Below, piece after piece: positions 1 through 64,000 of a stretch of 64,000 nucleotides of DNA. The stretch spans positions 1-64,000 of the forward strand of contig NZ_JAFBIZ010000002.1 of the NCBI RefSeq assembly GCF_021531995.1, in the 5' to 3' direction. The notes beneath the pieces are model-generated. The model worked only from the letters and a program-made list of their open reading frames with translations. It was not told where the DNA came from and made no database searches. The number at the start of each line of letters is the position of its first letter. Position 1 is the first letter of the stretch. This DNA comes from Faecalicatena contorta. Its GTDB lineage: Bacteria > Bacillota > Clostridia > Lachnospirales > Lachnospiraceae. The translations under genes were made by a program, and so were the position numbers.

Positions 1-24
1 GTATCAAACTATATCTTAAATGTA

Positions 25-61
25 AAGAAAAAGAGGAATGTACCTTCTCTACATTCCTCTT
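25..61 (-). terminator. Rho-independent terminator after the cohesin-like gene
   Basis: A perfect 12-bp inverted repeat (31-42 and 50-61) encloses a 7-nt loop. On the minus strand it is followed at once by a T-rich run (TTTTTCTTT). It lies just downstream of the stop codon at 73-75 and would end the LCP/cohesin transcript. Confidence 0.85.
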
Positions 62-72
62 CAAACCCTTCT

Positions 73-1602
73 TTAATCAAGATCAATAATATCCATCTGG
101 AAAGTATCATCCACCTCAGAATGTCCTCTCTTTTTCTCAGGATGGGCACTCAACAGATCAGACGTGTCATCAATAAAATCATCACTTCCATCAAATCCGA
201 TCTCATCAAAGTCTGATTCTTCGTAATAACCCTCAAAATTATCGAACACTTCTTCATCCAGTGGTTCAAATGCTTCAAAATCATCTTCGTCTTCGATTCG
301 AACCTGCTTTACCGGCTTTCTGACAGCAGGTCCATCCTGCTTTGCAGATTGGGGTTGTTTCTTCCCTTTTCTCTCTCCCTTTTTGGAAGATTTCTTCTTT
401 GCCGGTACCGGATCTTCAAAGTCATCTTCATCTTCTTCCTCTTCATCATCCAGATCGATTCCATATTCATCATACAGATCATCCAGTTCCAGATTCCTGT
501 GACGAAGCTTCACTGCAACAACCGTCAGAATGATCAGAAGGAACAAAATCAGCGCAGCAATCAGAATCACTGCAATATCCAGGAAATCTTCAATCAGACT
601 TAATATCTTTCCCCAGATTCCCTTTGCTGCCTTCTTATTTGTAGCTGTATCATCGACAGACTCTGTCTGTACATATCTCTGATATGTCTTATCCAGCGTA
701 TCATACTGATACAGCATTTTCTGTCCATCTGTATTCAATGCGTAGATCACGTAATACTCTGCGTTTTCTGTGTCCTGCCATGTATCAAATTCTTTTCCGT
801 TTAACGTAAGTGTTGTTTTCTGAAAACGTTCCGGAAGACTTACACTTCCATCATCTCTGAGCGGAATGATGTATCGTCCATTTGCAATCTCCACCTCTTC
901 CATCGGTGTAAAGTTTCCTTTGTCTTCACTGTAAAGGAAAAAGTCTGCATCCCCACCATCTGCCGGCGTCAGATACATTGCGGAAATTCCGCTTGCCTGC
1001 TGTGTGATCACTGCACAGGTCTCACCTTCAAACTTCATCTCGCTTTTTATAAATCCTTCTGGAATCAAAGCATCTGAAAAATCGTTGGTGATCACATACT
1101 GAGTGCCATCCACTTCTACCTGGATTCCATCTGTAACAGATGCTGTATCCTCTTCCTCTGTAATCAGAGACGGATCCCCCGGCCCGATCGTAACTGCAGA
1201 ACTTCCGGATGTGATCTCAAGCGCAGTTCCTGCCGAATCAATTCCTTCTGCGCCGGATACTTCAATCTTTGTATCTCCTTCCTGAAGTGCCTGAAACTTT
1301 ATCGAAAAATCGAGAGTGGTGCTTTCCCCGGATCCCGTCAGTGTGATCGTTCCTTTTCCTCCGGAAGCATTCTCTCCGCTGATGAATCTCAGCATGCTGC
1401 TGTCATAAGTCAGCGTGACTTCTACGTTATTCAGTGTAGACGCCGAAGTCATCTGCACTTTTACCTCAACCTCCGCACCAACCGTTGTAGACGGATCTGA
1501 AAAATGTATCTCTGCTGATGCTGCATTCGCAACCATTGATAATCCCGGACACAGCATACCTACCATAACCAGTACGGCTATTATCCTTTTTATTTTTCTC
1601 AT
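73..1602 (-). CDS. Secreted, membrane-anchored cohesin-like domain protein with an acidic cytoplasmic tail
   Basis: A 509-residue protein. The chosen ATG at 1602 has a GAGG site 8 nt upstream; an upstream ATG at 1638 lacks one. A signal peptide (MRKIKRIIAVLVMVGML) ends near an ANAA site. A beta-sandwich follows at about residues 30-145 and reads like a cohesin domain (VEVTLTYDSSMLRF; an acidic-glycine turn near the end). A central extracellular part of unknown fold (about 150-325) leads to one strong membrane helix (about 340-365, DIAVILIAALILFLLIILTV). The last 140 residues are charged and probably cytoplasmic, with long Asp/Glu runs alternating with Lys-rich stretches. It follows an LCP ligase, so a role at the wall is plausible. 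No dockerin partner is visible in the window. The function is unknown; the domain call is by eye. Confidence 0.75.
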   Translation of the reverse strand: MRKIKRIIAVLVMVGMLCPGLSMVANAASAEIHFSDPSTTVGAEVEVKVQMTSASTLNNVEVTLTYDSSMLRFISGENASGGKGTITLTGSGESTTLDFSIKFQALQEGDTKIEVSGAEGIDSAGTALEITSGSSAVTIGPGDPSLITEEEDTASVTDGIQVEVDGTQYVITNDFSDALIPEGFIKSEMKFEGETCAVITQQASGISAMYLTPADGGDADFFLYSEDKGNFTPMEEVEIANGRYIIPLRDDGSVSLPERFQKTTLTLNGKEFDTWQDTENAEYYVIYALNTDGQKMLYQYDTLDKTYQRYVQTESVDDTATNKKAAKGIWGKILSLIEDFLDIAVILIAALILFLLIILTVVAVKLRHRNLELDDLYDEYGIDLDDEEEEDEDDFEDPVPAKKKSSKKGERKGKKQPQSAKQDGPAVRKPVKQVRIEDEDDFEAFEPLDEEVFDNFEGYYEESDFDEIGFDGSDDFIDDTSDLLSAHPEKKRGHSEVDDTFQMDIIDLD

Positions 1603-1668
1603 GTATCTTACCTCGTTTTTCTTCATACTCCGATTCACATACTACTCGACACAGATTTATCCCTTTTC

Positions 1669-3033
1669 CTATTCTGTGCCAACATCACCGCCGGTATCTC
1701 CGCCGGTTCCTGTTCCGCCGCCGGTATCTCCGCCGGTTCCTGTTCCGCCGCCGATATCTCCACCGGTTCCTGTTCCGCCGCCGGTATCTCCGCCGGTTCC
1801 TGTTCCGCCGCCGGTATCTCCGCCGGTTCCTGTTCCGCCGCCGGTTCCCGTTCCGGATGAATTACCTCTATATCCATTTGAACCACTGGTTCCATAATTT
1901 GGATAATCCTCCTCCGGCTGTTCCATGACACCCTGACTGGACTCATCCACATCTGCTTCACGATCGCCGGCTTTTGCCACAATCTTGCTGCTGATGTTAG
2001 ACACATTCGAAGAAACACTGTAATTTTCTTCCGTTCCATATAAGAACTCATGGAGCTGTTCTACATTACTTTCCAGCGTTACAGGAATAACTACACTTCC
2101 CACGTTACTCAACGTATCTGTTGTCTTGTCAAACGGGAACCCCGTCATCTCCCCAAGCTTATAATCGAATGCATCCGTTGCATATTCCAGGATCTCTGTC
2201 AAAGTGAAGTTCGTAGATACTTCCGGGAATACTTTATCGATGATCTTATTCAGCTGTGCCGGTGTAATATTCTGCAGCTTCTGCACCACTTTAGAAAGTA
2301 CATCCCGCTGTCTTTCTGCACGTCGGAAATCATCCCCTGCTGTATAGCGGATTCTTGCATATGCAGTTGCCTGTATTCCATTCAATACCTGAGGTCCCGC
2401 TTCTGTTACACCCGGTGAACGCTTTCCTGTCACCTTCATGATCTCTGTAGCATAACCACAGATATATGAGATCTCTTCCTCCTGTACATCTATCTCAACT
2501 CCACCGACTGCATCGATAATATCAATCAGTGAGTTGAAATTCACCGTTACATAATGCTCAATATCCAGATCCAGATTCTTATTCAACATTGCAACTGCCG
2601 CTTCCGGTCCTCCGAATGCATATGCCGAATTGGCTTTATTTAATGTACTGTCTTTCTGTTCCAGCAGTGTGTCACGATAAACGGACACCACCTTAACTTC
2701 CATCGTCTCTTTATTCAGGCTCGCAATCATGATCGTATCGCTTCGCGTGTCCTCTTCCAGCTGATTATCACGGGAATCCACACCAAAAAGCGCCACGTTC
2801 AGATATCCTGTTCCACGTTCTTTTGCTTCCTCCGATACGTTTAATTCTTCCGTATCAAGTTTTACTGTATCTATTTTCGACAGCTTGCTGGCAACGATCA
2901 CTGCACCGATCGCTGCAACTGTTACGAAAGTGCCTCCCAGAATCGCACCGATCTTCTTTCCCAGCGACCAAGCTGCAAAACCTTTTTTCTTCGTTCTGCG
3001 ACCACGTCTGTAATGTCTCTTCCTCCCTGCCAT
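1669..3033 (-). CDS. LCP (LytR-CpsA-Psr) family wall-polymer ligase with a Gly/Thr repeat tail
   Basis: A 454-residue membrane protein. LCP enzymes move undecaprenyl-pyrophosphate-linked glycopolymers onto peptidoglycan outside the cell. A basic N-terminus (MAGRKRHYRRGRRTKKK) precedes one membrane helix at about residues 27-50. The LCP domain spans about 75-290 and shows the conserved polar residues of the family: the FGVDSR start, RSDTIM, VYRDT and the YARIRYTAGDDFRRAERQR segment. The C-terminus is a low-complexity tail of five near-identical ten-residue units (GGGTGTGGDT), unusual for the family. The start has an AAAGGA site. The gene has its own promoter (3078-3106) and is followed 66 bp later by the cohesin-like gene. 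A second LCP gene lies at 5352-6482, so the two may serve different polymers. Confidence 0.92.
   Translation of the reverse strand: MAGRKRHYRRGRRTKKKGFAAWSLGKKIGAILGGTFVTVAAIGAVIVASKLSKIDTVKLDTEELNVSEEAKERGTGYLNVALFGVDSRDNQLEEDTRSDTIMIASLNKETMEVKVVSVYRDTLLEQKDSTLNKANSAYAFGGPEAAVAMLNKNLDLDIEHYVTVNFNSLIDIIDAVGGVEIDVQEEEISYICGYATEIMKVTGKRSPGVTEAGPQVLNGIQATAYARIRYTAGDDFRRAERQRDVLSKVVQKLQNITPAQLNKIIDKVFPEVSTNFTLTEILEYATDAFDYKLGEMTGFPFDKTTDTLSNVGSVVIPVTLESNVEQLHEFLYGTEENYSVSSNVSNISSKIVAKAGDREADVDESSQGVMEQPEEDYPNYGTSGSNGYRGNSSGTGTGGGTGTGGDTGGGTGTGGDTGGGTGTGGDIGGGTGTGGDTGGGTGTGGDTGGDVGTE
1693..1842 (-). repeat. Five 30-bp tandem repeats encoding the LCP tail
   Basis: Five contiguous in-frame 30-bp units encode GGGTGTGGDT; the third ends in Ile instead of Thr. 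The units are almost identical at DNA level, with the differences clustered in the middle unit (1753-1782). Such an array is prone to slippage in whole units without loss of frame. Confidence 0.93.
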
Positions 3034-3077
3034 TACTCTATGTCCTTTCTTGTCTCTTGTTGATAATATCTTAAACT

Positions 3078-3106
3078 ATATTACCCTATTTTCCCTGAAA
3101 CTTCAA
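3078..3106 (-). promoter_or_regulatory. Sigma-A type promoter for the LCP/cohesin genes
   Basis: Reading the minus strand, TTGAAG (3101-3106) is separated by exactly 17 bp from TAATAT (3078-3083). The sequence lies about 45 bp upstream of the LCP start at 3033, in the gap after the glycosyltransferase gene. Confidence 0.6.
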
Positions 3107-3123
3107 TCAAAAATCCCCTTCTT

Positions 3124-4050
3124 TCACCGGTTTTCCCAGTATGTTTTGCTCATAGAACAATATTTCACAAGCCACAGGGGCAATTTCTGGTAATTCTGTC
3201 CCAGTTTATATCCCAGATATTTACATCCACTTTTATAGACAAGAACAGGAATCAGATGTATTTTTCGAGTTTTCGCCAAATGTTTCACCGTCTGCTTCAC
3301 TAGCCGGATGCCTTCACTCTCCGAGCGGATCTGTGCAAAGATCTCCGGATGATCGGCCTGCGAGACTGCCAGGTCAAAATTCCTGTGGAACTGCTGCAAT
3401 CCCGAATAATTATGAGAATGAACCACCCGGGCTTCTGCCGTATATGCAATATAGTATCCGCGCATGACCATCTGAGCTGCCATGATCATATCTTCATTAA
3501 AAATGGTTTTTTGGGTAAATCCTCCCATTTCCAGATATTTTTTTCTGCTGTATGCCGCGCACACATCAGAGCAGAAGAAAGCTTTGATCCCCATCTCAGG
3601 AATATCTTCCTGCCCTTTGATTCTGCTTTCCTCCGGGTAATTAAACTTTCTTGTATATCGCTCAATATAATCACAGTCCTTTGCCGGCAACTGTCTTGCG
3701 TATGATACTCCAATCATCTCCATTTCCCGAAGCGGCCTGGTCAGTTCTTCGATCAGATTTCCATCTGCCGGAACTGCATCCTGCGTCATAAATACCACAA
3801 TATCTGCATCTGACATGCGGGCACCTTTATCGCGTGTTGCCCCATGATCAAATTCTTCCGGCAGAATATGGTTGACAATCACCCCGGGAATCTTCTCAAT
3901 CTCATCTGGGAACCGGTCAGACTTCGTATTGATTACATATATCCGATGAATCGGATAGCTCTGTCTGCCAAGCCTCTTCAGTATCTCTGTCAGTCTCCCG
4001 TCCGGCCGATAGGTCGGGATGATCACATCTACTTTCTTTTGATTATTCAT
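3124..4050 (-). CDS. Family 2 glycosyltransferase, rhamnosyltransferase-like
   Basis: A 308-residue cytoplasmic, membrane-associated enzyme with a GT-A fold. The N-terminus (VDVIIPTYRPDGRL) is the family 2 nucleotide-sugar binding strand. FDHGATRDKGA and FMTQDAVP (the TQDA motif near residue 92) are typical of the RgpB/rhamnosyltransferase branch. FNEDMIMAAQM is the acceptor-side acidic motif. The last part is basic and aromatic, consistent with membrane contact. The start overlaps the upstream polymerase gene by 8 bp, indicating translational coupling. The donor is inferred to be dTDP-rhamnose from the family and from the rml genes in the window; the linkage made cannot be read from sequence. 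Confidence 0.85.
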   Translation of the reverse strand: MNNQKKVDVIIPTYRPDGRLTEILKRLGRQSYPIHRIYVINTKSDRFPDEIEKIPGVIVNHILPEEFDHGATRDKGARMSDADIVVFMTQDAVPADGNLIEELTRPLREMEMIGVSYARQLPAKDCDYIERYTRKFNYPEESRIKGQEDIPEMGIKAFFCSDVCAAYSRKKYLEMGGFTQKTIFNEDMIMAAQMVMRGYYIAYTAEARVVHSHNYSGLQQFHRNFDLAVSQADHPEIFAQIRSESEGIRLVKQTVKHLAKTRKIHLIPVLVYKSGCKYLGYKLGQNYQKLPLWLVKYCSMSKTYWENR

Positions 4051-5368
4051 CCTCTTTATTCATTCCTTTTCTTCTGTTAACACGTCCTACATACCAGTGC
4101 ATCATTCCTGTCAATACAAGCCAGAACCACGTTGTCGGATTGCTGAACCACGTTGTAAAAAAAGCAAGTCCCAGATAGATGGCAATCTGACCATAAAACA
4201 GATATGCTGTCGGATTTTTGCTTTTTTTCACCACATTCATCAGTATTTTTGCAACAATTCCTATCAACATCGCAAAAAATAATACTCCGAAAATGCCAAA
4301 ATCATAATATGCATCATAAAACATGGTAAGTGTTGTCAGTTCCGGTTTCGTAAGGTAAATCTGTGTAATATTCACCTGAGGAATCACAAACTTGAGTCCT
4401 GTCAGCGCAAAAAACGGAAACAGCATTTTAATGCCCCACGTATGCTCTGTCATCTGTTCTACCATACAATTGAAATTTTCAAAATTATTTGCCACATACA
4501 TATAAGGCTGTGTGATAAAAATCGGCATTTTTTCCCACTTCATTTCGAATATGCTGTTCAGATACGAAACGTCATGGTGCCGGAATACCGTCAGAATAAT
4601 ATAGATCGGTATCAAGGCAGCGATCAATATCATCATGGTACGAATCCGGATCTTTTTATTCACCATGATATAAGTTACTACGGCAAACCCAACAGCAAAC
4701 AAAAGCTGAAATCTTGATACACAGAGAAATGGAATCAGAACAGCCGTCACATTGGCAGCCAGAAGCAAAATCTTATTTCCGGCTGATATCTTTGTACTGA
4801 CCTTTATGTAAAGAACTGTAATTGCAGGGATCAGAATACAGCTCACCGTAAAATAGTGAACTCCTGAAACATGAAAATAAGAATAGGCATGTGGTTCATC
4901 TGAAAACAGCGGAATAAAACCAACTTTCACTGCTTCGAATATAAAACACAGAATCGAGGCAGCCATCAGAACAATGATGCAGTGCAGCAGGCGACGTGCC
5001 TGCTCCTCATCTTTTTCCAGCTCTTTTTCTTCCACTTTTTCATACTTCTGTCCCCACTCGTATCCTATGCCAAAACCACCAAAGATCAGAAAGAAACACA
5101 GCCAGGTCGCATAATTCCAGTCTGCCTGAAGTTTGCTCAGCTGCAGGCATGCAATTCCCTGTCCACCTACCCATGCCAGAGTAAATAATGCCCGAAGCTC
5201 TACCAGACTCCCGCTTTCCTTTACCCAGTGGACATAGAGGAACAGAGCTTCTGCCATCAGGACCGCGCCCGACAGATAATGCAGACCTGCAAGGGATGCA
5301 ATATAGCTTGCAAAAAAAGTCAGCATATACGTTCCGTATTCCATAATAATATTATTGCGTTCCCTCAT
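4043..5368 (-). CDS. Wzy-like oligosaccharide repeat-unit polymerase
   Basis: A 441-residue integral membrane protein with about 10-12 hydrophobic helices and a larger extracytoplasmic loop in the second half. This is the usual architecture of O-antigen/capsule repeat-unit polymerases, which join lipid-linked repeat units outside the membrane. The sequence is poorly conserved, as expected, so the call rests on topology and neighbours (priming transferase, LCP, glycosyltransferases). The ATG at 5368 is preferred because GGAGGAG lies 9 nt upstream; a TTG at 5386 overlaps that site. The gene overlaps the upstream LCP gene by 17 bp and the downstream glycosyltransferase by 8 bp. Confidence 0.75.
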   Translation of the reverse strand: MRERNNIIMEYGTYMLTFFASYIASLAGLHYLSGAVLMAEALFLYVHWVKESGSLVELRALFTLAWVGGQGIACLQLSKLQADWNYATWLCFFLIFGGFGIGYEWGQKYEKVEEKELEKDEEQARRLLHCIIVLMAASILCFIFEAVKVGFIPLFSDEPHAYSYFHVSGVHYFTVSCILIPAITVLYIKVSTKISAGNKILLLAANVTAVLIPFLCVSRFQLLFAVGFAVVTYIMVNKKIRIRTMMILIAALIPIYIILTVFRHHDVSYLNSIFEMKWEKMPIFITQPYMYVANNFENFNCMVEQMTEHTWGIKMLFPFFALTGLKFVIPQVNITQIYLTKPELTTLTMFYDAYYDFGIFGVLFFAMLIGIVAKILMNVVKKSKNPTAYLFYGQIAIYLGLAFFTTWFSNPTTWFWLVLTGMMHWYVGRVNRRKGMNKEDE

Positions 5369-6482
5369 TATGCACATCTCCTCCAAACGTTGTCTCTATA
5401 GCTTCCGAACCTTCTTCTATTCCTGTCAGATAGATAATATCATTATGAATCTGCCGGACTTTCTCAGATGGCTCATAATCAGTCTCACCAAACAGGTTCT
5501 GATGCAACTGCGTCACATTATTATTCAGACTGATCGGCACTACATAAGCTCCTTCATGATTGCGCACATTATCATCCGTCGTTACCGCATACGGGAAGCC
5601 TGTCGTATCTACAATATTATAATCCAGAATATTGGCAGCAAAGCCCAGCATATCCTTGATCGTCAGATTCGTCGATATCTGTGGAAAGACTTCATCTACA
5701 ATCTGATTCAGAGTCAGAACATCTGCCTTCTTGGCTTTCTCTGCAACTTTCTGAAGCACCACCCGCTGACGCTCCGTACGTTTAAAATCCATGCCTTCTG
5801 TGTAACGTATTCTCGCATATCCCACTGCATGAACGCCATCCAGAAGCTGTGTTCCCGCCTCTTCCGGAATCTTGATCATCTCTTTTCCCACAACCTGTGC
5901 CGTTTCAAATGCATATCCGTTACTGTAATAAGCCTCTTCTGCCGTCATATCCATCTCAATTCCGCCCAGCGCATCGATCACATCTACCAGCGCGCTGAAA
6001 TTCACGCTGATATAATTTTTGATATCCAGATCAAAATTCCGGTTCAGAAGACTGATCGCCGCTTCCGGACCACCTTCATTGTATGCAGAATTGGCTTTTT
6101 CATAAGTCCCGTCTGCCTGCTGCAAAAGAGTATCCCGATATACAGAAACAATCTTCACATCATTCGTCTCATTATTGATACTTGCAATCATGATACAGTC
6201 ACTCTGGACTCCTCCGTCAAGCTCTCCGTTTCTGGAATCAAGTCCAAACAGTGCAATATTCGTATAAGGTCCGGTATCCCGATATGCTTCCAGCTTATCT
6301 TCATTCAAGATATTGATATCCATTTTATCAAGTTTAAAAAGTCCGTATGCAATGACACAGAGAACTGCCAGAATCAGGATCTCCGCAATTAATAGCGCTG
6401 CTCTTTTCCGGCGTCTTCTGCGGATTTTTTTCCGGCGTTCTTCCCGTGCCTGTTTTTTGCTCATACGTTTTTTTCTGCTCAT
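5352..6482 (-). CDS. LCP (LytR-CpsA-Psr) family wall-polymer ligase
   Basis: A 376-residue protein with a very basic cytoplasmic N-terminus (KKIRRRRRKRAALL), one membrane helix at about residues 28-48 and an extracellular LCP domain at about 75-300. Conserved features are FGLDSRNGELDGG, QSDCIMIAS, VYRDTLLQQ, KANSAYNEGGPEAA and YARIRYTEGMDFKRTERQR. It closely matches the other LCP protein of the window (1669-3033) but lacks the glycine-rich tail. The start has a GGTAGGAG site. It sits between the priming transferase and the polymerase, so it is the likely ligase for that polymer. Its short acidic C-terminus has no known domain. Confidence 0.92.
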   Translation of the reverse strand: MSRKKRMSKKQAREERRKKIRRRRRKRAALLIAEILILAVLCVIAYGLFKLDKMDINILNEDKLEAYRDTGPYTNIALFGLDSRNGELDGGVQSDCIMIASINNETNDVKIVSVYRDTLLQQADGTYEKANSAYNEGGPEAAISLLNRNFDLDIKNYISVNFSALVDVIDALGGIEMDMTAEEAYYSNGYAFETAQVVGKEMIKIPEEAGTQLLDGVHAVGYARIRYTEGMDFKRTERQRVVLQKVAEKAKKADVLTLNQIVDEVFPQISTNLTIKDMLGFAANILDYNIVDTTGFPYAVTTDDNVRNHEGAYVVPISLNNNVTQLHQNLFGETDYEPSEKVRQIHNDIIYLTGIEEGSEAIETTFGGDVHNEGTQ

Positions 6483-6498
6483 ATATATCTCCTACCTG

Positions 6499-7911
6499 TT
6501 AATAAGCATTTTTATTTACAAAGCCTTTAAAAAATGTCAAGAATATAATCTTAAAATCAAATCCCAGTGTCCAGTTTTCAATATAATACAGATCATGCTC
6601 GATTCGTTTTCTGATAGATGTATCTCCACGATATCCATTTACCTGTGCCCAGCCGGTAAGTCCCGGACGCACCTGATGCTTCACACGATATCTCGGGATC
6701 TCCTCACTGAATTTTTCCACAAACTGCGGACGTTCCGGACGAGGTCCGACCAGACTCATATCTCCTTTTAAGATATTGAACAGCTGTGGAAGTTCATCAA
6801 TGCTCGTTTTACGAATAAACTTTCCGATCGGTGTAACCCGCGGATCGTTCTTTGTTGTCCATCCTGCCTTCTCTTCCTTCGCTTCCTGAACGACCATCGA
6901 GCGAAACTTGTACATATAGAAAGGCTTGTTCTGAAGTCCGATCCGCTCCTGCTTAAAGATCAACGGACCGGGAGCTGTCACCTTAATAATCACAGCAGTC
7001 ACTGCCATGATCGGTGAAAACAGCAGAATCGCAACAATGGCTCCAAATACATCCACACATCTTTTCATAAAAGAGTTCAGCATGTTATTCAGCGGAACGT
7101 GACGGATATTAATGACCGGCAGTCCAAGCAGATCCTCTGTATACGGTTTCGTTGGAATAATATTATTATAATCCGGAATAAACTTCGTATGCACACCGGA
7201 CTTTTCACACATACTCACAATATGTTCCAGCTTATGATATTCAGCCAATCCGAGCGTGATCGCAATCTCATCAAGACGGTTCTGCGGAAGGATGATCGTC
7301 AGATTCTCTGTCCGTCCCAGAACCTTGATTCCTCGATACTCCGTTCCTCTCGGCACATTGTCTGCCAGAATTCCCCGGACGATATAGCCCCACTCAGGAT
7401 GTGATTTGATACGGTCAATATACTGCTCCGCGGCACGGCTGTATCCGATCAGCAGGATATGTTTCTGATTATAGCCCTGCATTCTCATATTTCTCAGAGC
7501 TTCACGGATAATGTTTCTTACCACTACTTCACAGAACACATTCACACAGAAAAAGATAAAGATCATGGTTCTGGAAAAATCTGACTGCTTGGTCAGATAC
7601 AGGATAAGTATAAATGCCATCAGGCCGATCGAATTGGCCTGCATGATATGCCATGCTTCCAGACGTCTGCCCTGGACACGCTTTGGTGTATACAGTTGAA
7701 ATGCATAATACAGCACCAGATATCCCGGAACAATAAAGAAAAGAGCCTTGCAATATTCCTGTAAAGATAAAAACCACGGATCCAGTTCAAAGATCCCACT
7801 CTTGAATCTGAGATACCATGCAGCGATATATGAAAATATAATTACCATTGCGTCAATCACGACGTGAAGTCTGTTCAATAATTTCTGATTATCTTTAATC
7901 ACCTTTTCCAC
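6499..7911 (-). CDS. Polyprenyl-phosphate glycosyl-1-phosphate transferase (priming enzyme, WbaP/WcaJ type)
   Basis: A 470-residue membrane enzyme that starts a repeat unit by moving a sugar-1-phosphate from a nucleotide sugar to undecaprenyl phosphate. The first 130 residues contain four to five membrane helices. A central Rossmann-like CoA_binding_3 region follows ([15 protein letters not shown], about 150-260). The C-terminal bacterial sugar transferase domain (about 280-470) shows [36 protein letters not shown] and [13 protein letters not shown]. The likely start is the GTG at 7911; its ribosome site is weak. It leads the run polymerase-glycosyltransferase-LCP and has its own promoter (7968-7996). 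Glucose or galactose is the usual sugar, but specificity is not readable here. Confidence 0.9.
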
Positions 7912-7967
7912 CCGTTTTCAACAAAATATTCTGTTCTGTCTCTCAAACAATCAAAACATTACACTTT

Positions 7968-7996
7968 ATAATACAATACTTTATCAGAATCGACAA
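7968..7996 (-). promoter_or_regulatory. Sigma-A type promoter for the priming transferase run
   Basis: On the minus strand TTGTCG (7991-7996) and TATTAT (7968-7973) are separated by 17 bp, about 60 bp upstream of the GTG start at 7911. The 225-bp gap holds this promoter and the divergent one at 8093-8101; no gene is seen in it. Confidence 0.6.
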
Positions 7997-8092
7997 CCCA
8001 AAGTCTCCCTCTTTTTCTTAACATTTCATTAACACTTTTGAAACAATTGTGTTCTTTCCATACAAGTTCCGGTAGCATATACCCTCTTTCTT

Positions 8093-8101
8093 TGCTATAA
8101 T
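8093..8101 (+). promoter_or_regulatory. Extended -10 promoter for the plus-strand glycosyltransferase
   Basis: TGC followed by TATAAT (8096-8101) forms an extended -10 element 35 bp before the ATG at 8137. No convincing -35 hexamer is seen, as is common with extended -10 sites. A GGAG ribosome site lies 9 nt before the ATG. Confidence 0.6.
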
Positions 8102-8136
8102 AATACATATCAAATACGAAAACGGAGTAAATTATC

Positions 8137-9117
8137 ATGAAAGTAACGATCGTAATTCCCAATTATAATGGAAAGCATTTCATGGAGCCCTGCCTTGCAT
8201 CTCTGGAAAATCAGACGTGCCGGGATTTCAGGATACTGATTGTAGACAACGCTTCCACTGACGGAAGTATTGAATATATGAAAGAACATTATCCAGATAT
8301 TGAAGTGATAGCTCTGGATAAAAATTATGGATTCAGCAAAGCGGTAAATGTAGGCATTCGTCACTCAGATACCCCCTATGTGATCCTTCTGAACAATGAC
8401 ACGACCGTTGACCCACATTATGTGGAAGAGATGGTCCGGGCGATCGAGAAGTCTCCTAAGATCTTCTCCGTCAGCAGCAAGATGATCCAGATGTATCATC
8501 CGGATCTGATCGACAGTGCAGGAGATCTCTACACACTGGTCGGCTGGGGCGTCTGCCGTGGAAACGGACGTCCGATCAGCAATTATACAGAAGCAGATGA
8601 GATATTTACTGCCTGTGCAGGTGCTGCCATCTATCGCCGTAAAGTCTTTTCCAGAATCGGATATTTCGACGAAAACCATTTTGCATATCTGGAAGATATC
8701 GATATCGGTTATCGTGCAAAAATCTATGGCTACAGAAACATGTATTGTCCGACCGCTCTTGTCTACCATGTCGGAAGCGGAACCAGCGGATCCAAGTACA
8801 ATTCCTTTAAGGTAAAGCTGTCTGCACGCAACAATATTTATCTGAATTATAAAAATATGCCCCTTGCACAGCTGATTCTGAACTTTGTTCCCCTGCTGCT
8901 GGGCTATCTGGTAAAATATCTGTTCTTCATAAAGAACGGATGGGGAGATGACTACAAAGAAGGAATCAAAGAAGGGCTTGCGACTATGAAAAAACAGAAA
9001 AAAGTAAAGTTTCGCATCCGCCATCTTTCAAACTATATTCAGATCGAGATAGAACTGATTATCCATACCTTCGCTTATGCAAAGGACTGGTTTACAAGAA
9101 AATTATTAAAACGTTAA
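8137..9117 (+). CDS. Family 2 glycosyltransferase, divergent from the operon
   Basis: A 326-residue GT-A enzyme. The N-terminus VTIVIPNYNGKHFM and IVDNASTDGS (near residue 35) bind the nucleotide. LLNNDTTVDP (near 85) carries the metal-binding DxD-like motif. DSAGDLY, ACAGAAIYRR and AYLEDIDIGYR are typical of the WbbL/RfbF rhamnosyltransferase group. The C-terminus has a hydrophobic stretch (about 245-265) and a basic end, suggesting membrane attachment. It is one of only two plus-strand genes in the window and has its own promoter, so it is regulated apart from the neighbouring run. A role in building the rhamnose polymer is inferred; donor and acceptor are unknown. Confidence 0.88.
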   Translation: MKVTIVIPNYNGKHFMEPCLASLENQTCRDFRILIVDNASTDGSIEYMKEHYPDIEVIALDKNYGFSKAVNVGIRHSDTPYVILLNNDTTVDPHYVEEMVRAIEKSPKIFSVSSKMIQMYHPDLIDSAGDLYTLVGWGVCRGNGRPISNYTEADEIFTACAGAAIYRRKVFSRIGYFDENHFAYLEDIDIGYRAKIYGYRNMYCPTALVYHVGSGTSGSKYNSFKVKLSARNNIYLNYKNMPLAQLILNFVPLLLGYLVKYLFFIKNGWGDDYKEGIKEGLATMKKQKKVKFRIRHLSNYIQIEIELIIHTFAYAKDWFTRKLLKR

Positions 9118-9124
9118 TCATCAA

Positions 9125-9155
9125 AACAGGGTGCTGTTAAATACAGCACCCTGTT
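9125..9155. terminator. Bidirectional terminator hairpin between convergent genes
   Basis: A perfect 13-bp inverted repeat (9125-9137 and 9143-9155) with a 5-nt loop lies between the convergent glycosyltransferase (ends 9117) and L,D-transpeptidase (ends 9162) genes. The minus-strand side is followed by TTTT; the plus-strand side has only a weak T-rich flank. Confidence 0.75.
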
Positions 9156-9161
9156 CATTCT

Positions 9162-10901
9162 CTACTGATATACCACTACAGTCGTTCCGACCGGTATATT
9201 GTCATAGATCCATTTTGCATTTTCTATTTTCAGTCTTACACATCCGTGAGACAGCGGCATTCCTACTCTACCGTCCATCAGTGTTCCATTCTTATTATAA
9301 AGAACGGAATGGAACAGATAATTGCCATAAAACTGTGTGTACCAGTAACATCTTGCAGCTCCGGAATCAAAATAATATCCCTTGCTTCCGACACGGAATG
9401 TACCCATCACAGTCGGAGTAGACGGTGCTCCGTCCGCACAATCCCAATACTGAACGTTCTCCCATTTTCCAACACTTCCTCTGAATACACCCACTTTATG
9501 AGTGCTTCTGTTTACCAGAATCAGATAGGGGGTAGAACTGGAATACAGCTGCGCTTTCTGTGACATCGCTGCCAGATCCTGAAGGATCCACTTTCCACTG
9601 AGATCCAGCCAGTAGCCGTCTATGCTTCTGTTGCAGGCCATTGCTCCATAAGTGCCACCGTGCGGATCATTTTCCTTATACATGTAATACCAGTTCCCAC
9701 CGATCTGTTTCCAGCCGGTCTGCATCGCTCCACTTGCGTCAAAGTAATACCAGTAACTTCCGATTTTCTCCCAACCGGTTGCCATTGCTCCGCTGCTTCT
9801 GAAGTAATACCAGATGTCATTTAACTGTTTCCAGCCGCCATCAAACATCTGATCTTCATTTTCCGGATCCATATAATACCATTTTCCACCGGTTTTGATC
9901 CATCCGGATGCTTTCTGCCCATCGGTTCCCAGGAAGTACCATACATCACCCTCCTTAATCCATCCGGTTTTCATGAATCCATCACTTTCGAAATAGTATA
10001 TAAGACCATCGATTTCTTTCTGATCCCCTTCATACATGACTCCCGGATATGGGTTTTCTTCCGAAGCTGCCAGGAAGTAATATCTTCTGCCGCCGACTTC
10101 ACACCAGCCTTCCTGTACCCTTGCACCGGACGATTTATAATAATACCAGCCTTCTTCCTTCTTAAGCCATCCGGTATACATTGCACCGCTGTCCGTAAAA
10201 AGATAAGATTCGTCATCGATCACTCTTTCCTCACTCACTGCCATCAGGCCCGGGAACTCCGGACACTCTCCGGCACTCTGAAAGTAATACCAGACATTTT
10301 TTATCTTGCTCCATTCTCCTTCTGCTTTCCGACCGGAAGCATCATAATAGTACCAGCCTTCTTCTTCCTTCAGCCAACCGGTATAAGTCTTCCCACTGTC
10401 CAGAAAACGATAGGTACTTCCACCAATCAGGATCTCACCATCAGCTGCCATTGCCCCATCAACTTCGGTAAAATAATAGCGGGTTCCCTTAATTTCCAGC
10501 CATTCAGACTCTGCCTTTGCTCCGGAGCTCTTATAATAATACCAGATTCCGTCTTTCTGAAACCAACCGGTCTGCATCATTCCCTTTTCATTGAAACGAT
10601 AAGTCTCGCCATCAATCTCAGCTTCCCGATCGGCAATCATTCTTCCCGGATATGCAGCATCTGCCGCATCCAGATAATACCAATATCCATTGAGCTTCTT
10701 CCAGCCGGTTATCTGATTGCCATCTGCATCATAATAATACCAGCCTTCTTCTTTTTGCACCCATCCGGTTAACTTTTCCTCCGGTGCTGTTAGCGTCGTT
10801 TCCTCGTACACTACATTTTCTGCATGTGCCTCATAGGATGGGAACACCAGGCCCACACCCATAACGGCAGCAAGCAATATACCGATTTGATACTTTTTCA
10901 C
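9162..10901 (-). CDS. L,D-transpeptidase (YkuD) with choline-binding-type wall repeats
   Basis: A 579-residue secreted protein. The GTG start has GGGAGG 8 nt upstream and a signal peptide (MKKYQIGILLAAVMGVGLVF) ending near AHA. Residues about 40-445 are wall-binding repeats of the GWxxxxxxWYYF type, some with longer inserted units. The last 125 residues form a YkuD domain: PYLILVNRSTHKVGVF, a loop containing GTFRVG, and the catalytic motif SHGCVRL with nucleophile Cys close to the C-terminus. Such enzymes make 3-3 peptidoglycan cross-links or attach proteins to stem peptides. It is the last gene of the long run starting at rmlB and follows NlpC/P60 by 15 bp. Choline as ligand of the repeats is inferred from the repeat family and the lic genes. 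Confidence 0.92.
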   Translation of the reverse strand: MKKYQIGILLAAVMGVGLVFPSYEAHAENVVYEETTLTAPEEKLTGWVQKEEGWYYYDADGNQITGWKKLNGYWYYLDAADAAYPGRMIADREAEIDGETYRFNEKGMMQTGWFQKDGIWYYYKSSGAKAESEWLEIKGTRYYFTEVDGAMAADGEILIGGSTYRFLDSGKTYTGWLKEEEGWYYYDASGRKAEGEWSKIKNVWYYFQSAGECPEFPGLMAVSEERVIDDESYLFTDSGAMYTGWLKKEEGWYYYKSSGARVQEGWCEVGGRRYYFLAASEENPYPGVMYEGDQKEIDGLIYYFESDGFMKTGWIKEGDVWYFLGTDGQKASGWIKTGGKWYYMDPENEDQMFDGGWKQLNDIWYYFRSSGAMATGWEKIGSYWYYFDASGAMQTGWKQIGGNWYYMYKENDPHGGTYGAMACNRSIDGYWLDLSGKWILQDLAAMSQKAQLYSSSTPYLILVNRSTHKVGVFRGSVGKWENVQYWDCADGAPSTPTVMGTFRVGSKGYYFDSGAARCYWYTQFYGNYLFHSVLYNKNGTLMDGRVGMPLSHGCVRLKIENAKWIYDNIPVGTTVVVYQ

Positions 10902-10916
10902 TTTTCCATCCTCCCT

Positions 10917-12452
10917 TTATACTACTCTTCTCACAGACAGCCCACTCGGAGCAAACCACCGCAGATAATAATCCAGATCATCTATAACTGTACCTCTTCT
11001 GGAATTTGCAGCATGAATCACCTTTCCATTTCCCAGATAGATTGCTACATGCCCGGAAGTACATAACAGATCGCCGGACTTCCATAATGTCTGATCATTC
11101 CGATTGATCTCTTCTCCATAGTAGATCAGCTGATATGTCGTCATATACGGTACATCGAGTCCATAAACATTGACCATAACCCACCATACGAATCCGCTGC
11201 AGTCCCAGCCATTTAAATCCTTTCCTCCATACACGTACGGTACATACGTATACTGGGTCAACACATCCGCATAATCCAGTGTATCATACCATACACCGTT
11301 TTCATCAACAAGATAGATTCCGTCTACCACTGCATCTCTGGCCATTTTTCCTGTCTCATACAGATAATACCATTTTTCTTCCCCGTCTGAAGTATCCTTG
11401 ATCCAGCCGGTTGCCCTTGCCCCGGACGCTCTGAAGTAATAACGGTCTTCTTTGATATCCACCCAGCCGATCTGCATCTCTCCAAGCGGATGTTCTTCAA
11501 ATCTCTGATTATCCGGATGATTCAGATAATACCAGACATTCTTTACTTTCAGCCAGCCGGTACACATCGTGCCGTTGTCATCCCAGTAGTACCAGGTGTT
11601 ATTGACCTGTCCCCATCCATGTGTCAGGGTACCGTCCGGCTGTATATAATATGTACGGTCTCCGACATAAACCGTCTCATCTGTCAGCATATGCCCGTCA
11701 TCCCCAAAATAGTACCAATCGTTCTTATATTTCACCCAGCCGTTCTTCTGCATGGCTCCGGACGCACCCAGATAATACCATATCTCTCCTTCCTGAAGCC
11801 AGCCGGTCTTCATACTGCCATTTGCCTTCATATAGTAACGCACTCCGGAGACATCAATCCAGCCGACTGCCATCTTACCGTCTTCATGCAGATAATACCA
11901 GATATTATTTAATTTGATCCAGCCGGTCCGCATGGCTCCGGACGCATCCAGATAATACCAGATCTCATCCGGCTTGATCCAGCCGGTCTGCATGATTCCA
12001 TCGCTATCCATATAATAGTGTTTGCCATTGGCAATGCGCCATCCGATTGCCATCTTGCCGTCGGCGTCCAGATAATACCACTTATTCTTATACTTCAGCC
12101 AGCCGGTCTTTGGCTGATTGTTCAGGTAATAGAACCAGCTTCCATCGATCAGATGCCATCCGTCAGAATACATTGCCGGTGTTTCCGGTTCTGTCTGAAC
12201 CGTTTCTTCTGTCTCGCTAACTGTATCTTCTGTTCCACTAACCGTTTCTTCTGTCCCGCTAACTGTTTCTTCTGTCCCGTTAACCGTATCTTCCGCACTA
12301 TATGTCTGCTCATCCTCCTGTGCTTCTACAGACTGGTCTACGGATTCGATCGCTCTGCCCTCCTGTGCCTGAACCGGAAGGGAACTGCACATCAGCAACA
12401 CACTTCCTAAAATTACTGTTTTTTTCCATTTTGTATGATATTGCTTTTTCAT
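10917..12452 (-). CDS. NlpC/P60 peptidoglycan endopeptidase with choline-binding-type repeats
   Basis: A 511-residue secreted protein. A signal peptide (residues 1-29, cleavage near VQAQ) is followed by a Glu/Thr/Val-rich linker with short repeats (about 50-92), then wall-binding repeats (about 95-385). The C-terminal NlpC/P60 domain (about 395-511) shows VYGGKDLNGWDCSGFVWW with the catalytic Cys, SGHVAIYLG with the catalytic His and VIHAANSRRG. These enzymes cut peptide cross-links or stem peptides. Putting the repeats before the catalytic domain is usual for secreted wall hydrolases. It lies 12 bp after the GerMN lipoprotein gene and 15 bp before the L,D-transpeptidase gene. Confidence 0.92.
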   Translation of the reverse strand: MKKQYHTKWKKTVILGSVLLMCSSLPVQAQEGRAIESVDQSVEAQEDEQTYSAEDTVNGTEETVSGTEETVSGTEDTVSETEETVQTEPETPAMYSDGWHLIDGSWFYYLNNQPKTGWLKYKNKWYYLDADGKMAIGWRIANGKHYYMDSDGIMQTGWIKPDEIWYYLDASGAMRTGWIKLNNIWYYLHEDGKMAVGWIDVSGVRYYMKANGSMKTGWLQEGEIWYYLGASGAMQKNGWVKYKNDWYYFGDDGHMLTDETVYVGDRTYYIQPDGTLTHGWGQVNNTWYYWDDNGTMCTGWLKVKNVWYYLNHPDNQRFEEHPLGEMQIGWVDIKEDRYYFRASGARATGWIKDTSDGEEKWYYLYETGKMARDAVVDGIYLVDENGVWYDTLDYADVLTQYTYVPYVYGGKDLNGWDCSGFVWWVMVNVYGLDVPYMTTYQLIYYGEEINRNDQTLWKSGDLLCTSGHVAIYLGNGKVIHAANSRRGTVIDDLDYYLRWFAPSGLSVRRVV

Positions 12453-12464
12453 AATCTGTGTATC

Positions 12465-13037
12465 CTATTCAAATGCAGACATATATCCCGGATATTCTGC
12501 ATGCCCTGTTTCTAAAGTTTCTCCTTCGACTGTGATCTGAATCTTTTCACAGTCATATGCACTTAAAAATGTATTGCACAGGCTTCCGATCGAAGCATAT
12601 TCACCTGCGGTTCCCATCGACTGAATATACGTACGAAACGCGTCATTCAGATCCAGTTCCAGCGCATCTTCATCATCCACCTTCACTTCTTTACAGGAAA
12701 TTGCTTCCACATCTGCCGGAATGACTCCCTTTTCCACCAGTGCGGCAATCAGATTCTCTGCCGTCACTTCCGGAAGCTCCATCTCTTCTGTATCAAATCC
12801 ATCCACGTCTTCATTCGGAAAATAGATCAGAACCTTTTTTGCTTCCTCTTCCGTCTCATCTGTCTCACTTTCCGCTTCATCGTCTCCGGTATCTTCCTCT
12901 TTCTGATCCTGAATCTCCAGCTTTTGTGCCTCCTTTTTTTCTGCTTCCTCTGCATCTTTGTCACTGCCCTTTGCACATCCCGTTGCCAGAATTCCCAGAA
13001 CCAGTACACCAATCAATATTCTTTTACTTATCTTCAT
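12465..13037 (-). CDS. Lipoprotein with a GerMN-like domain
   Basis: A 190-residue predicted lipoprotein. The signal sequence ends in the lipobox LATGC with Cys at about residue 21. A charged Lys/Glu/Asp linker (22-68) precedes a C-terminal domain at about 70-185 that reads like GerMN: VLIYFPNED at the start, TAENLIAALVEKGVIP, ALELDLNDAF and IGSLCNTFLSAYDCEKIQITVEG. GerMN domains occur in GerM-type sporulation and germination lipoproteins and next to wall amidases. Here the gene follows the amidase/glucosaminidase by 13 bp and precedes NlpC/P60, so a role in peptidoglycan turnover at the membrane is inferred. The ribosome site is AAAGGG. Confidence 0.8.
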   Translation of the reverse strand: MKISKRILIGVLVLGILATGCAKGSDKDAEEAEKKEAQKLEIQDQKEEDTGDDEAESETDETEEEAKKVLIYFPNEDVDGFDTEEMELPEVTAENLIAALVEKGVIPADVEAISCKEVKVDDEDALELDLNDAFRTYIQSMGTAGEYASIGSLCNTFLSAYDCEKIQITVEGETLETGHAEYPGYMSAFE

Positions 13038-13050
13038 CTTGTTTCCCTTT

Positions 13051-13299
13051 CTACAGCATGTACATCGGTTTTACATACAGGTTCATCAGAGCGATTCCAT
13101 AATTGATGTCTGTTGCCCATCCTTTTCCGTTCGGATTCTCCTGGATTCCAAGCCACTCCACATAAGGAGCCGTATTTCTGGTCACATATTTGAACCTTGG
13201 ATCAACACATTCCTTCTTCAGATTCTCATCAGATGCGTACGCTTTCAGATGCTGCACCTGTGCACGCAGTCCCGTCCGGACATCGGGAAATGTTGCCCC
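13051..13299 (-). pseudogene. Severed C-terminal end of the glucosaminidase domain
   Basis: This stretch continues the reading frame of the upstream amidase gene directly after an in-frame TAA (13300-13302). The residues after the stop (GATFPDVRTGLRAQVQHLKA, then VDPRFKYVTR, APYVEWLG and GWATDINYG) are the conserved end of the glucosaminidase fold. The frame is intact to a TAG at 13051-13053. A GTG at 13257 could be called as a start, but it lies within the conserved core and lacks a convincing ribosome site. I read it as the cut-off end of one gene, not a separate gene. Confidence 0.85.
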
Positions 13300-16296
13300 T
13301 TATGCACCTCCGCCGGAAGCGCCAAGGCCTGCAAAGTTATACTGTTCCACCTTCACATCTCCGCCGTACTGAAGATATCCGGTCTCTTTCATCGCCTGTC
13401 CGAATACGATCTCCGGCTTCACACCTTCCAGAACAGCCTCCTCATACAGGATCTCACAGAACGCTGTAATATCGGCAGCTCCTCCGGCTTTCATTACCTC
13501 CGCCGGATATGTCGCGCCGCGATTCTTATACATCGTTACCATCTTTCCAACCACAGTTCCTTTATCACTTCCCAGTTCACTGCTGCCCATAATCTTTGTG
13601 ACACCCGTATATGTAAGAGCTCCCTCGGGGGATTTTCCTTTATTAAAGTAATACCAGGTACCGTCAATCTCACAGTATCCTCGAAGCATAGCACCTTCTG
13701 CGCCATAAGAATTCGATGCTGTATTCAGATAATACGTGTAGCTTCCATCCGTCAGCCAGCCCTTCTTCATAGCCCCTGCGTCGTCCAGATAGTACCAGAC
13801 CTCTTTTACCTTGATCCAGCCGGTCTGCATCACTGCAGTGTCCGGATCGAAATAATACCAGATGCCATCAATCAATTTCCATCCGGTTATCTTCGTATCA
13901 TTGACGACATAATATTTGTTGCCATTCTCTGTAACCCAGCCACTTACTTTTTTATTCAGACATGCACCACTTGCATCAAACTGATAGGTATCCCCATCAA
14001 TTATATGAGTACCGGTATACATGGCTCCGTCTTCTCCCAGATAATAGTTCTTTCCATCGATCGTCTTCCATCCGGTTGCCATCTTCCCATCTGCTTCCAG
14101 ATAATACCAGATACCATTCAGCCTGATCCAGCCCGTACACATTGCACCGCTGCTTCTGAAATAATACCAGTTATTTCCACTCTTTACCCAACCGGTTTTC
14201 ATGACGCCGTTGCTCTTAAAATAATAGGTATAGCCTTCAATCTTCTGGAACCCGACTGCCATCTTTCCGTCTGCCTGCAGATAATACCAGCAGCCCTTCA
14301 GCTTGATCCAGCCCGTCACCATGGCTCCGTCTTCATCAAAGTAATACCAGATGTCGTTTACCAGCACCCAGTCTGTCTGCATTCTTCCATACGTGTCAAA
14401 GTAGTAGATCTTTTCTCCAACCTCACAGAATCCAACTGCTTTCATCAGATCCTCTTTGGTATAGTACCAGTAGCCATCTGCCAGAGACCAGCCGATCTTG
14501 ATACCTCCCTGGCTGCGGAAATGATAAGTGACGCCATCGATCGTACAGGTCCCGGAATACATCTCTCCGTTTTTGTCAAAATAATACCGGTAGCCCTTGA
14601 TCGTCTTCCATCCAGTTACCATCTTTCCGTCAGATTCCAGATAATACCAGACGTCTTCCAGCAAAAGCCACTGTCCCATGATCATAACCCCGTCTGTTCC
14701 GAAATAGTACCAGGAACCATTGATCTTCTTCCACTCGGTCACCATCTTTCCATTGGTTCCCAGATAGTAGGTCTTCCCGTTTTCCTCATAAAAACCTGTA
14801 TTCATGTATCCGGATGCATTGAAATGATACCAGGAGCCATCGATCTTCTTCCACTGATTTTTAACGTAGGTTCCGTCTTCATTCTGATATCTCCATCCGG
14901 TACTGTCTTGCTTCCATCCGCCAATCTTTAGGCCAAAGTATTTTATGATTCCTGCAGCATCTGCTTCTCCCAGTTTTTTCAGCTTTTCATCCGAGCTGAG
15001 ATACTTCTGATAATCATCTGCATTACTTATAAATGCATGCTCCGCGATGATTCCCGGAAATCCGGCCCGCTTACACCGCCAGATCAGTGCGTAATAATCC
15101 TGCAGAGACCCATCCGGATAGGTGCTGCCACTTTCACTGTTTCGGATCTTGATTCCACGATCCTTCAGTCCCAGAGTCACAAGCTCATCCAGAATACTCT
15201 GTGCTGCCGCTTTTCCCTCGCTTCCCACAGTCGCATTATAATTGGAATTCGGGTAATACACCTCTGCACCGTAAGCCGTTCCATATCCGGAAGAATTCAG
15301 GTGAATGCTGACAAAGAGGTCTGCGTTCTTTGATGCCGCAAAGTCTACTCTCGCCTTCAGATCCGCTGCCACATCTGAACCGCCCACCGACGTATCCGTC
15401 TCACGGGTCATATATACCTCAATTCCTTCACACATCTCCAGCGCTTCTTTGCAGTACTTCGCAATCTTAAGGGTCAGATCTTTTTCACTGGCTCCGTTTC
15501 CTACCGCTCCCGAATCCGTTCCGCCGTGTCCCGGATCCAGCACGACCACAGCATTTCCTGTGGTCAACGTACGGGCGTTGGACATTTCCTCTGCCTGTAA
15601 CGTTACGGCCGCCTCTTCAATTGCATCCTGCGCTGTATCACTTTCTGTGAGATTACCTTCATTGTCCATAGCCACAAAAGAAACCGGCTGTTCTGAACCT
15701 TCCGCTTCTTCCACCACGGCATCCGGATTCGTGATACATTCTTCATTCACTCCATATCGACTTTCAATCCCACAGTCCTGAAAAACATATGTATATTCCT
15801 GACCTTCACTGACCAGCTGTACTTCCCTCAGCCGGTAGATTCCGGTCTGTGCCTCCTCTGTATAATTCATCCGAAACAATACGGCTGAGTCCTGATACTT
15901 TACGGCTTCTGTCGTATATATTTCTCCGGTCGCTTCATTTTCACAGGTCAACACTGCCTGTTCCGGGACAGTTCCATCAGTAACTGATACCAGAATCTCC
16001 TGAATTCCGGGCAATGCGACGTAAGGCTTGTCTACATATACATACTGCAGTACAGGTGCAGCCTGCACGTCTGTCTCTTTCTGTGATACCTGTCCGTCCT
16101 GTTCCTGTGTCCGTTCTTCTTCCTGTGCTGTTCCAGCCATCTCCCCTGACTGTTCAGCCTTTGACTCCTGCAGGTCCGTCAGCTGCGTTTCCTGACCTTC
16201 TTCTGCCTGTACACTATACGCCGGTACAGCCGGCACCGCCAGCATGATACCTAACGCAAATGCAAGTATTCTCTTTCTTACTCCCTTACCAATCAT
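13300..16296 (-). CDS. N-acetylmuramoyl-L-alanine amidase (Amidase_3) with wall-binding repeats and a glucosaminidase domain cut short by a stop
   Basis: As read, 998 residues. A signal peptide (cleavage near VQAEE) is followed by a Glu/Gln-rich linker and an unassigned beta-rich region (about 70-240). An Amidase_3 zinc domain follows at about 248-450: VVVLDPGHGGTDSGAVG, SEKDLTLKIA, YMTRETD, FVSIHLNSS and IIAEHAFISN. About 400 residues of wall-binding repeats come next. A glucosaminidase domain begins near residue 925 (YPAEVMKAGGAADITAFCEI; ETGYLQYGGDVKVEQYNFAG). It ends abruptly at TAA (13300-13302), with the remainder in the same frame to 13051. Without the stop the protein would have 1081 residues and both activities. 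The start has an AGGAGG site 15 bp after rmlD. The amidase part should remain functional. Confidence 0.9.
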   Translation of the reverse strand: MIGKGVRKRILAFALGIMLAVPAVPAYSVQAEEGQETQLTDLQESKAEQSGEMAGTAQEEERTQEQDGQVSQKETDVQAAPVLQYVYVDKPYVALPGIQEILVSVTDGTVPEQAVLTCENEATGEIYTTEAVKYQDSAVLFRMNYTEEAQTGIYRLREVQLVSEGQEYTYVFQDCGIESRYGVNEECITNPDAVVEEAEGSEQPVSFVAMDNEGNLTESDTAQDAIEEAAVTLQAEEMSNARTLTTGNAVVVLDPGHGGTDSGAVGNGASEKDLTLKIAKYCKEALEMCEGIEVYMTRETDTSVGGSDVAADLKARVDFAASKNADLFVSIHLNSSGYGTAYGAEVYYPNSNYNATVGSEGKAAAQSILDELVTLGLKDRGIKIRNSESGSTYPDGSLQDYYALIWRCKRAGFPGIIAEHAFISNADDYQKYLSSDEKLKKLGEADAAGIIKYFGLKIGGWKQDSTGWRYQNEDGTYVKNQWKKIDGSWYHFNASGYMNTGFYEENGKTYYLGTNGKMVTEWKKINGSWYYFGTDGVMIMGQWLLLEDVWYYLESDGKMVTGWKTIKGYRYYFDKNGEMYSGTCTIDGVTYHFRSQGGIKIGWSLADGYWYYTKEDLMKAVGFCEVGEKIYYFDTYGRMQTDWVLVNDIWYYFDEDGAMVTGWIKLKGCWYYLQADGKMAVGFQKIEGYTYYFKSNGVMKTGWVKSGNNWYYFRSSGAMCTGWIRLNGIWYYLEADGKMATGWKTIDGKNYYLGEDGAMYTGTHIIDGDTYQFDASGACLNKKVSGWVTENGNKYYVVNDTKITGWKLIDGIWYYFDPDTAVMQTGWIKVKEVWYYLDDAGAMKKGWLTDGSYTYYLNTASNSYGAEGAMLRGYCEIDGTWYYFNKGKSPEGALTYTGVTKIMGSSELGSDKGTVVGKMVTMYKNRGATYPAEVMKAGGAADITAFCEILYEEAVLEGVKPEIVFGQAMKETGYLQYGGDVKVEQYNFAGLGASGGGA

Positions 16297-16311
16297 TGTC
16301 CACTCCTCCTT

Positions 16312-17259
16312 TTAAGAGACGATGTCCAGTTCCTTCAAGTATCTTCCAAGTGCATCCTTCCAGGACGGCAATGGTTCAAACCCATTTTTGATTAATTTAC
16401 TCTTATCCAGTCTGCTGTTGAACGGACGGGCAGCTTTGGATACTCCATATTCTTCTGTCGTAACCGGTACCACCTGTACACGTTCTTCCGAATATTCCGC
16501 AAGCCCCAGTTCTACAGCCTGACGGAAGATCTCTTTTGTAAAATCATACCAGCTGATATATCCGCCTTCATTGGTTGCATGATAATATCCATACTTTTCC
16601 GTCTCGATCATATCAACCAGCAGCCTTGCCAGATCATACGTATAAGTTGGTGTACCGATCTGATCATTGACGACTGTAATTCTTTCATATGTTTTTCCGA
16701 GACTCAGCATCGTCTTAATGAAATTCTTTCCATTTTTACCGAATACCCATGCAATACGAACAATAAAATACTTATCCAGATTTTCGGAAACGGCCAGTTC
16801 CCCTTCCAGCTTCGTCTGCCCATATACATTTAACGGTTTATAATCTCTGCAGTCCGGATCCCACGGTTTGGTTCCCTGTCCGTCAAACACATAATCCGTG
16901 CTGATATATACCATCTTACAATCCAGTTTCTTACACACGTTTGCAATATGCGCTGTTCCGCCGGCATTGATCGCACGAACCTTCTCTACTTTATCATCAT
17001 CCTCCGCAAGATCGACTGCCGTCCACGCTGCACAATGGACGACCACATCCGGATTTACTTCTGTGATCTTCTCTTCCACAGCCTTTGCATCCGTAATATC
17101 CAGCTGCATATAAGGCATCGTTGTCACAGCGGAGCCATCCGCCGCCCCTGCATAAGCAGGAGCAATATCACTTCCGATTCCTTCGCAGCCTCTTTTTGCA
17201 AGTTCATTCATCACATCATGGCCCAACTGTCCTGCCACTCCTGTCACCAATACTTTCAT
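16312..17259 (-). CDS. rmlD: dTDP-4-dehydrorhamnose reductase
   Basis: A 315-residue SDR enzyme for the last step of dTDP-L-rhamnose synthesis. The N-terminus MKVLVTGVAGQLGHDV has the GxxGQxG nucleotide-binding motif. YISTDYVFDG (near residue 125), YGQTKLEGE (the YxxxK catalytic pair) and FIVRIAWVFG are family hallmarks. The ATG at 17259 is chosen over the GTG at 17268 because AAGG lies 8 nt upstream. It starts 1 nt after the stop of the preceding epimerase gene, so the two are translationally coupled. Unlike rmlABC it sits at the far end of the rhamnan gene block and directly before the amidase gene. Confidence 0.95.
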   Translation of the reverse strand: MKVLVTGVAGQLGHDVMNELAKRGCEGIGSDIAPAYAGAADGSAVTTMPYMQLDITDAKAVEEKITEVNPDVVVHCAAWTAVDLAEDDDKVEKVRAINAGGTAHIANVCKKLDCKMVYISTDYVFDGQGTKPWDPDCRDYKPLNVYGQTKLEGELAVSENLDKYFIVRIAWVFGKNGKNFIKTMLSLGKTYERITVVNDQIGTPTYTYDLARLLVDMIETEKYGYYHATNEGGYISWYDFTKEIFRQAVELGLAEYSEERVQVVPVTTEEYGVSKAARPFNSRLDKSKLIKNGFEPLPSWKDALGRYLKELDIVS

Positions 17260-17260
17260 T

Positions 17261-18175
17261 CTACTCACCTTCTACTAAAAACTTGTAATACTGTTCGAGG
17301 CCTTCAGCAAAGCTGCGAATTTCCCCCTGATAGATGGATCTGATCTTTGAGTTATCCAGTACGATCTTCTTCACATCGACGCTTCTTGCCTCTTTATATA
17401 TAACATCAAGCCCTCCGTTTAATTTCCGGAGTATCTCAACCACCATGTTCTGACTGATCCCCTCATTCGAGCTTATGTTAAATACTTCTTCATCTCCTTC
17501 ATAATCGATCAGGGCTTCCAGCATACTGCAGACATCTTCGATATAGATATAATCCCGGATCGTCTCTCCGTCTCCCCAGATCTCCAGCGTTTCTTTATGG
17601 ATCATTTTCTTCACCGCTGCATCTACAAACCCGACACCTTTGTGATAATCCTGTCCCGGACCGTATGGATTGGAGATTCTTGCAATCCTCATCTTCGTAT
17701 GAAGCTGAGAATTGAAGGTACGGATAATGTTCTCGATACAGAGTTTCACACTTCCGTAATGATTGATCGGCACCGGAAGTGCCAGTTCATTGATCGGCTG
17801 TTTTTCCTGTATCCCGTAGACCGTTCCTCCGGAAGACAAAAAGATCATATTCGTTCCCTGATCGATCAGCATCCCGCACAGTTTCACTGTCTGCAGCAGA
17901 TCTCTTCCGTATCCCTGCATATATTTTTCATTGGAGTTTCCCGGATTCACCGTACTCAGTGAATGTATGACCATATCCATCCCACGGATCGCATTCTTAA
18001 GCACATGATCATCAAAAAAGTCGCCTGACAGATACTCTACTCCTTCTACTGTTTCCTGCGGAATACTCAGATCAAAGCTATACACTTCCAGATCTTTACG
18101 CATGATCAGCTTCTTAGCCAGGTTTCTCCCTATAAAACCATTTCCTCCAATAATAAGTACTTTTTTACTTTCCAT
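17261..18175 (-). CDS. NAD-dependent nucleotide-sugar epimerase/dehydratase
   Basis: A 304-residue extended SDR protein. VLIIGGNGFIGRNLA is the GxxGxxG dinucleotide site. MIFLSSGGTVYG supplies the catalytic Ser/Thr region, YGSVK is the YxxxK motif, and ARISNPYGPGQ and GDGETIRDYIYIEDV match UDP-glucose 4-epimerase-type enzymes. The exact substrate cannot be read; a UDP-hexose epimerase that supplies a side-chain sugar is the likeliest role. ATG 18175 is preferred over a TTG at 18184 on spacing from an AAGGGA site. It overlaps the preceding glycosyltransferase gene by 11 bp. Confidence 0.85.
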   Translation of the reverse strand: MESKKVLIIGGNGFIGRNLAKKLIMRKDLEVYSFDLSIPQETVEGVEYLSGDFFDDHVLKNAIRGMDMVIHSLSTVNPGNSNEKYMQGYGRDLLQTVKLCGMLIDQGTNMIFLSSGGTVYGIQEKQPINELALPVPINHYGSVKLCIENIIRTFNSQLHTKMRIARISNPYGPGQDYHKGVGFVDAAVKKMIHKETLEIWGDGETIRDYIYIEDVCSMLEALIDYEGDEEVFNISSNEGISQNMVVEILRKLNGGLDVIYKEARSVDVKKIVLDNSKIRSIYQGEIRSFAEGLEQYYKFLVEGE

Positions 18176-19397
18176 CTTCAGCAATTCCCTTCATTAATGC
18201 ATCCGCAACCTTCGCTGCTTCTGCCTCCCAGGACGTTGATCTTGCAAATTCAAGTCCTTTCTTTCTGATTTCTTTGAGTTTTTCCGGATTCGTCAGATAA
18301 TATTCCAGTGTATCTGCAATGTTTCTCGGATCGTATTCCACAAGAACAGAATTTTCTTCATTCACCAGCCATGTACTGTTTGCGCCCTTTGAGCACACTG
18401 CAACTGAATTGGATGCCATCACTTCCAGCGGGAGCAGAGACAGATTCGTATTTGAGATGATCAGACACAGATCACACTGTGAATATACCTTTGAAAGCTG
18501 ATCTACACTGACGATTCCAAGGTTCTTATGTGTAAACGGAATATCAAAATTGCTGACATCCCATCCTGCAAATACAACCTCCACCTCAGGCATTTTCTGA
18601 CACAACAGATCCAGTGCGAGAAGTCCCAGTTCAAAATCTCTTCTCGGCGTAACCGGACGTGCATAGAAGAATACTCTCTTCGTAGAATTCTTTTTCTTCA
18701 GAGGCGTATACAGCTCCTTATCATAGGAGAATCCAAAGCTGTCTGTACGCATTCCAAAGTCAGAAGCCAGCTTGTCTTTCAGCCAGTCGCCCGCCGTGAT
18801 TCCACGAAAATCAAACGTATACGTATTCTTTGCAAATTCATACTCTGATCCATGTGCATAGAAAAACGGCTCGTAATCCTGTACAAAATAGAATTTTGAG
18901 ATCGTATTGTTAAAATTCTTTACAAAATATGCAGTTTGCCAGGAAGTTGCAATCGTTGCATGCGCAAACTTTGCACATTTTACATCCCAGTAAGCCTCTA
19001 CGCGTTCATCCAGAATCGGAAAATGTTTTCTCAAAAACTCTTTTACCGACTGGTTATCTCTGTAATTCGGGCTCTTAAACAGATAGATCCTGCTGTGAAA
19101 TCCCATATTTTCCAGATGTGAGATGAAGCGGAAAATATTCAGATGGCCGCCGGAACCCTCTCCCATCTCCGGTATGATCCAGTTCAGGATCTTGACCTTA
19201 TCCTCTTTATGTGCATCATGTTCCTTCTGATTCAGCGGAACGACTGTCTCATCTACAATATAATTATAATCTTCCAATACTCTGGAGACCTCTGTTACAA
19301 GATGCAGTTTTCCCAACAGTTTTTTTACTGCACCCTTTATCCCTCTTTTCTTTAAAAACGGAATCAGTTTCTGAAAAAAAAGTTTGATCTTCTTCAT
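18165..19397 (-). CDS. WsaF-like rhamnosyltransferase
   Basis: A 410-residue GT-B enzyme. The N-terminal part is basic and amphipathic (KLIPFLKKRGIKGAVKKLLG), suiting membrane attachment. KILNWIIPEMGEGSGGHLNI and YFVQDYEPFFYAHGSEY are characteristic of the WsaF family (the Geobacillus S-layer glycan beta-1,2-rhamnosyltransferase). The C-terminal donor domain holds RVFFYARPVTPRRDFELGL, VEVVFAGWDV and SLLPLEVMASNSVAVC. Similar proteins are common in rhamnan clusters of Gram-positive bacteria. Inferred role: adding rhamnose to the growing lipid-linked chain in the cytoplasm. It lies between the GT2 gene and the epimerase gene. Confidence 0.85.
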   Translation of the reverse strand: MKKIKLFFQKLIPFLKKRGIKGAVKKLLGKLHLVTEVSRVLEDYNYIVDETVVPLNQKEHDAHKEDKVKILNWIIPEMGEGSGGHLNIFRFISHLENMGFHSRIYLFKSPNYRDNQSVKEFLRKHFPILDERVEAYWDVKCAKFAHATIATSWQTAYFVKNFNNTISKFYFVQDYEPFFYAHGSEYEFAKNTYTFDFRGITAGDWLKDKLASDFGMRTDSFGFSYDKELYTPLKKKNSTKRVFFYARPVTPRRDFELGLLALDLLCQKMPEVEVVFAGWDVSNFDIPFTHKNLGIVSVDQLSKVYSQCDLCLIISNTNLSLLPLEVMASNSVAVCSKGANSTWLVNEENSVLVEYDPRNIADTLEYYLTNPEKLKEIRKKGLEFARSTSWEAEAAKVADALMKGIAEDGK

Positions 19398-19408
19398 AAA
19401 TACTTACC

Positions 19409-20386
19409 TTATGCCTTTCTTTGTTTATATTGCTGTGATACTCTGCGATCCAGCCACTTCTGTACACCAGCCGGATAGCTGTCATATTTGCCCCCCAGAT
19501 ACCCGCCATAATAACGACTCAGATTCCTGCATACGGAATATTTACACCAATAGATTTTTTCTTTTTTTGTCATATCAAGATGCCGGATATATTTTGCATC
19601 TGCCAGAATATGCTTCGCCACCTGAAGCGGCAGCTTGAACCAGCTGGTAGATATTCTGAAATTCTGCAGATAGTATAATCCCTTATATTCATCAAAATAC
19701 CGGGTAAAATATGTAGATAACTTGTAATTGTGTGAATGATATACCGGCGCATACGGACAGTAAAGCTTTTTGAATCCAAGTTCAATCATCTTCTTTGCCC
19801 AGATCTGATCTTCTGCAAAATTCACATCTTCATAAGGATATTTTTCAAAAATATCTCTTCGAATACAGGAATTATTGTCAGAGAAAAATGACAGCAGATG
19901 ACGGTATCCTTCTTCTGTCTCATATCTCTCCCGGTTCTCATCGGTCAACTGGAAGATCGTGTTATCCTCTCCAAAGTTCTTGAAGTGATAATACAGATCC
20001 CGTTTATCAATCACATTACAGTCCGGATATGGATAATGAATTCCAAACCCTCCGACAATTTCCGGGTCTGATTTCATCGCATCGATAAAATTCTGCAGCC
20101 ATTTCTTTGAAGCAGGCATGGCATCCTGCGTAATAAACACAATGTATTCTCCCGTTCCCTTTGATGCTCCATAGACACGGGTTTTCCCATGTCCGAATTC
20201 AGAAGCCGGTATCTGATATAACCGACACGGATACTTTTGAATGATGGACAGCGTCTGATCACTTGATCCAGAATCAACACAGATGACTTCATATTCGTAT
20301 TCTGTCTCCTGCTTAAATACCCTCTCCAGCACTTTATCAAACAGCTCTCCTGCATTTTTTGTTGGAATCACTATAGAAATATCCAT
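19409..20386 (-). CDS. Family 2 glycosyltransferase, rhamnosyltransferase-like
   Basis: A 325-residue GT-A enzyme. Key parts are ISIVIPTKNAGELFDKVLER, VICVDSGSSDQTL, EFGHGKTRVYGA, VFITQDAMPA (TQDA motif) and NFAEDQIWAKKM. These match the RgpB/RfbN-type branch also seen at 3124-4050. The C-terminal third is basic with Tyr/Arg-rich segments. It is 11 bp upstream of the WsaF-like gene and 14 bp after the unknown membrane gene. It probably adds rhamnose during synthesis of the rhamnan main chain before export by the ABC transporter. Confidence 0.86.
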   Translation of the reverse strand: MDISIVIPTKNAGELFDKVLERVFKQETEYEYEVICVDSGSSDQTLSIIQKYPCRLYQIPASEFGHGKTRVYGASKGTGEYIVFITQDAMPASKKWLQNFIDAMKSDPEIVGGFGIHYPYPDCNVIDKRDLYYHFKNFGEDNTIFQLTDENRERYETEEGYRHLLSFFSDNNSCIRRDIFEKYPYEDVNFAEDQIWAKKMIELGFKKLYCPYAPVYHSHNYKLSTYFTRYFDEYKGLYYLQNFRISTSWFKLPLQVAKHILADAKYIRHLDMTKKEKIYWCKYSVCRNLSRYYGGYLGGKYDSYPAGVQKWLDRRVSQQYKQRKA

Positions 20387-20400
20387 ATCCTGCTCCTTTT

Positions 20401-21039
20401 CTATCTGAATAATTTGTACATAAACTTAATAAATACTCCGAGATACAACATAATACCAAGGAACACAATGAATGTCTCCACATTAAATCTCTTATACTGA
20501 AGCTTGATGATGCTGGCTTTCTCCAGATTATCTCCATTTACCTTCAGCACACTGTCTGTATCTCCTTTTTCCGTCATATATACTGCTACACTTTCCTCTT
20601 CGTCTACATCTTCTGCCTGAAGTGTAAGCAGATAATGCTTACCTTTACTGTTCTCCTGTCTCGGAAAATCCAGTTTGATATTTCCCCTTTTCTGGGCATT
20701 CGAACTCTCAAATGCATCATTTTCAGTCATTGACTCATTAATGATCCCATTTGCGATCTCTTTTCCCGATTCCGTCTCCATAATCGTCCAGTTGTAATTG
20801 CCGATCTTCTGATTATTCAATTTGGTTAATTTGATACTGAATCCACACAGGCCCTGATCTTCACAGGTAAACTGCTGCTGCATCATCTGGTTTCCGTCCA
20901 GCGCCCCTGTATTTTCATAGGAACCACTTCCGATATCCGTGTCATAGATTGCTCTGGGCCATACACCATAAGAATATACTCCTGCCAGTATTATCACTAA
21001 TACAATAAGACAGATCTTTTTTGCTATCTTCATGCTCAT
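20401..21039 (-). CDS. Unknown bitopic membrane protein with an extracytoplasmic beta-rich domain
   Basis: A 212-residue protein I do not recognise. It has an N-terminal membrane helix (about 7-25, ICLIVLVIILAGVYSYGV) and a C-terminal one (about 188-208, FIVFLGIMLYLGVFIKFMY). About 160 residues between them should lie outside the cell. That part looks beta-rich and includes QQFTCEDQGLCGFSIKLTK with two cysteines that could pair. It sits between the ABC exporter ATPase (10 bp) and a rhamnosyltransferase (14 bp), so it is probably an accessory of rhamnan export, modification or chain-length control. The start at 21039 is supported by GAAGG. Confidence 0.7.
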   Translation of the reverse strand: MSMKIAKKICLIVLVIILAGVYSYGVWPRAIYDTDIGSGSYENTGALDGNQMMQQQFTCEDQGLCGFSIKLTKLNNQKIGNYNWTIMETESGKEIANGIINESMTENDAFESSNAQKRGNIKLDFPRQENSKGKHYLLTLQAEDVDEEESVAVYMTEKGDTDSVLKVNGDNLEKASIIKLQYKRFNVETFIVFLGIMLYLGVFIKFMYKLFR

Positions 21040-21048
21040 TCCAACCTT

Positions 21049-21804
21049 CTACTCTTCTAATTTGCCTGCATAATAGGCTCTTTCAAATCTGCTGCCAACT
21101 TCTTCACTCGTTCCATCCTCACGAATATGTCCCTTTTCAATCCATATCGCTCTTTTGCAGATTTTCTTAACCTGATCAATACTGTGTGACACAAAAAGAA
21201 TGGTCGTATCTTCTTTCATCATTCCCTGAATTCTCTTTTCACACTTCTCCTGAAATCTGAAATCTCCTACAGACAACACCTCATCCACGATCAGCACGTC
21301 AGGAGTCCCGATCGTCGCAATCGCAAATGCCAGTCTCGCAAGCATACCGGAAGAGAAATTTTTGATCGGTACATCCATAAACTCTTCCAATTCCGAAAAG
21401 TCAACGATTCCGTCATAGAATTCATTCATTTCTTTTCTGCCATATCCAAGAATTGCTCCATTCAGGAAAACATTTTCTCTTGCCGTAAGATCCATGTCAA
21501 ATCCGGCACCCAGTTCGATCATCGGTGCGATCGTCCCGCCAACCGTAACAGATCCTTTCGTCGGCTTCAGCACCCCGGCAATGGTTTTTAACAGAGTACT
21601 CTTTCCACATCCATTCAGTCCGATCAATGCAACGGAATCTCCTCTTTTTACTTCAAAATTAATATCCTGCAACGCCCAGAATTCATCATAACCCATCTTC
21701 TTTTTCAGACGTCTGATAAAGTATTCCTTCATATTATCTACTTTTTCAGACGCAAGATTGAATCTCATCGAAACATGATCCACCTTTATAATCGTATCTT
21801 CCAT
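21049..21804 (-). CDS. Polysaccharide ABC exporter, ATP-binding subunit (Wzt/TagH/GacE-like)
   Basis: A 251-residue ATPase powering export of a lipid-linked polysaccharide. The N-terminus MRFNLASEKVDNMKEYFIRR is typical of the TagH/RfbE group. Walker A is GLNGCGKSTLL, the signature is NFSSGMLARLAFAIA, Walker B is DVLIVDEVLSVGDFRFQEKC and the H-loop is FVSHS. There is no long C-terminal carbohydrate-binding domain as in some Wzt proteins, so substrate recognition probably does not need a capped end. It is paired with the permease gene 19 bp upstream. The ribosome site is GGGAG. Confidence 0.93.
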   Translation of the reverse strand: MEDTIIKVDHVSMRFNLASEKVDNMKEYFIRRLKKKMGYDEFWALQDINFEVKRGDSVALIGLNGCGKSTLLKTIAGVLKPTKGSVTVGGTIAPMIELGAGFDMDLTARENVFLNGAILGYGRKEMNEFYDGIVDFSELEEFMDVPIKNFSSGMLARLAFAIATIGTPDVLIVDEVLSVGDFRFQEKCEKRIQGMMKEDTTILFVSHSIDQVKKICKRAIWIEKGHIREDGTSEEVGSRFERAYYAGKLEE

Positions 21805-21823
21805 TGATTCTCTCCCTTTATTC

Positions 21824-22597
21824 CTACAGATTTAATATAAATTCATCCTGCTGCCTATAGAATACCCACAATCCAAATACCAGGGTCACGGTAACTACCA
21901 CAAAGGAGATCAGGAATTCTCCGATCGTTGGAACCGCATTATAGATCATCACATCTCTGAAAATATTCAGGATGCCGGTAAGCGGATTCAGATTCACGAT
22001 CATTCTGACCCAGTCCGGAAGCATACTGATCGGATAAATAATCGGAGTCAGATACATCAGTGCCGTTAAAAACACCGTATACAGATGTATCACATCCCGG
22101 AATTTTACTGCCAGCGCAGCCAGGATCAGACCGATTCCCAATGAAAAGACAATCAAATATCCCAGCGGAATAACGACAAGAAACATTGTAAAATGCAGCT
22201 CTGTTCTTGTAAATAACATAACAAGAATCAATGCGCAGAACGATGACAGAATATTGATCGAACTTGAAGCAATCCTGGAAAGCACAAACAGATACTTTGG
22301 AATATACACTTTTTTGATCAGCGCTGCATTTCCAAGGATTGATGTCATTGCTCCGGACGTTGATTCATTATAAAAGTTAAATAAAATCTGTCCTGACAGA
22401 AGATATAAAGAATAATTCTCTATATCGAATTTGAACAAATTGGAAAACACAATGGACAGGATGACCATCATCAAAAGAGGATTCAAAAGTGTCCACAGAA
22501 CCCCCAGTACAGACTTCCGGTATTTGATCTTTACATCTCTTGCGACCAGTTCATATAACAATGGCTGAAATTTTTTAAAATTCTCTATATATGTCAC
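21824..22597 (-). CDS. Polysaccharide ABC exporter, permease subunit (Wzm/TagG/GacD-like)
   Basis: A 257-residue ABC-2 type permease with six membrane helices. The cytoplasmic N-terminus (LLYELVARDVKIKYRKSVLG) and the LGVLWTLLNPLLMMVILSIV segment are family hallmarks, as is YLTPIIYPISMLP before the last helices. The start is GTG at 22597 with GGAGAAC upstream. It forms the export channel with the ATPase at 21049-21804, moving undecaprenyl-linked rhamnan across the membrane. It lies 13 bp after rmlC. Confidence 0.93.
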   Translation of the reverse strand: MTYIENFKKFQPLLYELVARDVKIKYRKSVLGVLWTLLNPLLMMVILSIVFSNLFKFDIENYSLYLLSGQILFNFYNESTSGAMTSILGNAALIKKVYIPKYLFVLSRIASSSINILSSFCALILVMLFTRTELHFTMFLVVIPLGYLIVFSLGIGLILAALAVKFRDVIHLYTVFLTALMYLTPIIYPISMLPDWVRMIVNLNPLTGILNIFRDVMIYNAVPTIGEFLISFVVVTVTLVFGLWVFYRQQDEFILNL

Positions 22598-22610
22598 TGT
22601 TTGTTCTCCT

Positions 22611-23162
22611 CTATATGTCTAAGGCCCTGATACCGCCCCATTTTTTATCTTTCTCAGATATTGTAAGTTCTACGCCTTCCGGAATCGGCCAGTCAATCCC
22701 AATATCCGGATCGTTCCACATGATTCCGCCTTCATCGTTCGGATGATAAAAATCCGTACACTTATATGCAAATTCTGCAGAATCAGACAGTACAATGAAC
22801 CCATGTGCAAAATTCTTCGGAATAAAAAACTGCTTTTTATTTTCTGCAGACAGAATCACACCGTACCACTGTCCATACGTAGGCGAACCTTTTCTTAAGT
22901 CTACCGCCACATCAAAGACTTCTCCGCTTACGACTCTTACCAGCTTATCCTGCGGATAATTGATCTGAAAATGCAGTCCTCTGAGCACTCCTTTTTTGGA
23001 ACTGGACTGATTATCCTGCACAAACTCCATGTCAATCCCGGCAGCCCTATAATCATTATAATTATAAGTCTCCATGAAATAACCTCTCTCATCTCCAAAC
23101 ACAGTCGGCGTAATCACTTTCAATCCTTCGATGTCACATGTTTCTACTGTTATCTTTCCCAT
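22611..23162 (-). CDS. rmlC: dTDP-4-dehydrorhamnose 3,5-epimerase
   Basis: A 183-residue cupin enzyme for step three of dTDP-L-rhamnose synthesis. DERGYFMETYN, FVQDNQSSSKKGVLRGLHFQ (with the catalytic His), VRVVSGEVFDVAVDLRKGS, FIPKNFAHGFIVLSD and WNDPDIGIDWP match the family across the whole length. The start has a GGAGAGGG site. It lies between rmlA (14 bp) and the exporter permease (13 bp). Confidence 0.96.
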   Translation of the reverse strand: MGKITVETCDIEGLKVITPTVFGDERGYFMETYNYNDYRAAGIDMEFVQDNQSSSKKGVLRGLHFQINYPQDKLVRVVSGEVFDVAVDLRKGSPTYGQWYGVILSAENKKQFFIPKNFAHGFIVLSDSAEFAYKCTDFYHPNDEGGIMWNDPDIGIDWPIPEGVELTISEKDKKWGGIRALDI

Positions 23163-23176
23163 TTTTCCCTCTCCAA

Positions 23177-24070
23177 TTATCCTACAAATTCCTGTTCAAT
23201 GAACTTTCCTTCCAGCACATCTCTTAAATAACTTCCGTACTGATTCTTCTGATATAATTCGCACGCTTCTTCCAGTTTCCCCTTGTCAATCCAGCCGTTA
23301 TTGAAAGCAATCTCTTCCAGACACGCGATCTTACGGTTCTGATGTGTCTCAACCGTCTTTACAAAGTTTGTCGCATCCACCAGTGACTCATGCGTTCCGG
23401 TATCCAGCCATGTAAAGCCCTGACCCAATAAAGTTACATCCAGATTACCGTTTTCCAGATAGATACGGTTCAGATCTGTGATCTCCAGTTCTCCACGGGC
23501 ACTTGGCCTGATCTGCTTTGCGTACTCTACGACACGATTATCATAAAAATACAGACCCGTCACTGCATAATTAGACTTTGGAACCTTTGGTTTTTCCTCC
23601 AGAGACACAGCCTTTCCTTCTTCATTGAATTCCACGACGCCGAATCTCTCCGGATCATCCACATAATACCCGAATACAGTTGCTCCATCCTGTTTCTTTG
23701 CAGCTGACAAAAGTCTCTTTCTAAGGCCATGACCATGGAAGATATTATCTCCAAGAACCATTGCACAGCTGTCACCGTCAATAAAATCTTCTCCGATCAG
23801 AAATGCCTGAGCAAGTCCGTCCGGTGATGGCTGCACTTTATAACTCAGATGAATTCCAAACTGGCTTCCATCCCCAAGAAGTTCTTCAAAACGAGGTGTA
23901 TCATCCGGTGTGGAAATAATCAGAATCTCCCTGATCCCAGCTTCCATCAGAATGCTGAGCGGATAATAGATCATCGGTTTATCATAGATTGGAAGCAGCT
24001 GCTTACTGGTTACCTGTGTTAATGGATACAATCTTGTTCCTGATCCGCCTGCCAAAATAATACCTTTCAT
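23177..24070 (-). CDS. rmlA: Glucose-1-phosphate thymidylyltransferase
   Basis: A 297-residue nucleotidyltransferase for step one of dTDP-L-rhamnose synthesis (glucose-1-phosphate plus dTTP). [16 protein letters not shown] and [18 protein letters not shown] form the nucleotide site; [30 protein letters not shown] and [12 protein letters not shown] are family hallmarks. Full length for the short RmlA class. A strong GGAGG site precedes the ATG. It follows rmlB by 69 bp, which include a GNRA-loop hairpin. Confidence 0.97.
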
Positions 24071-24110
24071 AAAAAACCTCCTAATTAATAATCACTTATT
24101 AACGCAAACT

Positions 24111-24132
24111 AGCAGTATCTTGCGATACTGCT
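24111..24132 (-). promoter_or_regulatory. Intercistronic hairpin between rmlB and rmlA
   Basis: A perfect 9-bp stem (24111-24119 and 24124-24132) closes a GCAA tetraloop as read on the minus strand. It starts 7 bp after the rmlB stop. There is no T-run, so it is more likely an RNA-processing or stability element, or a weak attenuator, than a full terminator. Confidence 0.5.
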
Positions 24133-24139
24133 GTCTGCT

Positions 24140-25219
24140 CTATTTGTTATACATGTCCTCGTAATACTTCTGATAATCTCCGCTCGTAACATTCTTCATC
24201 CATTCTTCATGTTCAAAGAACCACTTGATCGTCTTTTTAATTCCTTCTGCAAACATGGTATCCGGCACCCAGCCGACCTCTGCCTTGATCTTATCCGGAG
24301 CAATTGCATAGCGTCTGTCATGACCCTTGCGGTCTGTCACATAAGTGATCAGATCTTCACTTACCAGTTCTTTTCTCGGATCACCTTCCGGCAGCATCTC
24401 CTGTAATGTATCCAGAATAATATGAATAATCTCAATATTCTGCTTTTCATTATGTCCGCCGATATTATAAGTCTCAAACAGCCGTCCCTTCTCCTGTACC
24501 ATATCAATACCCTTGGCATGGTCTTCCACATAGAGCCAGTCTCTGACATTCTTTCCATCACCATATACCGGAAGTTTTTTGCCCTGAAGCGCATTGTTGA
24601 TGATCAGAGGAATCAGCTTTTCCGGGAACTGATAAGGTCCGTAGTTATTACTGCAGTTTGTAATATTCGCAGGGAACTTATAAGTATCCATATAAGATTT
24701 TACCAGCATGTCCGAAGATGCTTTACTTGCGGAATACGGGCTGTGCGGATCGTACGGTGTCGTCTCATAGAAGTATTCTCCCTCTTCCTCGAGAGATCCG
24801 TATACCTCATCCGTGGATACATGAAGAAATTTCTTATCTTCCCTGAATGTACCATCCTCCAGCTCCCATGCAGCCTTGGCCGCATTCAGCATTACCAGTG
24901 TTCCAAGTACATTTGTCTTCACAAACACATCCGGATTCTTAATACTTCTGTCTACATGGCTCTCTGCCGCGAAATGAACAACACGGTCAATGTCATTCTC
25001 TTCAAAAATCTGATTGATCGCATCTGCATCACAGATATCAGCCCTTACAAATGTATAGTTGTCCCTATCTTCAACATCCTTCAGATTCTCAAGGTTTCCT
25101 GCATAAGTGAGCTTGTCTACATTAATAATACGAATCTCGTTATCATACTTCTTAAACATATAGTGAATATAGTTAGAACCAATAAATCCGGCCCCACCAG
25201 TTACTAGATACGTTCTCAT
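24140..25219 (-). CDS. rmlB: dTDP-glucose 4,6-dehydratase
   Basis: A 359-residue extended SDR enzyme for step two of dTDP-L-rhamnose synthesis. YLVTGGAGFIGSNYIHYM binds NAD. HFAAESHVDRSI, HVSTDEVYGSL, YSASKASSDML (YxxxK) and NCSNNYGPYQFPEKLIPL are diagnostic. The start has GGAGG 6 nt upstream and a near-consensus promoter at 25254-25282. It leads the long rhamnan run that continues to the wall hydrolases. Confidence 0.97.
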   Translation of the reverse strand: MRTYLVTGGAGFIGSNYIHYMFKKYDNEIRIINVDKLTYAGNLENLKDVEDRDNYTFVRADICDADAINQIFEENDIDRVVHFAAESHVDRSIKNPDVFVKTNVLGTLVMLNAAKAAWELEDGTFREDKKFLHVSTDEVYGSLEEEGEYFYETTPYDPHSPYSASKASSDMLVKSYMDTYKFPANITNCSNNYGPYQFPEKLIPLIINNALQGKKLPVYGDGKNVRDWLYVEDHAKGIDMVQEKGRLFETYNIGGHNEKQNIEIIHIILDTLQEMLPEGDPRKELVSEDLITYVTDRKGHDRRYAIAPDKIKAEVGWVPDTMFAEGIKKTIKWFFEHEEWMKNVTSGDYQKYYEDMYNK

Positions 25220-25253
25220 ATCTGACCTCCAATTTTATAAGTTTCTTTTGCAC

Positions 25254-25282
25254 ATTATATCATCATGTATACAAAATATCAA
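25254..25282 (-). promoter_or_regulatory. Near-consensus sigma-A promoter for the rml/rhamnan run
   Basis: On the minus strand TTGATA (25277-25282), a 17-bp spacer and TATAAT (25254-25259) form an almost perfect promoter with an extended TGA before the -10 element. It lies 35 bp upstream of the rmlB start, in the 81-bp gap after the LtaS-like gene. No terminator is evident in that gap, so readthrough from upstream is possible. Confidence 0.8.
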
Positions 25283-25300
25283 GCACAACGCCTGCACCTG

Positions 25301-27253
25301 CTATTTTCCACCTCCAAAAAGCTGCCAGTACTGTACGATGTAATATCCTTTCACCGCTTCCAGTTCTTCTGCCTGTGTCCAGTCATACCAGTTGCCTTCT
25401 TTATCCATGGTACCATTGACATTTACGACCGGATATTCTTCATACAATCCCTTCAGATAACTCTGATAGTCTGTAAGCGGAAGCCCTGCTGCCTCCATCA
25501 GCAGTACCTGCAGATAATTGAGACTGATATTTTCATAATTCTGTTCCTCTATATCATAATTGGCATACAGGATAAACGGGGTCTGGTGCTGACTTGCCAG
25601 CTTTACCACCTCAGAATTTCCGGATCTGCTCTGCAGTTCATCATAAAATTCCTGTTCTACAGACGGCTGATGATCTCCAAACATGCAGATCAGCACCGGA
25701 TCTTCTGCTTCTGAAAAGTAGGCTATCAATTCCCTCAGCGCCTGATCCGATTCTTTCATAAGGCTGAGATATTGCTCCGTCTGAGGGTAGTAACCTTCCA
25801 TATCCGTGATATGCACTGAACTTCCATATTCTGCATCCATGTAACCTCCGTGATTCTGCATGGTTACATTAAACAAAAACACCTGCTCGTTCTCTTCCTT
25901 TGCATCCTCATATCGCTGAATCAGATCCTTATAATCGCTTCTGTCCGATATTGCACTTCGAATGTATTCTTTATTCAGCCAGTCAGACAGATAATAAGCC
26001 TCATCAAATCCGAAAGATTCATAGACGTTTTTCCGGTTCCAGCCACTGGAACTCATCGGATGCATAAAGATACTGTAGTATCCCTGTTCCTTCATCCAGT
26101 CATTCAGATTCGGAGTACTGTCCTTTACATAATTCTGATAAGCCATGACTCCAGTCGGGAAAAACGCATTGGAAAAGCCGGTCATAAACTCAAATTCTGA
26201 GTTTGCAGTCAGCCCTCCAAATACAGGAACGCTTGTATATCCACGTATCACATTTTCCTGCAGGCTCTCAAAATATTCCAGATATGGCTGATCCGTCGTA
26301 AAGCCACCGTTTCGTGTCAGATCAGAAAAAGACTCATTCATGATCACGATCACGTCCGGCTTTTTACCATTCAGGTCTGTCTCGACGGAAAGAACATCGC
26401 TTTCTTTTTCCATATATGTCTGTTCAATCTCTTTTGCCTTCGCCTCAGAATACCCCTGTGGACTTTCCACCGAAAGATACGGGATTCCGGCGCAGAAGTC
26501 CAGAAAGGCGCCATGATATTCTGCACTGGCTGTAATCTCCCATTGATAAGGTTTTATATAATTGTCCGTCATAAAATCATCATTCCAGAACACCAGATAT
26601 AAAGCCAGCATATAGCACAGTGTCACGAATCCTGCCAGTATTCTGCTCCCTTTTCCCTTTGTCCTGTATTCACAATGAATTGCAATCAGGACTACCATTA
26701 ACGCGATCAGAATGATATCTGCTCTTTTATAGGTAAACGTCAGTTCATACCCTTTCGATACATTCATAGCCGTCTGTATTGCATAGACATCACTTGTTCG
26801 GATTCCATACCCGCGAAATTCCAGCACAAAACTATTGGCGAGAGAATAGATGGTAAATACCGTCATCCCTACAGGAACTGCAATACGGATTCGGTTGGTA
26901 AGAACATATAAGACCAGAAATCCCAGGAAATAGATCGCATAATTCAGTGTCACCATCAAAAATGTCATATCCCGCAGTGGATTCTCCACCACCACTTCTG
27001 TATCAAACAGGCAGACTGCAGGAGAAACCAGAAGAAGGATAACACAAAAGATTCCCTGATATTTTTCCAGACCCTTAATCTTCACTCCGGATAACACGCA
27101 CAACACAAGCACAAGTACATATTCCACATGCGTATATGTAGAAGAGAAACTCTTCGGAAGTAATTCCCACGCTGTAAGAAACAAGATAAGTACAACCGCA
27201 GATATGACCCCTCTTATTTTGTTCATTTCGATATATTTTTCAAGTATTTTCAT
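25301..27253 (-). CDS. LtaS/GacH-family phosphoglycerol transferase
   Basis: A 650-residue membrane protein of the sulfatase/alkaline-phosphatase superfamily. About six hydrophobic helices fill the first 235 residues. An extracellular catalytic domain follows (about 290-570). DVIVIMNESFSDL carries the metal-binding Glu; GGLTANSEFEFMTG carries the Thr nucleophile; MQNHGGY and MFGDHQPS give further metal ligands. Family members move glycerol-1-phosphate from phosphatidylglycerol onto lipoteichoic acid (LtaS) or onto side-chain sugars of wall polysaccharide (GacH of Streptococcus pyogenes). Next to GacI/GacJ-like genes and the rhamnan block, a GacH-like role is favoured over LTA synthesis, but sequence alone does not settle it. 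Confidence 0.88.
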   Translation of the reverse strand: MKILEKYIEMNKIRGVISAVVLILFLTAWELLPKSFSSTYTHVEYVLVLVLCVLSGVKIKGLEKYQGIFCVILLLVSPAVCLFDTEVVVENPLRDMTFLMVTLNYAIYFLGFLVLYVLTNRIRIAVPVGMTVFTIYSLANSFVLEFRGYGIRTSDVYAIQTAMNVSKGYELTFTYKRADIILIALMVVLIAIHCEYRTKGKGSRILAGFVTLCYMLALYLVFWNDDFMTDNYIKPYQWEITASAEYHGAFLDFCAGIPYLSVESPQGYSEAKAKEIEQTYMEKESDVLSVETDLNGKKPDVIVIMNESFSDLTRNGGFTTDQPYLEYFESLQENVIRGYTSVPVFGGLTANSEFEFMTGFSNAFFPTGVMAYQNYVKDSTPNLNDWMKEQGYYSIFMHPMSSSGWNRKNVYESFGFDEAYYLSDWLNKEYIRSAISDRSDYKDLIQRYEDAKEENEQVFLFNVTMQNHGGYMDAEYGSSVHITDMEGYYPQTEQYLSLMKESDQALRELIAYFSEAEDPVLICMFGDHQPSVEQEFYDELQSRSGNSEVVKLASQHQTPFILYANYDIEEQNYENISLNYLQVLLMEAAGLPLTDYQSYLKGLYEEYPVVNVNGTMDKEGNWYDWTQAEELEAVKGYYIVQYWQLFGGGK

Positions 27254-27264
27254 TCCCTCAAGTC

Positions 27265-29196
27265 CTACTGTCGATACCAGATATAATAAATATTGTCTCC
27301 TGCCTGTTTATAACACTCAAATCCCATCTCTTCCAGATAGTTTTCACAGTCAGCATTAATCGTAAGCACACAGTTTATGCCATACTTTTTCACCGCCTCC
27401 GCAAATTTTTCTGCACTTGCATCCCCGGGACTGCATACAAATTCGTCATACACGCTTTGTTCATATCCATATAATACGCAGTCTTCATCCACAGAATATC
27501 GATTTACCGCCGACACGGATATGATATCCGGCGCAAAGATCCTGATCTGGGAAGCCAGAGAATGTGCAGCGCCGTCAATCGCAACGAGTTCCGGACACAC
27601 CACATACAGCTGTTCTCCGTTTTCTTCCTGCAGCGTTTCCAGATCCTTTCCCAGAAGGATAGAAGAATTCGGAACAAAGTAATGGTTATTGTAGATTACA
27701 TTCAGGTTCGCTTTCAGGTCTGCCTTTACCGGAGGTTCCTCTGTCAGGAACAGCTCTCCGCCATACATCTGAAAAGAAATGACTGCTACCGCTGTTGACG
27801 CAGCTGCCATTACTCCGTAGGCACCCTGTACTGCCCATTTCATCTTTACTGCTTTTCTCAACATGATATACAAATAGATCGAATTCAATGCAATATAAGT
27901 ATATCCCAGCACCGTCCATGTTCTTCCTGCCACAAACGCATACATGGAAAGCTGCTCAAAGATATCGTTGAACTGCGGAACCATCATCATTGCTATCATC
28001 AGAATAACCGTTGCGTTCAGTTGATTCACTGCACGATTCTTCAGCCAGAAACTAGCAATGAATATTATGGTACACACGATAAATACCGGCGAACGAAGGG
28101 CAATTCTTCCATACAGAAACACCTCTGTCTGCTGGTTAATACTGTTCGGAACAATCACACTTGTAATTCCCCACAGCACGATCAGCAAAGCGCCTGCTGC
28201 CTTTATCATTTTTTTCTGTCCCATCACAATCAGCCAGGTAGACAGATACGCATATGCCACAATCACAATCAACGGAAGCGCCGTTGATGATTTTGTGATC
28301 AGGACGAATGAAATCAACATTACACCCAATACCGTTTCTTTCGTGATCTTTTCCGCACCGATGTACTCAAACAGAAGAAGAAAGATTCCCAGCATTCGGA
28401 CTACCGATGATCCGAGAAACATTCCGGAATTAAACTGCCATGCATCTCTCAAAAAGAACAGATTCGTATCCTGCAGGAACAGATAATATGTTCCAAATAA
28501 GATCAAAATCACACATGGAATCTGAATTTCCTTTTTCTCAAGTCTGCAGTCGATTACTTCAAATATCCTGTATGCAAAGACGAGTACACAATTCACCATC
28601 AGGAAAATGTGAAACGCGGACTGAAACAGTCTCAAAAACAGAGTTACACTTACGCCAAGCAGCTTCACATACACCGAAGCTTCCAGCTCCCAGGTATTCA
28701 ATACATAAGAATCAATCCCGCTCTTTCCGACGCCTACCGAGTAATTGGTTCGAAAACCGGTCGCATTATACGGCATTGTCGCTATCTTGGTAATATAGTA
28801 TCCGTCGTCCAGATGATTCCCGTACCAGTATGCATTATAATACAAAAGAAGCAGTGCCGTAAGAATCACACACACCAGAATCGCTACCCAGTTCTCCTTC
28901 AGAAGATCTGCAAGTGTTCCCTGAAACAAACGTACTTTCTTCTTTTTGACCCGATATACGATATAGCCAAAGATCACACACCAGACGAGTACCATATAGA
29001 TCTCAAAATACATCCATTTCAGATTCAGAAACTGAATCACAATTCCGCCCGCGCCTACAGCAGCACTGTATCCCAGATATCCCAGGAGCAGACTCTCAGA
29101 GTGATGATTCTTCTGAGGAAAAAGCGCTCTCCCCAAACAGTACAAAAGTACTATAAAGCATCCCCAAAACAGGAAACATATCATATATTCTTTCAT
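27265..29196 (-). CDS. Large polytopic membrane protein, probable GT-C glycosyltransferase
   Basis: A 643-residue protein with roughly 12 or more membrane helices up to about residue 480, then a C-terminal extracytoplasmic domain of about 150 residues. YWYGNHLDDGYYITKIA (near residues 125-140) puts an acidic pair in the first large loop, where GT-C enzymes have their catalytic acid. It resembles DUF6077-type proteins; I do not know a characterised homologue. Its position after a GT2 and a DUF2304 gene mirrors GacL of group A Streptococcus, which adds GlcNAc from a polyprenyl-phosphate donor to the rhamnan outside the cell. The function is therefore inferred from context. Confidence 0.7.
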   Translation of the reverse strand: MKEYMICFLFWGCFIVLLYCLGRALFPQKNHHSESLLLGYLGYSAAVGAGGIVIQFLNLKWMYFEIYMVLVWCVIFGYIVYRVKKKKVRLFQGTLADLLKENWVAILVCVILTALLLLYYNAYWYGNHLDDGYYITKIATMPYNATGFRTNYSVGVGKSGIDSYVLNTWELEASVYVKLLGVSVTLFLRLFQSAFHIFLMVNCVLVFAYRIFEVIDCRLEKKEIQIPCVILILFGTYYLFLQDTNLFFLRDAWQFNSGMFLGSSVVRMLGIFLLLFEYIGAEKITKETVLGVMLISFVLITKSSTALPLIVIVAYAYLSTWLIVMGQKKMIKAAGALLIVLWGITSVIVPNSINQQTEVFLYGRIALRSPVFIVCTIIFIASFWLKNRAVNQLNATVILMIAMMMVPQFNDIFEQLSMYAFVAGRTWTVLGYTYIALNSIYLYIMLRKAVKMKWAVQGAYGVMAAASTAVAVISFQMYGGELFLTEEPPVKADLKANLNVIYNNHYFVPNSSILLGKDLETLQEENGEQLYVVCPELVAIDGAAHSLASQIRIFAPDIISVSAVNRYSVDEDCVLYGYEQSVYDEFVCSPGDASAEKFAEAVKKYGINCVLTINADCENYLEEMGFECYKQAGDNIYYIWYRQ

Positions 29197-29198
29197 AA

Positions 29199-29549
29199 TT
29201 ATTCTTCATCCCTATCCTGATCTGTTTTTCGATCGATCGCGATCTGCTGAACCAGATTATCGATCTTATTCTCCAGCTGTGATATCTGAATCGTCATAAA
29301 AAACATCCGAACAATCAGTACAAATATGACAACCAGAAAAACCATACTAATCGGTGACTGGAATCCGATAAAATCAGATATTTTATAAAATACTTTTGGG
29401 AAAATTCCCATAATAGTTAAAATACTTGCAAATAAAATCCAAAATACCGTATATTCAATTTTTAATTTTGACTGCCTGATCTTGCGCAGCATAAACAGCA
29501 GCATCAATACTGCGCTGACAATTAATAAAATTCTTAATAAGCCTGACAT
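29199..29549 (-). CDS. Small DUF2304 membrane protein (GacJ-like)
   Basis: A 116-residue protein with three membrane helices (about 2-20, 33-52 and 67-90) and a polar, coiled C-terminus (ISQLENKIDNLVQQIAIDRK). The RKIRQSKLKIEYTVFWILFA segment is typical of DUF2304. In group A Streptococcus the DUF2304 protein GacJ binds the GT2 enzyme GacI and stimulates formation of GlcNAc-phosphate-undecaprenol. Here the gene follows a GacI-like GT2 gene by 11 bp, the same pairing. The start has GAGGAA upstream. Confidence 0.85.
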   Translation of the reverse strand: MSGLLRILLIVSAVLMLLFMLRKIRQSKLKIEYTVFWILFASILTIMGIFPKVFYKISDFIGFQSPISMVFLVVIFVLIVRMFFMTIQISQLENKIDNLVQQIAIDRKTDQDRDEE

Positions 29550-29560
29550 ATCATTTCCTC

Positions 29561-30253
29561 TTATGCTCGTTTTCTAAAGTTCTGAACCAACAATATCGAA
29601 ATCATCATCTTCAGCATATAAGATGCCGATCTCGTCAGATTCAGATAACTTTCTCCAAATTGCCGCTCTTCCATCCTGACCTGAACCTCTGATACTTTTG
29701 CTCCATTTTTCAAAAGATATGACACGGTATCCGGTTCTGGTCCATAATTCAAATTCTTAGCAAACTCCTCTATCATCGGTTTTGAGAACATTCTCATTCC
29801 AGAGGTCGGATCAGAGATTCTGACCCCCGTCGTCATCTTAATTGCTACAGTTAACATTCTGCTTCCGATCATTCTAAGCGATCCACTCTTACGTTCATTC
29901 ACAAATCTGGAACCGATTACAATGTCATACCCTTCCTTAATCCGTTCCAGCATAGGTTTAATAAATTCCGGTCTGTGCTGTCCGTCTGCATCAAACTGTA
30001 TTGCATAAGAATAATTCTGTTTATGTGCATACTTCAGACCTGCCTGAAACGCACCCGCCAGTCCAAGATTGACCGGAAGATCTAATAGCTCATATCCTTT
30101 TTCCCGACATATTTCTGCTGTACGATCTTTGGATCCATCGTTTACAACAATATAATCATATTGTGAATATTTTTCCCTGATAAAATTTACTACATTTTCA
30201 ATATTCTCTTCTTCATTATAAGCAGGAATAATAATTAGTAATTCTTTTTCCAT
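29561..30253 (-). CDS. GacI/DPM1-like family 2 glycosyltransferase (polyprenyl-phosphate sugar synthase)
   Basis: A 230-residue GT2 enzyme. LLIIIPAYNEEENIENVV, IVVNDGSKDRTAEICR, PVNLGLAGAFQAGLKYA, AIQFDADGQHRPEFI and VIGSRFVN are hallmarks of enzymes that make polyprenyl-phosphate sugars. Only a short hydrophobic C-terminus is present (YMLKMMISILLVQNF), so it probably relies on the DUF2304 partner for membrane tethering, as GacI does on GacJ. The start overlaps the LicD stop by one base (TAATG). The sugar is unknown; GlcNAc is the precedent. Confidence 0.88.
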   Translation of the reverse strand: MEKELLIIIPAYNEEENIENVVNFIREKYSQYDYIVVNDGSKDRTAEICREKGYELLDLPVNLGLAGAFQAGLKYAHKQNYSYAIQFDADGQHRPEFIKPMLERIKEGYDIVIGSRFVNERKSGSLRMIGSRMLTVAIKMTTGVRISDPTSGMRMFSKPMIEEFAKNLNYGPEPDTVSYLLKNGAKVSEVQVRMEERQFGESYLNLTRSASYMLKMMISILLVQNFRKRA

Positions 30254-31125
30254 TACCTTGCTTCTCCTTCATCTCCAAACTCTAAGATATATGGACAGTG
30301 GTTCACTCTCTTTTCCGGCGGCGGAACCTGCATATAATCTCCAAACAACCGTCTCAGATAAGTATCATAGTCATTCGGCATATTTACCATCAAATGCTCA
30401 AACGGCATCTTCTTAAGTGGATACAACTCTTTTTCTGAAATATATGCTTTATGAGACATCGTAACTTCGAATGCATTGATATATTTCGAAGGTTCATGAT
30501 TATATCTTGTTGCCTCCCGAATCAGACATTTATATAAAAACCTTGGTGAAACATGAAGTATCTTCAATCCATAATGCGCAATCGCACAAATCACAGACGC
30601 GATCTGCTTCTTATATCCTTCTAATGGAATAATCGGCGTCGGTGTGCCACACAAAAAAATCAGTTTATTCAAAATCCATGTTTTTTTCAACTGTTTTTTT
30701 CTTTTTTTCGGATCATCCGGCATATGATCTAACGGAAAAATATCTATGTCAATGCATAGATCGCACTTCATCTTTCGAGATGTGTATGGTACAAATTTCG
30801 TTCCTTTTTTCTGAAGATGTGTAACATTACATGCGTAATTTTTATCAACAAGAGGTGTAAGAATCTTATATTTATCACCCATCTCCGATTCCATTATTTC
30901 CATAAATCTGTCATAATCTTCTCTAGGCATTGCGACATCAATGTCATCATCCCACGGAATAAAGCCCTGATGACGAACAACTCCAATTCCAGTACCTCCA
31001 AGCATAAAATATGTCAGATCATATTTCTCACACACTTTAATATAGTCCTCCAGAATCTCCGTCTGGACTTTCTGTAGTTTTTTCAATACTTCCGGCTCAT
31101 ATTCCTTATATTCCGCATTTTTCAT
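30253..31125 (-). CDS. licD: LicD-family phosphotransferase
   Basis: A 290-residue protein. The LicD core is YFMLGGTGIGVVRHQGFIPW directly followed by DDDIDVAMPREDY, the metal-binding acidic cluster. LCIDIDIFPLDHMPDD follows in the second half of the domain. LicD enzymes move phosphocholine from CDP-choline to wall or lipopolysaccharide glycans; others in the family transfer different phospho-alcohols. ATG 31125 is chosen because AGAGG lies 7 nt upstream; an upstream start at 31167 overlaps the preceding gene. It lies between a GT4 and a GacI-like GT2 gene. With licA, licC and a choline-type transporter in the same window, phosphocholine transfer is the likely role. Confidence 0.88.
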   Translation of the reverse strand: MKNAEYKEYEPEVLKKLQKVQTEILEDYIKVCEKYDLTYFMLGGTGIGVVRHQGFIPWDDDIDVAMPREDYDRFMEIMESEMGDKYKILTPLVDKNYACNVTHLQKKGTKFVPYTSRKMKCDLCIDIDIFPLDHMPDDPKKRKKQLKKTWILNKLIFLCGTPTPIIPLEGYKKQIASVICAIAHYGLKILHVSPRFLYKCLIREATRYNHEPSKYINAFEVTMSHKAYISEKELYPLKKMPFEHLMVNMPNDYDTYLRRLFGDYMQVPPPEKRVNHCPYILEFGDEGEAR

Positions 31126-31129
31126 CTGG

Positions 31130-32308
31130 TTACCTCTTACACACTTTCTGTATATTACTTTTTTCACATATTGTTTCTACCTGTTTTGCCGCAATCTCCC
31201 ATGTAAAACAGTTCTTCAGCCTCTGATAGGTCAGTTCCACTGCTTTTTTTCGATGTTCCGGATTATGAATTGCCTTTTCCAATGCAGGAAGAAGATTTTC
31301 CTCTTTATTATCCGGAATTACACTTCCATACGCATCATTGATCAACAACTCTTTGGCACCGCCCCTGGCCGTTGTTACAACATAACACTGACATGCTGCC
31401 GCTTCCAGAATAGATGTGGAAAATCCTTCTGAAAAAGACGGAAGGCAGAAAATATCTGTCTCATTCAGCAAAGATACGACCTTCTCAAAATCAATCCTTC
31501 CAAGTGGAATAATATGCTCTGTTTTTCTTCTTCTCACTTCTTCTTCCAGATCTCCATCACCTGCGATAAAAAGATAGACATCTTTTCTTTTTTTGCATAT
31601 CTCTTCCACCACATTCAAAAGACTTGGCAAGCCTTTTTCCTCCAGAAGTCTTCCGGTAAATGAAATTACAGTTGCATCCTCCGGGATATGATATTTTTCA
31701 CGAAAAACAGGAACTGCATTGTTCCTGATTGTTCGAATATCTTCCAGATCAATCGAATTATATACTACTCCTCTTGCCTGGATATGAAAATGTCGGAGCC
31801 ACTGATTACAGGCCTCTGATACTCCATAATAATTCTTACAAAACAAGCGGTCAACCCTTGTCAACATATGCTCAAACACACCACCCACGGTATCCCAGAA
31901 GCGACTGTGCACTGAAAGATGACTGGTTCCATGTTCCACTGTTATGCATGGACATTTTTTTCTCTTTGCTAAAATCATTCCATATAACGAATGAGGATAA
32001 AATCTGGTATTTACCAAAAACATATCAAACTTTTCTCTTTTCAGTCTCCTGTGAATCTTCCAGAATTCTTTATTAGGTTTCAGCACCGGATACCTTCCCT
32101 CCAGCAAGTTAAAACAAGGAACACGATAAACCAGAATTCCATCCATCCGCTCACTTGCAGGAAGATGATAGATATTAGATGTAACCACTACTACCTCATT
32201 TCCATCCTTTATCAATTGCTTTGACAGATTATAGGTATAACGCTCTACACCTCCCATATGCGGAAGATACTGGGCCGAAAATATACAATATTTTTTTCCG
32301 TTACTCAT
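31130..32308 (-). CDS. Family 4 glycosyltransferase
   Basis: A 392-residue GT-B enzyme. The N-terminal acceptor domain begins IFSAQYLPHMGGVERYTYNL (glycine loop). The donor domain has VISFTGRLLEEKGLPSLLNV, FIAGDGDLEEEV and PSFSEGFSTSILEAAACQCY with the conserved ExxxxxxxE motif of GT4. The donor and the linkage are not readable. ATG 32308 has AGAAGG 9 nt upstream and overlaps the flippase gene by 8 bp. It probably builds a side chain or the repeat unit handled by the adjacent flippase. Confidence 0.88.
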   Translation of the reverse strand: MSNGKKYCIFSAQYLPHMGGVERYTYNLSKQLIKDGNEVVVVTSNIYHLPASERMDGILVYRVPCFNLLEGRYPVLKPNKEFWKIHRRLKREKFDMFLVNTRFYPHSLYGMILAKRKKCPCITVEHGTSHLSVHSRFWDTVGGVFEHMLTRVDRLFCKNYYGVSEACNQWLRHFHIQARGVVYNSIDLEDIRTIRNNAVPVFREKYHIPEDATVISFTGRLLEEKGLPSLLNVVEEICKKRKDVYLFIAGDGDLEEEVRRRKTEHIIPLGRIDFEKVVSLLNETDIFCLPSFSEGFSTSILEAAACQCYVVTTARGGAKELLINDAYGSVIPDNKEENLLPALEKAIHNPEHRKKAVELTYQRLKNCFTWEIAAKQVETICEKSNIQKVCKR

Positions 32309-33548
32309 GTTCACTGACCTTCTTTCTCCGTATACACCAAAGCATTACAACAAACATCACGACATCCACAAGCAGCATCGGAACAATGTACCCTATGACC
32401 GCTCCTGTGATATCCATACGTTTCACAAGAATCGGAGTAAATACTAATGCTCCGGCAAAACCGACTCCATAACTGACCACAATCATCTTCTGTTGTCTTA
32501 AGACCGCAAGCACATAATAGAAGATGGTGATCAGTGCATTCAGACCACCGCCGAACATTACAAAGCACAGCTCTGTTCTATACGCTCCAAGATCCACTCC
32601 GGACACCAGATTCAGAATCGGAACTCCCAGAAGATATGCCCCCAGCACTCCCCCGACCGTCAGGAATGAAGCCCATGCACAGGACGTAATGATAATCCGG
32701 TTGAAGCTCTTCATATCTCTGTCATTCCATGCAACTGCCATCGGCGTCATCATCGGACGGAACGCAAAGAGACTGAACAGATTGATCACAAAAGCCGGCA
32801 TCAGAAGAAATCCATAATACGCCTGCATCTCTTTTGTCGAATAGGCTTCAATCGAATATTTGGAAGCATTTACCACATAATTGATCATAAAGCTTCCGAT
32901 AAAAAGCGGAAAACATTCCCGAAACAGTCCCTTCATGCTGTGTCCATCCCATAGAAGTCCGGCACGGTCAAAATGTACAGATCTGGAACGGTCAAAACAA
33001 CAGATAAAAACAATCGAAATTCCCACCATGGAAAAACTGGCAAGTACCAGATTATTCGTAACGAAAAGTACCAGAATAAATCCTATGGTGCTTAAGATTA
33101 CACGTATTCCCAGAGCTTGTCCGGAAAGATCGATCCTTCCTTTTTGCTGAAACATTCCCTGATAGGAATCAGAGATACCATCAATCGCTTTATACAGACA
33201 GATGAAAAAGATAATCACAGCATCCGCCCCGGTATAATGATGAAACCAGATAAAACCAACTGCCGCCAGCATCATACAGATACAGGTACATACACGAAAT
33301 GTAAAGTAAACCTTAAACTTATACTCTTCTTTTACATCTGTTGCCTGAATTGCCCTGGTTTCAAAACAACTGATCGTTGTCAAAAGCTGAGCCGTCGAAA
33401 AAGCCAGAGAAAACAGACCGGCATCCGAAGCTCCATTAATTCTTGTGACTGCAGTCAGCAATACAAAAGAAGAAAGTGCATTGCACATACTTCCGATCAT
33501 ATTCCATACAAATTTTGAACGGCTGCTTGTCTCACTTTTAAATCCCAT
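32301..33548 (-). CDS. Wzx/GacK-like polysaccharide flippase (MOP superfamily)
   Basis: A 415-residue integral membrane protein with about 12 helices, mostly free of charge within helices. The N-terminal KFVWNMIGSMCNALSSFVLL is the usual first helix of PST/Wzx-type exporters. GRIDLSGQALGIRVILSTIG in the middle also matches this family. These proteins flip undecaprenyl-linked sugars to the outer face; GacK in group A Streptococcus flips the lipid-linked GlcNAc donor. ATG 33548 has GGAGG upstream. It lies between tagD and the GT4 gene. Confidence 0.85.
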   Translation of the reverse strand: MGFKSETSSRSKFVWNMIGSMCNALSSFVLLTAVTRINGASDAGLFSLAFSTAQLLTTISCFETRAIQATDVKEEYKFKVYFTFRVCTCICMMLAAVGFIWFHHYTGADAVIIFFICLYKAIDGISDSYQGMFQQKGRIDLSGQALGIRVILSTIGFILVLFVTNNLVLASFSMVGISIVFICCFDRSRSVHFDRAGLLWDGHSMKGLFRECFPLFIGSFMINYVVNASKYSIEAYSTKEMQAYYGFLLMPAFVINLFSLFAFRPMMTPMAVAWNDRDMKSFNRIIITSCAWASFLTVGGVLGAYLLGVPILNLVSGVDLGAYRTELCFVMFGGGLNALITIFYYVLAVLRQQKMIVVSYGVGFAGALVFTPILVKRMDITGAVIGYIVPMLLVDVVMFVVMLWCIRRKKVSEHE

Positions 33549-33569
33549 GAACTCCTCCACTGCCCCTTC

Positions 33570-33965
33570 TTACTTTGATACCTTCAGATCTTTCTTGATC
33601 TGAGTTGTAGAAATCTCCGGAGTTCGCGGAAGATAGACAACCTCACACTGTTCTTTTAAGAAATCAAACTTGCCTTCCCAGTCATCTCCCATCACAAAAG
33701 TATCCACATGATACTCTTTTACATCCGTTACTTTCTGTTCCCATCCTTCTTCCGGAATAACCAGATCTACATAACGGATTGCTTCCAGCAGTTTCTTTCT
33801 CTCTTCATATGTAAAATAGCATTTTTTCTGTTTTTCATTCCAGTTAAATTCATCCGTAGACAGAGCAACAATCAGATAATCCCCATACTGTTTGGCTCTG
33901 CGAAGCAGATTAATATGTCCATAATGAAGCAGATCAAATGTTCCATAAGTAATTACTCGTTTCAT
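33570..33965 (-). CDS. tagD: Glycerol-3-phosphate cytidylyltransferase
   Basis: A 131-residue enzyme making CDP-glycerol from CTP and glycerol-3-phosphate. VITYGTFDLLHYGHINLLRR holds the HxGH nucleotidyltransferase motif. STDEFNWNEKQKKCYFTYEE, MGDDWEGKFDFL and the ISTTQIKKDL end match TagD/TarD over the full length. It overlaps the upstream LicD gene by 4 bp (ATGA) and has a GGAGG site. No TagB/TagF-type glycerophosphotransferase is in the window, so the user of CDP-glycerol is unclear; a neighbouring LicD-family enzyme is a candidate. Confidence 0.95.
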   Translation of the reverse strand: MKRVITYGTFDLLHYGHINLLRRAKQYGDYLIVALSTDEFNWNEKQKKCYFTYEERKKLLEAIRYVDLVIPEEGWEQKVTDVKEYHVDTFVMGDDWEGKFDFLKEQCEVVYLPRTPEISTTQIKKDLKVSK

Positions 33966-34813
33966 GATTCATCCTCCTCAAACTTTAAAATATACGGATA
34001 ATGGTTCTGGCGCTTCTCCGGCGGTGGAAGCTGCATATAATCCCCATACATCGCCCGCAGAATCTGGTCGTAATTCGCCGGTACTTTTACCATAATATCT
34101 TCAAACGGAAGCTCAACCAGATGTTCCAGTTCACTTAGATTGATTGCGCTCTCCTCGATCATAGTATCATTAAACTGTGTCACCACAGATGACTTTCCGT
34201 TATAACGTGTTGCATTTTCTTTCCATTTTTTACAGAGATATTCATTCGAAACTGGAAGCAGATTTAACAGATAGTGCAATGCTCCACATGTGAGACGCTT
34301 GAAAAGTTTCCCTTTTTTATGTACCGTACTCACATAAAAGTTAACATTCTTCATCATATAGATACTTCGAAGCATCATGGAACGTCGGATCTGTTTCTTC
34401 CTCTCTTTCGCATCTTCTGCAAGACCGTCAAAGACAAAAATATCTATATTGATCCCCATATTAAAATTACCATGATCGTAGATCGTTGCAAATCTTGTTC
34501 CTTTTTTATAAAACTTACTGACAAAATTATAAAACTTTTCCGGACGGTCCGGACCTGCAATCTCATAGTGTCCCTCTATTTCTTTCGGAGCAACTCTTAA
34601 GAATTTCTCATATTCTTCTCTGAGCATTCCAAAATCCATATCATCATCCCACGGAATAAACCCATGATGACGGACAACTCCGATATTCGTTCCAAATACT
34701 GCAAAATACTGAATATCATATTTATTACAGATTCTTACAAATTCCTTTAAAATTCCCAGTTCTTCTTCCTGAATCCTTTTCAGAACTGCCGGATCATACT
34801 GTTTGTATCCCAT
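33962..34813 (-). CDS. licD: LicD-family phosphotransferase (second copy)
   Basis: A 283-residue protein. The LicD core reads YFAVFGTNIGVVRHHGFIPW followed by DDDMDFGMLREEY, and INIDIFVFDGLAEDAKERKK matches the second block. It differs from the copy at 30253-31125 by FGTN instead of GGTG in the first glycine loop. That may mean a different donor or acceptor. It is the first gene of the run and is coupled to tagD by a 4-bp overlap, so CDP-glycerol is a plausible donor besides CDP-choline. AAAGGAAG precedes the ATG. Confidence 0.87.
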   Translation of the reverse strand: MGYKQYDPAVLKRIQEEELGILKEFVRICNKYDIQYFAVFGTNIGVVRHHGFIPWDDDMDFGMLREEYEKFLRVAPKEIEGHYEIAGPDRPEKFYNFVSKFYKKGTRFATIYDHGNFNMGINIDIFVFDGLAEDAKERKKQIRRSMMLRSIYMMKNVNFYVSTVHKKGKLFKRLTCGALHYLLNLLPVSNEYLCKKWKENATRYNGKSSVVTQFNDTMIEESAINLSELEHLVELPFEDIMVKVPANYDQILRAMYGDYMQLPPPEKRQNHYPYILKFEEDES

Positions 34814-34852
34814 AATAACTTCCTTTCTGCATACATTTATGCATACTAAGTT

Positions 34853-34861
34853 ATTGTATCA
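34853..34861 (-). promoter_or_regulatory. Extended -10 promoter for the licD-tagD run
   Basis: On the minus strand TGA plus TACAAT (34853-34858) form an extended -10 element about 40 bp upstream of the ATG at 34813. No good -35 hexamer is seen at standard spacing. Confidence 0.5.
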
Positions 34862-34916
34862 TAATTGTGCAATAAAATCTACTCCTCATATCAGATAACA
34901 GTCCCCAGATTATGCC

Positions 34917-34955
34917 AAAAAATCTGCTGCATGATCACAAATGATTATGCAGCAG
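34917..34955 (-). terminator. Rho-independent terminator of the repeat-protein run
   Basis: A 14-bp stem with one mismatch (34924-34937 and 34942-34955) and a 4-nt loop is followed on the minus strand by TTTTTT (34917-34922). It lies 15 bp after the stop of the wall-binding repeat gene. Confidence 0.88.
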
Positions 34956-34970
34956 TCCTGTAATGTTCCT

Positions 34971-36209
34971 TTATTTTGTTTTTCCCGGAATCCATCTGCC
35001 GGATTCATCCACATAATAATTGCCAATCCAGGTATCTTTCTTCAAGACTCCGCTGGCATTAAAGTAATAATCATAGCCTTCTATTTTCTGCCAGCCCGTC
35101 AGCATTGCTCCACTGGATGGATTCAGATAATAGGTATTCCCTTTTTCATCCGTTGACCAGCCTGTCACCATGACTCCAGTTTCGGCATCCAGGAAGTACC
35201 ATACGTTATTTACTTTCTGCCAGCCCGTCTGAAGATATCCGCTTCCATTAAAATAATACCACTCATCATCAATCTTCTGCCAGCCCGTCAGCATTGCTCC
35301 ACTGGACGGATTCAGATAATAAGTATGTCCTCCTTCCGGCAGCCAGCCTGTCACCATAATTCCGGTAGATGGATCCAGATAATACCATTTACCGCCAATC
35401 TTATTCCACTCTGTTACCATCGCTCCGTTTCCCGAGAAATAATACCAGGAACCACCAAGCGACAGCCAGCCGGTCACCATTGCTCCTGTAGATAGATCCA
35501 GGAAATAAACCTTATCACCAATTGGTGTGAACCCGGTTCTCTGCACATTCCCGTCTTTAAAGTAATAATACGTTCCATCAATAGACACCCATCCGGAATC
35601 TACTGCTCCATTCACAGAAAAATACATGCTGAGTCCATTGTATGTATACCATCCCACATAAAGAGATCCATTTGAATTAAACCGGTAAAGCACGCCTGCA
35701 ATCTCTGCTATGCCTTCTGTCTCGCCAAATATCTTTCCGCTGTACATGAACCCCTTTCCAGATTCCACATTAGCAGCTTCGTGAAAGTAGTACCATTTAC
35801 CGTCAATCTTCTTCCATCCGGTAACCATTGCCCCGGAACTGTCAAAATAATACCAGATATTACCTCCGGCATTATACCATCCGGTCTTCATTCTTCCATT
35901 TGCATCAAAATAATAAGTAGATCCACCGATCGTCAATGTGCTGTTCTTCACATGTTGTCCGTTGGTCTGAAGAAAATACCAGTAACCGCCGGATTGTACC
36001 CATCGTCCATTCACTGTCACACTTTGCAGCGTCTCCGGAATCTGTATCTCTTCCACGATCTCTCCTGCAGTTTCTATCGCTGTCTCCATCTCCTGTTTTG
36101 CAGAAGTATCCTGTACATTTTCCGCAGAAACGGTCATTGGAATCAGCACAGTCGCTAACACAGCTGCCATCATACTTCTCACTTTTTTACCAATCTTCTT
36201 CCCTGCCAT
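34971..36209 (-). CDS. Secreted choline-binding-type repeat protein without an enzyme domain
   Basis: A 412-residue protein. A signal peptide (MMAAVLATVLIPMTVSA) is followed by a short Glu/Thr linker. From about residue 65 to 405 it is all wall-binding repeats (consensus GWxxxxGxWYYFxxxxGxMxTG). No catalytic domain is visible. Some repeats form a higher-order block of three units: the DNA near 35091 and 35280 is almost identical at a distance of 189 bp. It could be a structural surface protein, an adhesin or a competitor for the same ligand. It is the last gene of the run coming from the esterase and muramidase genes, 31 bp after the muramidase. Confidence 0.85.
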   Translation of the reverse strand: MAGKKIGKKVRSMMAAVLATVLIPMTVSAENVQDTSAKQEMETAIETAGEIVEEIQIPETLQSVTVNGRWVQSGGYWYFLQTNGQHVKNSTLTIGGSTYYFDANGRMKTGWYNAGGNIWYYFDSSGAMVTGWKKIDGKWYYFHEAANVESGKGFMYSGKIFGETEGIAEIAGVLYRFNSNGSLYVGWYTYNGLSMYFSVNGAVDSGWVSIDGTYYYFKDGNVQRTGFTPIGDKVYFLDLSTGAMVTGWLSLGGSWYYFSGNGAMVTEWNKIGGKWYYLDPSTGIMVTGWLPEGGHTYYLNPSSGAMLTGWQKIDDEWYYFNGSGYLQTGWQKVNNVWYFLDAETGVMVTGWSTDEKGNTYYLNPSSGAMLTGWQKIEGYDYYFNASGVLKKDTWIGNYYVDESGRWIPGKTK

Positions 36210-36240
36210 ATACGTTTCCCTTCTTGATTATTTCGTCATC

Positions 36241-37872
36241 TTATCTGTTTTGGCATCTTCCATCCGCTCCAAACTCATAAGATACTCCCTCTATTGTCTG
36301 AATCCCCGTTGTCATCGCCCCGTTTGCATACAGATAATAGGTTCCATCATCCAGTATCAGCCAGCCGGTCATCATCTTTCCATCTGTGTCCAGGTAATAC
36401 CATTTGCCGGATGACTTGATCCAGCCGGTTGCCATTGCCCCGGAGGTTCTGAAATAATACCAGATTCCGTCTATCTTCCTCCAGTCGGTAACCATCGCTC
36501 CGTTTTCATCGCAATAATATGTAATCCCGTCTACCGGATTCCAGCCCGTAACCATTGCCCCGTCAGCTCCCAGATAGTACCATTTACCGGACGACTTGAT
36601 CCAGCCCGTGATCATTGCCCCGTCAGCTCCCAGATAATACCATTTACCGGACGACTTGATCCAGCCCGTGACCATCGCGCCGGAACTATTAAAGTAATAC
36701 CAGATTGCATCAATCTGTTTCCATCCAGTAGCCATCATACCATTTTCTGACAGATAATACCAGATTCCATTTTGCCGGATCCAGCCCGTGGCCATGTATC
36801 CCCGGCTGTCAAACCAATACCAGCTTCCTCCGATTTTTTCCCATTTATTTGCAGGATATCCGCCTTTCAGATACTGGTACCACAAGCCGGTTCCATCTTC
36901 TCTCCAGATACCGGTTCGATAATAATATCCGGATACAGCCTCGCTTCTCGGTGTGATCACATCGGTATAATCTACATACCCAAAATCAATATCCACATTG
37001 CCGTAGATACCATTCACGCGTCCTGTACTGCAGCACTGCCAGATATCTCTGGAAATCGAATCATCATATGTATAGCTGTATCTTGCAATCCACCGTGTCA
37101 CATCCGGCATCTGATTCATGTCGATATTGTTCGTATACCAGTATTCGTTACAATAAAGCATCGGCGTATATCCTGCCAGACGGATCTCATCACAGAATGC
37201 TTTCGCGATCTTTCCGATCTGCGTCTTTCCGAGTCCGATCAGTGAAGAATCTTCAAGATCAATAACAACCGGATATGATACCGTATATCCGGACAGATTT
37301 TTAATTACGAATTGTGCATCCAGAATCGCCTGACTCTCACTCTTGGCCATACTGTAATAATAGACTCCGACCGGAAGCCCGACCTGATTCGCACTTTTTA
37401 TATTCTTCTGATAATAAGTATCCAGTTTCTGACTTCCATATCCAAGCCGGATAAAGGCATATTCTATCCCATCATTCTTTACAGCCTGCCAATTGATGTC
37501 TCCCTGCCACTGTGATACATCAATCCCCTTGATGGTTCCCTCTTCATGGCTGTTATCCTCTACCAGATATCCATTTGCATCAAAATAATACCACAGACCA
37601 TCTATTTTTCTCCATGAACTGACCGGATAACTGCCGTCACTATACTCATACCACTTTCCCGTTTCATTTTCTTTCCAGCCTGCCAGGGATCTTGCCTTCC
37701 CTGCATCTGCTGCCACTTTTCCGTCTGTATCCTCAACCTCTTTTCCCAGAGACGATCCCGCCGTCTGCGTTTCCATCTGTGCATTTACCCTCAATGTAAC
37801 AGCTCCCATCAAAAAGAAACAGAAAAAAAGACCGCCAAGAGTTTTCCATATTATCCGCTTTACGTTCTTCAT
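36241..37872 (-). CDS. GH25 muramidase (lysozyme) with choline-binding-type repeats
   Basis: A 543-residue secreted protein. A signal peptide is followed by one wall-binding repeat and then a GH25 domain (about 110-310): IKGIDVSQWQGDINWQAVK, YAFIRLGYGS, GVYYYSMAKSESQA, VVIDLEDSS with the catalytic acids, YTPMLYCNEYWY and IWQCCSTGRVNGI with DIDFGYVDY. The rest (about 320-540) is repeats. GH25 enzymes cut the glycan backbone of peptidoglycan. The layout matches phage and pneumococcal choline-binding lysozymes (Cpl-1 class) except for the extra repeat at the front. AAGGGG precedes the ATG. It is 36 bp downstream of the esterase gene. Confidence 0.94.
   Translation of the reverse strand: MKNVKRIIWKTLGGLFFCFFLMGAVTLRVNAQMETQTAGSSLGKEVEDTDGKVAADAGKARSLAGWKENETGKWYEYSDGSYPVSSWRKIDGLWYYFDANGYLVEDNSHEEGTIKGIDVSQWQGDINWQAVKNDGIEYAFIRLGYGSQKLDTYYQKNIKSANQVGLPVGVYYYSMAKSESQAILDAQFVIKNLSGYTVSYPVVIDLEDSSLIGLGKTQIGKIAKAFCDEIRLAGYTPMLYCNEYWYTNNIDMNQMPDVTRWIARYSYTYDDSISRDIWQCCSTGRVNGIYGNVDIDFGYVDYTDVITPRSEAVSGYYYRTGIWREDGTGLWYQYLKGGYPANKWEKIGGSWYWFDSRGYMATGWIRQNGIWYYLSENGMMATGWKQIDAIWYYFNSSGAMVTGWIKSSGKWYYLGADGAMITGWIKSSGKWYYLGADGAMVTGWNPVDGITYYCDENGAMVTDWRKIDGIWYYFRTSGAMATGWIKSSGKWYYLDTDGKMMTGWLILDDGTYYLYANGAMTTGIQTIEGVSYEFGADGRCQNR
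36541..36660 (-). repeat. Two nearly identical 60-bp wall-repeat units
   Basis: The 60-bp blocks 36541-36600 and 36601-36660 differ at only three positions, while other repeat units in the same gene differ much more. Each encodes one 20-residue unit. This indicates a recent in-frame unit duplication. Confidence 0.9.
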
Positions 37873-37908
37873 GATTACCCCTTTCTTTTCTGGAAATAAA
37901 ATGTGTCA

Positions 37909-40143
37909 CTATGCTTTATCCGGAATCCATGCGCCTGATACATCCAGATAAAATCCATTAATCCACACATCATATGCCATCACTCCGTCCGAATAAAAGT
38001 AATAATAGTTTCCGTCGATATAGTTCCAGTCTTTTGCCATCGCCCCGTTCTTCTGAAAGTAATACGTCTTCCCATTCCACGGAAACCATCCGGTCATCAT
38101 CCTTCCGGACTCATCAAAATAATACCAGCATTGATTAATCATCTTCCAACCGTTGCAATACATCTCCCCGGATTCCAGCAGATAATACCAGAAGCCATTG
38201 CTTTTCTGCCAGCCAGTCACCATCCAGCCTTCTGAATCAAAATAATAATACTTTCCGTCAATGGATTCCCAGCCGGATCTGGTATAGCTCCCATCTCCAT
38301 GCCGATACCACCATCTGCCACCGGATAACAGCCATTCGTTCTTCGCCGCATTCGGTATCCATACTCCAGAGGCATCTACATAGCTGTTTCCGATCCATGT
38401 GCCGGAAGCCATGATACCACTGTCATACATATAATACCACTTACCACCGATCTTCTGCCAGCCGGTCACCATCCAGCCATTCTCATCAAAATAATACCAG
38501 TGCCGGCTCAGATATTTCCAGCAGCTTACACTCAGTGTTCCATCCGCTGTATAGTAGCTCCAGTGTCCTTCATTTCTCACCCAGCCGGATGGAATATATC
38601 CCGGTATCACAGCACCGTCTTCTCCCAGATATACCCCTTCCATCATCGTATTTTTCTGCATGACTCCAGACTCATCAAAATAATATCTTTTGCCGTTCAA
38701 TGTCTTCCAGCCGATGCAAAGTCTTCTGGTATAAGGTTCCGCATAATACCAGTTATCGTTCTCCTGGATCCATCCGGTCTGGCTCAGTCCTCCATACCGG
38801 TCAAAATAAAACCATCTGCCGGCTGCCTCATGCGCTCCCTGTGGAAGCGTCCGGCCATTCTTATCAAAATAATACCAGGTGCCATCGATTCGCTGCCATC
38901 CCGGTGTCAGTTCTGTATATTCTGTCTGTATTCCCTCTGCTGTAAACGTGGCAATGACCGAAGCAGAATCAGAATTGGTCGCATACATCTGTGCATCCGG
39001 AAGGCAGGATCTTTCACGTATACTGATACTGTCTATGCTGTTGGTAACCACCACGGTTTCCGGATTCAGAGAAGTCAGGAAATACGTAGTATTATTATAG
39101 TCTATCGCATGGTGGCACATTTTCATCAGATCCAGCGTAATTGTGGTTCCTGTGTTCGGCCATGCCTCATTGATCATATCATTGATTCCCTGCAGTGCAA
39201 AAATATCCTCCAACAGTTCTTCTTTATAGCCTTCCATCATCTCCTCTGCCTGGTCGGAACGATCATCCGGATTATCCCTTATATCATCATCCGGCTGCTC
39301 CTCGGTTCCATTCTCTTCTATATCCGGAACCGGATCCTGATTCGAATTGGTGTCTTCCAGCTCATCGATCAACTGAAGTGCAATCTTAATACTGTCACCG
39401 TCCGTCGGTTCCAGATCTGAAGTCAGCAGCGCAACCCTTCCATAAGCTTCCACTTTTACAACCAGGCTGTTAAGATTCTCACTTGATACCGGAACAATAT
39501 TACCCTCTTCATCGCGAAACCTCTCATAATTCATGATATCAATTGACATATCACCCATAGTGAAGGACCGTTCATTCGCATGCTCCTCCAGATCCAGATC
39601 TGTAATAATCTCGGCACCGGTCTCTTTTGCGGCATGAATCAGGCAATCATATACATATTGATTATCCCACAGGCGATACTCCTTTGCATCCGATACATAA
39701 TAAGGATCATTTTTATCTCGCCCATGTGCATCCAGCATATAAGAGTCATCATATCTTCCAATATATAATCTGTCTGTCGGAAAATGCCTGAGTATCTCAT
39801 CCCCTGACCCGATATGGTCACTGTGAGCATGTGTCGCAATATAAAAATCCAGCTTTTTTACTCCCAGCTGTTCCAGATAATGAATTACCTGCTGCTCATA
39901 TCCCAAATTTGTCGTCACGCCATACCGAAGCGGATAATCTGTGCCGTCCGGATAATCCCAGTCCTCACCAGAATCCACCATGCCATAATGTCCGTTACTT
40001 TCCAACAGTATGGCATCCGTAGCACTGTTCAGTGATATAAAGTGAATCCGAGTCTCCTCTCCGGCTGCTTCCACTTGCCTGGAATTGCACAGAAAAAGAA
40101 TTGCCATCATCATCAAAAGCACATATCGCTTTCTACAATTCAT
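37909..40143 (-). CDS. pce: Pce/CbpE-like phosphorylcholine esterase with choline-binding-type repeats
   Basis: A 744-residue secreted metallo-beta-lactamase-fold enzyme. After the signal peptide, RIHFISLNSATDAILLESNG and MVDSGEDWDYPDGTDYP match the start of pneumococcal phosphorylcholine esterase Pce (CbpE) as I know it. ATHAHSDHIG (His105, His107, Asp109, His110), LTSDLEPTD (Asp243) and MKMCHHAIDYN (His344/345) would bind the two zinc ions. An acidic low-complexity insert (about 260-305) splits the domain and is not expected in Pce. Wall-binding repeats fill about 405-744. Pce removes phosphocholine from wall teichoic acid ends. ATG 40143 is chosen on AAGAGG spacing. Other beta-lactamase-fold hydrolases are possible, but the tag and context fit Pce best. 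Confidence 0.85.
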   Translation of the reverse strand: MNCRKRYVLLMMMAILFLCNSRQVEAAGEETRIHFISLNSATDAILLESNGHYGMVDSGEDWDYPDGTDYPLRYGVTTNLGYEQQVIHYLEQLGVKKLDFYIATHAHSDHIGSGDEILRHFPTDRLYIGRYDDSYMLDAHGRDKNDPYYVSDAKEYRLWDNQYVYDCLIHAAKETGAEIITDLDLEEHANERSFTMGDMSIDIMNYERFRDEEGNIVPVSSENLNSLVVKVEAYGRVALLTSDLEPTDGDSIKIALQLIDELEDTNSNQDPVPDIEENGTEEQPDDDIRDNPDDRSDQAEEMMEGYKEELLEDIFALQGINDMINEAWPNTGTTITLDLMKMCHHAIDYNNTTYFLTSLNPETVVVTNSIDSISIRERSCLPDAQMYATNSDSASVIATFTAEGIQTEYTELTPGWQRIDGTWYYFDKNGRTLPQGAHEAAGRWFYFDRYGGLSQTGWIQENDNWYYAEPYTRRLCIGWKTLNGKRYYFDESGVMQKNTMMEGVYLGEDGAVIPGYIPSGWVRNEGHWSYYTADGTLSVSCWKYLSRHWYYFDENGWMVTGWQKIGGKWYYMYDSGIMASGTWIGNSYVDASGVWIPNAAKNEWLLSGGRWWYRHGDGSYTRSGWESIDGKYYYFDSEGWMVTGWQKSNGFWYYLLESGEMYCNGWKMINQCWYYFDESGRMMTGWFPWNGKTYYFQKNGAMAKDWNYIDGNYYYFYSDGVMAYDVWINGFYLDVSGAWIPDKA

Positions 40144-40162
40144 AAAAATACCTCTTTTATCC

Positions 40163-40190
40163 ATTATATTCTAGCCTGTATTATTGCAAA
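40163..40190 (-). promoter_or_regulatory. Sigma-A type promoter for the esterase gene
   Basis: On the minus strand TTTGCA (40185-40190), a 16-bp spacer and TATAAT (40163-40168) lie 20 bp upstream of the ATG at 40143. The whole interval 40144-40575 (432 bp) has no gene; it holds this promoter, two terminator-type hairpins and a 52-bp-period repeat. Confidence 0.55.
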
Positions 40191-40313
40191 AAAACAAAAA
40201 TTATTCAAGCAAGACAGTGCGAAAAAGTAATATTTCATTTCAAAAATCTAACCTTTTAAGATCCATGTTACGGACTGCCGAATCTTTTCCGAACGGAAAA
40301 AGCTTAGCCGATC

Positions 40314-40349
40314 AAAAAAATCAGGTCCGGTTTTGACCTGTTCAAAACC
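40314..40349 (-). promoter_or_regulatory. Terminator hairpin overlapping an alternative hairpin (possible attenuator)
   Basis: On the minus strand a 6-bp stem (40322-40327 and 40335-40340) is followed by seven T (40314-40320), a typical short terminator. Just upstream, an 8-bp inverted repeat (40342-40349 and 40329-40336) with a 5-nt loop shares bases with the terminator stem, so the two cannot form together. This is the geometry of an attenuator, though it could also be a simple second terminator after the transglutaminase gene. Confidence 0.5.
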
Positions 40350-40365
40350 AGTCTTTGTAAGAAGA

Positions 40366-40485
40366 ACCATCAAAAAATCAAATATCAATTCTATACATGA
40401 AGTTTTTCTTGAAATTTACCATCAAAATATCCGATATCAATTCTATGTATGAAAAAGAATTGAAAAAATACCATCAAGATATCAA
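40366..40485 (-). repeat. Three direct repeats at an exact 52-bp period
   Basis: A motif beginning ACCATCAA (plus-strand reading) starts at 40366, 40418 and 40470, exactly 52 bp apart. Copies one and two match at 31 of 36 positions (40366-40401 against 40418-40453); the third is partial. Each copy includes an AT-rich GATATCAA-like core. It is non-coding and upstream of the esterase promoter. It could be an array of binding sites or leader RNA elements. Confidence 0.75.
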
Positions 40486-40491
40486 AAGTGA

Positions 40492-40529
40492 AGGATCGCC
40501 GAAACCGGCAATGCCGGTTCTGCGATCCT
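40492..40529 (-). terminator. Long two-part hairpin after the transglutaminase-like gene
   Basis: An outer 8-bp stem (40492-40499 and 40522-40529) and an inner 8-bp stem (40503-40510 and 40512-40519) are separated by a small internal loop. It begins 46 bp after the stop codon at 40576. A T-run is weak (TCACTTTTG), so termination may be partial. Confidence 0.65.
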
Positions 40530-40575
40530 GATCATAGACTTATCCTACAGCCTCTCAAAAACATATACTATCCTT

Positions 40576-43512
40576 TTACGGTGTCATACCAGGAACCCAT
40601 TTTCCGGATTCATCCACATAATATCTTCCCTGGTCAACCCATTGTCCTGTTGCCATGACACCATCTTCAAGCAGATAGTAATTGCCTACCCATTTGCCGG
40701 TCACTTTTTTTCCACCGGAAGTAAAGTAATAATAATCTTCACCGATTTTCTGCCAGCCCATTGCCATTGCTCCGCCACTCTTCAGATAATACGTATCTTC
40801 CAGCCATTCTTGTTCGAGCATAATGCCCGTGGACGGTTCAAAGTAATACCAGACACTTCCGATCTTCTGCCAGCCGATCAATCTCGCACCGCTGCTGTTC
40901 AGATAATACCACTTATCATCCAGTTTGAGCCAGCCCGTTGCCATCGCTCCGTCGCTCTCCAGATAGTAGTTACTTCCATTCAGTACCAGCCATTCATGTT
41001 CAAGCATGACCCCGGTTAACGGATTCAGGTAATACCACTTCCCTCCCGAACTGAGCCAGCCGGTCACTCTGACTCCGCTTCCATTCAGATAATACCAGCC
41101 TTCTTCCAGTTCCAGCCAACCTGTTGCCATCGCTCCGCTACTATTCAGATAATACTTCTTTCCTCCCAGTTCCAGCCACTGCTCTTCATACATAATTCCA
41201 GTCTCCGGGTCAAAATAGTACCAGATATTTTTGATTTTCTGCCATCCTTCCATACGATATCCGGAAGCGCTGAAGTAATACCAGCTGCCATCAATCTGCA
41301 TCCAGCAGCTTGTCGGATAAGTTCCGTCCGGATTCTCATACCACCAGCCTTTGGAATTCTGTTTCCACTCACTGCCCGGGAGTTTCGGAATACTCTGAAT
41401 CTCTTCATCGCCACATTTGCTGCACACACGTTTCTTATATCCTTCTTCCGCAGTCGTTGCTTCTTTTACCGTCTGCCATTCCCCATATGCATGTCCTGTT
41501 GCAGAAATCGTTTCCGTTCTGGTGATTCCGCAGTCCCTGCACGTGAAAGTCTTTTCACCGTCCGCCGTACACGTCGCTTCTTCGGTCACCTTTCCACTGT
41601 CCCAGCTGTGTTCCTTCATCGGAATCTCTCTTGCCGAGTTCTCCTTCACTTCATCACACACGCTGCAGTGGATGCTCTCGCTTCCCACTGCCGTACATGT
41701 CGCTTCCTGATCTATGGTATATTCCTCATTCCAGATATGACCGGTCGCTTCGATCTTTTCTATCCGGGTCTTTTTGCAGACTGTACAGGTATAGGTCTTT
41801 TCGCCGTCCGCCGTACACGTTGCTTCCGTAGTCACCCTTCCACTGTCCCAGCTGTGTTCTTTCATCGGAATCTCTCTTGCCGAGTTTTCCTTCACTTCAT
41901 CACATACGCTGCAGTGGATGCTTTCGCTTCCGGCTTCGGTACACGTCGCTTCCTGATCTATGGTATATTCCTCACTCCATGCATGAGACACTGTCAGATC
42001 ATACAGCCTGGATCTTGCAATGATCTCTCCATCAGAAACTGCCGCAACAGAATATCGCAATACCCATTCATGACCTTCCAGCACTTCCGGCTCACAGTCA
42101 CTTCTGATATCATCCCAGGAATACAAGAAACTGCATTTGGCAGAAGTTCCGATCAGATCTCCCCATACCGGCGTCCCGTCTTCCATTGCTTCTGCAACGC
42201 TGATGTGGTAACTGTCTGCCCCGTCTACAGCACCCCAGGTGATTTCTGCCCCGTTTTCTGTAAGTACTGCTTTTATGCTGGTAACTTCAGGTAATTCTGT
42301 AACATTTACTGTACACTGTGCCAGTCTTCCGGCGGCCTTGGCCGTAATCACTGCCTGGCCGACCCCGACAGCTGTCACGGTTCCCTGTCCGTCTACGACA
42401 GCCACCGTCTCATTACTGCTGCTCCATGTAACGCTCTCTCCTTCTCCGGAACCATCCGGTTCTATCGCTACCGCCAACGTATCGATATCTCCTGTCCGTA
42501 ATTCAAGAGCCGTTCTTTCCAGTGTCATTCCGGTTACTGCATAGGCCGTATCCGCAAGCGCATAGGAACTTAAAAATGCACTCTCCGGTGTGTGTCCACT
42601 AAAATCAGAGGTTCCTTTCAAAAAATAACGGTAAGTTTTATTGCCCGCATCCCAGGTAGAATCCAGATAATAATATCTGGAGCCCAGTTTCACAATATTC
42701 CATCCATGCGCTCCCCCGCCTCCGGTGCCGGAGACCAGTCGTGTATCCACCCCTGCATCTTCCATCATCCGGTAGACCAGAGCCGCATATCCCTGGCAGA
42801 CTGCCGTCTTATGAATCAGTGCCGCATATGCGGTATATTTCAGCTTATATGTATCATCATCCAGATTGTCATAATCATAGGTAACATTGCTGCAGATATA
42901 GTCGTAGATCTTTTTTACTTTGTCATAATCCGCCATACCGGCATCCCTGACTCCAAGTTCTGCCAGAAGCGATGTCAGTGCTGCATCCAATTCCGCTTCC
43001 TGCTCTGCAGTCGTATAATACGTCATGTTAATCGTATATGTATAGTACCACATCCCCTGAGAGGAAGAATAAGAAATACTGGCTTTGTATCCCGCATAGG
43101 TCCAGCGGAGATAATCCCCTGCATGCGAATCCTCCGTTTCTGCCATTGCCAGTTCTACCCAGCTTTTCAGCTTCGTATTATCATATTCCTGTTCGGACTT
43201 ATAATATACAGTAATGATACTTTCCCGCTGAATCATATTTTCACGAATGATAGATGCAATATTCTGAACACTTTCATCCGTCTCGTATTCCGGTTCTGCA
43301 TATGTCGCGATTCCATTTTCTGCAGTGGCCGTCAGATCCTCTTCGCTGACCACATCCTGATAAATGGGGTTGACATACGTCTCCTCTACAGTCCCTGCCC
43401 GTGATTCATCCGGCTCTGCCGCATGCACCACGAACTGTCTTGTCATCCCCCACCAGCTGCCTAATATGAACATCACAGTTACAAGCAGCAGCGCCAACAC
43501 TCTCTTTCTCAT
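40576..43512 (-). CDS. Transglutaminase-like surface protein with Ig-like domain, CxxC repeats and choline-binding-type repeats
   Basis: A 978-residue secreted protein. A signal peptide leads to an N-terminal region and a transglutaminase-like fold (about 140-310). Its catalytic set is visible: Cys in TAVCQGYAALVYRMMEDAGV, His in GGAHGWNIVKLG and Asp in YYLDSTWDAG. A Big_2-type Ig-like domain follows (LELRTGDIDTLAVAIEPDG to TAKAAGRLAQCTVNVTE, about 335-410) and then a fibronectin-like stretch. Next come CxxC-containing repeats (IHCSVCDEVKENSAREIPMK; YTCTVCKKTR) and about 300 residues of wall-binding repeats. The active site may be a protease, a cross-linker or inactive. ATG 43512 is chosen because GGAGG lies 7 nt upstream. 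It has its own promoter with a dyad over the -35 element. Confidence 0.88.
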   Translation of the reverse strand: MRKRVLALLLVTVMFILGSWWGMTRQFVVHAAEPDESRAGTVEETYVNPIYQDVVSEEDLTATAENGIATYAEPEYETDESVQNIASIIRENMIQRESIITVYYKSEQEYDNTKLKSWVELAMAETEDSHAGDYLRWTYAGYKASISYSSSQGMWYYTYTINMTYYTTAEQEAELDAALTSLLAELGVRDAGMADYDKVKKIYDYICSNVTYDYDNLDDDTYKLKYTAYAALIHKTAVCQGYAALVYRMMEDAGVDTRLVSGTGGGGAHGWNIVKLGSRYYYLDSTWDAGNKTYRYFLKGTSDFSGHTPESAFLSSYALADTAYAVTGMTLERTALELRTGDIDTLAVAIEPDGSGEGESVTWSSSNETVAVVDGQGTVTAVGVGQAVITAKAAGRLAQCTVNVTELPEVTSIKAVLTENGAEITWGAVDGADSYHISVAEAMEDGTPVWGDLIGTSAKCSFLYSWDDIRSDCEPEVLEGHEWVLRYSVAAVSDGEIIARSRLYDLTVSHAWSEEYTIDQEATCTEAGSESIHCSVCDEVKENSAREIPMKEHSWDSGRVTTEATCTADGEKTYTCTVCKKTRIEKIEATGHIWNEEYTIDQEATCTAVGSESIHCSVCDEVKENSAREIPMKEHSWDSGKVTEEATCTADGEKTFTCRDCGITRTETISATGHAYGEWQTVKEATTAEEGYKKRVCSKCGDEEIQSIPKLPGSEWKQNSKGWWYENPDGTYPTSCWMQIDGSWYYFSASGYRMEGWQKIKNIWYYFDPETGIMYEEQWLELGGKKYYLNSSGAMATGWLELEEGWYYLNGSGVRVTGWLSSGGKWYYLNPLTGVMLEHEWLVLNGSNYYLESDGAMATGWLKLDDKWYYLNSSGARLIGWQKIGSVWYYFEPSTGIMLEQEWLEDTYYLKSGGAMAMGWQKIGEDYYYFTSGGKKVTGKWVGNYYLLEDGVMATGQWVDQGRYYVDESGKWVPGMTP
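41548..42000 (-). repeat. 246-bp direct repeat encoding CxxC modules
   Basis: Within the transglutaminase-like gene a block recurs at a spacing of 246 bp (for example, identical sequence begins at 41601 and 41847). It encodes an 82-residue unit containing the two CxxC modules. The copies are nearly identical, differing at scattered positions, so the duplication is recent or kept uniform by recombination. Outer limits are approximate. Confidence 0.8.
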
Positions 43513-43550
43513 GATCATTCCTCCATCCTGGTTTTTATTCCACTGCCTCT

Positions 43551-43598
43551 ATTATATCATCTTTTTCCATCCATTCAAGAACGCCTCTGGAGTTCTTG
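43551..43598 (-). promoter_or_regulatory. Promoter with an operator-like dyad for the transglutaminase-like gene
   Basis: On the minus strand TTGAAT (43573-43578), a 16-bp spacer and TATAAT (43551-43556, with TGA before it) form a good promoter 39 bp before the start. A perfect 7-bp inverted repeat, CAAGAAC and GTTCTTG (43576-43582 and 43592-43598), overlaps the -35 element, as a repressor or activator site would. Confidence 0.6.
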
Positions 43599-43712
43599 CC
43601 GCGGCGTAGTTGAATGCAAAGTATTCTTCCACTGGCCACGCCTGTGATCCGCCGGAGGCTTCACATTACAGAAGGGGATTGTCACCCGCTACTGAAATAA
43701 AAATGTTGAAAA

Positions 43713-43751
43713 GGTGTTGCTTCACAACCTTTCCGGTTATAAAGCAACACC
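43713..43751 (-). terminator. Terminator of the large repeat-protein gene
   Basis: A 10-bp stem (43713-43722 and 43742-43751) with a smaller inner stem is followed on the minus strand by TTTTCAACATTTTT. It starts 43 bp after the stop of the gene ending at 43794. Confidence 0.85.
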
Positions 43752-43793
43752 CTGTTCCATTCTTTATTCTCGCAGCATATTCTGTTTTATGTA

Positions 43794-46385
43794 TTATTTA
43801 ACCCATATTCCACTTCCTGTGAACCAGTATTTCTTTCCATTAATGGTTCTTTCACCGGTATACAGGCGTCCGCTGGAAGATGCATAATACCAGTATCCAT
43901 CTACTTTTGCCCATCCGCCTTTTACCATTGCGCCGCTGCCATCAAACAGATAGAATTCAATTCCTGTATAGAGCATACCTGTCCACATACATCCATTGTT
44001 AAAGTAATATGCTTTGCCTCCTATCGTTTTCAGTCCTTCTGCCGGATTTCCGTTTTCAAAATAGTACCAGACTGTTCCATAATCATCCTTCACAGAATAC
44101 CATCCTGTCTTTACCTCTGTCATGACACCGTCACTTCTGAAGAATCTATGGCCACTCAGTTCTGATACCCAGACATAACCTGTCTTCATCTCCGGATCCA
44201 GATAATACTGCTTTCCGTCAATCGTCTGAAGTCCGGTCTGCTGCTCTCCGTTTTTATAATAGTACCAGGAACCATCAATTTTCTGCCAGCCGTTCTTCAG
44301 ATCTGTTCTTACTCCGGAAGCATTGATATAGTATTCTTCTCCTGTATCTTCGTCATACCAGAACATATCGGAAACCATCACCCCATTCCCATCGAAATAA
44401 TAGGTGACATTGTTAATCTCCAGCTTTGCTTCCTGATTCAAAGTTCCGTCTTCATTAAAGTAATACCAGTCTCCCGTACGGGTTTTCTTCCATGCCTTTT
44501 TCCCCTTGATCTCACCGAGATAATATCCGGAAGAATCAATATCATATAATTTTCCTTCATCAACGATCGGATAGGTTGCAAGTGTATAATAATCCGTGAA
44601 ATAATACCATTTTCCATTAATCGTCTTCCATCCCTCATCCGCGATGAGTTTTCCGGTGGCAGGATCTGCATAAAACCATTCACCATATGGATTCTTGATC
44701 CAACCCTTCATGATCTCACCGTCATATCCGACATAATAACATCCGTCATCAGAATCGACAATCATATTCGTCGCCATAGCACCATTCATAATATAATATC
44801 TGTCCTGCAGCCATCCACTGTACGGTTCTCCATCCTCCGTCCGGTAATACCATGTTCCGTCTGCGAGCTCCCAGCCTGCTTTTGCTCCAAGCTTCTTAAC
44901 CAGTGCTCCGTTATCAGAAAAGAGATAGGACTCTCCTTCAATCTCATATACACCGGTCACCATCTCGCCATCCCAGTCAACATAGTATTTATGATTGTCT
45001 ACCCACTGTTCGGTCAGTCTTCTTCCCTGTTCATCTGTACGATACCAGCTAAGTCCAAAGCGCACCCAATCATTCATTACAAGCGCACCTTTGGCATCTG
45101 TCATATACACTTCTCCGTCATACCAGCACATGCCCTGGTCCATGACACCAGCATAGTTAAAGAGGTATTTCTTGCCGCCAATCTCATATAGACCATCTGT
45201 ATACAGATTACCGTCTTCCCCGATATAATACCATTCACCACCGGTCTGCACCCATCCGGTCTTCTGAATAATCACTCCGTCCGAGTCTGCAAGAAGCCAT
45301 ACATCATCATAATCTTCCTCTTCTTCGTTCCAGATCGATACTACAAAAGAACCGGTCTGCATGATGCCCTGCCAGTCAAAATAATACTGTTTTCCTTTAT
45401 CAGCCACGGTCTCGCTGCTGGCAATCCGATTGTCCTCAAAGAAATAATACCAGTCCTTCGTTTCCGGTGACTGATACCAGCCTTTTGCATGCTTGATGAT
45501 TGCGCCGTTACTGTCAGTAAGGTATGGTCTTTCCCCACTGATCCTGATCACACCGATCTGCAGCTCACCATTCCAGCCAAAATAATAGTCCTTACCGTCA
45601 ATCGTTTTTGTCTCATCACAGACATATGAACCATCTTCATAATAATACCATGCGCCGTTGATCATCTGCCAGCCGTTCAGATCTGCATCGTCAACAACCG
45701 CCAGTACCCCATCCTCATCTGCATAATAGAGTACGTCACCAATCATCACATTGCCGTTTCTGACCAGATATCCATTGGTATTAAAATAATAGGAATTGCC
45801 GTCTTCTTCAAGCACTTCACTTTCATACCGGAAGAAATCTTCTCCGTAATATTGATATTCCTCCTCATATTCATCATAATACCAGCCGGTAATCAAGATT
45901 CCATCTTCAGCTGATCTGATATATCCGCCTTTTTCTGTATCTTCATTCCAGTAATAAACATCCCCGTTCACCATCAACGTTCCGTCAGACCAGAAGTAAT
46001 ACCAGTCTCCTTCAATCTGGTACATGGTGTCTTCCAGCATTACGCCGTCCACGTAATAATACCGGTATCCGTCTTCTTCATACCAGCCCGTCTCCGGAAT
46101 CCCCACGTCAGTTCCTCCGTCTGATACAACCGCCGGATCCTCAGATTCTGTCTCTTCTATCGTCTGTTCCGCTTTGGTCTCCTCTTCCTCCGCTGTCGCT
46201 TCTTCAGACAGTTCCACTTCTTCTGTTACAGTCTCCTGAACATCTTCTGTTACAGTCTCCTCCTGAACCACTTCTTCCTGTACTGCATCATCAGACACGC
46301 TGTCCTGTGCCAATGCAGGCGTTACGGAACTTACCGATAATGCCATAATGCTGAAAAGTGCAACCAGCTTTTTTCTTTTTATCAT
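43794..46385 (-). CDS. Large secreted choline-binding-type repeat protein without an enzyme domain
   Basis: An 863-residue protein. A signal peptide (LVALFSIMALSVSSVTPALA) is followed by an acidic Glu/Val/Thr linker (about 25-90). Nearly all of residues 95-863 is degenerate wall-binding repeats. They vary more than in the neighbours, with many units carrying acidic inserts such as YYDEYEEEYQYYGEDFF. No catalytic domain is seen. ATG 46385 is preferred because AGGAGG lies 7 nt upstream. It diverges from the plus-strand repeat gene at 46593. Its role may be structural or adhesive; it could also be a scaffold of unknown ligand. Confidence 0.83.
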   Translation of the reverse strand: MIKRKKLVALFSIMALSVSSVTPALAQDSVSDDAVQEEVVQEETVTEDVQETVTEEVELSEEATAEEEETKAEQTIEETESEDPAVVSDGGTDVGIPETGWYEEDGYRYYYVDGVMLEDTMYQIEGDWYYFWSDGTLMVNGDVYYWNEDTEKGGYIRSAEDGILITGWYYDEYEEEYQYYGEDFFRYESEVLEEDGNSYYFNTNGYLVRNGNVMIGDVLYYADEDGVLAVVDDADLNGWQMINGAWYYYEDGSYVCDETKTIDGKDYYFGWNGELQIGVIRISGERPYLTDSNGAIIKHAKGWYQSPETKDWYYFFEDNRIASSETVADKGKQYYFDWQGIMQTGSFVVSIWNEEEEDYDDVWLLADSDGVIIQKTGWVQTGGEWYYIGEDGNLYTDGLYEIGGKKYLFNYAGVMDQGMCWYDGEVYMTDAKGALVMNDWVRFGLSWYRTDEQGRRLTEQWVDNHKYYVDWDGEMVTGVYEIEGESYLFSDNGALVKKLGAKAGWELADGTWYYRTEDGEPYSGWLQDRYYIMNGAMATNMIVDSDDGCYYVGYDGEIMKGWIKNPYGEWFYADPATGKLIADEGWKTINGKWYYFTDYYTLATYPIVDEGKLYDIDSSGYYLGEIKGKKAWKKTRTGDWYYFNEDGTLNQEAKLEINNVTYYFDGNGVMVSDMFWYDEDTGEEYYINASGVRTDLKNGWQKIDGSWYYYKNGEQQTGLQTIDGKQYYLDPEMKTGYVWVSELSGHRFFRSDGVMTEVKTGWYSVKDDYGTVWYYFENGNPAEGLKTIGGKAYYFNNGCMWTGMLYTGIEFYLFDGSGAMVKGGWAKVDGYWYYASSSGRLYTGERTINGKKYWFTGSGIWVK

Positions 46386-46529
46386 TCCCATTCCTCCTAA
46401 CTATTACAAATAATCTGCACTATCAATTATACAAATCATACCATTTATTAAATATTTATACAATACTTTTCCCTTCTGCTGTATTAAAAGGGATTTCGGA
46501 TTATTCCTTCCTTTTTTCTGATATTTTAA

Positions 46530-46558
46530 TTGTCATTACAATATTTCTTTTGTATAAT
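46530..46558 (+). promoter_or_regulatory. Sigma-A promoter for the plus-strand repeat protein
   Basis: TTGTCA (46530-46535), a 17-bp spacer and TATAAT (46553-46558) form a near-consensus promoter 35 bp before the ATG at 46593. An AGGAGG ribosome site lies 7 nt before that ATG. Confidence 0.82.
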
Positions 46559-46592
46559 AATACTATCTTTTACATTATGAGGAGGTAATGAT

Positions 46593-47876
46593 ATGAAAAA
46601 CTATCAAAAACAATTACTGTCATTATTTCTGGCTCTGACATTAACCTGTGCGGCTCCTCTCACAGCACTTGCCGCAGATGCAGATGCAGATACAGCTGAA
46701 GATGCGAATGTACAGGCAGAAGTGTCTGTTTCAGAAGATGACAGTCAGGAACAACCGGATACGGATATTACAGATGAGGCGGACGTTTCTGATACAGAGG
46801 TAATTCAGGAATTCCCGGAAGATAAAGCCTCTTCACCAACAGAAGAAGCGAATGCTGCAGATAATAAAGATATCTCCGTTCCGGAATCTGAGAGCGGTTC
46901 TGTTACGGAAGAATCCGAAGCTCCGGTACTCTTTGATTCCGGAAGCGGATACTGGCGTCACAACAGCAATGGATACTGGTTCGAAATCATTGGCGGCGGA
47001 TATCTGTGCAATAACATCTATACCATTGATGGTGTTACTTATGCCTTTGACTCCAGAGGATATATGGTGACCGGCTGGTTCAAATTCGAAGGTCTGTGGT
47101 ACTACTTTGACAGCAACGGAGCACAACACCGGGGATGGCTCAATGACGGTGGAAAATGGTACTATCTGGATCCGAATACAGGATATGGCTATGCAATGAT
47201 TGCAAATGGACGTTACGAGATCAGCGGCAAGATCTATTGCTTCCGTTCAGACGGGTCCATGGTCATCGGCTGGTATCAATTCTCAGAAGGGTGGCGCTAC
47301 TACAACAGCAATGGTTATGAATGCACCGGCTGGATAAAATCCGGCGGAAAGTGGTACTATATGATTCCGAACAGTAACGCGGTATATGCCAACCTGATGC
47401 AGAAAGAAGGATGGCGTAATCTCGGCGGAAAGACATATCACTTTAATAAAGATGGTTCCATGACCGTTGGGTGGTACTACTCATCTTATTATAAAGCTTA
47501 CTTCTATTATGACAGTGACGGTGCCGAGCACTCCGGATGGCTCAAATCCGGTGGAAAATGGTATTATCTGAATCCGGACGCTCTCAATGCCATGGCATGC
47601 AATGGATGGTTGACGATTAACGAAAAGTACTATTACTTTACAGAAACCGGCGCCATGGTAACCGGCTGGGGAAAGATAGAAACGAGTACAGGTACAAAAT
47701 ATGTTTATCTGGATGTCCCGAATGGTAATCTGGTATTCGGCTGGAAGAAGATCAATTACAAATGGTATTATTTCGATCCAAACAACAACGGTTTCATGGT
47801 AACCGGCTCTCTTCTGATCGACGGACGCATCTGCGTCTTTGATTCTAACGGTGTATGGCTTGGATATGCCAACTAA
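46593..47876 (+). CDS. Secreted choline-binding-type repeat protein on the plus strand
   Basis: A 427-residue protein. A signal peptide (LLSLFLALTLTCAAPLTALA) precedes an acidic Asp/Glu/Ala/Ser linker (about 29-112). Wall-binding repeats then run to the C-terminus (GYMVTGWFKFEGLWYYFDSN; GWLKSGGKWYYLNPD). No enzyme domain is visible. It is one of two plus-strand genes in the window, with its own strong promoter and terminator, so it is a single-gene unit. Its repeats belong to the same family as those of eight other proteins in the window. Confidence 0.87.
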   Translation: MKNYQKQLLSLFLALTLTCAAPLTALAADADADTAEDANVQAEVSVSEDDSQEQPDTDITDEADVSDTEVIQEFPEDKASSPTEEANAADNKDISVPESESGSVTEESEAPVLFDSGSGYWRHNSNGYWFEIIGGGYLCNNIYTIDGVTYAFDSRGYMVTGWFKFEGLWYYFDSNGAQHRGWLNDGGKWYYLDPNTGYGYAMIANGRYEISGKIYCFRSDGSMVIGWYQFSEGWRYYNSNGYECTGWIKSGGKWYYMIPNSNAVYANLMQKEGWRNLGGKTYHFNKDGSMTVGWYYSSYYKAYFYYDSDGAEHSGWLKSGGKWYYLNPDALNAMACNGWLTINEKYYYFTETGAMVTGWGKIETSTGTKYVYLDVPNGNLVFGWKKINYKWYYFDPNNNGFMVTGSLLIDGRICVFDSNGVWLGYAN

Positions 47877-47926
47877 TTACAGAAACAATCATAAGGATGA
47901 ACAACGTCATATAATGACATCATAAA

Positions 47927-47966
47927 AATGCGGTTTCCAAAGGAACACTCCTCTGGAAACCGCATT
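47927..47966. terminator. Bidirectional terminator between the repeat protein and the BCCT gene
   Basis: A perfect 13-bp inverted repeat (47927-47939 and 47954-47966) lies between convergent genes. It is flanked by A-rich sequence on one side and T-rich sequence on the other, so it can serve both directions. Confidence 0.87.
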
Positions 47967-47987
47967 TTCATTGACAGAGCTTCCTAC

Positions 47988-49514
47988 TTATTGATGCTCG
48001 TTCAGATATTTTCCTGCATCTTTAAAAAAGCTTGCTACAATAATCATAACAATGATCCCAATCGGGAATGCCGCAATGATCGCCACCGACTGCAGACTGT
48101 TCATCGAATTTTCAGAGAAGATCAGTGCGATCGGAAACAGGATAAACAGCACAGCCCAGAATGTACGGATCTTTTTATCCGGTTCTTCATCTGCTTTTAA
48201 AAACTTGTAGGAATAGGAGGAAACAACCATTGTCAATGCATCAAACGTCGTCGAATAAAATGCAATCATCGTAACTACCAGGATTACCAGCACCAGCTTT
48301 GCACACGGCAGGGTATTCAGAATCTCTATGATCACAGCCGGAATATCCGTTCCGTTTTCCAGTTCACCGACAACATCTATTACACCTTTCATCTGCTGCG
48401 ACAATCCATAATTCCCCAGCACGATAAATGACATAAATGTTCCGGCAAGACCACATCCATATGCTCCCATCACCGTATTTCTGATGGTTCTTCCCTTACT
48501 GATAATTCCGATAAAAAAAGGCGTTGCCACACACCATGCCATCCAGTAGGCCCAATAGAAAATACTCCAGTTCTGCACAAAGAAAGTTTCTCTGGCGGGA
48601 TCCATCCAGGTTGCCATCCCAACAAAATTCTGTACCAGATTTCCAATCGAGGATACCCCTGTTTCCAGAATGTATCTGCATTCTCCGCCTCCAATCAATA
48701 CATAGGCAAGCAGAACAAAGAACAGATACGCACAGATGCTTGCAAGTCTGGATACCCCCTTCATGCCAAACCATACCGTCAGTGTATATACGAATGCGAT
48801 CATCAGCAGAATAATAATTGTAAGCGTAATTCCAGGCGTCAGTCCGAACACATGGCTGAGTGCCGCAGAAAGCAGTGGAGTTGCCAGCGAAAACGTTGTA
48901 GCTGTTCCTGCAAGCAAAGCTATGACCGCAAGCAGATCAATGATTCGTCCTATGATTCCGTCTACTTTATCTCCAAGCAGAGGTCTGCATGCTTCTGAGA
49001 ACTTCTGTTTCTCTCTGCCTCTGACATGAATCATAAATCCAAAGGCAACCGCAAGAATAATATAAAAACTCCACGCAATCGGTCCCCAGTGAAACAACGT
49101 GTAGGTAGGTGCCCATTTCTGCATACCCCCCATCGCAACGATGTGGGGATCATTGCCATACAAGGCCCATTCACACAGAGAATAAAACAGGATATCTGCC
49201 GCCATTGTTGAAGTAAATATCATGGTTCCCCATTTAAACGTACTGTACTCCGGCTTGTCCTGATCTCCAAGGCGAATCTTTCCATATCGTGAAAATGCCA
49301 TATAAAGCGAACAGATCACTGCCCCACAGCCAAGCAATACATAATAGATTCCAATATCATCCCCCAGAAAATTTCTTATATTGCCCAGAACATTTTTTGA
49401 CTGTTCCGGACAGATCATAAATACCACACACAGTGCTATGATCACGATCAGCGGAACGATCATGGTCGACAGATCCAGACGCTCTATTAATTTTTTGTTA
49501 TTTTTTTGTGACAT
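47988..49514 (-). CDS. BCCT-family transporter (choline/betaine/carnitine type)
   Basis: A 508-residue membrane protein with 12 predicted helices. TMIFTSTMAADILFYSLCEW, HWGPIAWSFYIILAVAFGFM and TATTFSLATPLLSA are characteristic of BCCT transporters. A tryptophan-rich stretch around WSIFYWAYWMAWCVATPFF corresponds to the aromatic substrate box. It starts 1 nt after the licC stop with GGAGG upstream, so it belongs to the lic operon. In classic lic1 loci choline uptake is done by LicB, a different family. Here BCCT most probably brings in choline for LicA. Betaine or carnitine cannot be excluded from sequence. Confidence 0.92.
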   Translation of the reverse strand: MSQKNNKKLIERLDLSTMIVPLIVIIALCVVFMICPEQSKNVLGNIRNFLGDDIGIYYVLLGCGAVICSLYMAFSRYGKIRLGDQDKPEYSTFKWGTMIFTSTMAADILFYSLCEWALYGNDPHIVAMGGMQKWAPTYTLFHWGPIAWSFYIILAVAFGFMIHVRGREKQKFSEACRPLLGDKVDGIIGRIIDLLAVIALLAGTATTFSLATPLLSAALSHVFGLTPGITLTIIILLMIAFVYTLTVWFGMKGVSRLASICAYLFFVLLAYVLIGGGECRYILETGVSSIGNLVQNFVGMATWMDPARETFFVQNWSIFYWAYWMAWCVATPFFIGIISKGRTIRNTVMGAYGCGLAGTFMSFIVLGNYGLSQQMKGVIDVVGELENGTDIPAVIIEILNTLPCAKLVLVILVVTMIAFYSTTFDALTMVVSSYSYKFLKADEEPDKKIRTFWAVLFILFPIALIFSENSMNSLQSVAIIAAFPIGIIVMIIVASFFKDAGKYLNEHQ

Positions 49515-49515
49515 A

Positions 49516-50391
49516 TTATTTTTCCTCCATTACACGCAGTTTTCCAGTTCCATAATCATATGTGTAGGAATCATTCCGGTATCTGAAGCAAACCCCCGCT
49601 GCCTGATTTCCTTTTTTTACCGGTGCAAATCCATAAAGATCCTTTTCTTCACATTTCAACCGTTCTGCGATCGTCTCCATGATATGACATCCTGATGACG
49701 TCAGGTACTCGGGCACCTGCTCTCTTAATTCTTCAAAACTGTCAAATTCCAGCACATTTCCATCATCTTCCCGCCTCTCATACAGTACCATTTCCTGTAT
49801 ATGTTCCAGATAAAGATCTTCCCAGTAGGTATCTGCTGCCTTTGGATCTTCAAACGCTTTCTCCAGAAGCGGAATCAGCTGTCCTGAAAATCTTTCATCA
49901 AATAATACAATACCCTGCATGACCCAGGCATCCTTGCCTCCGATCACAACCTCTGTAATCTTCCCTTCTGAATCCGAAAAGACACACCATTCATCCGTTT
50001 TTCCCTGCTTGTACATGGTCGTATAATATGGCCGTTCTTCTTCCCTGCAAAATGGGTTCTCACGAAAATAATAATCACTGCAGGATATATAAGTATTCTT
50101 CAGCTTTTCTTTTGCCACATACAGACTGGAATGATTATTTTTTTCCAGATAGTATGGGTTTTCAATTAATGTAACTTTGCATTTTTCTTTCAGATATTCA
50201 AACTGCTCTCTGTGATATCCGACGATTATTGTAATGTCTTCGATTCCTGCTTCCTGAAGCTGTCTGATCTGTCGTTCAATCAGAACCTCTCCATGGATCG
50301 TAAGCAGTGCTTTTGGTTTTTCATACGACAATGGAGCCAGCCTTGTCGACATTCCGGCAGCCATGATGACTGCATTATCTATCTGTATCAT
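49516..50391 (-). CDS. licC: Choline-phosphate cytidylyltransferase with a vestigial kinase lobe
   Basis: A 291-residue protein. Residues 1-230 form a LicC-type nucleotidyltransferase: NAVIMAAGMSTRLAPLSYEK, PKALL, ITIIVGYHREQFEYLKEK, NNHSSLYVAKEKL and CSDYYF. LicC makes CDP-choline from CTP and phosphocholine. The last 55 residues (about 236-290) align with the start of the kinase domain in the adjacent fusion (IAERLKC against IAEVLNC; then VKKG against LKKG, and CFRYRNDSY against QFRCRDKKY). The protein ends there, without the kinase catalytic residues. ATG 50391 has AAGGAG upstream and overlaps the preceding gene by 17 bp. Confidence 0.87.
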   Translation of the reverse strand: MIQIDNAVIMAAGMSTRLAPLSYEKPKALLTIHGEVLIERQIRQLQEAGIEDITIIVGYHREQFEYLKEKCKVTLIENPYYLEKNNHSSLYVAKEKLKNTYISCSDYYFRENPFCREEERPYYTTMYKQGKTDEWCVFSDSEGKITEVVIGGKDAWVMQGIVLFDERFSGQLIPLLEKAFEDPKAADTYWEDLYLEHIQEMVLYERREDDGNVLEFDSFEELREQVPEYLTSSGCHIMETIAERLKCEEKDLYGFAPVKKGNQAAGVCFRYRNDSYTYDYGTGKLRVMEEK

Positions 50392-52141
50392 CAATTGCTC
50401 CTTTCTCCAGTTCTTCTTTTACAATGTGATAATATTCTTTCGCATATCGATATTGTCTTAGTGAATACTCTCCGAATTCCACACCACACACTCTTTTATA
50501 CTCACACCAGTTGCTCCAGAGGAAACCGCACACTGCAATGTAGCAATAGATTTTAATCCGGATCTTCTGATCCACCTGTCCCTGAAAATACAGATCGATC
50601 AGCTCATCGACCTTGTCTCTGTCATACATGGAATAGATTGCAAACATGGCTATATCAACATGAACATCCTGCATTCCTGCGTATTCCCAGTCGATCAGGT
50701 ATATTTTCTCCTTCGTCAGAAGAAAATTATCACAGTTAGCATCTATATGAGTCAAAGATATCTGTTTTGGCTGTGTATCAATATATTGCTTTAATTCATA
50801 CATTTTTGTTTTTGTATTCTGATAATCCCTATATGCTGAAGGTTCCGCTCCCCTTAATTTTTCATAATATTCCATCTGTTCAAATATATCAAAGGTATGT
50901 CCGACCTTCAGATTCATGTTATGGAATTCCCGCAAAAGATCCATACATATCTTTACATCTTCCGGATTGTCACTGTCACAGTTTCTTGCATTTTCAACAA
51001 ACTCTGTAATCTTATACCCGTTTTCCGATGAAATATAGATCACAGGATCCGTAAGTTCCGTACCTTTTAACTGCTCATATACTTCGTACTCCTGTCTGCG
51101 ATTGATCATCTGATCTGTGCCTTCCCCGGGTATCCGCATAATATACTTTTTGTCTCTGCACCGGAACTGAAACGAGCGATTCGTCATTCCTTTCTTCAGA
51201 GACCGAATCTCAACAATCTCAGCTGCATTACAGTTCAGTACTTCCGCGATCAATGCAATCACATCTGACTGCAGCTGATTGGAGTTGTCATCCAGCTCTC
51301 TTAGCTGTTCATATGTATTAATTTCAAACACATCCTCTGCACTCACCTCTTTTGGTCCGACAAGATACCGATCCCCTTCCTGAAGTGCCTGTTCCCAGAA
51401 TGCCTGATTATATTCCCGTTTTGCGGAGTATTCCCGAATGTTTTTCTTTAATTTTTCAGCGTCACTCTCAAGCATATATGCAATTCCGACCATGGCATTG
51501 CCATCTTCATTTCGTTTCACACTTACTAATTCTTTTTTTCGATTGATCCTGACAGAGCTTTCTTCAGAAAACGCATCCGTCACCATATACCAGGAATACC
51601 ACTCTTTTTTGGAAAACGGATTATTTCTGCACCAGATATCGCATGGTATGATATAGGTATTACCAATCTTCTCTACCACTCTGTTCAGAGAATGCAGATT
51701 ATTTTTCCTTGAGTAATCTGCATTGAACACCAGATTCACTCCAAACTTATCGATCAGATATTCATACTGTTCCTTCATGAATCCGACGATGATATCAATA
51801 TCATATATTTCTGCCTCATGTAATTGCAGAATCAGACGTTCGATCAACGACTCTCCGTGAACTTCCAACAGACCCTTCGGCATCTCCACATTGATCGGAA
51901 CCATTCGCATACCGTATCCTGCAGCAAGAATCACAGCATTTTTGGGTTTTTTCTTCTGTATTTCACATAGCGCTTTCTGAGAAAGGTTCATATCTTCATC
52001 TATATACGCACTATTGATCAGTTTTTTTAATGCACTGTTTACTTTTCCAACAGAATATCCCGTATAAGCTGAGAGTTCTCTTTGTGAGTGAAACCTCTTT
52101 TCAGTCAAAGCGTTCATGATATCATATTCTTGAATGTTCAT
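50375..52141 (-). CDS. licA: Winged-helix / LicC-like nucleotidyltransferase / LicA choline kinase fusion
   Basis: A 588-residue three-part protein. Residues 1-60 form a winged-helix DNA-binding domain (SQRELSAYTGYSVGKVNSAL, a helix-turn-helix). Residues 66-285 are a LicC-type nucleotidyltransferase (NAVILAAGYGMRMVPINVEM, PKGLL, IIVGFMKEQYEYL). Residues 292-588 are a choline-kinase fold (LKKGMTNRSFQFRCRD as the ATP loop, LTHIDANCDNFL with the catalytic Asp, LIDWEYAG as the metal site). It could phosphorylate choline and activate it to CDP-choline in one polypeptide and also regulate its own operon. ATG 52141 has AGGAGA upstream and a promoter at 52176-52204; the longer frame from 52243 would pass through the promoter. 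Confidence 0.87.
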   Translation of the reverse strand: MNIQEYDIMNALTEKRFHSQRELSAYTGYSVGKVNSALKKLINSAYIDEDMNLSQKALCEIQKKKPKNAVILAAGYGMRMVPINVEMPKGLLEVHGESLIERLILQLHEAEIYDIDIIVGFMKEQYEYLIDKFGVNLVFNADYSRKNNLHSLNRVVEKIGNTYIIPCDIWCRNNPFSKKEWYSWYMVTDAFSEESSVRINRKKELVSVKRNEDGNAMVGIAYMLESDAEKLKKNIREYSAKREYNQAFWEQALQEGDRYLVGPKEVSAEDVFEINTYEQLRELDDNSNQLQSDVIALIAEVLNCNAAEIVEIRSLKKGMTNRSFQFRCRDKKYIMRIPGEGTDQMINRRQEYEVYEQLKGTELTDPVIYISSENGYKITEFVENARNCDSDNPEDVKICMDLLREFHNMNLKVGHTFDIFEQMEYYEKLRGAEPSAYRDYQNTKTKMYELKQYIDTQPKQISLTHIDANCDNFLLTKEKIYLIDWEYAGMQDVHVDIAMFAIYSMYDRDKVDELIDLYFQGQVDQKIRIKIYCYIAVCGFLWSNWCEYKRVCGVEFGEYSLRQYRYAKEYYHIVKEELEKGAIDDTDR

Positions 52142-52175
52142 GTTTTTCTCCTTTTTTATTTTCGTGAACAACGGT

Positions 52176-52204
52176 ATTGTAACTCTTTTCTCAGGATAAT
52201 GCAA
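52176..52204 (-). promoter_or_regulatory. Sigma-A promoter of the lic operon
   Basis: On the minus strand TTGCAT (52199-52204), a 17-bp spacer and TACAAT (52176-52181) lie 35 bp upstream of the fusion-gene start. It sits directly after the terminator of the preceding operon, so the lic genes form a separate unit. Confidence 0.72.
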
Positions 52205-52219
52205 GTACTTTACTAAAAA

Positions 52220-52254
52220 AAGAGCCGGGAATGTCTGCTCCATTCCCGGCTCTT
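52220..52254 (-). terminator. Strong terminator after the HPr gene
   Basis: A perfect 14-bp stem (52220-52233 and 52241-52254), GC-rich, with a 7-nt loop is followed on the minus strand by TTTTT. It lies 12 bp after the HPr stop and ends the mreB-to-HPr run. Confidence 0.95.
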
Positions 52255-52265
52255 TCTTTTGTTAC

Positions 52266-52529
52266 CTATTCCCCAAGCCCATCTTCTACGGCTTTTACCA
52301 TAGCAGCTAATGCTTCTTCTTCACCCTTTCCTTCACATTCAAGTTCGATTTCATCGCCTTTTTTAATGCACGCTCCGAGAACACTCAGAACACTTTTTGC
52401 ATTTGCTGTCATGTTACCGTACTTAAATGTCACTCTGCAGTCATATCTGCTGGCTGTATTGCAGAATATTCCTGCAGGTCTCAAATGCAGACCAGTAGGA
52501 TTGGTAATTGTAACTTTCTGACTAACCAT
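52266..52529 (-). CDS. ptsH: HPr phosphocarrier protein
   Basis: An 87-residue protein of usual HPr length. NPTGLHLRPAG carries the phosphorylatable His15 and Arg17; NAKSVLSVLGA carries Ser46, the HPr kinase site. HPr passes phosphate from enzyme I to PTS transporters and, when Ser46 is phosphorylated, takes part in catabolite control. ATG 52529 has GGAGGG upstream; the longer frame to 52580 only overlaps cdaR. No other PTS gene is in the window. Confidence 0.88.
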   Translation of the reverse strand: MVSQKVTITNPTGLHLRPAGIFCNTASRYDCRVTFKYGNMTANAKSVLSVLGACIKKGDEIELECEGKGEEEALAAMVKAVEDGLGE

Positions 52530-52542
52530 ATTTCCCTCCGTG

Positions 52543-53790
52543 TTATTCTTCTTTCTTTTTTTCCAATACGATTTCGACACTTACATCATTAACCAGAGAG
52601 CATCCACTTGGGAGCTCCACAGCCACCGGAACAGTGTAAGTTCCAGGAGTCGTATATTTTTTCAGATCAATGCTGACTTTTTTTGCAATAGAAAATACTT
52701 CCAGCTTTTCACTCGGTCCCTTAATCTGTATCTCCAGATCCACCGTGTTTCCAAAGCTTAACTCCAGGCCGGACGCCAGATTATTCACCACAATTGATTC
52801 GGTCGACACTTCATACATCTTGGCTCCGGGTTGTTCTACCGTAATCGACACCACAACATTGTTCGCATTCGACTCTGCCAGCATGACGCCTTCCGGCAGA
52901 TACGGCAATATATCTATCGTCTTTGCCGACTTTTGCGTCAGATCAGATATCTCCAACTCTTCAGCAGGTATATCAATCTCCAGCAGTTTCTTCAGTGTAT
53001 CCTTGTCTCCGGTCACACTCACTTCCTGAGGCTCCACTTCTACACTGCTTATCTTATATCCGTCCGCCGCTCTTATCTTCGAAGTATCCAGCCGGATCGG
53101 CACATTCTTGATCTGGAACAGTTCAACGGCTACACTCACGCCCTCTTTCCCAAGATTGTTCGCCAGCAGCGTCTGATCAATCACATTGTTATTCGCATCA
53201 TACAGCACAAGCTTTGCTTCCAGTGTCGTGTCTTCCGACAGTCCGGATACATCTACTTCCGCAATGACCTTACTGATACTGTCGATCACCGTCTTCGGAC
53301 CACGCAGAGTCACCTTCTGAGGAACTGCATTCATTTCCGCAATCACATATCCTTCTCTTACAGTTCCGATTGTTGTAGGCGTGATCGGGAAATTATTCTT
53401 TGCTTCCTCGTCTATCTGTACCTGAAGATTTCTCGGCTTTGCAACTGCCTTGTCATACCGGTAGCCTTCAACCGTTACTTCTATCGGCACCTGTGTGCGA
53501 AGCGTCAGCTCTCTCATGTCTGCAACCGCCTTGATATCTTCTGACCTGATCTTGTCCAGTACGGATCGTTTGGCAGTAACTGTCACACTTATCTCATTCG
53601 TATCATCTACAATCTGGTATGTGCTGTTCTGCTCCTTCACAACTTCTTCATGAATCACTTCGACCGGTATTCCGGAATACGTTTCCTCTGTTACCGGATC
53701 GTCAATATTAACCACCAAAAGCCACATACAGGACGCGATCAGAAAGGCCAGTATTTTAAGGCTGAGATTATTTGTCAGTTTTCTTCTCAT
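52543..53790 (-). CDS. cdaR: CdaR-like YbbR-repeat membrane protein
   Basis: A 415-residue protein with one N-terminal membrane helix (about 8-26, LSLKILAFLIASCMWLLVV) and an extracellular part of about four YbbR repeats (VTVTAKRSVLDKI; VTLRGPKTVIDSISKVIAEV; VSVTGDKDTLKKL; IQIKGPSEKLEVF). CdaR binds and modulates the diadenylate cyclase CdaA. It overlaps the cdaA gene by 23 bp. The usual third partner gene glmM is not downstream; HPr follows instead. Confidence 0.92.
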   Translation of the reverse strand: MRRKLTNNLSLKILAFLIASCMWLLVVNIDDPVTEETYSGIPVEVIHEEVVKEQNSTYQIVDDTNEISVTVTAKRSVLDKIRSEDIKAVADMRELTLRTQVPIEVTVEGYRYDKAVAKPRNLQVQIDEEAKNNFPITPTTIGTVREGYVIAEMNAVPQKVTLRGPKTVIDSISKVIAEVDVSGLSEDTTLEAKLVLYDANNNVIDQTLLANNLGKEGVSVAVELFQIKNVPIRLDTSKIRAADGYKISSVEVEPQEVSVTGDKDTLKKLLEIDIPAEELEISDLTQKSAKTIDILPYLPEGVMLAESNANNVVVSITVEQPGAKMYEVSTESIVVNNLASGLELSFGNTVDLEIQIKGPSEKLEVFSIAKKVSIDLKKYTTPGTYTVPVAVELPSGCSLVNDVSVEIVLEKKKEE

Positions 53791-54637
53791 TCTTACGCCT
53801 TCCTTTCCATAATGCTGCTATTCGGCCTGTTTCTTTCTTTTTATGCTGAATGTCAGACAATCTTTCTCTGAGTTCTTCTTCTGTAACATTACGAGCCAGC
53901 CTTCCTCCCTGTGCCACAGAAACCGCACCCGTCTCTTCTGACACTACGATAATCAGCGCATCACTTACTTCACTCATGCCTACTGCAGCACGATGTCTGG
54001 TTCCCAGATCCTTACTGATTCCCATATTATCAGACAGTGGAAGGTAACAGGTTGCAGATACAATGCGGTCTCCCCGTACAATAATAGCCCCATCATGCAA
54101 AGGAGTATTATGTTCAAATATATTAATCAGTACCTGACTGGACACCAGACAGTCCATCTTGATTCCGGTACTTTCATATTCCGTAAGGCGAATTGCCTGC
54201 TCTACCACAATCAATGCACCCGTTTTCACCTTGCCCATCGCGAAAGCAGCCCGGATCATCTCTTCTCTTGTCTCTTCACTGAAACGTGCTTCTCTGCTCG
54301 TTTCAAACGGAACAACCGAAGGCAGAAACTGCTTTTCTCCAAGCTTTTCCAGTGCTCTTCGCAGTTCCGGCTGAAACACTACAATTGCCGCCGTGGCCAT
54401 AACCGTAACTGAATTCTTTGCCAGATACAATATTGTATGCATGTTTAAGACAGCTGCGATCAGAATAAACACCGCCAAAACAATGATTCCTTTTAAGAGC
54501 ATCCATGCTTTCGTATTCTTAATCCATACCATCACCTGATAGATAAGAAATGTAAGAATCAGAACTTCAATAATATCCGTCAATTTTATATCAGGGAAAT
54601 ATAAGTTATATTTTTCTGTAAATTCAGATATCATCAT
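53768..54637 (-). CDS. cdaA: Diadenylate cyclase (c-di-AMP synthase) CdaA
   Basis: A 289-residue membrane enzyme. Three N-terminal helices (about 20-90) lead to a DisA_N catalytic domain (about 105-265). The active-site motifs are HDGAIIVRGDRI (DGA) and LGTRHRAAVGMSE (RHR). CdaA makes c-di-AMP from two ATP; the messenger controls potassium, osmolyte transport and wall homeostasis. ATG 54637 follows AGGAGG, although the spacing (11 nt) is long. It is followed by cdaR in the usual order. Confidence 0.95.
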   Translation of the reverse strand: MMISEFTEKYNLYFPDIKLTDIIEVLILTFLIYQVMVWIKNTKAWMLLKGIIVLAVFILIAAVLNMHTILYLAKNSVTVMATAAIVVFQPELRRALEKLGEKQFLPSVVPFETSREARFSEETREEMIRAAFAMGKVKTGALIVVEQAIRLTEYESTGIKMDCLVSSQVLINIFEHNTPLHDGAIIVRGDRIVSATCYLPLSDNMGISKDLGTRHRAAVGMSEVSDALIIVVSEETGAVSVAQGGRLARNVTEEELRERLSDIQHKKKETGRIAALWKGRRKNEKKTDK

Positions 54638-54693
54638 TCTGTCTCTCACCTCCTTTATGTGTTCAGACATACACACATTATGATCAAAAAATA

Positions 54694-55845
54694 TTATTCT
54701 TTTCCGTCCAGGTCTCTTCTGAGACTCTGTGTAAGAAGCATCTTATCTACTTCTTTCATATCATGCTTTTTCGCAACCGGTCCTTTTTTGGGAGGACGCT
54801 TATTCCCCGGATTCGCTTTACTTACACGAACACTCTTCTTTTTCTCAGGCTGAACTTTTTTTTCAGAAGTTCCTTTTGCCATTCTTCTGACTTCTTCTGT
54901 ATCAATAATCTCTGTTTCCTGCCGTTCATTGATTCTCTTCACGGTCTTTTCCGGCGTTGTTACAGATACCTTAGGAATTGCCTTAACATAATAAAAGTAT
55001 TCATCATCCTCGAACTGAAGATTTTCACTTCTCGCATAATCCACAGAGAAAAAGAAAAATTCAAGAACCATTCCTGCCAGAACAGCCAGCACGCTTCCGA
55101 TAATCAGGGAAGGATAAGATACTTGGAACCCAAGAGTAACACTTCCCACAGCAATCACAATCACATTGGCAACTGCACCCGCAGTGATCGCAATTTTCCA
55201 TGCATGATCTACTGCCATTCTGTGCAGTGCATATACCAAAAAGAAGCACACCGTAAATGCAAATATCATAACCCACATATCCTTATTCATGAATACCTGC
55301 TTTACATATGCCGATGTCTGAGAAAGCAGTGCCTTACTTCCACTTCCTTCGGTAGATCCGGCTATTGCTTTTACATATTCCATCATATAAAACACAATCG
55401 TACCACAAAATGCTGCGATCAGGCTGACCGGAGTCGCAACCAGTCCTGCCGCGATTGGAATCACACAGGGGATCTTAAGCGCACACGCCAGCGGAGTCAG
55501 TAATACAAGCAGTGCCATCTTAGGAGTCAGGCGCAGATAAAAAATATACATTACCAGGAAAAGCACAGCTGTGACTGCCAGAATCCCCAGAGAAACAGAA
55601 TACATATGAACCAGTATCAAAACCGTAGCCATGACAACCGTCATAAACAGAGGCAGGCAGGTACATACAATTGCCAGTGCCAGTGACACAACCGGAGTTG
55701 CCGCAGCCTTCATATATCCGACATTATGACTGATTACCGTAAAGGTTACCAGCGCCAGAACAAATTGCAACAATTTATTGACTATCATTGATTTTTCCGC
55801 ATAGAATTCCTGCAGCTTTCCACGAATCACATACATCGTATTCAT
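54694..55845 (-). CDS. Unknown polytopic membrane protein upstream of cdaA
   Basis: A 383-residue protein I do not recognise as a named family. About nine to ten membrane helices cover residues 20-280. The cytoplasmic C-terminal 100 residues are highly charged (RRMAKGTSEKKVQPEKKKSV and basic stretches after it). The gene starts 1 bp before the stop of the preceding small membrane gene region, has GGAGAA upstream and precedes cdaA by 56 bp. Co-expression with cdaA/cdaR and mreB suggests a role in wall growth or its regulation, but nothing in the sequence shows a function. Confidence 0.75.
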   Translation of the reverse strand: MNTMYVIRGKLQEFYAEKSMIVNKLLQFVLALVTFTVISHNVGYMKAAATPVVSLALAIVCTCLPLFMTVVMATVLILVHMYSVSLGILAVTAVLFLVMYIFYLRLTPKMALLVLLTPLACALKIPCVIPIAAGLVATPVSLIAAFCGTIVFYMMEYVKAIAGSTEGSGSKALLSQTSAYVKQVFMNKDMWVMIFAFTVCFFLVYALHRMAVDHAWKIAITAGAVANVIVIAVGSVTLGFQVSYPSLIIGSVLAVLAGMVLEFFFFSVDYARSENLQFEDDEYFYYVKAIPKVSVTTPEKTVKRINERQETEIIDTEEVRRMAKGTSEKKVQPEKKKSVRVSKANPGNKRPPKKGPVAKKHDMKEVDKMLLTQSLRRDLDGKE

Positions 55846-56241
55846 CTATTCATTCTCCTTTTCATACATCTTAAGTAATTTAATCAGATTATGATTATAT
55901 TTCTTCACTCTCTGTCTTGCTTTTTTGTGCTTCCTGTTAAAAATAAAACTGGATAATCCTGCATAAATACACATAATAACCACATATCCAATAAATACAA
56001 CCAACAGTAAAAAGAGAATCAATCCATTTGACATCTTTGCCATCAACGTATCAAATACTGCAAGCAGCACAAGTGCAGCAACGCATGCATATCCAATCGT
56101 CACACTGATCAGTGAGCATATCACATGGAGGCTTGCATAATCTTTGCGGTAATACGCGCTGATTTTAAAATCTTCCTGCCCTTTCGTCTGTTCATAAAGT
56201 GCAAGCCGGGTCATAAGCTTTACTCTTTCTTCATCTAACAT
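55846..56241 (-). CDS. Small unknown membrane protein
   Basis: A 131-residue protein with two membrane helices (about 43-65 and 73-98) flanked by basic ends, the C-terminus being Lys-rich (RKHKKARQRVKKYNHNLIKL). No named family recognised. ATG 56241 has GAGGTG 5 nt upstream. It abuts the next membrane gene (55845) without a gap, so the two may act together. Confidence 0.75.
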   Translation of the reverse strand: MLDEERVKLMTRLALYEQTKGQEDFKISAYYRKDYASLHVICSLISVTIGYACVAALVLLAVFDTLMAKMSNGLILFLLLVVFIGYVVIMCIYAGLSSFIFNRKHKKARQRVKKYNHNLIKLLKMYEKENE

Positions 56242-56299
56242 ATATTCACCTCGAGGTCTCAAAACTCACATACAAACACTATTTTCAGTATAACAAATA

Positions 56300-57013
56300 T
56301 CAGTATCCTTGTCCAATACTTATAGTTAAAAAATAGACTTTTTCAACCCCACCTTCTTTCAGGACTTTCGCTGCCGCATCGATCGTGTTTCCTGTCGTAT
56401 AGATATCATCTATCAGGACAACATTTTTCACCCCGATCAGTTCTTTCTTCAGAAAAAAAGCCTTCTTCAGATTGTTTTTCCTTTCAGCATGCCCCAGCTT
56501 TTTTTGTGGATCTGTATTCAATTTTCTGATCAGGCTTATCGAATCAACATTCAGGCTGAGTCTTTTGCCTAATTCTCTTGCCAGAATTTCTGCCTGATTA
56601 TAGCCCCGCTTTCTTTTTCTTTTGGGATGCAACGGAATCGGAATGAGCAGATCCGGATCCCATCTCAGAATCGTTTTTCCATAAATTTTAACAATTTCTT
56701 CTGCATAATGAGTTCCATATCTTCTCTGATTGTGATACTTGAATTGATAGATAGACGTATTGATCGGTGGTCTGTGTATCCACAGACTGATCCCTCTTTC
56801 GTAATAGTGATGTGTATGCATACAGTCATGGCAGTATTCCTGCTCCATATGCCGCAGCGGTTTACCACATTGCATACACCTGGGTTCACGAACTCTTAAT
56901 TTTTCGATCATTCTGCGGCAGGAAGCACAGATCCCTGTTCTGCATACTTTCTGACAGAACGGGCATACTTCCGGCCACAGTAATGCTGCTGTTTTTATAA
57001 AAAATGTTTTCAC
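56300..57013 (-). CDS. comF: ComF-family phosphoribosyltransferase-like protein
   Basis: A 237-residue cytoplasmic protein. An N-terminal zinc-binding part has four CxxC-type pairs (CPFCQK, CASC, CMQCGK, CHDC). The C-terminal phosphoribosyltransferase fold has NVVLIDDIYTTGNTIDAA as the PRPP-binding motif and KRKRGYNQAEILAREL. ComFC-type proteins are needed for DNA uptake in competent Gram-positive bacteria. It starts at a GTG overlapping the recD2 stop by 4 bases (GTGA). Confidence 0.9.
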   Translation of the reverse strand: MKTFFIKTAALLWPEVCPFCQKVCRTGICASCRRMIEKLRVREPRCMQCGKPLRHMEQEYCHDCMHTHHYYERGISLWIHRPPINTSIYQFKYHNQRRYGTHYAEEIVKIYGKTILRWDPDLLIPIPLHPKRKRKRGYNQAEILARELGKRLSLNVDSISLIRKLNTDPQKKLGHAERKNNLKKAFFLKKELIGVKNVVLIDDIYTTGNTIDAAAKVLKEGGVEKVYFLTISIGQGY

Positions 57014-59220
57014 CCAATTTCCCGGATTCGCTCGGCAAGACTTGTATTGCGATTCTGCTCGTTGGTATTGTGAATCATATCCTGAAACACCGTATCACTT
57101 CCCACCAGTGTCACACATTTTCTTGCCCTTGTCACAGCCGTATACAGCAGATTTCTGTGATACAGCTGTCTGGGTCCCTGCAGAAGCGGAATCACAACCG
57201 CAGGATACTCACTCCCCTGAGATTTATGTATGGTAACAGCGTAGGCAAGTTCCAGTTCATCCAAAAGATGATACGGATACTTTACCTTTTTTTTCTCATC
57301 ATATTCAACTGTTACCGTTTCCTCATATGTATTGATCTCACGAACAATTCCCATGTCGCCGTTAAAAACTCCCAGTCCCTTGTCTATGGTCATTCCATAT
57401 CGGGTTGAGATTTCCCATTCCAGCTGATAATTGTTCTTGATCTGCATGACTTTATCTCCCTCTCGGAAGATCCGTTCCGAATATTCTTTTTCTTTTTTGC
57501 CTGTTTCCGGCGGATTCAGATACTCCTGAAGGATACGATTCAGCCGTTCTACTCCAAGAACGCCCTTTCTCATTGGTGTCAGTACCTGGATATCATAAGG
57601 CCTCGCATCTACATATTTGGGAAGTTTCTTCTGGATCAGTGTGATCACATTACTGATGATCATGTTTGGATCCTGCCTTTTCAGGAAGAAAAAGTCTCTG
57701 CTCTTATTATCCAGAACCACCTCTTCTCCCCGATTAATTTTGTGAGCATTTAGAACAATGTCACTTTTTCCTGCCTGCCGGAAGATCTTTGTCAGCATCA
57801 CGACCGGGAAACATTCTGAATCAATGATATCTTTTAATACACTTCCCGGTCCTACACTCGGAAGCTGGTTTCGGTCTCCCACCAGAATCAGTCTTGTCCC
57901 CGGCATGATTGCTCCCAGCAGTGCATACATTAACGGAAGATCGACCATTGACATCTCATCTATGATAACGACATCTGCTTCCAGCGGATTCTCGACATTC
58001 CTCTGAAACCCTCCGATATTCTCATCTTCCGGATTACCGCTGACCTCCAGAAGACGGTGTATCGTCTGAGCCTCACAACCGGTTGCCTCTGTCATACGTT
58101 TTGCTGCCCTCCCGGTAGGCGCTGCAAGATAGATATCCATACCCTCGCTTTCAAAGAAATGAATCATCGCATTGATCGTTGTTGTCTTTCCTGTTCCCGG
58201 TCCTCCTGTCAATACCATAATTCCCCTGCGAGCCGCCTCCACAACTGCCTTCCTCTGGATCTCATCCAGATGCAATCCCGTATTGTCTTCGATTGCCTGA
58301 ATCCTTCGATTCATATGATCCTCTGCCACATCACAGGAAACATTCAGGTCATGAAGCATTCTGGCTACATTCAGCTCCATGTAATAATAACGGGAAGCAT
58401 AGATCCTGTTGCCATCTTCCGCCTGTTTCATAACAATCTTTTTTTCCATTGCAAGATCCATCAGATATTTTTCCATATTGGGGATCTCTACTCCCAACAA
58501 TTCTCCTGCACGATAAAGAAGTACGTTCTGACGAAGATATATATGCCCTTCATTCACACTCTGCATGAGTGTATAGAAAATACCGCTGCGAATGCGATAA
58601 TCAGAATCCGTATGAATTCCAACTTTTGACGCAATCTCATCAGCGGTCTTAAATCCAACTCCTGATACATGGTCAGCCAGCTGATATGGATTCTCTTCTA
58701 TCACACGATAAACATTTCTCCCATAATGCTGGTATATTTTTGCTGCCAGAGTCGTTGATATTCCGTATTTCTGCAGATATATCATAGCCTGACGCATATC
58801 CTTTTTTTCTTCTGCCTGAGCAGCAATCTCCCGGGCCTTACGCTCACTGATGCCCTTGATCTCTGCCAGTCTTTCCGGCTCTTCCTCTATGATCCGGAAA
58901 GTATCTTCTTTAAACTTTCTGACAATTCTTCCTGCAAGTGCAGTTCCGACCCCTTTGATTGCACCGGATCCCAGATACCTTTCAATAGAAACCAGATCCT
59001 CCGGCTCACACACTTCTGAAGATTCCACCGCAAACTGCAGGCCATACATCTTATGTGTCGTATACTCACCGTCCAGTTTCAGAAGTTCTCCTTCTTCAAT
59101 ATAGTGAAAATTTCCGACACAGGTCATCTCTCCATCATCATTTTCCAGATGAAAAACTGTATATCCGTTATCTTCATTCCGATATACAATGTGCTCGACA
59201 TATCCTTTTATACTGTCCAT
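57010..59220 (-). CDS. recD2: RecD2-type ATP-dependent DNA helicase
   Basis: A 736-residue SF1B 5-3 helicase. An N-terminal OB-like and helix-hairpin-helix region (IKGVGTALAGRIVRKF; LAEIKGISERKAREIAAQ) precedes the motor. Walker A is VLTGGPGTGKTTTINAM, Walker B is VVIIDEMSMVDLPL, and the last motif ELAYAVTIHKSQGSEYP and YTAVTRARK are helicase motifs V and VI. RecD2 helps in replication-fork and mismatch or recombination repair without RecB/RecC. It starts within the mreB stop (TAATG), so translation is coupled. Confidence 0.95.
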   Translation of the reverse strand: MDSIKGYVEHIVYRNEDNGYTVFHLENDDGEMTCVGNFHYIEEGELLKLDGEYTTHKMYGLQFAVESSEVCEPEDLVSIERYLGSGAIKGVGTALAGRIVRKFKEDTFRIIEEEPERLAEIKGISERKAREIAAQAEEKKDMRQAMIYLQKYGISTTLAAKIYQHYGRNVYRVIEENPYQLADHVSGVGFKTADEIASKVGIHTDSDYRIRSGIFYTLMQSVNEGHIYLRQNVLLYRAGELLGVEIPNMEKYLMDLAMEKKIVMKQAEDGNRIYASRYYYMELNVARMLHDLNVSCDVAEDHMNRRIQAIEDNTGLHLDEIQRKAVVEAARRGIMVLTGGPGTGKTTTINAMIHFFESEGMDIYLAAPTGRAAKRMTEATGCEAQTIHRLLEVSGNPEDENIGGFQRNVENPLEADVVIIDEMSMVDLPLMYALLGAIMPGTRLILVGDRNQLPSVGPGSVLKDIIDSECFPVVMLTKIFRQAGKSDIVLNAHKINRGEEVVLDNKSRDFFFLKRQDPNMIISNVITLIQKKLPKYVDARPYDIQVLTPMRKGVLGVERLNRILQEYLNPPETGKKEKEYSERIFREGDKVMQIKNNYQLEWEISTRYGMTIDKGLGVFNGDMGIVREINTYEETVTVEYDEKKKVKYPYHLLDELELAYAVTIHKSQGSEYPAVVIPLLQGPRQLYHRNLLYTAVTRARKCVTLVGSDTVFQDMIHNTNEQNRNTSLAERIREIG

Positions 59221-60209
59221 TAAAAATCTTTACGCCCACCCATAAATTCTACATACTCTCCGGTACCAATCGCAACCACCTTCATCGGATCGTCTGCCGT
59301 CATGGTATTGATACCGGTCTTTTCTTCAATCAGTTCTTCCATTCCACGAAGCATGGAACCGCCTCCGGTCAGTACGATCCCGCGATCCAGAATATCGGCA
59401 GAAAGCTCCGGCGGTGTACGTTCCAGCACACTGATTACTGCTTCCACGATCTGTCCGGTCGTCTCACGCAGTGCCTCTTCCGTCTCGGAAGACGTAACAG
59501 TCACGGTCTTCGGAAGACCTGTAACCAGATTCCGTCCACGGACCTCCATCGCTTCTTCCTCAATCAGCGGATACGTCGTACCAATCTTGATCTTAATATC
59601 TTCCGCTGTTCTTTCTCCTATCAGAAGATTATGTTTCTTTCGCATATATCGCACGATCGCTTCATCAAAATCGTCTCCTGCCAGCTTAAGAGAAGTATTG
59701 ACAACTGTACCTCCAAGAGAGATCACCGCAATATCAGAGGTACCTCCTCCGATATCGACAATCATATTGCCACACGGTCTTGATATATCAATTCCCGCAC
59801 CGATGGCCGCTGCAACCGGCTCCTCGATCAGATTCACTTCTCTGGCACCTGCAGCGTAAGTCGCTTCCTCCACTGCTTTACGTTCCACTTCTGTTACTCC
59901 GCTCGGAACACAGATACTGATCCTTGGTTTTTTGAATGTACGTTTTCCCAACACTTTCTGAACAAAATATTTTATCATCTTCTCTGTGACTGTATAGTCC
60001 GAAATTACCCCCTGTCTTAAAGGTCTGACTGCCACGATATTCCCCGGCGTTCTTCCAAGCATAAGCCTTGCTTCTTCACCAATCGCCTTAATTGCATTGG
60101 TGTCTCTGTCGTACGCCACCACTGATGGTTCTTTTAATATTACGCCTTTGCCCTTCACATATACCAGAACACTGGCCGTTCCCAAATCAATTCCAATATC
60201 AACTGACAT
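59220..60209 (-). CDS. mreB: MreB/Mbl rod-shape actin homologue
   Basis: A 329-residue actin-fold protein guiding lateral wall synthesis. IGIDLGTASVLVYVKGKGVI is phosphate loop 1, VDIGGGTSDIAVISLGG is phosphate loop 2, and GIVLTGGGSMLRGMEELI is the adenosine motif. MreC and MreD are not beside it, so this may be the Mbl or MreBH paralogue. The ribosome site is AAGGGAG. It is the first gene of a run ending with HPr. Confidence 0.95.
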   Translation of the reverse strand: MSVDIGIDLGTASVLVYVKGKGVILKEPSVVAYDRDTNAIKAIGEEARLMLGRTPGNIVAVRPLRQGVISDYTVTEKMIKYFVQKVLGKRTFKKPRISICVPSGVTEVERKAVEEATYAAGAREVNLIEEPVAAAIGAGIDISRPCGNMIVDIGGGTSDIAVISLGGTVVNTSLKLAGDDFDEAIVRYMRKKHNLLIGERTAEDIKIKIGTTYPLIEEEAMEVRGRNLVTGLPKTVTVTSSETEEALRETTGQIVEAVISVLERTPPELSADILDRGIVLTGGGSMLRGMEELIEEKTGINTMTADDPMKVVAIGTGEYVEFMGGRKDF

Positions 60210-60290
60210 GCTTATTCTCCCTTCATTTTGCTATCTATATCCTATCTTTCGTATTGTTAATCACAATGCATCTTCCTGAATGCACGTTCC

Positions 60291-60296
60291 ATTATA
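60291..60296 (-). promoter_or_regulatory. Candidate -10 element before mreB
   Basis: TATAAT on the minus strand lies about 80 bp upstream of the mreB ATG; the -35 region is T-rich but not consensus. The 215-bp gap 60210-60424 has no gene, and no convincing terminator for uvrA was found in it. Confidence 0.35.
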
Positions 60297-60424
60297 ATCA
60301 AATTCCTTTAAAATAAAAAGCCCTATTTTGCTTAAATCTTTATGAAGCTTTCTAAAAGAAATATTACAATATGACGAAATCTTTGCATCCCTGTAACAAA
60401 ATGACGATAACAGAATTCCGACTC

Positions 60425-63274
60425 CTATTCCTGTCTTTGAAGCATGGAAGCAATGTATTTCCCTGTGTAGGAAACCGGACTCTTGGCTACTTCTTCCGGT
60501 GTTCCCTGGGCAATGACAGTGCCGCCCTTATCTCCACCTTCCGGACCAATATCAATAATATAATCTGCCGTTTTGATCACATCCAGATTATGTTCGATCA
60601 CAATTACTGTATTGCCGTCTTCTGACAGACGATGAAGAATCTCCGTCAGCTTATGCACATCGGCAAAATGAAGTCCCGTCGTCGGTTCATCCAGAATATA
60701 GATCGTCTTTCCCGTACTTCTCTTACTCAGCTCTGTTGCCAGCTTGATTCGCTGCGCCTCTCCGCCGGACAAAGTGGTAGATGGCTGTCCCAGCCGGATA
60801 TATGACAATCCCACATCATATAACGTCTCCATCTTTCTTCGGATACTCGGCACATTTTCAAAGAAATGCAAAGCCTCTTCCACCGTCATATTCAGTACAT
60901 CATAGATGCTCTTTCCTTTATATTTTACTTCCAGCGTCTCTCTGTTATAACGCTTTCCTTTACATACCTCGCATGGCACATATACATCCGGCAGAAAGTG
61001 CATCTCGATCTTCAGAATTCCATCTCCGCTGCAGGCCTCACATCGTCCGCCCTTTACATTGAAGCTGAACCGCCCTTTCTTGTAGCCGCGCGCCTTTGCA
61101 TCCGGCGTTGCCGCAAACAAGTCACGAATCAGATCAAAGACTCCGGTATAAGTCGCAGGATTGGATCTCGGCGTTCTTCCGATCGGGGACTGATCGATAT
61201 TGATCACCTTATCCAGCTGATCAATTCCACGTATCTCTTTGTGTTTTCCCGGAATACATCTCGCACGGTTCAGATCTCTGGCCAGTCTTTTATACAACAC
61301 CTCATTGACCAGAGAGCTCTTTCCGGAACCGGATACCCCTGTCACGCAGGTCATAACTCCAAGAGGAAACTTTACATCTATATTTTTCAGATTATTTTCC
61401 CTTGCTCCGATCACTTTCACCCATCCGGTTGGCTTCTTGCGCTCATCCGGAATCGGAATTCGGATTCTTCCGCTCAGATAAGCTCCGGTTATGGAAGTTT
61501 CATTCGCCATAATATCTTCTGCCGTACCCGTCGCAATAACCTCTCCGCCATGTTCACCCGCTCCCGGTCCGATATCCACAATATAATCAGCAGCCCGCAT
61601 CGTGTCCTCATCATGTTCCACAACAATGACTGAATTTCCGAGGTCTCGCAGGTGTTTTAACGTACCCAGAAGCTTATCATTATCTCTCTGATGAAGACCG
61701 ATACTCGGCTCATCCAGAATATATGCAACCCCTACCAGTCCGGAACCGATCTGCGTAGCAAGACGAATTCTCTGTGCCTCTCCGCCTGACAGGCTACCCG
61801 TCGCACGTCCGAGCGTCAGATAATTCAGACCTACATCCATCAGAAACTGGATTCGGGAATTAATTTCCTTCAGAATCTGTCCACCTATCATCATCTGATG
61901 TTTATTCAGCTTTAATTTGTCCAGGAATCTCTGCAGACGTTCAATCGACATGTCTGTCAACTCTGCGATATTCTTTCCGCCAACGGTAACAGCAAGCGCT
62001 GCCGGTTTCAGTCGTTGTCCTCCGCATGCATGACATGGTGTAATCTGCATAAACTCTTCATATTCAGCTTTGACTGCTTCGGAAGAAGTTTCTCTGTAAC
62101 GGCGTTCCACATTTCTGATCAGGCCCTCAAATGCGACATCATACACACCTTCACCGCGCTGCCCCTTATAATGCACCTTTACTTCTTTTCCGTTCGTACC
62201 TTGTATCAGGACATCATGAATCTTTTTTGGATATTTTCCAAATGGAGTGTCCAGTGAAAACTGATACTCTTTACTGAGAGCGTCCAGAATCGCATATGTG
62301 AAACTCTTTTTATCTGTACAGGACTGCCAGCCCATGACCGCAATTGCCCCTTCACTGATGCTTAAGCTCTTATCCGGTATCATCAGATCTTCGTCAAATT
62401 CCATCTTATATCCAAGCCCAAAACATTCCGGGCAGGCCCCAAAAGGATTGTTGAACGAAAAACTTCTCGGTTCAATCTCTTCAATACTGATTCCACAATC
62501 CGGACAGGAAAAACTCTGACTGAAATGAATGGATTCCCCATCAATCACATCGACGATCATCAGTCCCTCTGCAAGAGCCAGTACATTTTCAATCGAATCT
62601 GTCAGTCGCTGCTCAATCCCTTCCTTTACAACCAGACGGTCTACAATGATTTCAATGTTATGCTTGATATTTTTATCCAGACTTATCTCTTCTGACAATT
62701 CATACAGACTTCCATCGATACGTACACGTACATACCCGCTTTTTTTCGCTCTTTCCAAAAGCTTCTCATGTGTTCCTTTTCTTCCACGTACAACCGGAGC
62801 CAGCAACTGAATCTTTGTCCTCTCCGGCAGCTCCATGATCTGGTCAACCATCTGATCAACCGTCTGTTTTTTGATCTCTTTTCCACATTTCGGACAATGC
62901 GGAATACCAACTCTGGCGAACAGCAGTCGAAAATAATCATAGATCTCCGTCACGGTTCCAACGGTAGATCTCGGATTACGGTTTGTGGATTTCTGATCAA
63001 TGGAAATTGCCGGGGACAATCCTTCGATACTTTCCACGTCTGGTTTTTCCATCTGCCCAAGAAACTGCCTTGCATAAGAAGACAGTGATTCCATATATCT
63101 TCTCTGTCCCTCCGCATAGATGGTATCAAATGCAAGAGATGATTTTCCGGAACCACTGAGTCCGGTAAGTACCACCAGCGAATCTCTCGGGATGTCCAGA
63201 TCTATATTCTTCAGATTATGCTCATTGGCACCTCTGATCTTAATATACTGTTTACTGCTTTTCTGTTCTTCCAT
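60425..63274 (-). CDS. uvrA: Excinuclease ABC subunit A
   Basis: A 949-residue DNA-damage recognition ATPase of nucleotide excision repair. It has two ABC modules: Walker A motifs [20 protein letters not shown] and [16 protein letters not shown], signatures [18 protein letters not shown] and [18 protein letters not shown], and zinc-binding CxxC pairs ([28 protein letters not shown]). The ATG at 63274 gives the usual N-terminus, but its AGGA site is distant. A start at 63295 (MRGTYRD) is the alternative. It follows uvrB by 93 bp, the usual order. Confidence 0.96.
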
Positions 63275-63367
63275 ATCTCTGTATGTTCCTCTCATTTCTG
63301 TCTCAAATGTATCAGATGTACCTGTATATATTTTTCCAAATGATACATTCTGACACCTTATCGTTTT

Positions 63368-64000
63368 TTACTCTTTTAATAATCGTTTCAGCTCGATCAG
63401 CTTGTCTCTTAACTCTGCAGCAGCTTCAAAATTCAACTCCGCAGCAGCCTTCTTCATCTGTTTTTCCAGTTCTCTGATCAGTTTCTCCAGTTCTTTTTCG
63501 CTCATGGATTCCGGATCCTTCTCCAGGCGCATCTCTTCTGCCGCCACTTTTTTAGATACAGCAATCAGATCACGAACACCCTTTTGAATCGTCTGCGGTG
63601 TAATTCCATGTTCCTCATTATATGCCATCTGCACTTTTCTTCGCCGTTCGGTCTCATCAATTGCAATCCGCATGGAGTCAGTGATCTTATCTGCATACAT
63701 GATCACATGACCTTCCGAATTACGCGCAGCACGTCCGATCGTCTGGATCAGCGATGTTTCTGAACGTAAGAAACCTTCCTTATCCGCATCCAGAATCGCA
63801 ACCAGCGTAATCTCCGGAATATCAAGCCCCTCCCTCAGCAGATTGATTCCAACCAGAACATCGAATACATCCAGACGCATATCCCGTACAATCTCGGTCC
63901 GTTCCAGAGTATCAATATCCGAATGCAGATACCGCACACGAATTCCAAGTTCTCTCATGTAATCAGTCAGATCCTCTGCCATACGCTTGGTAAGGGTCGT
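63368..64000 (-). CDS. uvrB: Excinuclease ABC subunit B, C-terminal part
   Basis: The gene runs off the window edge; 210 residues are visible. The frame is open to base 64000 ([15 protein letters not shown]). It shows helicase domain 2 motifs [36 protein letters not shown] and [17 protein letters not shown], then the C-terminal UVR domain ([20 protein letters not shown]) that binds UvrC. A 9-bp inverted repeat (63306-63314 and 63341-63349) lies between it and uvrA. Confidence 0.97.

Follow-up and report, generated by a model that had tools for sequence, protein, structure and literature searches.

Phosphocholine, which is known mainly from airway bacteria, is recognised by C-reactive protein and natural antibodies and serves in host mimicry. 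The lic/choline-binding-protein/Pce system of Streptococcus pneumoniae includes, in the accessible part of PMC13385700, LicA, LicC, LicD, a flippase, repeat-docked hydrolases and Pce. A clostridium, Clostridium saccharoperbutylacetonicum, has choline in its teichoic acid and many choline-binding proteins (66 annotated; PMC3593318), but it belongs to the genus Clostridium, and its announcement mentions no lic genes, Pce or rhamnan. On the polymer side, group A carbohydrate, lactococcal PSP and enterococcal EPA share a GacI/J-DUF2304 pair, a flippase, an ABC-exported rhamnan, a GacH-type enzyme, LCP and LicD, but their LicD is tied to ribitol or glycerol phosphate in the accessible parts of PMC8327497, PMC10821137 and PMC7188991, and that of the EPA paper (PMC7188991) nowhere mentions phosphocholine. 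Among the matches listed from the open-licence literature, none described phosphocholine in the walls of Lachnospiraceae.

Here ‘the window’ refers to the whole 64,000-nt stretch of a Lachnospiraceae genome that was analysed, CBR to a choline-binding repeat (PF19127/PF01473), and lic+ to a genome with the long LicA frame. By Pfam, the window contains a wHTH-LicC-LicA fusion, a second LicC, a BCCT transporter, two LicD, a Pce-type esterase, nine CBR proteins and an adjoining rhamnan cluster. Together they point to a pneumococcal-type system of phosphocholine and choline-binding proteins, probably placed on a rhamnan decoration. Gathered in one window, the genes differ from those of pneumococcus in the fusion with its second LicC, BCCT instead of LicB, a GacI/J-type rhamnan context and a second LicD that is paired with a TagD-type enzyme. 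Each part named in the first-pass annotation was confirmed by Pfam, but that inventory overlooked the TagD-type enzyme, the GacI/GacJ-like pair and the flippase. Below, features are on the minus strand unless noted.

The wHTH-LicC-LicA fusion (50375..52141; Pfam HTH_24, NTP_transf_3 and Choline_kinase) joins a choline kinase and a cytidylyltransferase-like domain. Its LicC part matches PDB 1jyk at 2.5e-26 and its LicA part 4r77 at 6e-29, aligning with the latter in HID...N and DWEY stretches, which we take to be the catalytic motifs of choline kinase LicA. The ORF reaches to 52243, and because the Met at 52141 is invariant in five aligned fusions, the fusion probably starts there. This fits the end of the span first assigned to the system (30253-52141), which however left three of the nine repeat proteins outside (9165-16296).

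The second LicC (CTP:phosphocholine cytidylyltransferase; 49516..50394; Pfam NTP_transferase; 1jyk, 7.7e-45) is, among PntC/LicC cytidylyltransferases, closest to pneumococcal LicC. It keeps the equivalents of Trp136, Tyr190 and Trp191, the choline aromatic box described for the pneumococcal enzyme in the accessible part of PMC6697681. In contrast, Trp136 occurs in the own cytidylyltransferase domain of 0/80 fusions, with Ser in its place in 77/80 and Pro at position 105 in 79/80. Nor is Trp136 regained in the fusions of 10 loci that lack a second LicC within 3 kb, one of which (L061) has a second LicC 3.1 kb away and several of which are on short contigs. Both observations make it less likely that the fusion produces CDP-choline unaided. 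The BCCT transporter (47988..49514; PF02028; TIGR00842 over cut-off) is a probable choline importer. When the 80 named fusion loci were read at up to 10 kb on each side, BCCT was present in 66, LicD in only 13 and Pce in 1.

Attachment would fall to LicDa (30253..31167; PF04991, 9.2e-47), a probable phosphocholine transferase. Genomes G145 and G005 have a relative of LicDa as the LicD of their lic-bearing loci. LicDa alone is no proof of phosphocholine, because the protein closest to it by path (53% identity) comes from G140; a search of that genome found no lic fusion, and the neighbour of this LicD is a different cytidylyltransferase fusion. LicDb (33962..34813; PF04991, 1.5e-38) overlaps the gene of a TagD-type glycerol-3-phosphate cytidylyltransferase (33570..33965; PDB 1coz, 1.5e-59) and groups with the LicD of a congener lacking a detected lic fusion (G124) with support of 97/83. 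LicDb is probably the transferase for the TagD-derived group, glycerol phosphate. A role for both LicD in phosphocholine transfer found no support; it is made less likely by the TagD overlap, by the grouping with the LicD of G124 and by the fact that the lic loci fetched from G005 and G145 show one LicD each. Only local placements were used from the LicD tree, which has 49 rows and a bootstrap that had not settled; lic+ and lic- rows cluster only loosely in it, with 13 lic-label changes where shuffling gave a mean of 16.9 and reached so low a number in 20/500 cases. NCBIfam models gave no name for the LicD substrates. LicD is nevertheless linked to the operon, as PF04991 occurs twice in the window and LicD lies near LicCA in G005, G145, G093, G131 and others.

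The genes around the two LicD bear on the carrier. They comprise a Wzx/MOP flippase (32301..33560; PF01943, 4.8e-7), a GT4 glycosyltransferase (31130..32314; PF00534) found beside LicD in other genera too (scoring 642 bits against the copy in Dorea phocaeensis and 553 against that of G005), a GacI/WpsA-like polyprenyl-phosphate sugar synthase (29561..30253; PF00535; PpgS model at 5.1e-30, below cut-off) and, directly downstream of it, its GacJ/WpsB-like DUF2304 membrane partner (29199..29549; PF10066, 6.5e-30). Then come a probable membrane protein of 643 aa (27265..29196), a sulfatase-family, GacH/LtaS-like enzyme that is a possible glycerol-phosphate transferase (25301..27253; PF00884, 2e-35; LtaS model at 1.4e-7, below cut-off), and the rhamnan cluster with RmlB, RmlA, RmlC, an ABC exporter, glycosyltransferases (GT2, WsaF-like), an epimerase and RmlD (16312..25219). 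The 643-aa protein has no Pfam or NCBIfam match and is a GT-C candidate by position only; its single-sequence AlphaFold model (pLDDT 40.7) was not used, and DUF2142 proteins occupy its place in G145 and G124. In the accessible parts of PMC8327497 and PMC10821137, rhamnan decorations follow a scheme of GacI/J-DUF2304, flippase, GT-C, GacH and LCP, with LicD adding phosphate groups, and the former places the DUF2304 gene directly downstream of the GacI-like gene. The window's decoration set was likened to it by domain and order (GacI-like GT2 then DUF2304, flippase, ABC exporter, Rml genes, LCP) rather than by direct comparison with GAC proteins. The GacI/GacJ-like pair, the flippase and the TagD-type enzyme beside LicD point to a rhamnan side chain as the carrier, which operon context and the published GacI/J logic suggest.

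On the other hand, genes at 1669..7911 (an LCP ligase, a GT2, a Wzy-type polymerase, a second LCP ligase and a WcaJ-type initiating transferase) could make a second or shared polymer. Phosphocholine might then sit on a teichoic-acid-like or capsule-like polymer made with the flippase, Wzy, WcaJ-type and LCP proteins, the rhamnan being merely nearby. Choline is indeed on teichoic acid in pneumococcus (accessible part of PMC13385700) and in C. saccharoperbutylacetonicum (PMC3593318), and the LicD operon has the sole flippase match among the genes scanned. We consider this carrier unlikely, since the genes for LicD, flippase and GT4, overlapping or directly adjoining the GacI/GacJ-like pair, continue into the rhamnan genes on one strand, and LicD, flippase, GT4, GT2 and DUF2304 genes are also grouped in G005 and G145.

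With the rhamnan as carrier, we find the following scheme fairly probable, proposing substrates, carrier and every chemical step from sequence. BCCT would import choline, the LicA part of the fusion would phosphorylate it, and CDP-choline would be made mainly by the separate LicC. A lipid-linked side-chain unit would be begun by the GacI/GacJ-like pair and built with GT4, and LicDa would put phosphocholine on it; LicDb and the TagD-type enzyme would most likely add glycerol phosphate to the same unit. The unit would be flipped and joined outside to the ABC-exported rhamnose polymer, which LCP ligases would attach to the wall. The nine repeat proteins, and others elsewhere in the genome, would dock on the phosphocholine via two-Trp cages, and the Pce-type enzyme would remove it from the wall. 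If phosphocholine also decorates many gut clostridia, these commensals would build choline from the host or its diet into their walls and display an antigen that is widely recognised to the gut, with many surface proteins held non-covalently and releasable by choline.

The nine repeat proteins have signal-like N-termini as judged by eye, in line with their being called secreted. Five carry other domains, as first described: an amidase that ends early, by an in-frame stop, inside its glucosaminidase domain (13300..16296; PF01520, Amidase_3, 2.9e-40; PF01832 partial), NlpC/P60 (10917..12452; PF00877, 1.2e-15), a YkuD L,D-transpeptidase (9162..10901; PF03734, 4.9e-17), a GH25 muramidase (36241..37872; PF01183, 4.3e-35) and a transglutaminase-like protein with Big_2 (40576..43518; PF01841, Transglut_core; PF02368; PF19127). 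One is the Pce-like protein, and three are repeat-only predicted choline-binding proteins (34971..36209, PF19127 at 1.2e-67; 43794..46391, 865 aa, 3.5e-48; 46593..47876 on the plus strand, 8.7e-50). This contig, 2% of the genome, has 67 of the genome's 107 PF19127 matches (150 of 168 candidates scored), so the clustering is not chance.

Family membership alone is no proof of choline binding, because the repeat-only protein at 34971..36209 has its best-scoring PDB matches in clostridial toxin repeats, ahead of those in pneumococcal Pce, CbpJ, CbpF and LytA. In the accessible part of PMC4929436, two Trp hold choline in the repeats. By pattern, the nine proteins contain 74 double-Trp hairpins and a non-repeat window protein 0; Trp is missing from 54/110 repeat hairpins of the window. 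From these residues, the repeat proteins are predicted to dock on choline through two-Trp cages.

In sampled genomes, the cage Trp fraction has a median of 0.49 in 20 lic+ genomes versus 0.00 in 16 lic- genomes with CBRs (p = 6e-7), with loci picked as top repeat matches and the window's own genome left out. Three of the 25 lic+ family genomes rich in repeats (G013, G081 and G096) were unsampled (no top-match places), and G392 (same family, taken from the class sample) was added; the lic- set was 17 genomes with at least 9 PF19127 matches, leaving unsampled G144 (9 matches) and G020, which is 67% complete and has its LicA and LicC pieces on different contigs. Genomes with fewer than 4 hairpins (lic+ G072 and G118, lic- G114) were dropped. 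A separate count with medians for at least 6 hairpins left out G081, G096, G124 (2/4 Trp), G150 (0/4), G176 and G331 in the family, and G296, G319, G247, G357, G272, G340 and G433 outside it. Outside the family, where genomes are few, the Trp comparison gives p = 0.17 (7 lic+ vs 2 lic-), and G208, G350 and G296 are lic+ yet have no Trp in the counted hairpins. Such a Trp rule would be a sequence test for true choline binders among the common PF01473/PF19127 gut proteins.

The Pce-type esterase with CBRs (37909..40164) has a metallo-beta-lactamase domain matching pneumococcal Pce/CbpE at about 1e-43 (PDB 1wra, 2.6e-43; 2bib, 4.5e-42). As in pneumococcus, the metal-site motifs are present (VDSGED, THAHSDHIG, TSDLE and KMCHHA at ORF residues 63, 111, 248 and 348), and the enzyme may trim phosphocholine from the polymer. 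Pce occurs in 8 of 150 family genomes, and 8/8 of these are lic+ (p = 1e-6). In another family, G399 has Pce beside LicCA and a LicD; G306, with no fusion found, has a weak 52-residue Pce-domain match.

What is new here is that lic, Pce and CBR richness go together across genomes, and that cage Trp follows lic. At least 20 PF19127 matches were found in 25/30 lic+ versus 11/120 other family genomes (Fisher, 2.8e-15), in a sample of 150 genomes, including the window's own, standing for 149 genera. Outside the family, at least 7 matches were found in 8/16 lic+ versus 2/265 others (6e-10), the other 8/16 lic+ having fewer than 7. Both thresholds were set after the tables were seen, and the candidates scored per genome were at most 23 in the class search and 43 in the family search. 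Uptake, activation, attachment, recognition and removal of choline had been proposed to be one functional set, a view now backed by co-occurrence, synteny and cage residues.

The lic genes could instead provide choline uptake and CDP-choline toward phosphatidylcholine or osmoprotection, with the repeats binding sugars. The BCCT family also transports betaine and carnitine, the choline-specific BetT model matches below cut-off, LicD relatives include the lipid cholinephosphotransferase Mf1 (match below cut-off), and in 5/30 lic+ genomes of the family there is one repeat match or none. This is nonetheless highly improbable, given a Pce-type esterase with its motifs that is limited to lic+ genomes in the family sample, cage Trp tracking lic across genera, and LicD and CBP genes near LicCA in a number of loci read. 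It is also very unlikely, though slightly less so, that common descent of the lic+ genera, and not function, explains why these features co-occur and why Trp is coupled to lic. Genera are not independent, and the statistics were computed without a species tree; however, the 150 genomes cover 149 genera, the lic-repeat association is seen again outside the family, and within the window's genus the one lic+ genome of three has 107 repeat matches versus 5 and 2.

The layout is not singular, as Dorea phocaeensis has the whole of it, with all roles within about 50 kb. It is absent from two congeners of the window genome; in one of them, G124, different LicD-type genes take its place at the same rhamnan locus. 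At the same chromosomal site, G005 has LicCA-LicC-BCCT-LicD-flippase-CBP-GT4-GT2-DUF2304. Tentatively, and with somewhat less than even confidence, we suggest that the rhamnan locus (on the contig of HPr-YbbR-CdaA) in gut Lachnospiraceae carries an exchangeable head-group cassette, with phosphocholine via lic in some genera and, elsewhere (G124, G140), a different CDP-activated group, either an amino-alcohol phosphate or a glycerol phosphate. Repeats and head group would have evolved together, the Trp cage being retained or lost, and many ‘choline-binding’ repeat proteins of lic- gut bacteria would therefore recognise something else. In G140, a LicC-like domain is fused to a threonine-phosphate-decarboxylase-like domain, and G124 has a TagD-oxidoreductase fusion and an aminotransferase.

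Phosphocholine-cycle genes lie beside a rhamnan cluster, as the first-pass annotation had observed; this observation is confirmed, and the gene list is borne out by Pfam matches across the window. Nearly all main genes are on the minus strand. Among them is the activation operon, in which a fusion of winged helix, LicC and LicA (50375 to about 52141) is accompanied by a second LicC (49516-50394) and by a BCCT transporter recognized by Pfam (47988-49514). The fusion matches pneumococcal LicA (4r77, 6e-29) and LicC (1jyk, 2.5e-26), and the second LicC matches 1jyk at 7.7e-45. A Pfam helix-turn-helix at the fusion's N-terminus, missed earlier, is present in 76/80 relatives.

The Pce-type esterase (37909-40164, minus strand) matches Pce/CbpE structures 1wra and 2bib at ~1e-43. 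When aligned, it shares with 1WRA the motifs [VI]D.GED and THxHSDHIG, an Asp further along and a pair of His residues (HH), and the other Pce-type proteins share them in every part that the alignment covers; across that region, the copies in genomes G093 and G399 are either interrupted or not complete. All nine repeat proteins of the window have signal-like N-termini, and a simple pattern counts 74 double-Trp hairpins across them. Scoring of 150 out of 168 candidates gave 107 PF19127 matches for the genome, and 67 of these are on this contig. Incidentally, an amidase/choline-binding protein frame (13300-16296) has an in-frame stop inside its glucosaminidase domain, and the same frame is open for ~80 residues beyond (13037-13303); the stop may be a nonsense change, a sequencing error or an unusual stop. 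Adjoining an LCP gene, a protein of 521 aa (76-1638) has a signal-like N-terminus, no repeats and a weak cohesin-like match below cut-off.

Two CYTIDYLYLTRANSFERASE domains, that of the second LicC and the fusion's own, were compared on 1JYK. Trp136, which from the LicC structure we take to be part of the aromatic box, is kept in 68/68 alignable copies of the second LicC, with a gap there in 3/71. In the LicC-like domain of 80 fusions (L011-L090), position 136 is Ser in 77/80 and Trp in 0/80, and position 105 is Pro in 79/80. PMC6697681 describes the aromatic box and Asp105/Asp192 of LicC. We infer that CDP-choline would be made by the separate LicC, and that the fusion's domain may act on a different substrate, act on its substrate only weakly, or serve in regulation together with the helix-turn-helix.

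Co-occurrence was examined in 150 family genomes from 149 genera, the window's genome included, using PF01633, PF19127, PF04991, the fusion protein and the Pce domain as queries. Genomes in which a LicA-domain match falls within an open frame 590 aa or longer were defined as lic+, and these were 30/150. Counted among them are G093 and G133, in which the LicA half alone matches the long frame with a separate LicC-like match elsewhere, and G119 and G149, in which the match is in two pieces. At least 20 PF19127 matches were found in 25/30 lic+ genomes versus 11/120 others (Fisher 2.8e-15), the five lic+ genomes below 20 being G022, G042, G047, G098 and G109. Pce occurs in 8/150 genomes, all eight lic+ and repeat-rich, and LicD lies within ~22 kb of Pce in 7/8; the contig of the eighth (G018) is too short to judge the distance.

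A class-level sample had 291 genomes, 281 of them outside the family, where at least seven PF19127 matches were found in 8/16 lic+ versus 2/265 lic- genomes (6e-10). Pce matches in this sample were limited to the window's genome, G399 and G306. The G306 match is weak and spans 52 residues, and that genome, 61% complete, yielded no match to the fusion. In lic+ G399, LicCA, repeat proteins, Pce and LicD share one stretch (L154). This genome is of a different family, and its Pce catalytic domain is apparently split over two reading frames.

Choline-binding repeats hold choline by two aromatics, usually Trp, via cation-pi contacts (PMC4929436). The residue at the hairpin's second Trp place was counted with a pattern not itself requiring Trp. 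In the loci with top repeat matches alone, the median Trp fraction was 0.49 (0.29-0.96) in 20 lic+ genomes and 0.00 (0-0.43) in 16 lic- genomes with repeats, G063 being the lic- outlier (p=6e-7, calculated with no species tree). With all family loci, it was 0.50 (23 lic+) versus 0.00 (18 lic-) (p=1.7e-7, likewise with no species tree). In lic- repeats, that place is mostly taken by Thr, Lys, Tyr or Arg; in the window, 56/110 hairpins have Trp. Outside the family, the comparison had 7 usable lic+ genomes and 2 lic- (p=0.17); three lic+ genomes (G208, G350, G296) have zero Trp in the hairpins counted. The putative choline-gripping residue thus follows the ligand-making pathway, and this coupling is the strongest sequence evidence that the window repeats would bind choline. 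Repeat family membership alone is not proof of it, because one window repeat protein has clostridial toxin repeats as its best PDB matches.

LicDb (33962-34813, minus strand) overlaps a TagD-type glycerol-3-phosphate cytidylyltransferase (33570-33965, minus strand; 1coz, 1.5e-59). The two belong to one tightly packed row of LicDb, TagD, flippase, GT4, LicDa (30253-31167, minus strand), GT2 and a DUF2304 protein, which continues into a 643-aa protein without any family match, a sulfatase-family enzyme and Rml/ABC rhamnan genes. Both the TagD-type gene and the row had gone unnoticed in the first-pass annotation. In rhamnan decoration systems as published (PMC8327497, PMC10821137), a DUF2304 GacJ-like gene comes directly after a GacI-like GT2, and the layout also includes a Wzx flippase, GT-C transferase, GacH and LCP. 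LicD of those systems is tied to ribitol or glycerol phosphate. A rhamnan side chain is a moderately supported, fairly probable phosphocholine carrier.

The window locus neighbors HPr, YbbR, CdaA, RecD2, MreB and UvrAB. At the same site in another genus (G005), HPr is followed by one gene, LicCA, LicC, BCCT, LicD, flippase, amidase choline-binding protein, GT4, GT2 and DUF2304; an ABC exporter and transferases of the rhamnan type come next. The fetched stretch contains one LicD and no TagD match. Dorea phocaeensis has Wzy/LCP/WcaJ-type genes, RmlABCD, ABC exporter, DUF2304, GT2, GT4, LicD, flippase, Pce, choline-binding proteins, BCCT, LicC and LicCA in ~50 kb. The window layout is therefore not unique.

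Of three genomes of the window's genus, only the window's own gave matches to the fusion and to Pce; it has 107 repeat matches, the other two 5 and 2. One of these two, G124, has the rhamnan cluster with the housekeeping genes of the window locus nearby, and the stretches fetched around it contain no lic, Pce or repeat protein. Next to a class V aminotransferase and a pair of LicD genes, a TagD-type cytidylyltransferase is encoded there in fusion with a Gfo/Idh/MocA oxidoreductase (L104:11774-14205), a set that suggests some CDP-activated group. Lic- G140, with Trp-poor repeats (3/20), has a GT4/LicD/GT2/DUF2304 set on its HPr contig, ~35 kb from HPr. Near LicD, a LicC-like cytidylyltransferase is fused to a threonine-phosphate-decarboxylase-like domain (L127:1988-3793; 6oux, 2.5e-45), possibly making CDP-ethanolamine or CDP-aminopropanol. 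Such differing content at the same site suggests that head groups are exchangeable, with group identities deduced from one genome each. Separately, G124, where no lic fusion was found, encodes a protein that by eye resembles an amidase and carries Trp-type repeats (L156, 8545); it is possibly a lysin against other strains.

Fusion relatives were examined in the best 80 of at least 570 confirmed candidate loci, by phmmer with window proteins over up to 10 kb per side, 14 loci being shorter than 10 kb in total. These 80 come from Lachnospiraceae, Oscillospiraceae, Erysipelotrichaceae, lactobacilli, Streptococcus porci, Treponema and others. They contain the second LicC in 71/80, BCCT in 66/80 (a DMT permease in its place in 5/80), a repeat protein in 19/80 and at least two strong Rml genes in 6/80. 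LicD is found in 13/80 and Pce in 1/80, that of D. phocaeensis. Thus, the three-gene operon is common, whereas loci with all roles packed closely together are not.

Of the function proposed in the first-pass annotation, phosphocholine activation, repeat docking on phosphocholine and Pce-type trimming are each predicted with high confidence from the genes, and the whole functional reading is somewhat favored, its confidence lowered slightly by the sparse LicD/Pce linkage in the 80 loci and the toxin-repeat PDB matches. The predicted system is a variant of the known phosphocholine/choline-binding protein type. In Clostridium saccharoperbutylacetonicum, the teichoic acid contains choline and 66 choline-binding proteins are annotated (PMC3593318), and a surface-protein review gives choline-binding-type repeats as widespread in Lachnospiraceae with choline as ligand (PMC5817068). 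In the accessible text of a 2023 phosphocholine-pathway survey of 26 species (PMC10434233), the terms Clostridi and Lachnospir are absent, and in that of a 2025 gut surface polysaccharide review (PMC12413058), choline does not occur; neither text mentions Lachnospiraceae phosphocholine walls.

More distant fusions (38-41% identity) were seen in nine genomes (L142-L150), without a LicC or BCCT match in the fetched stretch and with repeat proteins close by. A LicC-LicA fusion also exists in Treponema denticola.

Follow-up and report, generated by a model that had tools for sequence, protein, structure and literature searches.

Our analysis indicates that the gene at positions 37909-40143 (minus strand) of the 64,000-nt stretch of DNA analysed here (the window) encodes a putative secreted member of the Pce/CbpE phosphorylcholine esterases, which probably trims phosphocholine from the surface of its own cell and would thus be the eraser of a complete local phosphocholine system (probability roughly 0.8). 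The earlier note's claim of a Pce homologue is borne out by sequence, predicted fold, tree and a linked phosphocholine-writing pathway; what we infer is that the enzyme is active on phosphocholine, which polymer it cleaves, and how it affects the docking of wall enzymes and recognition by the immune system.

The longest frame of the gene opens at 40164 (751 aa), but we prefer the ATG at 40143 (744 aa), which is closely preceded by a Shine-Dalgarno-like AGAGG; this agrees with the frame previously read at 37909-40143. Residue numbers below follow the 751-aa form, so that Asp250 and His351 correspond to Asp243 and His344 of the earlier note. The product opens with a putative signal peptide (40063-40143, minus strand; MNCRKRYVLLMMMAILFLCNSRQVEAA), read from the sequence by its basic n-region, hydrophobic core and A-x-A-like end, continues with a catalytic domain of metallo-beta-lactamase fold (38887-40068, minus strand; assigned from sequence, metal ligands, model and structure match), and closes with a choline-binding repeat region (37912-38901, minus strand; Pfam Choline_bind_3/1, with E=1e-49 for Choline_bind_3) of about ten units by motif count, so that the wall-binding repeats noticed earlier do follow the catalytic domain. 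Pfam, the motif count and the N-terminal sequence together thus describe a secreted protein with C-terminal choline-binding repeats. The ORF holds these three parts only, the membrane channel domain of ComEC being absent, and a genome search found a single Pce catalytic domain in the whole genome.

Since the repeats alone also match a clostridial toxin and other repeat proteins, we searched with the catalytic domain alone, as had been proposed. Against solved structures, phmmer placed pneumococcal Pce/CbpE first (1wra, 12qj and 2bib, 2e-43 to 2.5e-42), with 1wra the best match at 2e-43 and a ComEC domain next at 5e-4; moreover, residues 38-258 can be aligned to pneumococcal Pce independently of the repeats, as expected from the suggestion that this part follows the pneumococcal sequence. 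The proposed structure prediction gave the same answer. An AlphaFold2 model built from a 38-sequence alignment (pLDDT 86, pTM 0.87) was ranked by Foldseek nearest to Pce (1.2e-27; ComEC 5.9e-14), and VIA-align superposed it on 2bib with Z=39.0 and an rmsd of 2.2 A over 298 residues at 36% identity, as against Z=25.8 for ComEC, 17.3 for RNase J and 15.9 for RNase Z. A structural placement closer to ComEC or RNase Z, which the earlier note had named as grounds for refutation, was thus looked for and not seen. A tree of 53 rows, in which the pneumococcal Pce row is partial and taken from the structure-search alignment, groups pneumococcal Pce with choline-binding, lic-associated proteins including that of the window in a 25-row clade (98/86), places the short Clostridia relatives without repeats in a separate clade (100/98), and sets the ComEC-like proteins apart in a clade of their own (100/100). 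The weak ComEC matches seen by phmmer and in a profile search are what would speak for a generic nuclease of ComEC or RNase Z/J type, but with Pce far nearer by sequence, fold and tree, and with an ORF that lacks the ComEC membrane part, we give that reading next to no credence and reject a ComEC/RNase Z-type hydrolase.

The metal site appears complete. The zinc motif HAHSDH (residues 112-117; 39814-39831), the Asp250 ligand position (39415-39417; alignment column D218) and the His351-His352 ligand position (39109-39114; columns H319 and H320), all on the minus strand, are invariant across 38 homologues (H112-x-H114-x-D116-H117, D250, H351-H352), including those that carry the insert described below, and D167-N168 of the WDN motif common to Pce is likewise invariant in the 38 sequences; the zinc motifs are thus intact, as the earlier note had it. 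Solved Pce binds two zinc ions (PMC4929436), and from that structure and the fold a binuclear zinc site is predicted for the window protein. The ligands also bear on whether the protein might be a Pce relative that has lost its catalytic activity and been retained as an adhesin at the surface. Choline-binding proteins can act as adhesins, and a long insert does separate two of the metal ligands here, but every ligand is in place and none varies, even within the insert clade, which makes a dead enzyme highly improbable.

That insert (residues 269-340; 39145-39360, minus strand) was recognised by loop comparison, composition and the model; it holds 24 D/E and 3 K/R and is predicted to be mostly disordered, the model showing low confidence and a few helices in this region. 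Between the two ligand positions, Asp and His, an acidic insert of some 45 residues had been called unusual, and it is real, but its size was understated: the whole loop from D250 to the His pair counts 93 residues (29 D/E and 4 K/R, net -25), within which lies a very acidic core of 45 residues with 18 D/E and 3 K/R. At the composition of the rest of the domain, the chance of such acidity in the core is about 4e-4, a value uncorrected for the choice of position. Among the loci listed, the same loop spans 78-94 residues with a net charge of -9 to -16 in four Lachnospiraceae relatives and 15-26 residues in eleven other Pce proteins, and the insert is confined to a clade made up of the window protein and loci L031-L034 (and L012, genome G329). 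In a tree built after removal of the columns with residues in fewer than 30% of rows, and with them the insert itself, the five rows that carry the insert group together as one clade (100/99). The insert, a loop near the active site, is therefore a real feature; the data are consistent with its having arisen once, and it changes rapidly and is probably flexible. It might serve as a built-in regulator that covers or charges the mouth of the active site, or responds to calcium or pH, and so limits which phosphocholine is erased, an idea to which we attach only a slim chance; were it right, the insert clade of Lachnospiraceae would have a tunable level of surface phosphocholine. Other Pce relatives hold up to about 300 extra residues elsewhere, so the fold tolerates insertions, which calls for caution in assigning a function to this one. 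Such longer domains are seen in L018, L020, L023 and L025 (also L039, L040 and L042); the additional residues partly resemble surface Ig-like repeats, and their loop differs from the acidic insert of the window.

The strongest evidence, not mentioned in the earlier note, is that the putative genes for writing phosphocholine lie in the same window, all on the minus strand. A fusion of an HTH domain, a LicC-like cytidylyltransferase and a LicA-like choline kinase (50375-52243; Pfam, with matches to 4r77 at 6e-29 and 1jyk at 2.5e-26) is followed by a stand-alone LicC-like CTP:phosphocholine cytidylyltransferase (49516-50394) and a transporter of the BCCT family (betaine/carnitine/choline; 47988-49514; PF02028 3.6e-130, TIGR00842), and two LicD-family phosphotransferases lie at 33962-34813 (PF04991 1.5e-38) and 30253-31167 (PF04991 9.2e-47), these being the only LicD genes found in a search of the genome. 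By sequence matches, then, LicA, LicC and LicD (twice) of the Lic-1 pathway are all present. The stand-alone LicC matches the pneumococcal CTP:phosphocholine cytidylyltransferase 1jyk at 7e-45, with the next best match at 8e-9, and the kinase part of the fusion matches pneumococcal choline kinase LicA (4r77), for which the residues of the choline pocket and their roles have been described (PMC4364537). Conserved in the window LicA are Thr29, Asp176, Asn181, Asp194, Glu196, Tyr197, Trp251, Trp254 and Tyr268, including the choline cage Y197/W251/W254/Y268; two pocket residues differ, Val178 being Asn and Glu213 being Tyr. The two LicC-type cytidylyltransferases adjoin at 49516-52243, the stand-alone copy being nearer to pneumococcal LicC, and a pair of one fused and one stand-alone LicC recurs in L033, L034 and L063.

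Candidate readers and a candidate carrier surround these genes. In addition to the esterase, the window encodes eight further choline-binding proteins, of which all but one lie on the minus strand: by Pfam a GH25 lysozyme (36241-37872), a protein of repeats only (34971-36209), a transglutaminase-like protein (40576-43518) and two more choline-binding proteins (43794-46391 and, on the plus strand, 46593-47876), and by domain search an amidase (Amidase_3; 13300-16296), an NlpC/P60 endopeptidase (10917-12452) and an L,D-transpeptidase (YkuD; 9162-10901). In the transglutaminase-like protein, a bacterial Ig domain is also present, and a series of repeated segments with cysteines precedes its choline-binding repeats. 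Profile searches placed rmlD, rmlC, rmlA and rmlB for dTDP-rhamnose, an ABC exporter and glycosyltransferases at 16312-25219 (minus strand), a set that is the likely source of the carrier polysaccharide. A TagD-like glycerol-3-phosphate cytidylyltransferase (33570-33965, minus strand; TIGR01518 above cut-off) makes glycerol phosphate a possible LicD donor as well, and a weakly LtaS-like protein of sulfatase fold, encoded among the rhamnose-polysaccharide genes (25301-27253), is a candidate for adding glycerol phosphate. Beyond these genes, an Rfam search of the window gave no RNA regulator match, and anti-phage defence was rejected because PADLOC matches were weak and partial only.

It is these last genes that would favour an esterase of Pce fold whose substrate has shifted, so that it removes another phosphodiester, phosphoethanolamine or glycerol phosphate, from a wall polymer: the TagD-like gene stands in the locus with two LicD genes and the LtaS-like protein, and two residues of the LicA pocket have changed. 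At the same time, the choline kinase cage is mostly conserved, LicC is nearest to a phosphocholine enzyme by a wide margin, the genome encodes 107 choline-binding repeats, and co-occurrence with LicCA is strong (see below), and we therefore regard a shifted substrate as unlikely.

The link between Pce and phosphocholine writing extends across genomes. Pce is carried by 18 of 397 genomes of the family Lachnospiraceae, and 17 of these 18 have a LicCA match (E<=1e-20), compared with 115 among all 397 (Fisher P=4e-9; P=1e-8 when the window's genome is left out; since the genomes are related, these values overstate independence). LicD occurs in 243 of the 397 genomes (link with Pce, P=0.0015) and, being this common in the family, is by itself weak support for a phosphocholine system. 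In a second set, drawn from the GTDB genomes of the locus scan and partly overlapping the first, 22 genomes could be searched; LicCA was matched (E<=1e-10) in all 22 of the Pce genomes listed and LicD in 20 of them, and genomes with repeat-less or ComEC-like relatives had LicCA in 11 of 29 cases. In two congeners that lack Pce, LicCA gave no strong match, and choline-binding repeats number only 5 and 2, as against 107 in the window's genome. Gene order is also kept in Dorea phocaeensis (L033), where LicD - Pce - BCCT - LicC - LicCA fit within some 15 kb, and L034 has LicCA, LicC, BCCT and Pce as direct neighbours. Among the points that count against the main reading are the changes at Val178 and Glu213 of LicA, the TagD-like gene with its alternative LicD donor, and a Pce-bearing genome (G327) without LicCA and LicD matches. 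That genome, 84% complete, has two neighbouring Pce-like genes (L027 and L029), and possibly reflects either another substrate or an incomplete assembly.

Secretion, together with a BCCT importer nearby, would also suit an esterase that scavenges nutrients, releasing phosphocholine from material of the host or the diet, or from other bacteria, instead of from its own surface. We consider this very unlikely, given that the repeats would hold the enzyme on phosphocholine of its own cell, that linkage is to writing genes and not to catabolic genes, and that a search for choline TMA-lyase found nothing above the CutC cut-off in the window's genome or in the 22 other Pce genomes.

Our preferred reading, an eraser acting on the cell's own surface, can be put together as follows. 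Choline would be imported by the BCCT transporter, phosphorylated by LicA and activated to CDP-choline by LicC, and LicD would transfer the phosphocholine onto a rhamnose-containing or teichoic-acid-like polymer, presumably the one with rhamnose that this locus specifies. Choline-binding wall enzymes would then read phosphocholine as an anchor. The C-terminal repeats of the esterase would bind it too, holding the enzyme on its own cell surface, where the predicted dinuclear zinc site would hydrolyse the phosphodiester joining phosphocholine to the surface glycopolymer, so that exposed residues are trimmed. Pneumococcal Pce cleaves about 20% of the phosphocholine residues from the polymer of its own cell (PMC4929436), and in every species surveyed carbohydrate-linked phosphocholine is accompanied by Lic-1 genes (PMC10434233).

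From its placement in the tree, the Pce family is common to Bacillota and Actinomycetota and is not a streptococcal speciality. The description of the window protein as a Pce outside streptococci is thus true but does not make it singular, as, among the matches listed, Pce with choline-binding repeats was found in many Lachnospiraceae, Eggerthellaceae and Actinomycetaceae. The loci were collected by a genome scan with the patterns TH[ASP]HSDHI and WDN..; their counts are lower bounds and not prevalences. Streptococci are absent from them because the patterns cannot match pneumococcal Pce (THTHSDHI, WDNLYGYD). A mobile-element origin was considered and rejected, viral contigs, phages and plasmids having given no full-length Pce and only partial or distant matches, often ComEC-like. 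One PHROG family annotated as a tail protein (phrog_7043) matches residues 84-251 of the 412-aa query (E=1e-14), and 39 phage records (H18-H37 among them), some belonging to Streptococcus, Blautia and Coprococcus phages, carry distant Pce/ComEC-like domains, with identities of about 23-31% for those listed.

The window enzyme, then, belongs to a known family and its insert is a lineage-specific addition; the chief interest is that a lineage of commensal type carries a complete write-read-erase locus, gut commensal status being suggested by the related genomes of Dorea phocaeensis, Blautia and Mediterraneibacter. To our knowledge, the uptake, writing, anchoring and clipping of phosphocholine have been studied almost solely in pneumococcus. 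Phosphocholine is a target of natural antibodies, C-reactive protein and host receptors, and its clipping could tune the immune view of a harmless gut microbe. Together with the Pce relatives in Dorea, Blautia, Mediterraneibacter and Eggerthellaceae, the locus predicts a set of gut Gram-positive species that display and trim phosphocholine, and leads to the testable proposals that anti-phosphocholine immunity is fed and tuned by commensals and not by pneumococci alone, and that choline supply shapes the commensal cell wall. A literature search of incomplete coverage found no account of Pce or phosphocholine decoration in Lachnospiraceae, a weak negative, and Lachnospiraceae are absent from a systematic survey of phosphocholine-expressing species published in 2023 (PMC10434233).

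Among known systems, the metallo-beta-lactamase domain of ComEC (9ic4) has the next-nearest fold (Z=25.8), but its sequence similarity is far lower (5e-4), it falls in a separate clade, and the window protein lacks its membrane domain. The closest relatives compared, from Dorea phocaeensis (L033), Blautia sp. Marseille-P3201T (L032), a Mediterraneibacter MAG (L031) and a Lachnospiraceae MAG (L034), are Pce proteins with repeats at 52-58% identity to the window protein, with an insert at the same position and with lic genes nearby in three of the four; the sequence and charge of the insert vary, that of the window being the most acidic (net -25). The Lic-1 system (LicABCD) of Haemophilus, pneumococcus and others shares LicA, LicC and LicD homologues with the window, which differs from it in the HTH-LicC-LicA fusion, in the second, stand-alone LicC, and in a BCCT transporter where the choline permease LicB would be. 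Pneumococcal Pce itself (Pce/CbpE/LytD, the teichoic acid phosphorylcholine esterase of Streptococcus pneumoniae; 2BIB, 1WRA, 12QJ) likewise has a signal peptide, a metallo-beta-lactamase-fold domain with the same metal-ligand motifs, and C-terminal choline-binding repeats, whereas in the window protein some 75 further acidic residues separate the Asp ligand from the His ligand, and its gene belongs to a Lachnospiraceae genome, where lic genes and a locus for a rhamnose polysaccharide adjoin it.
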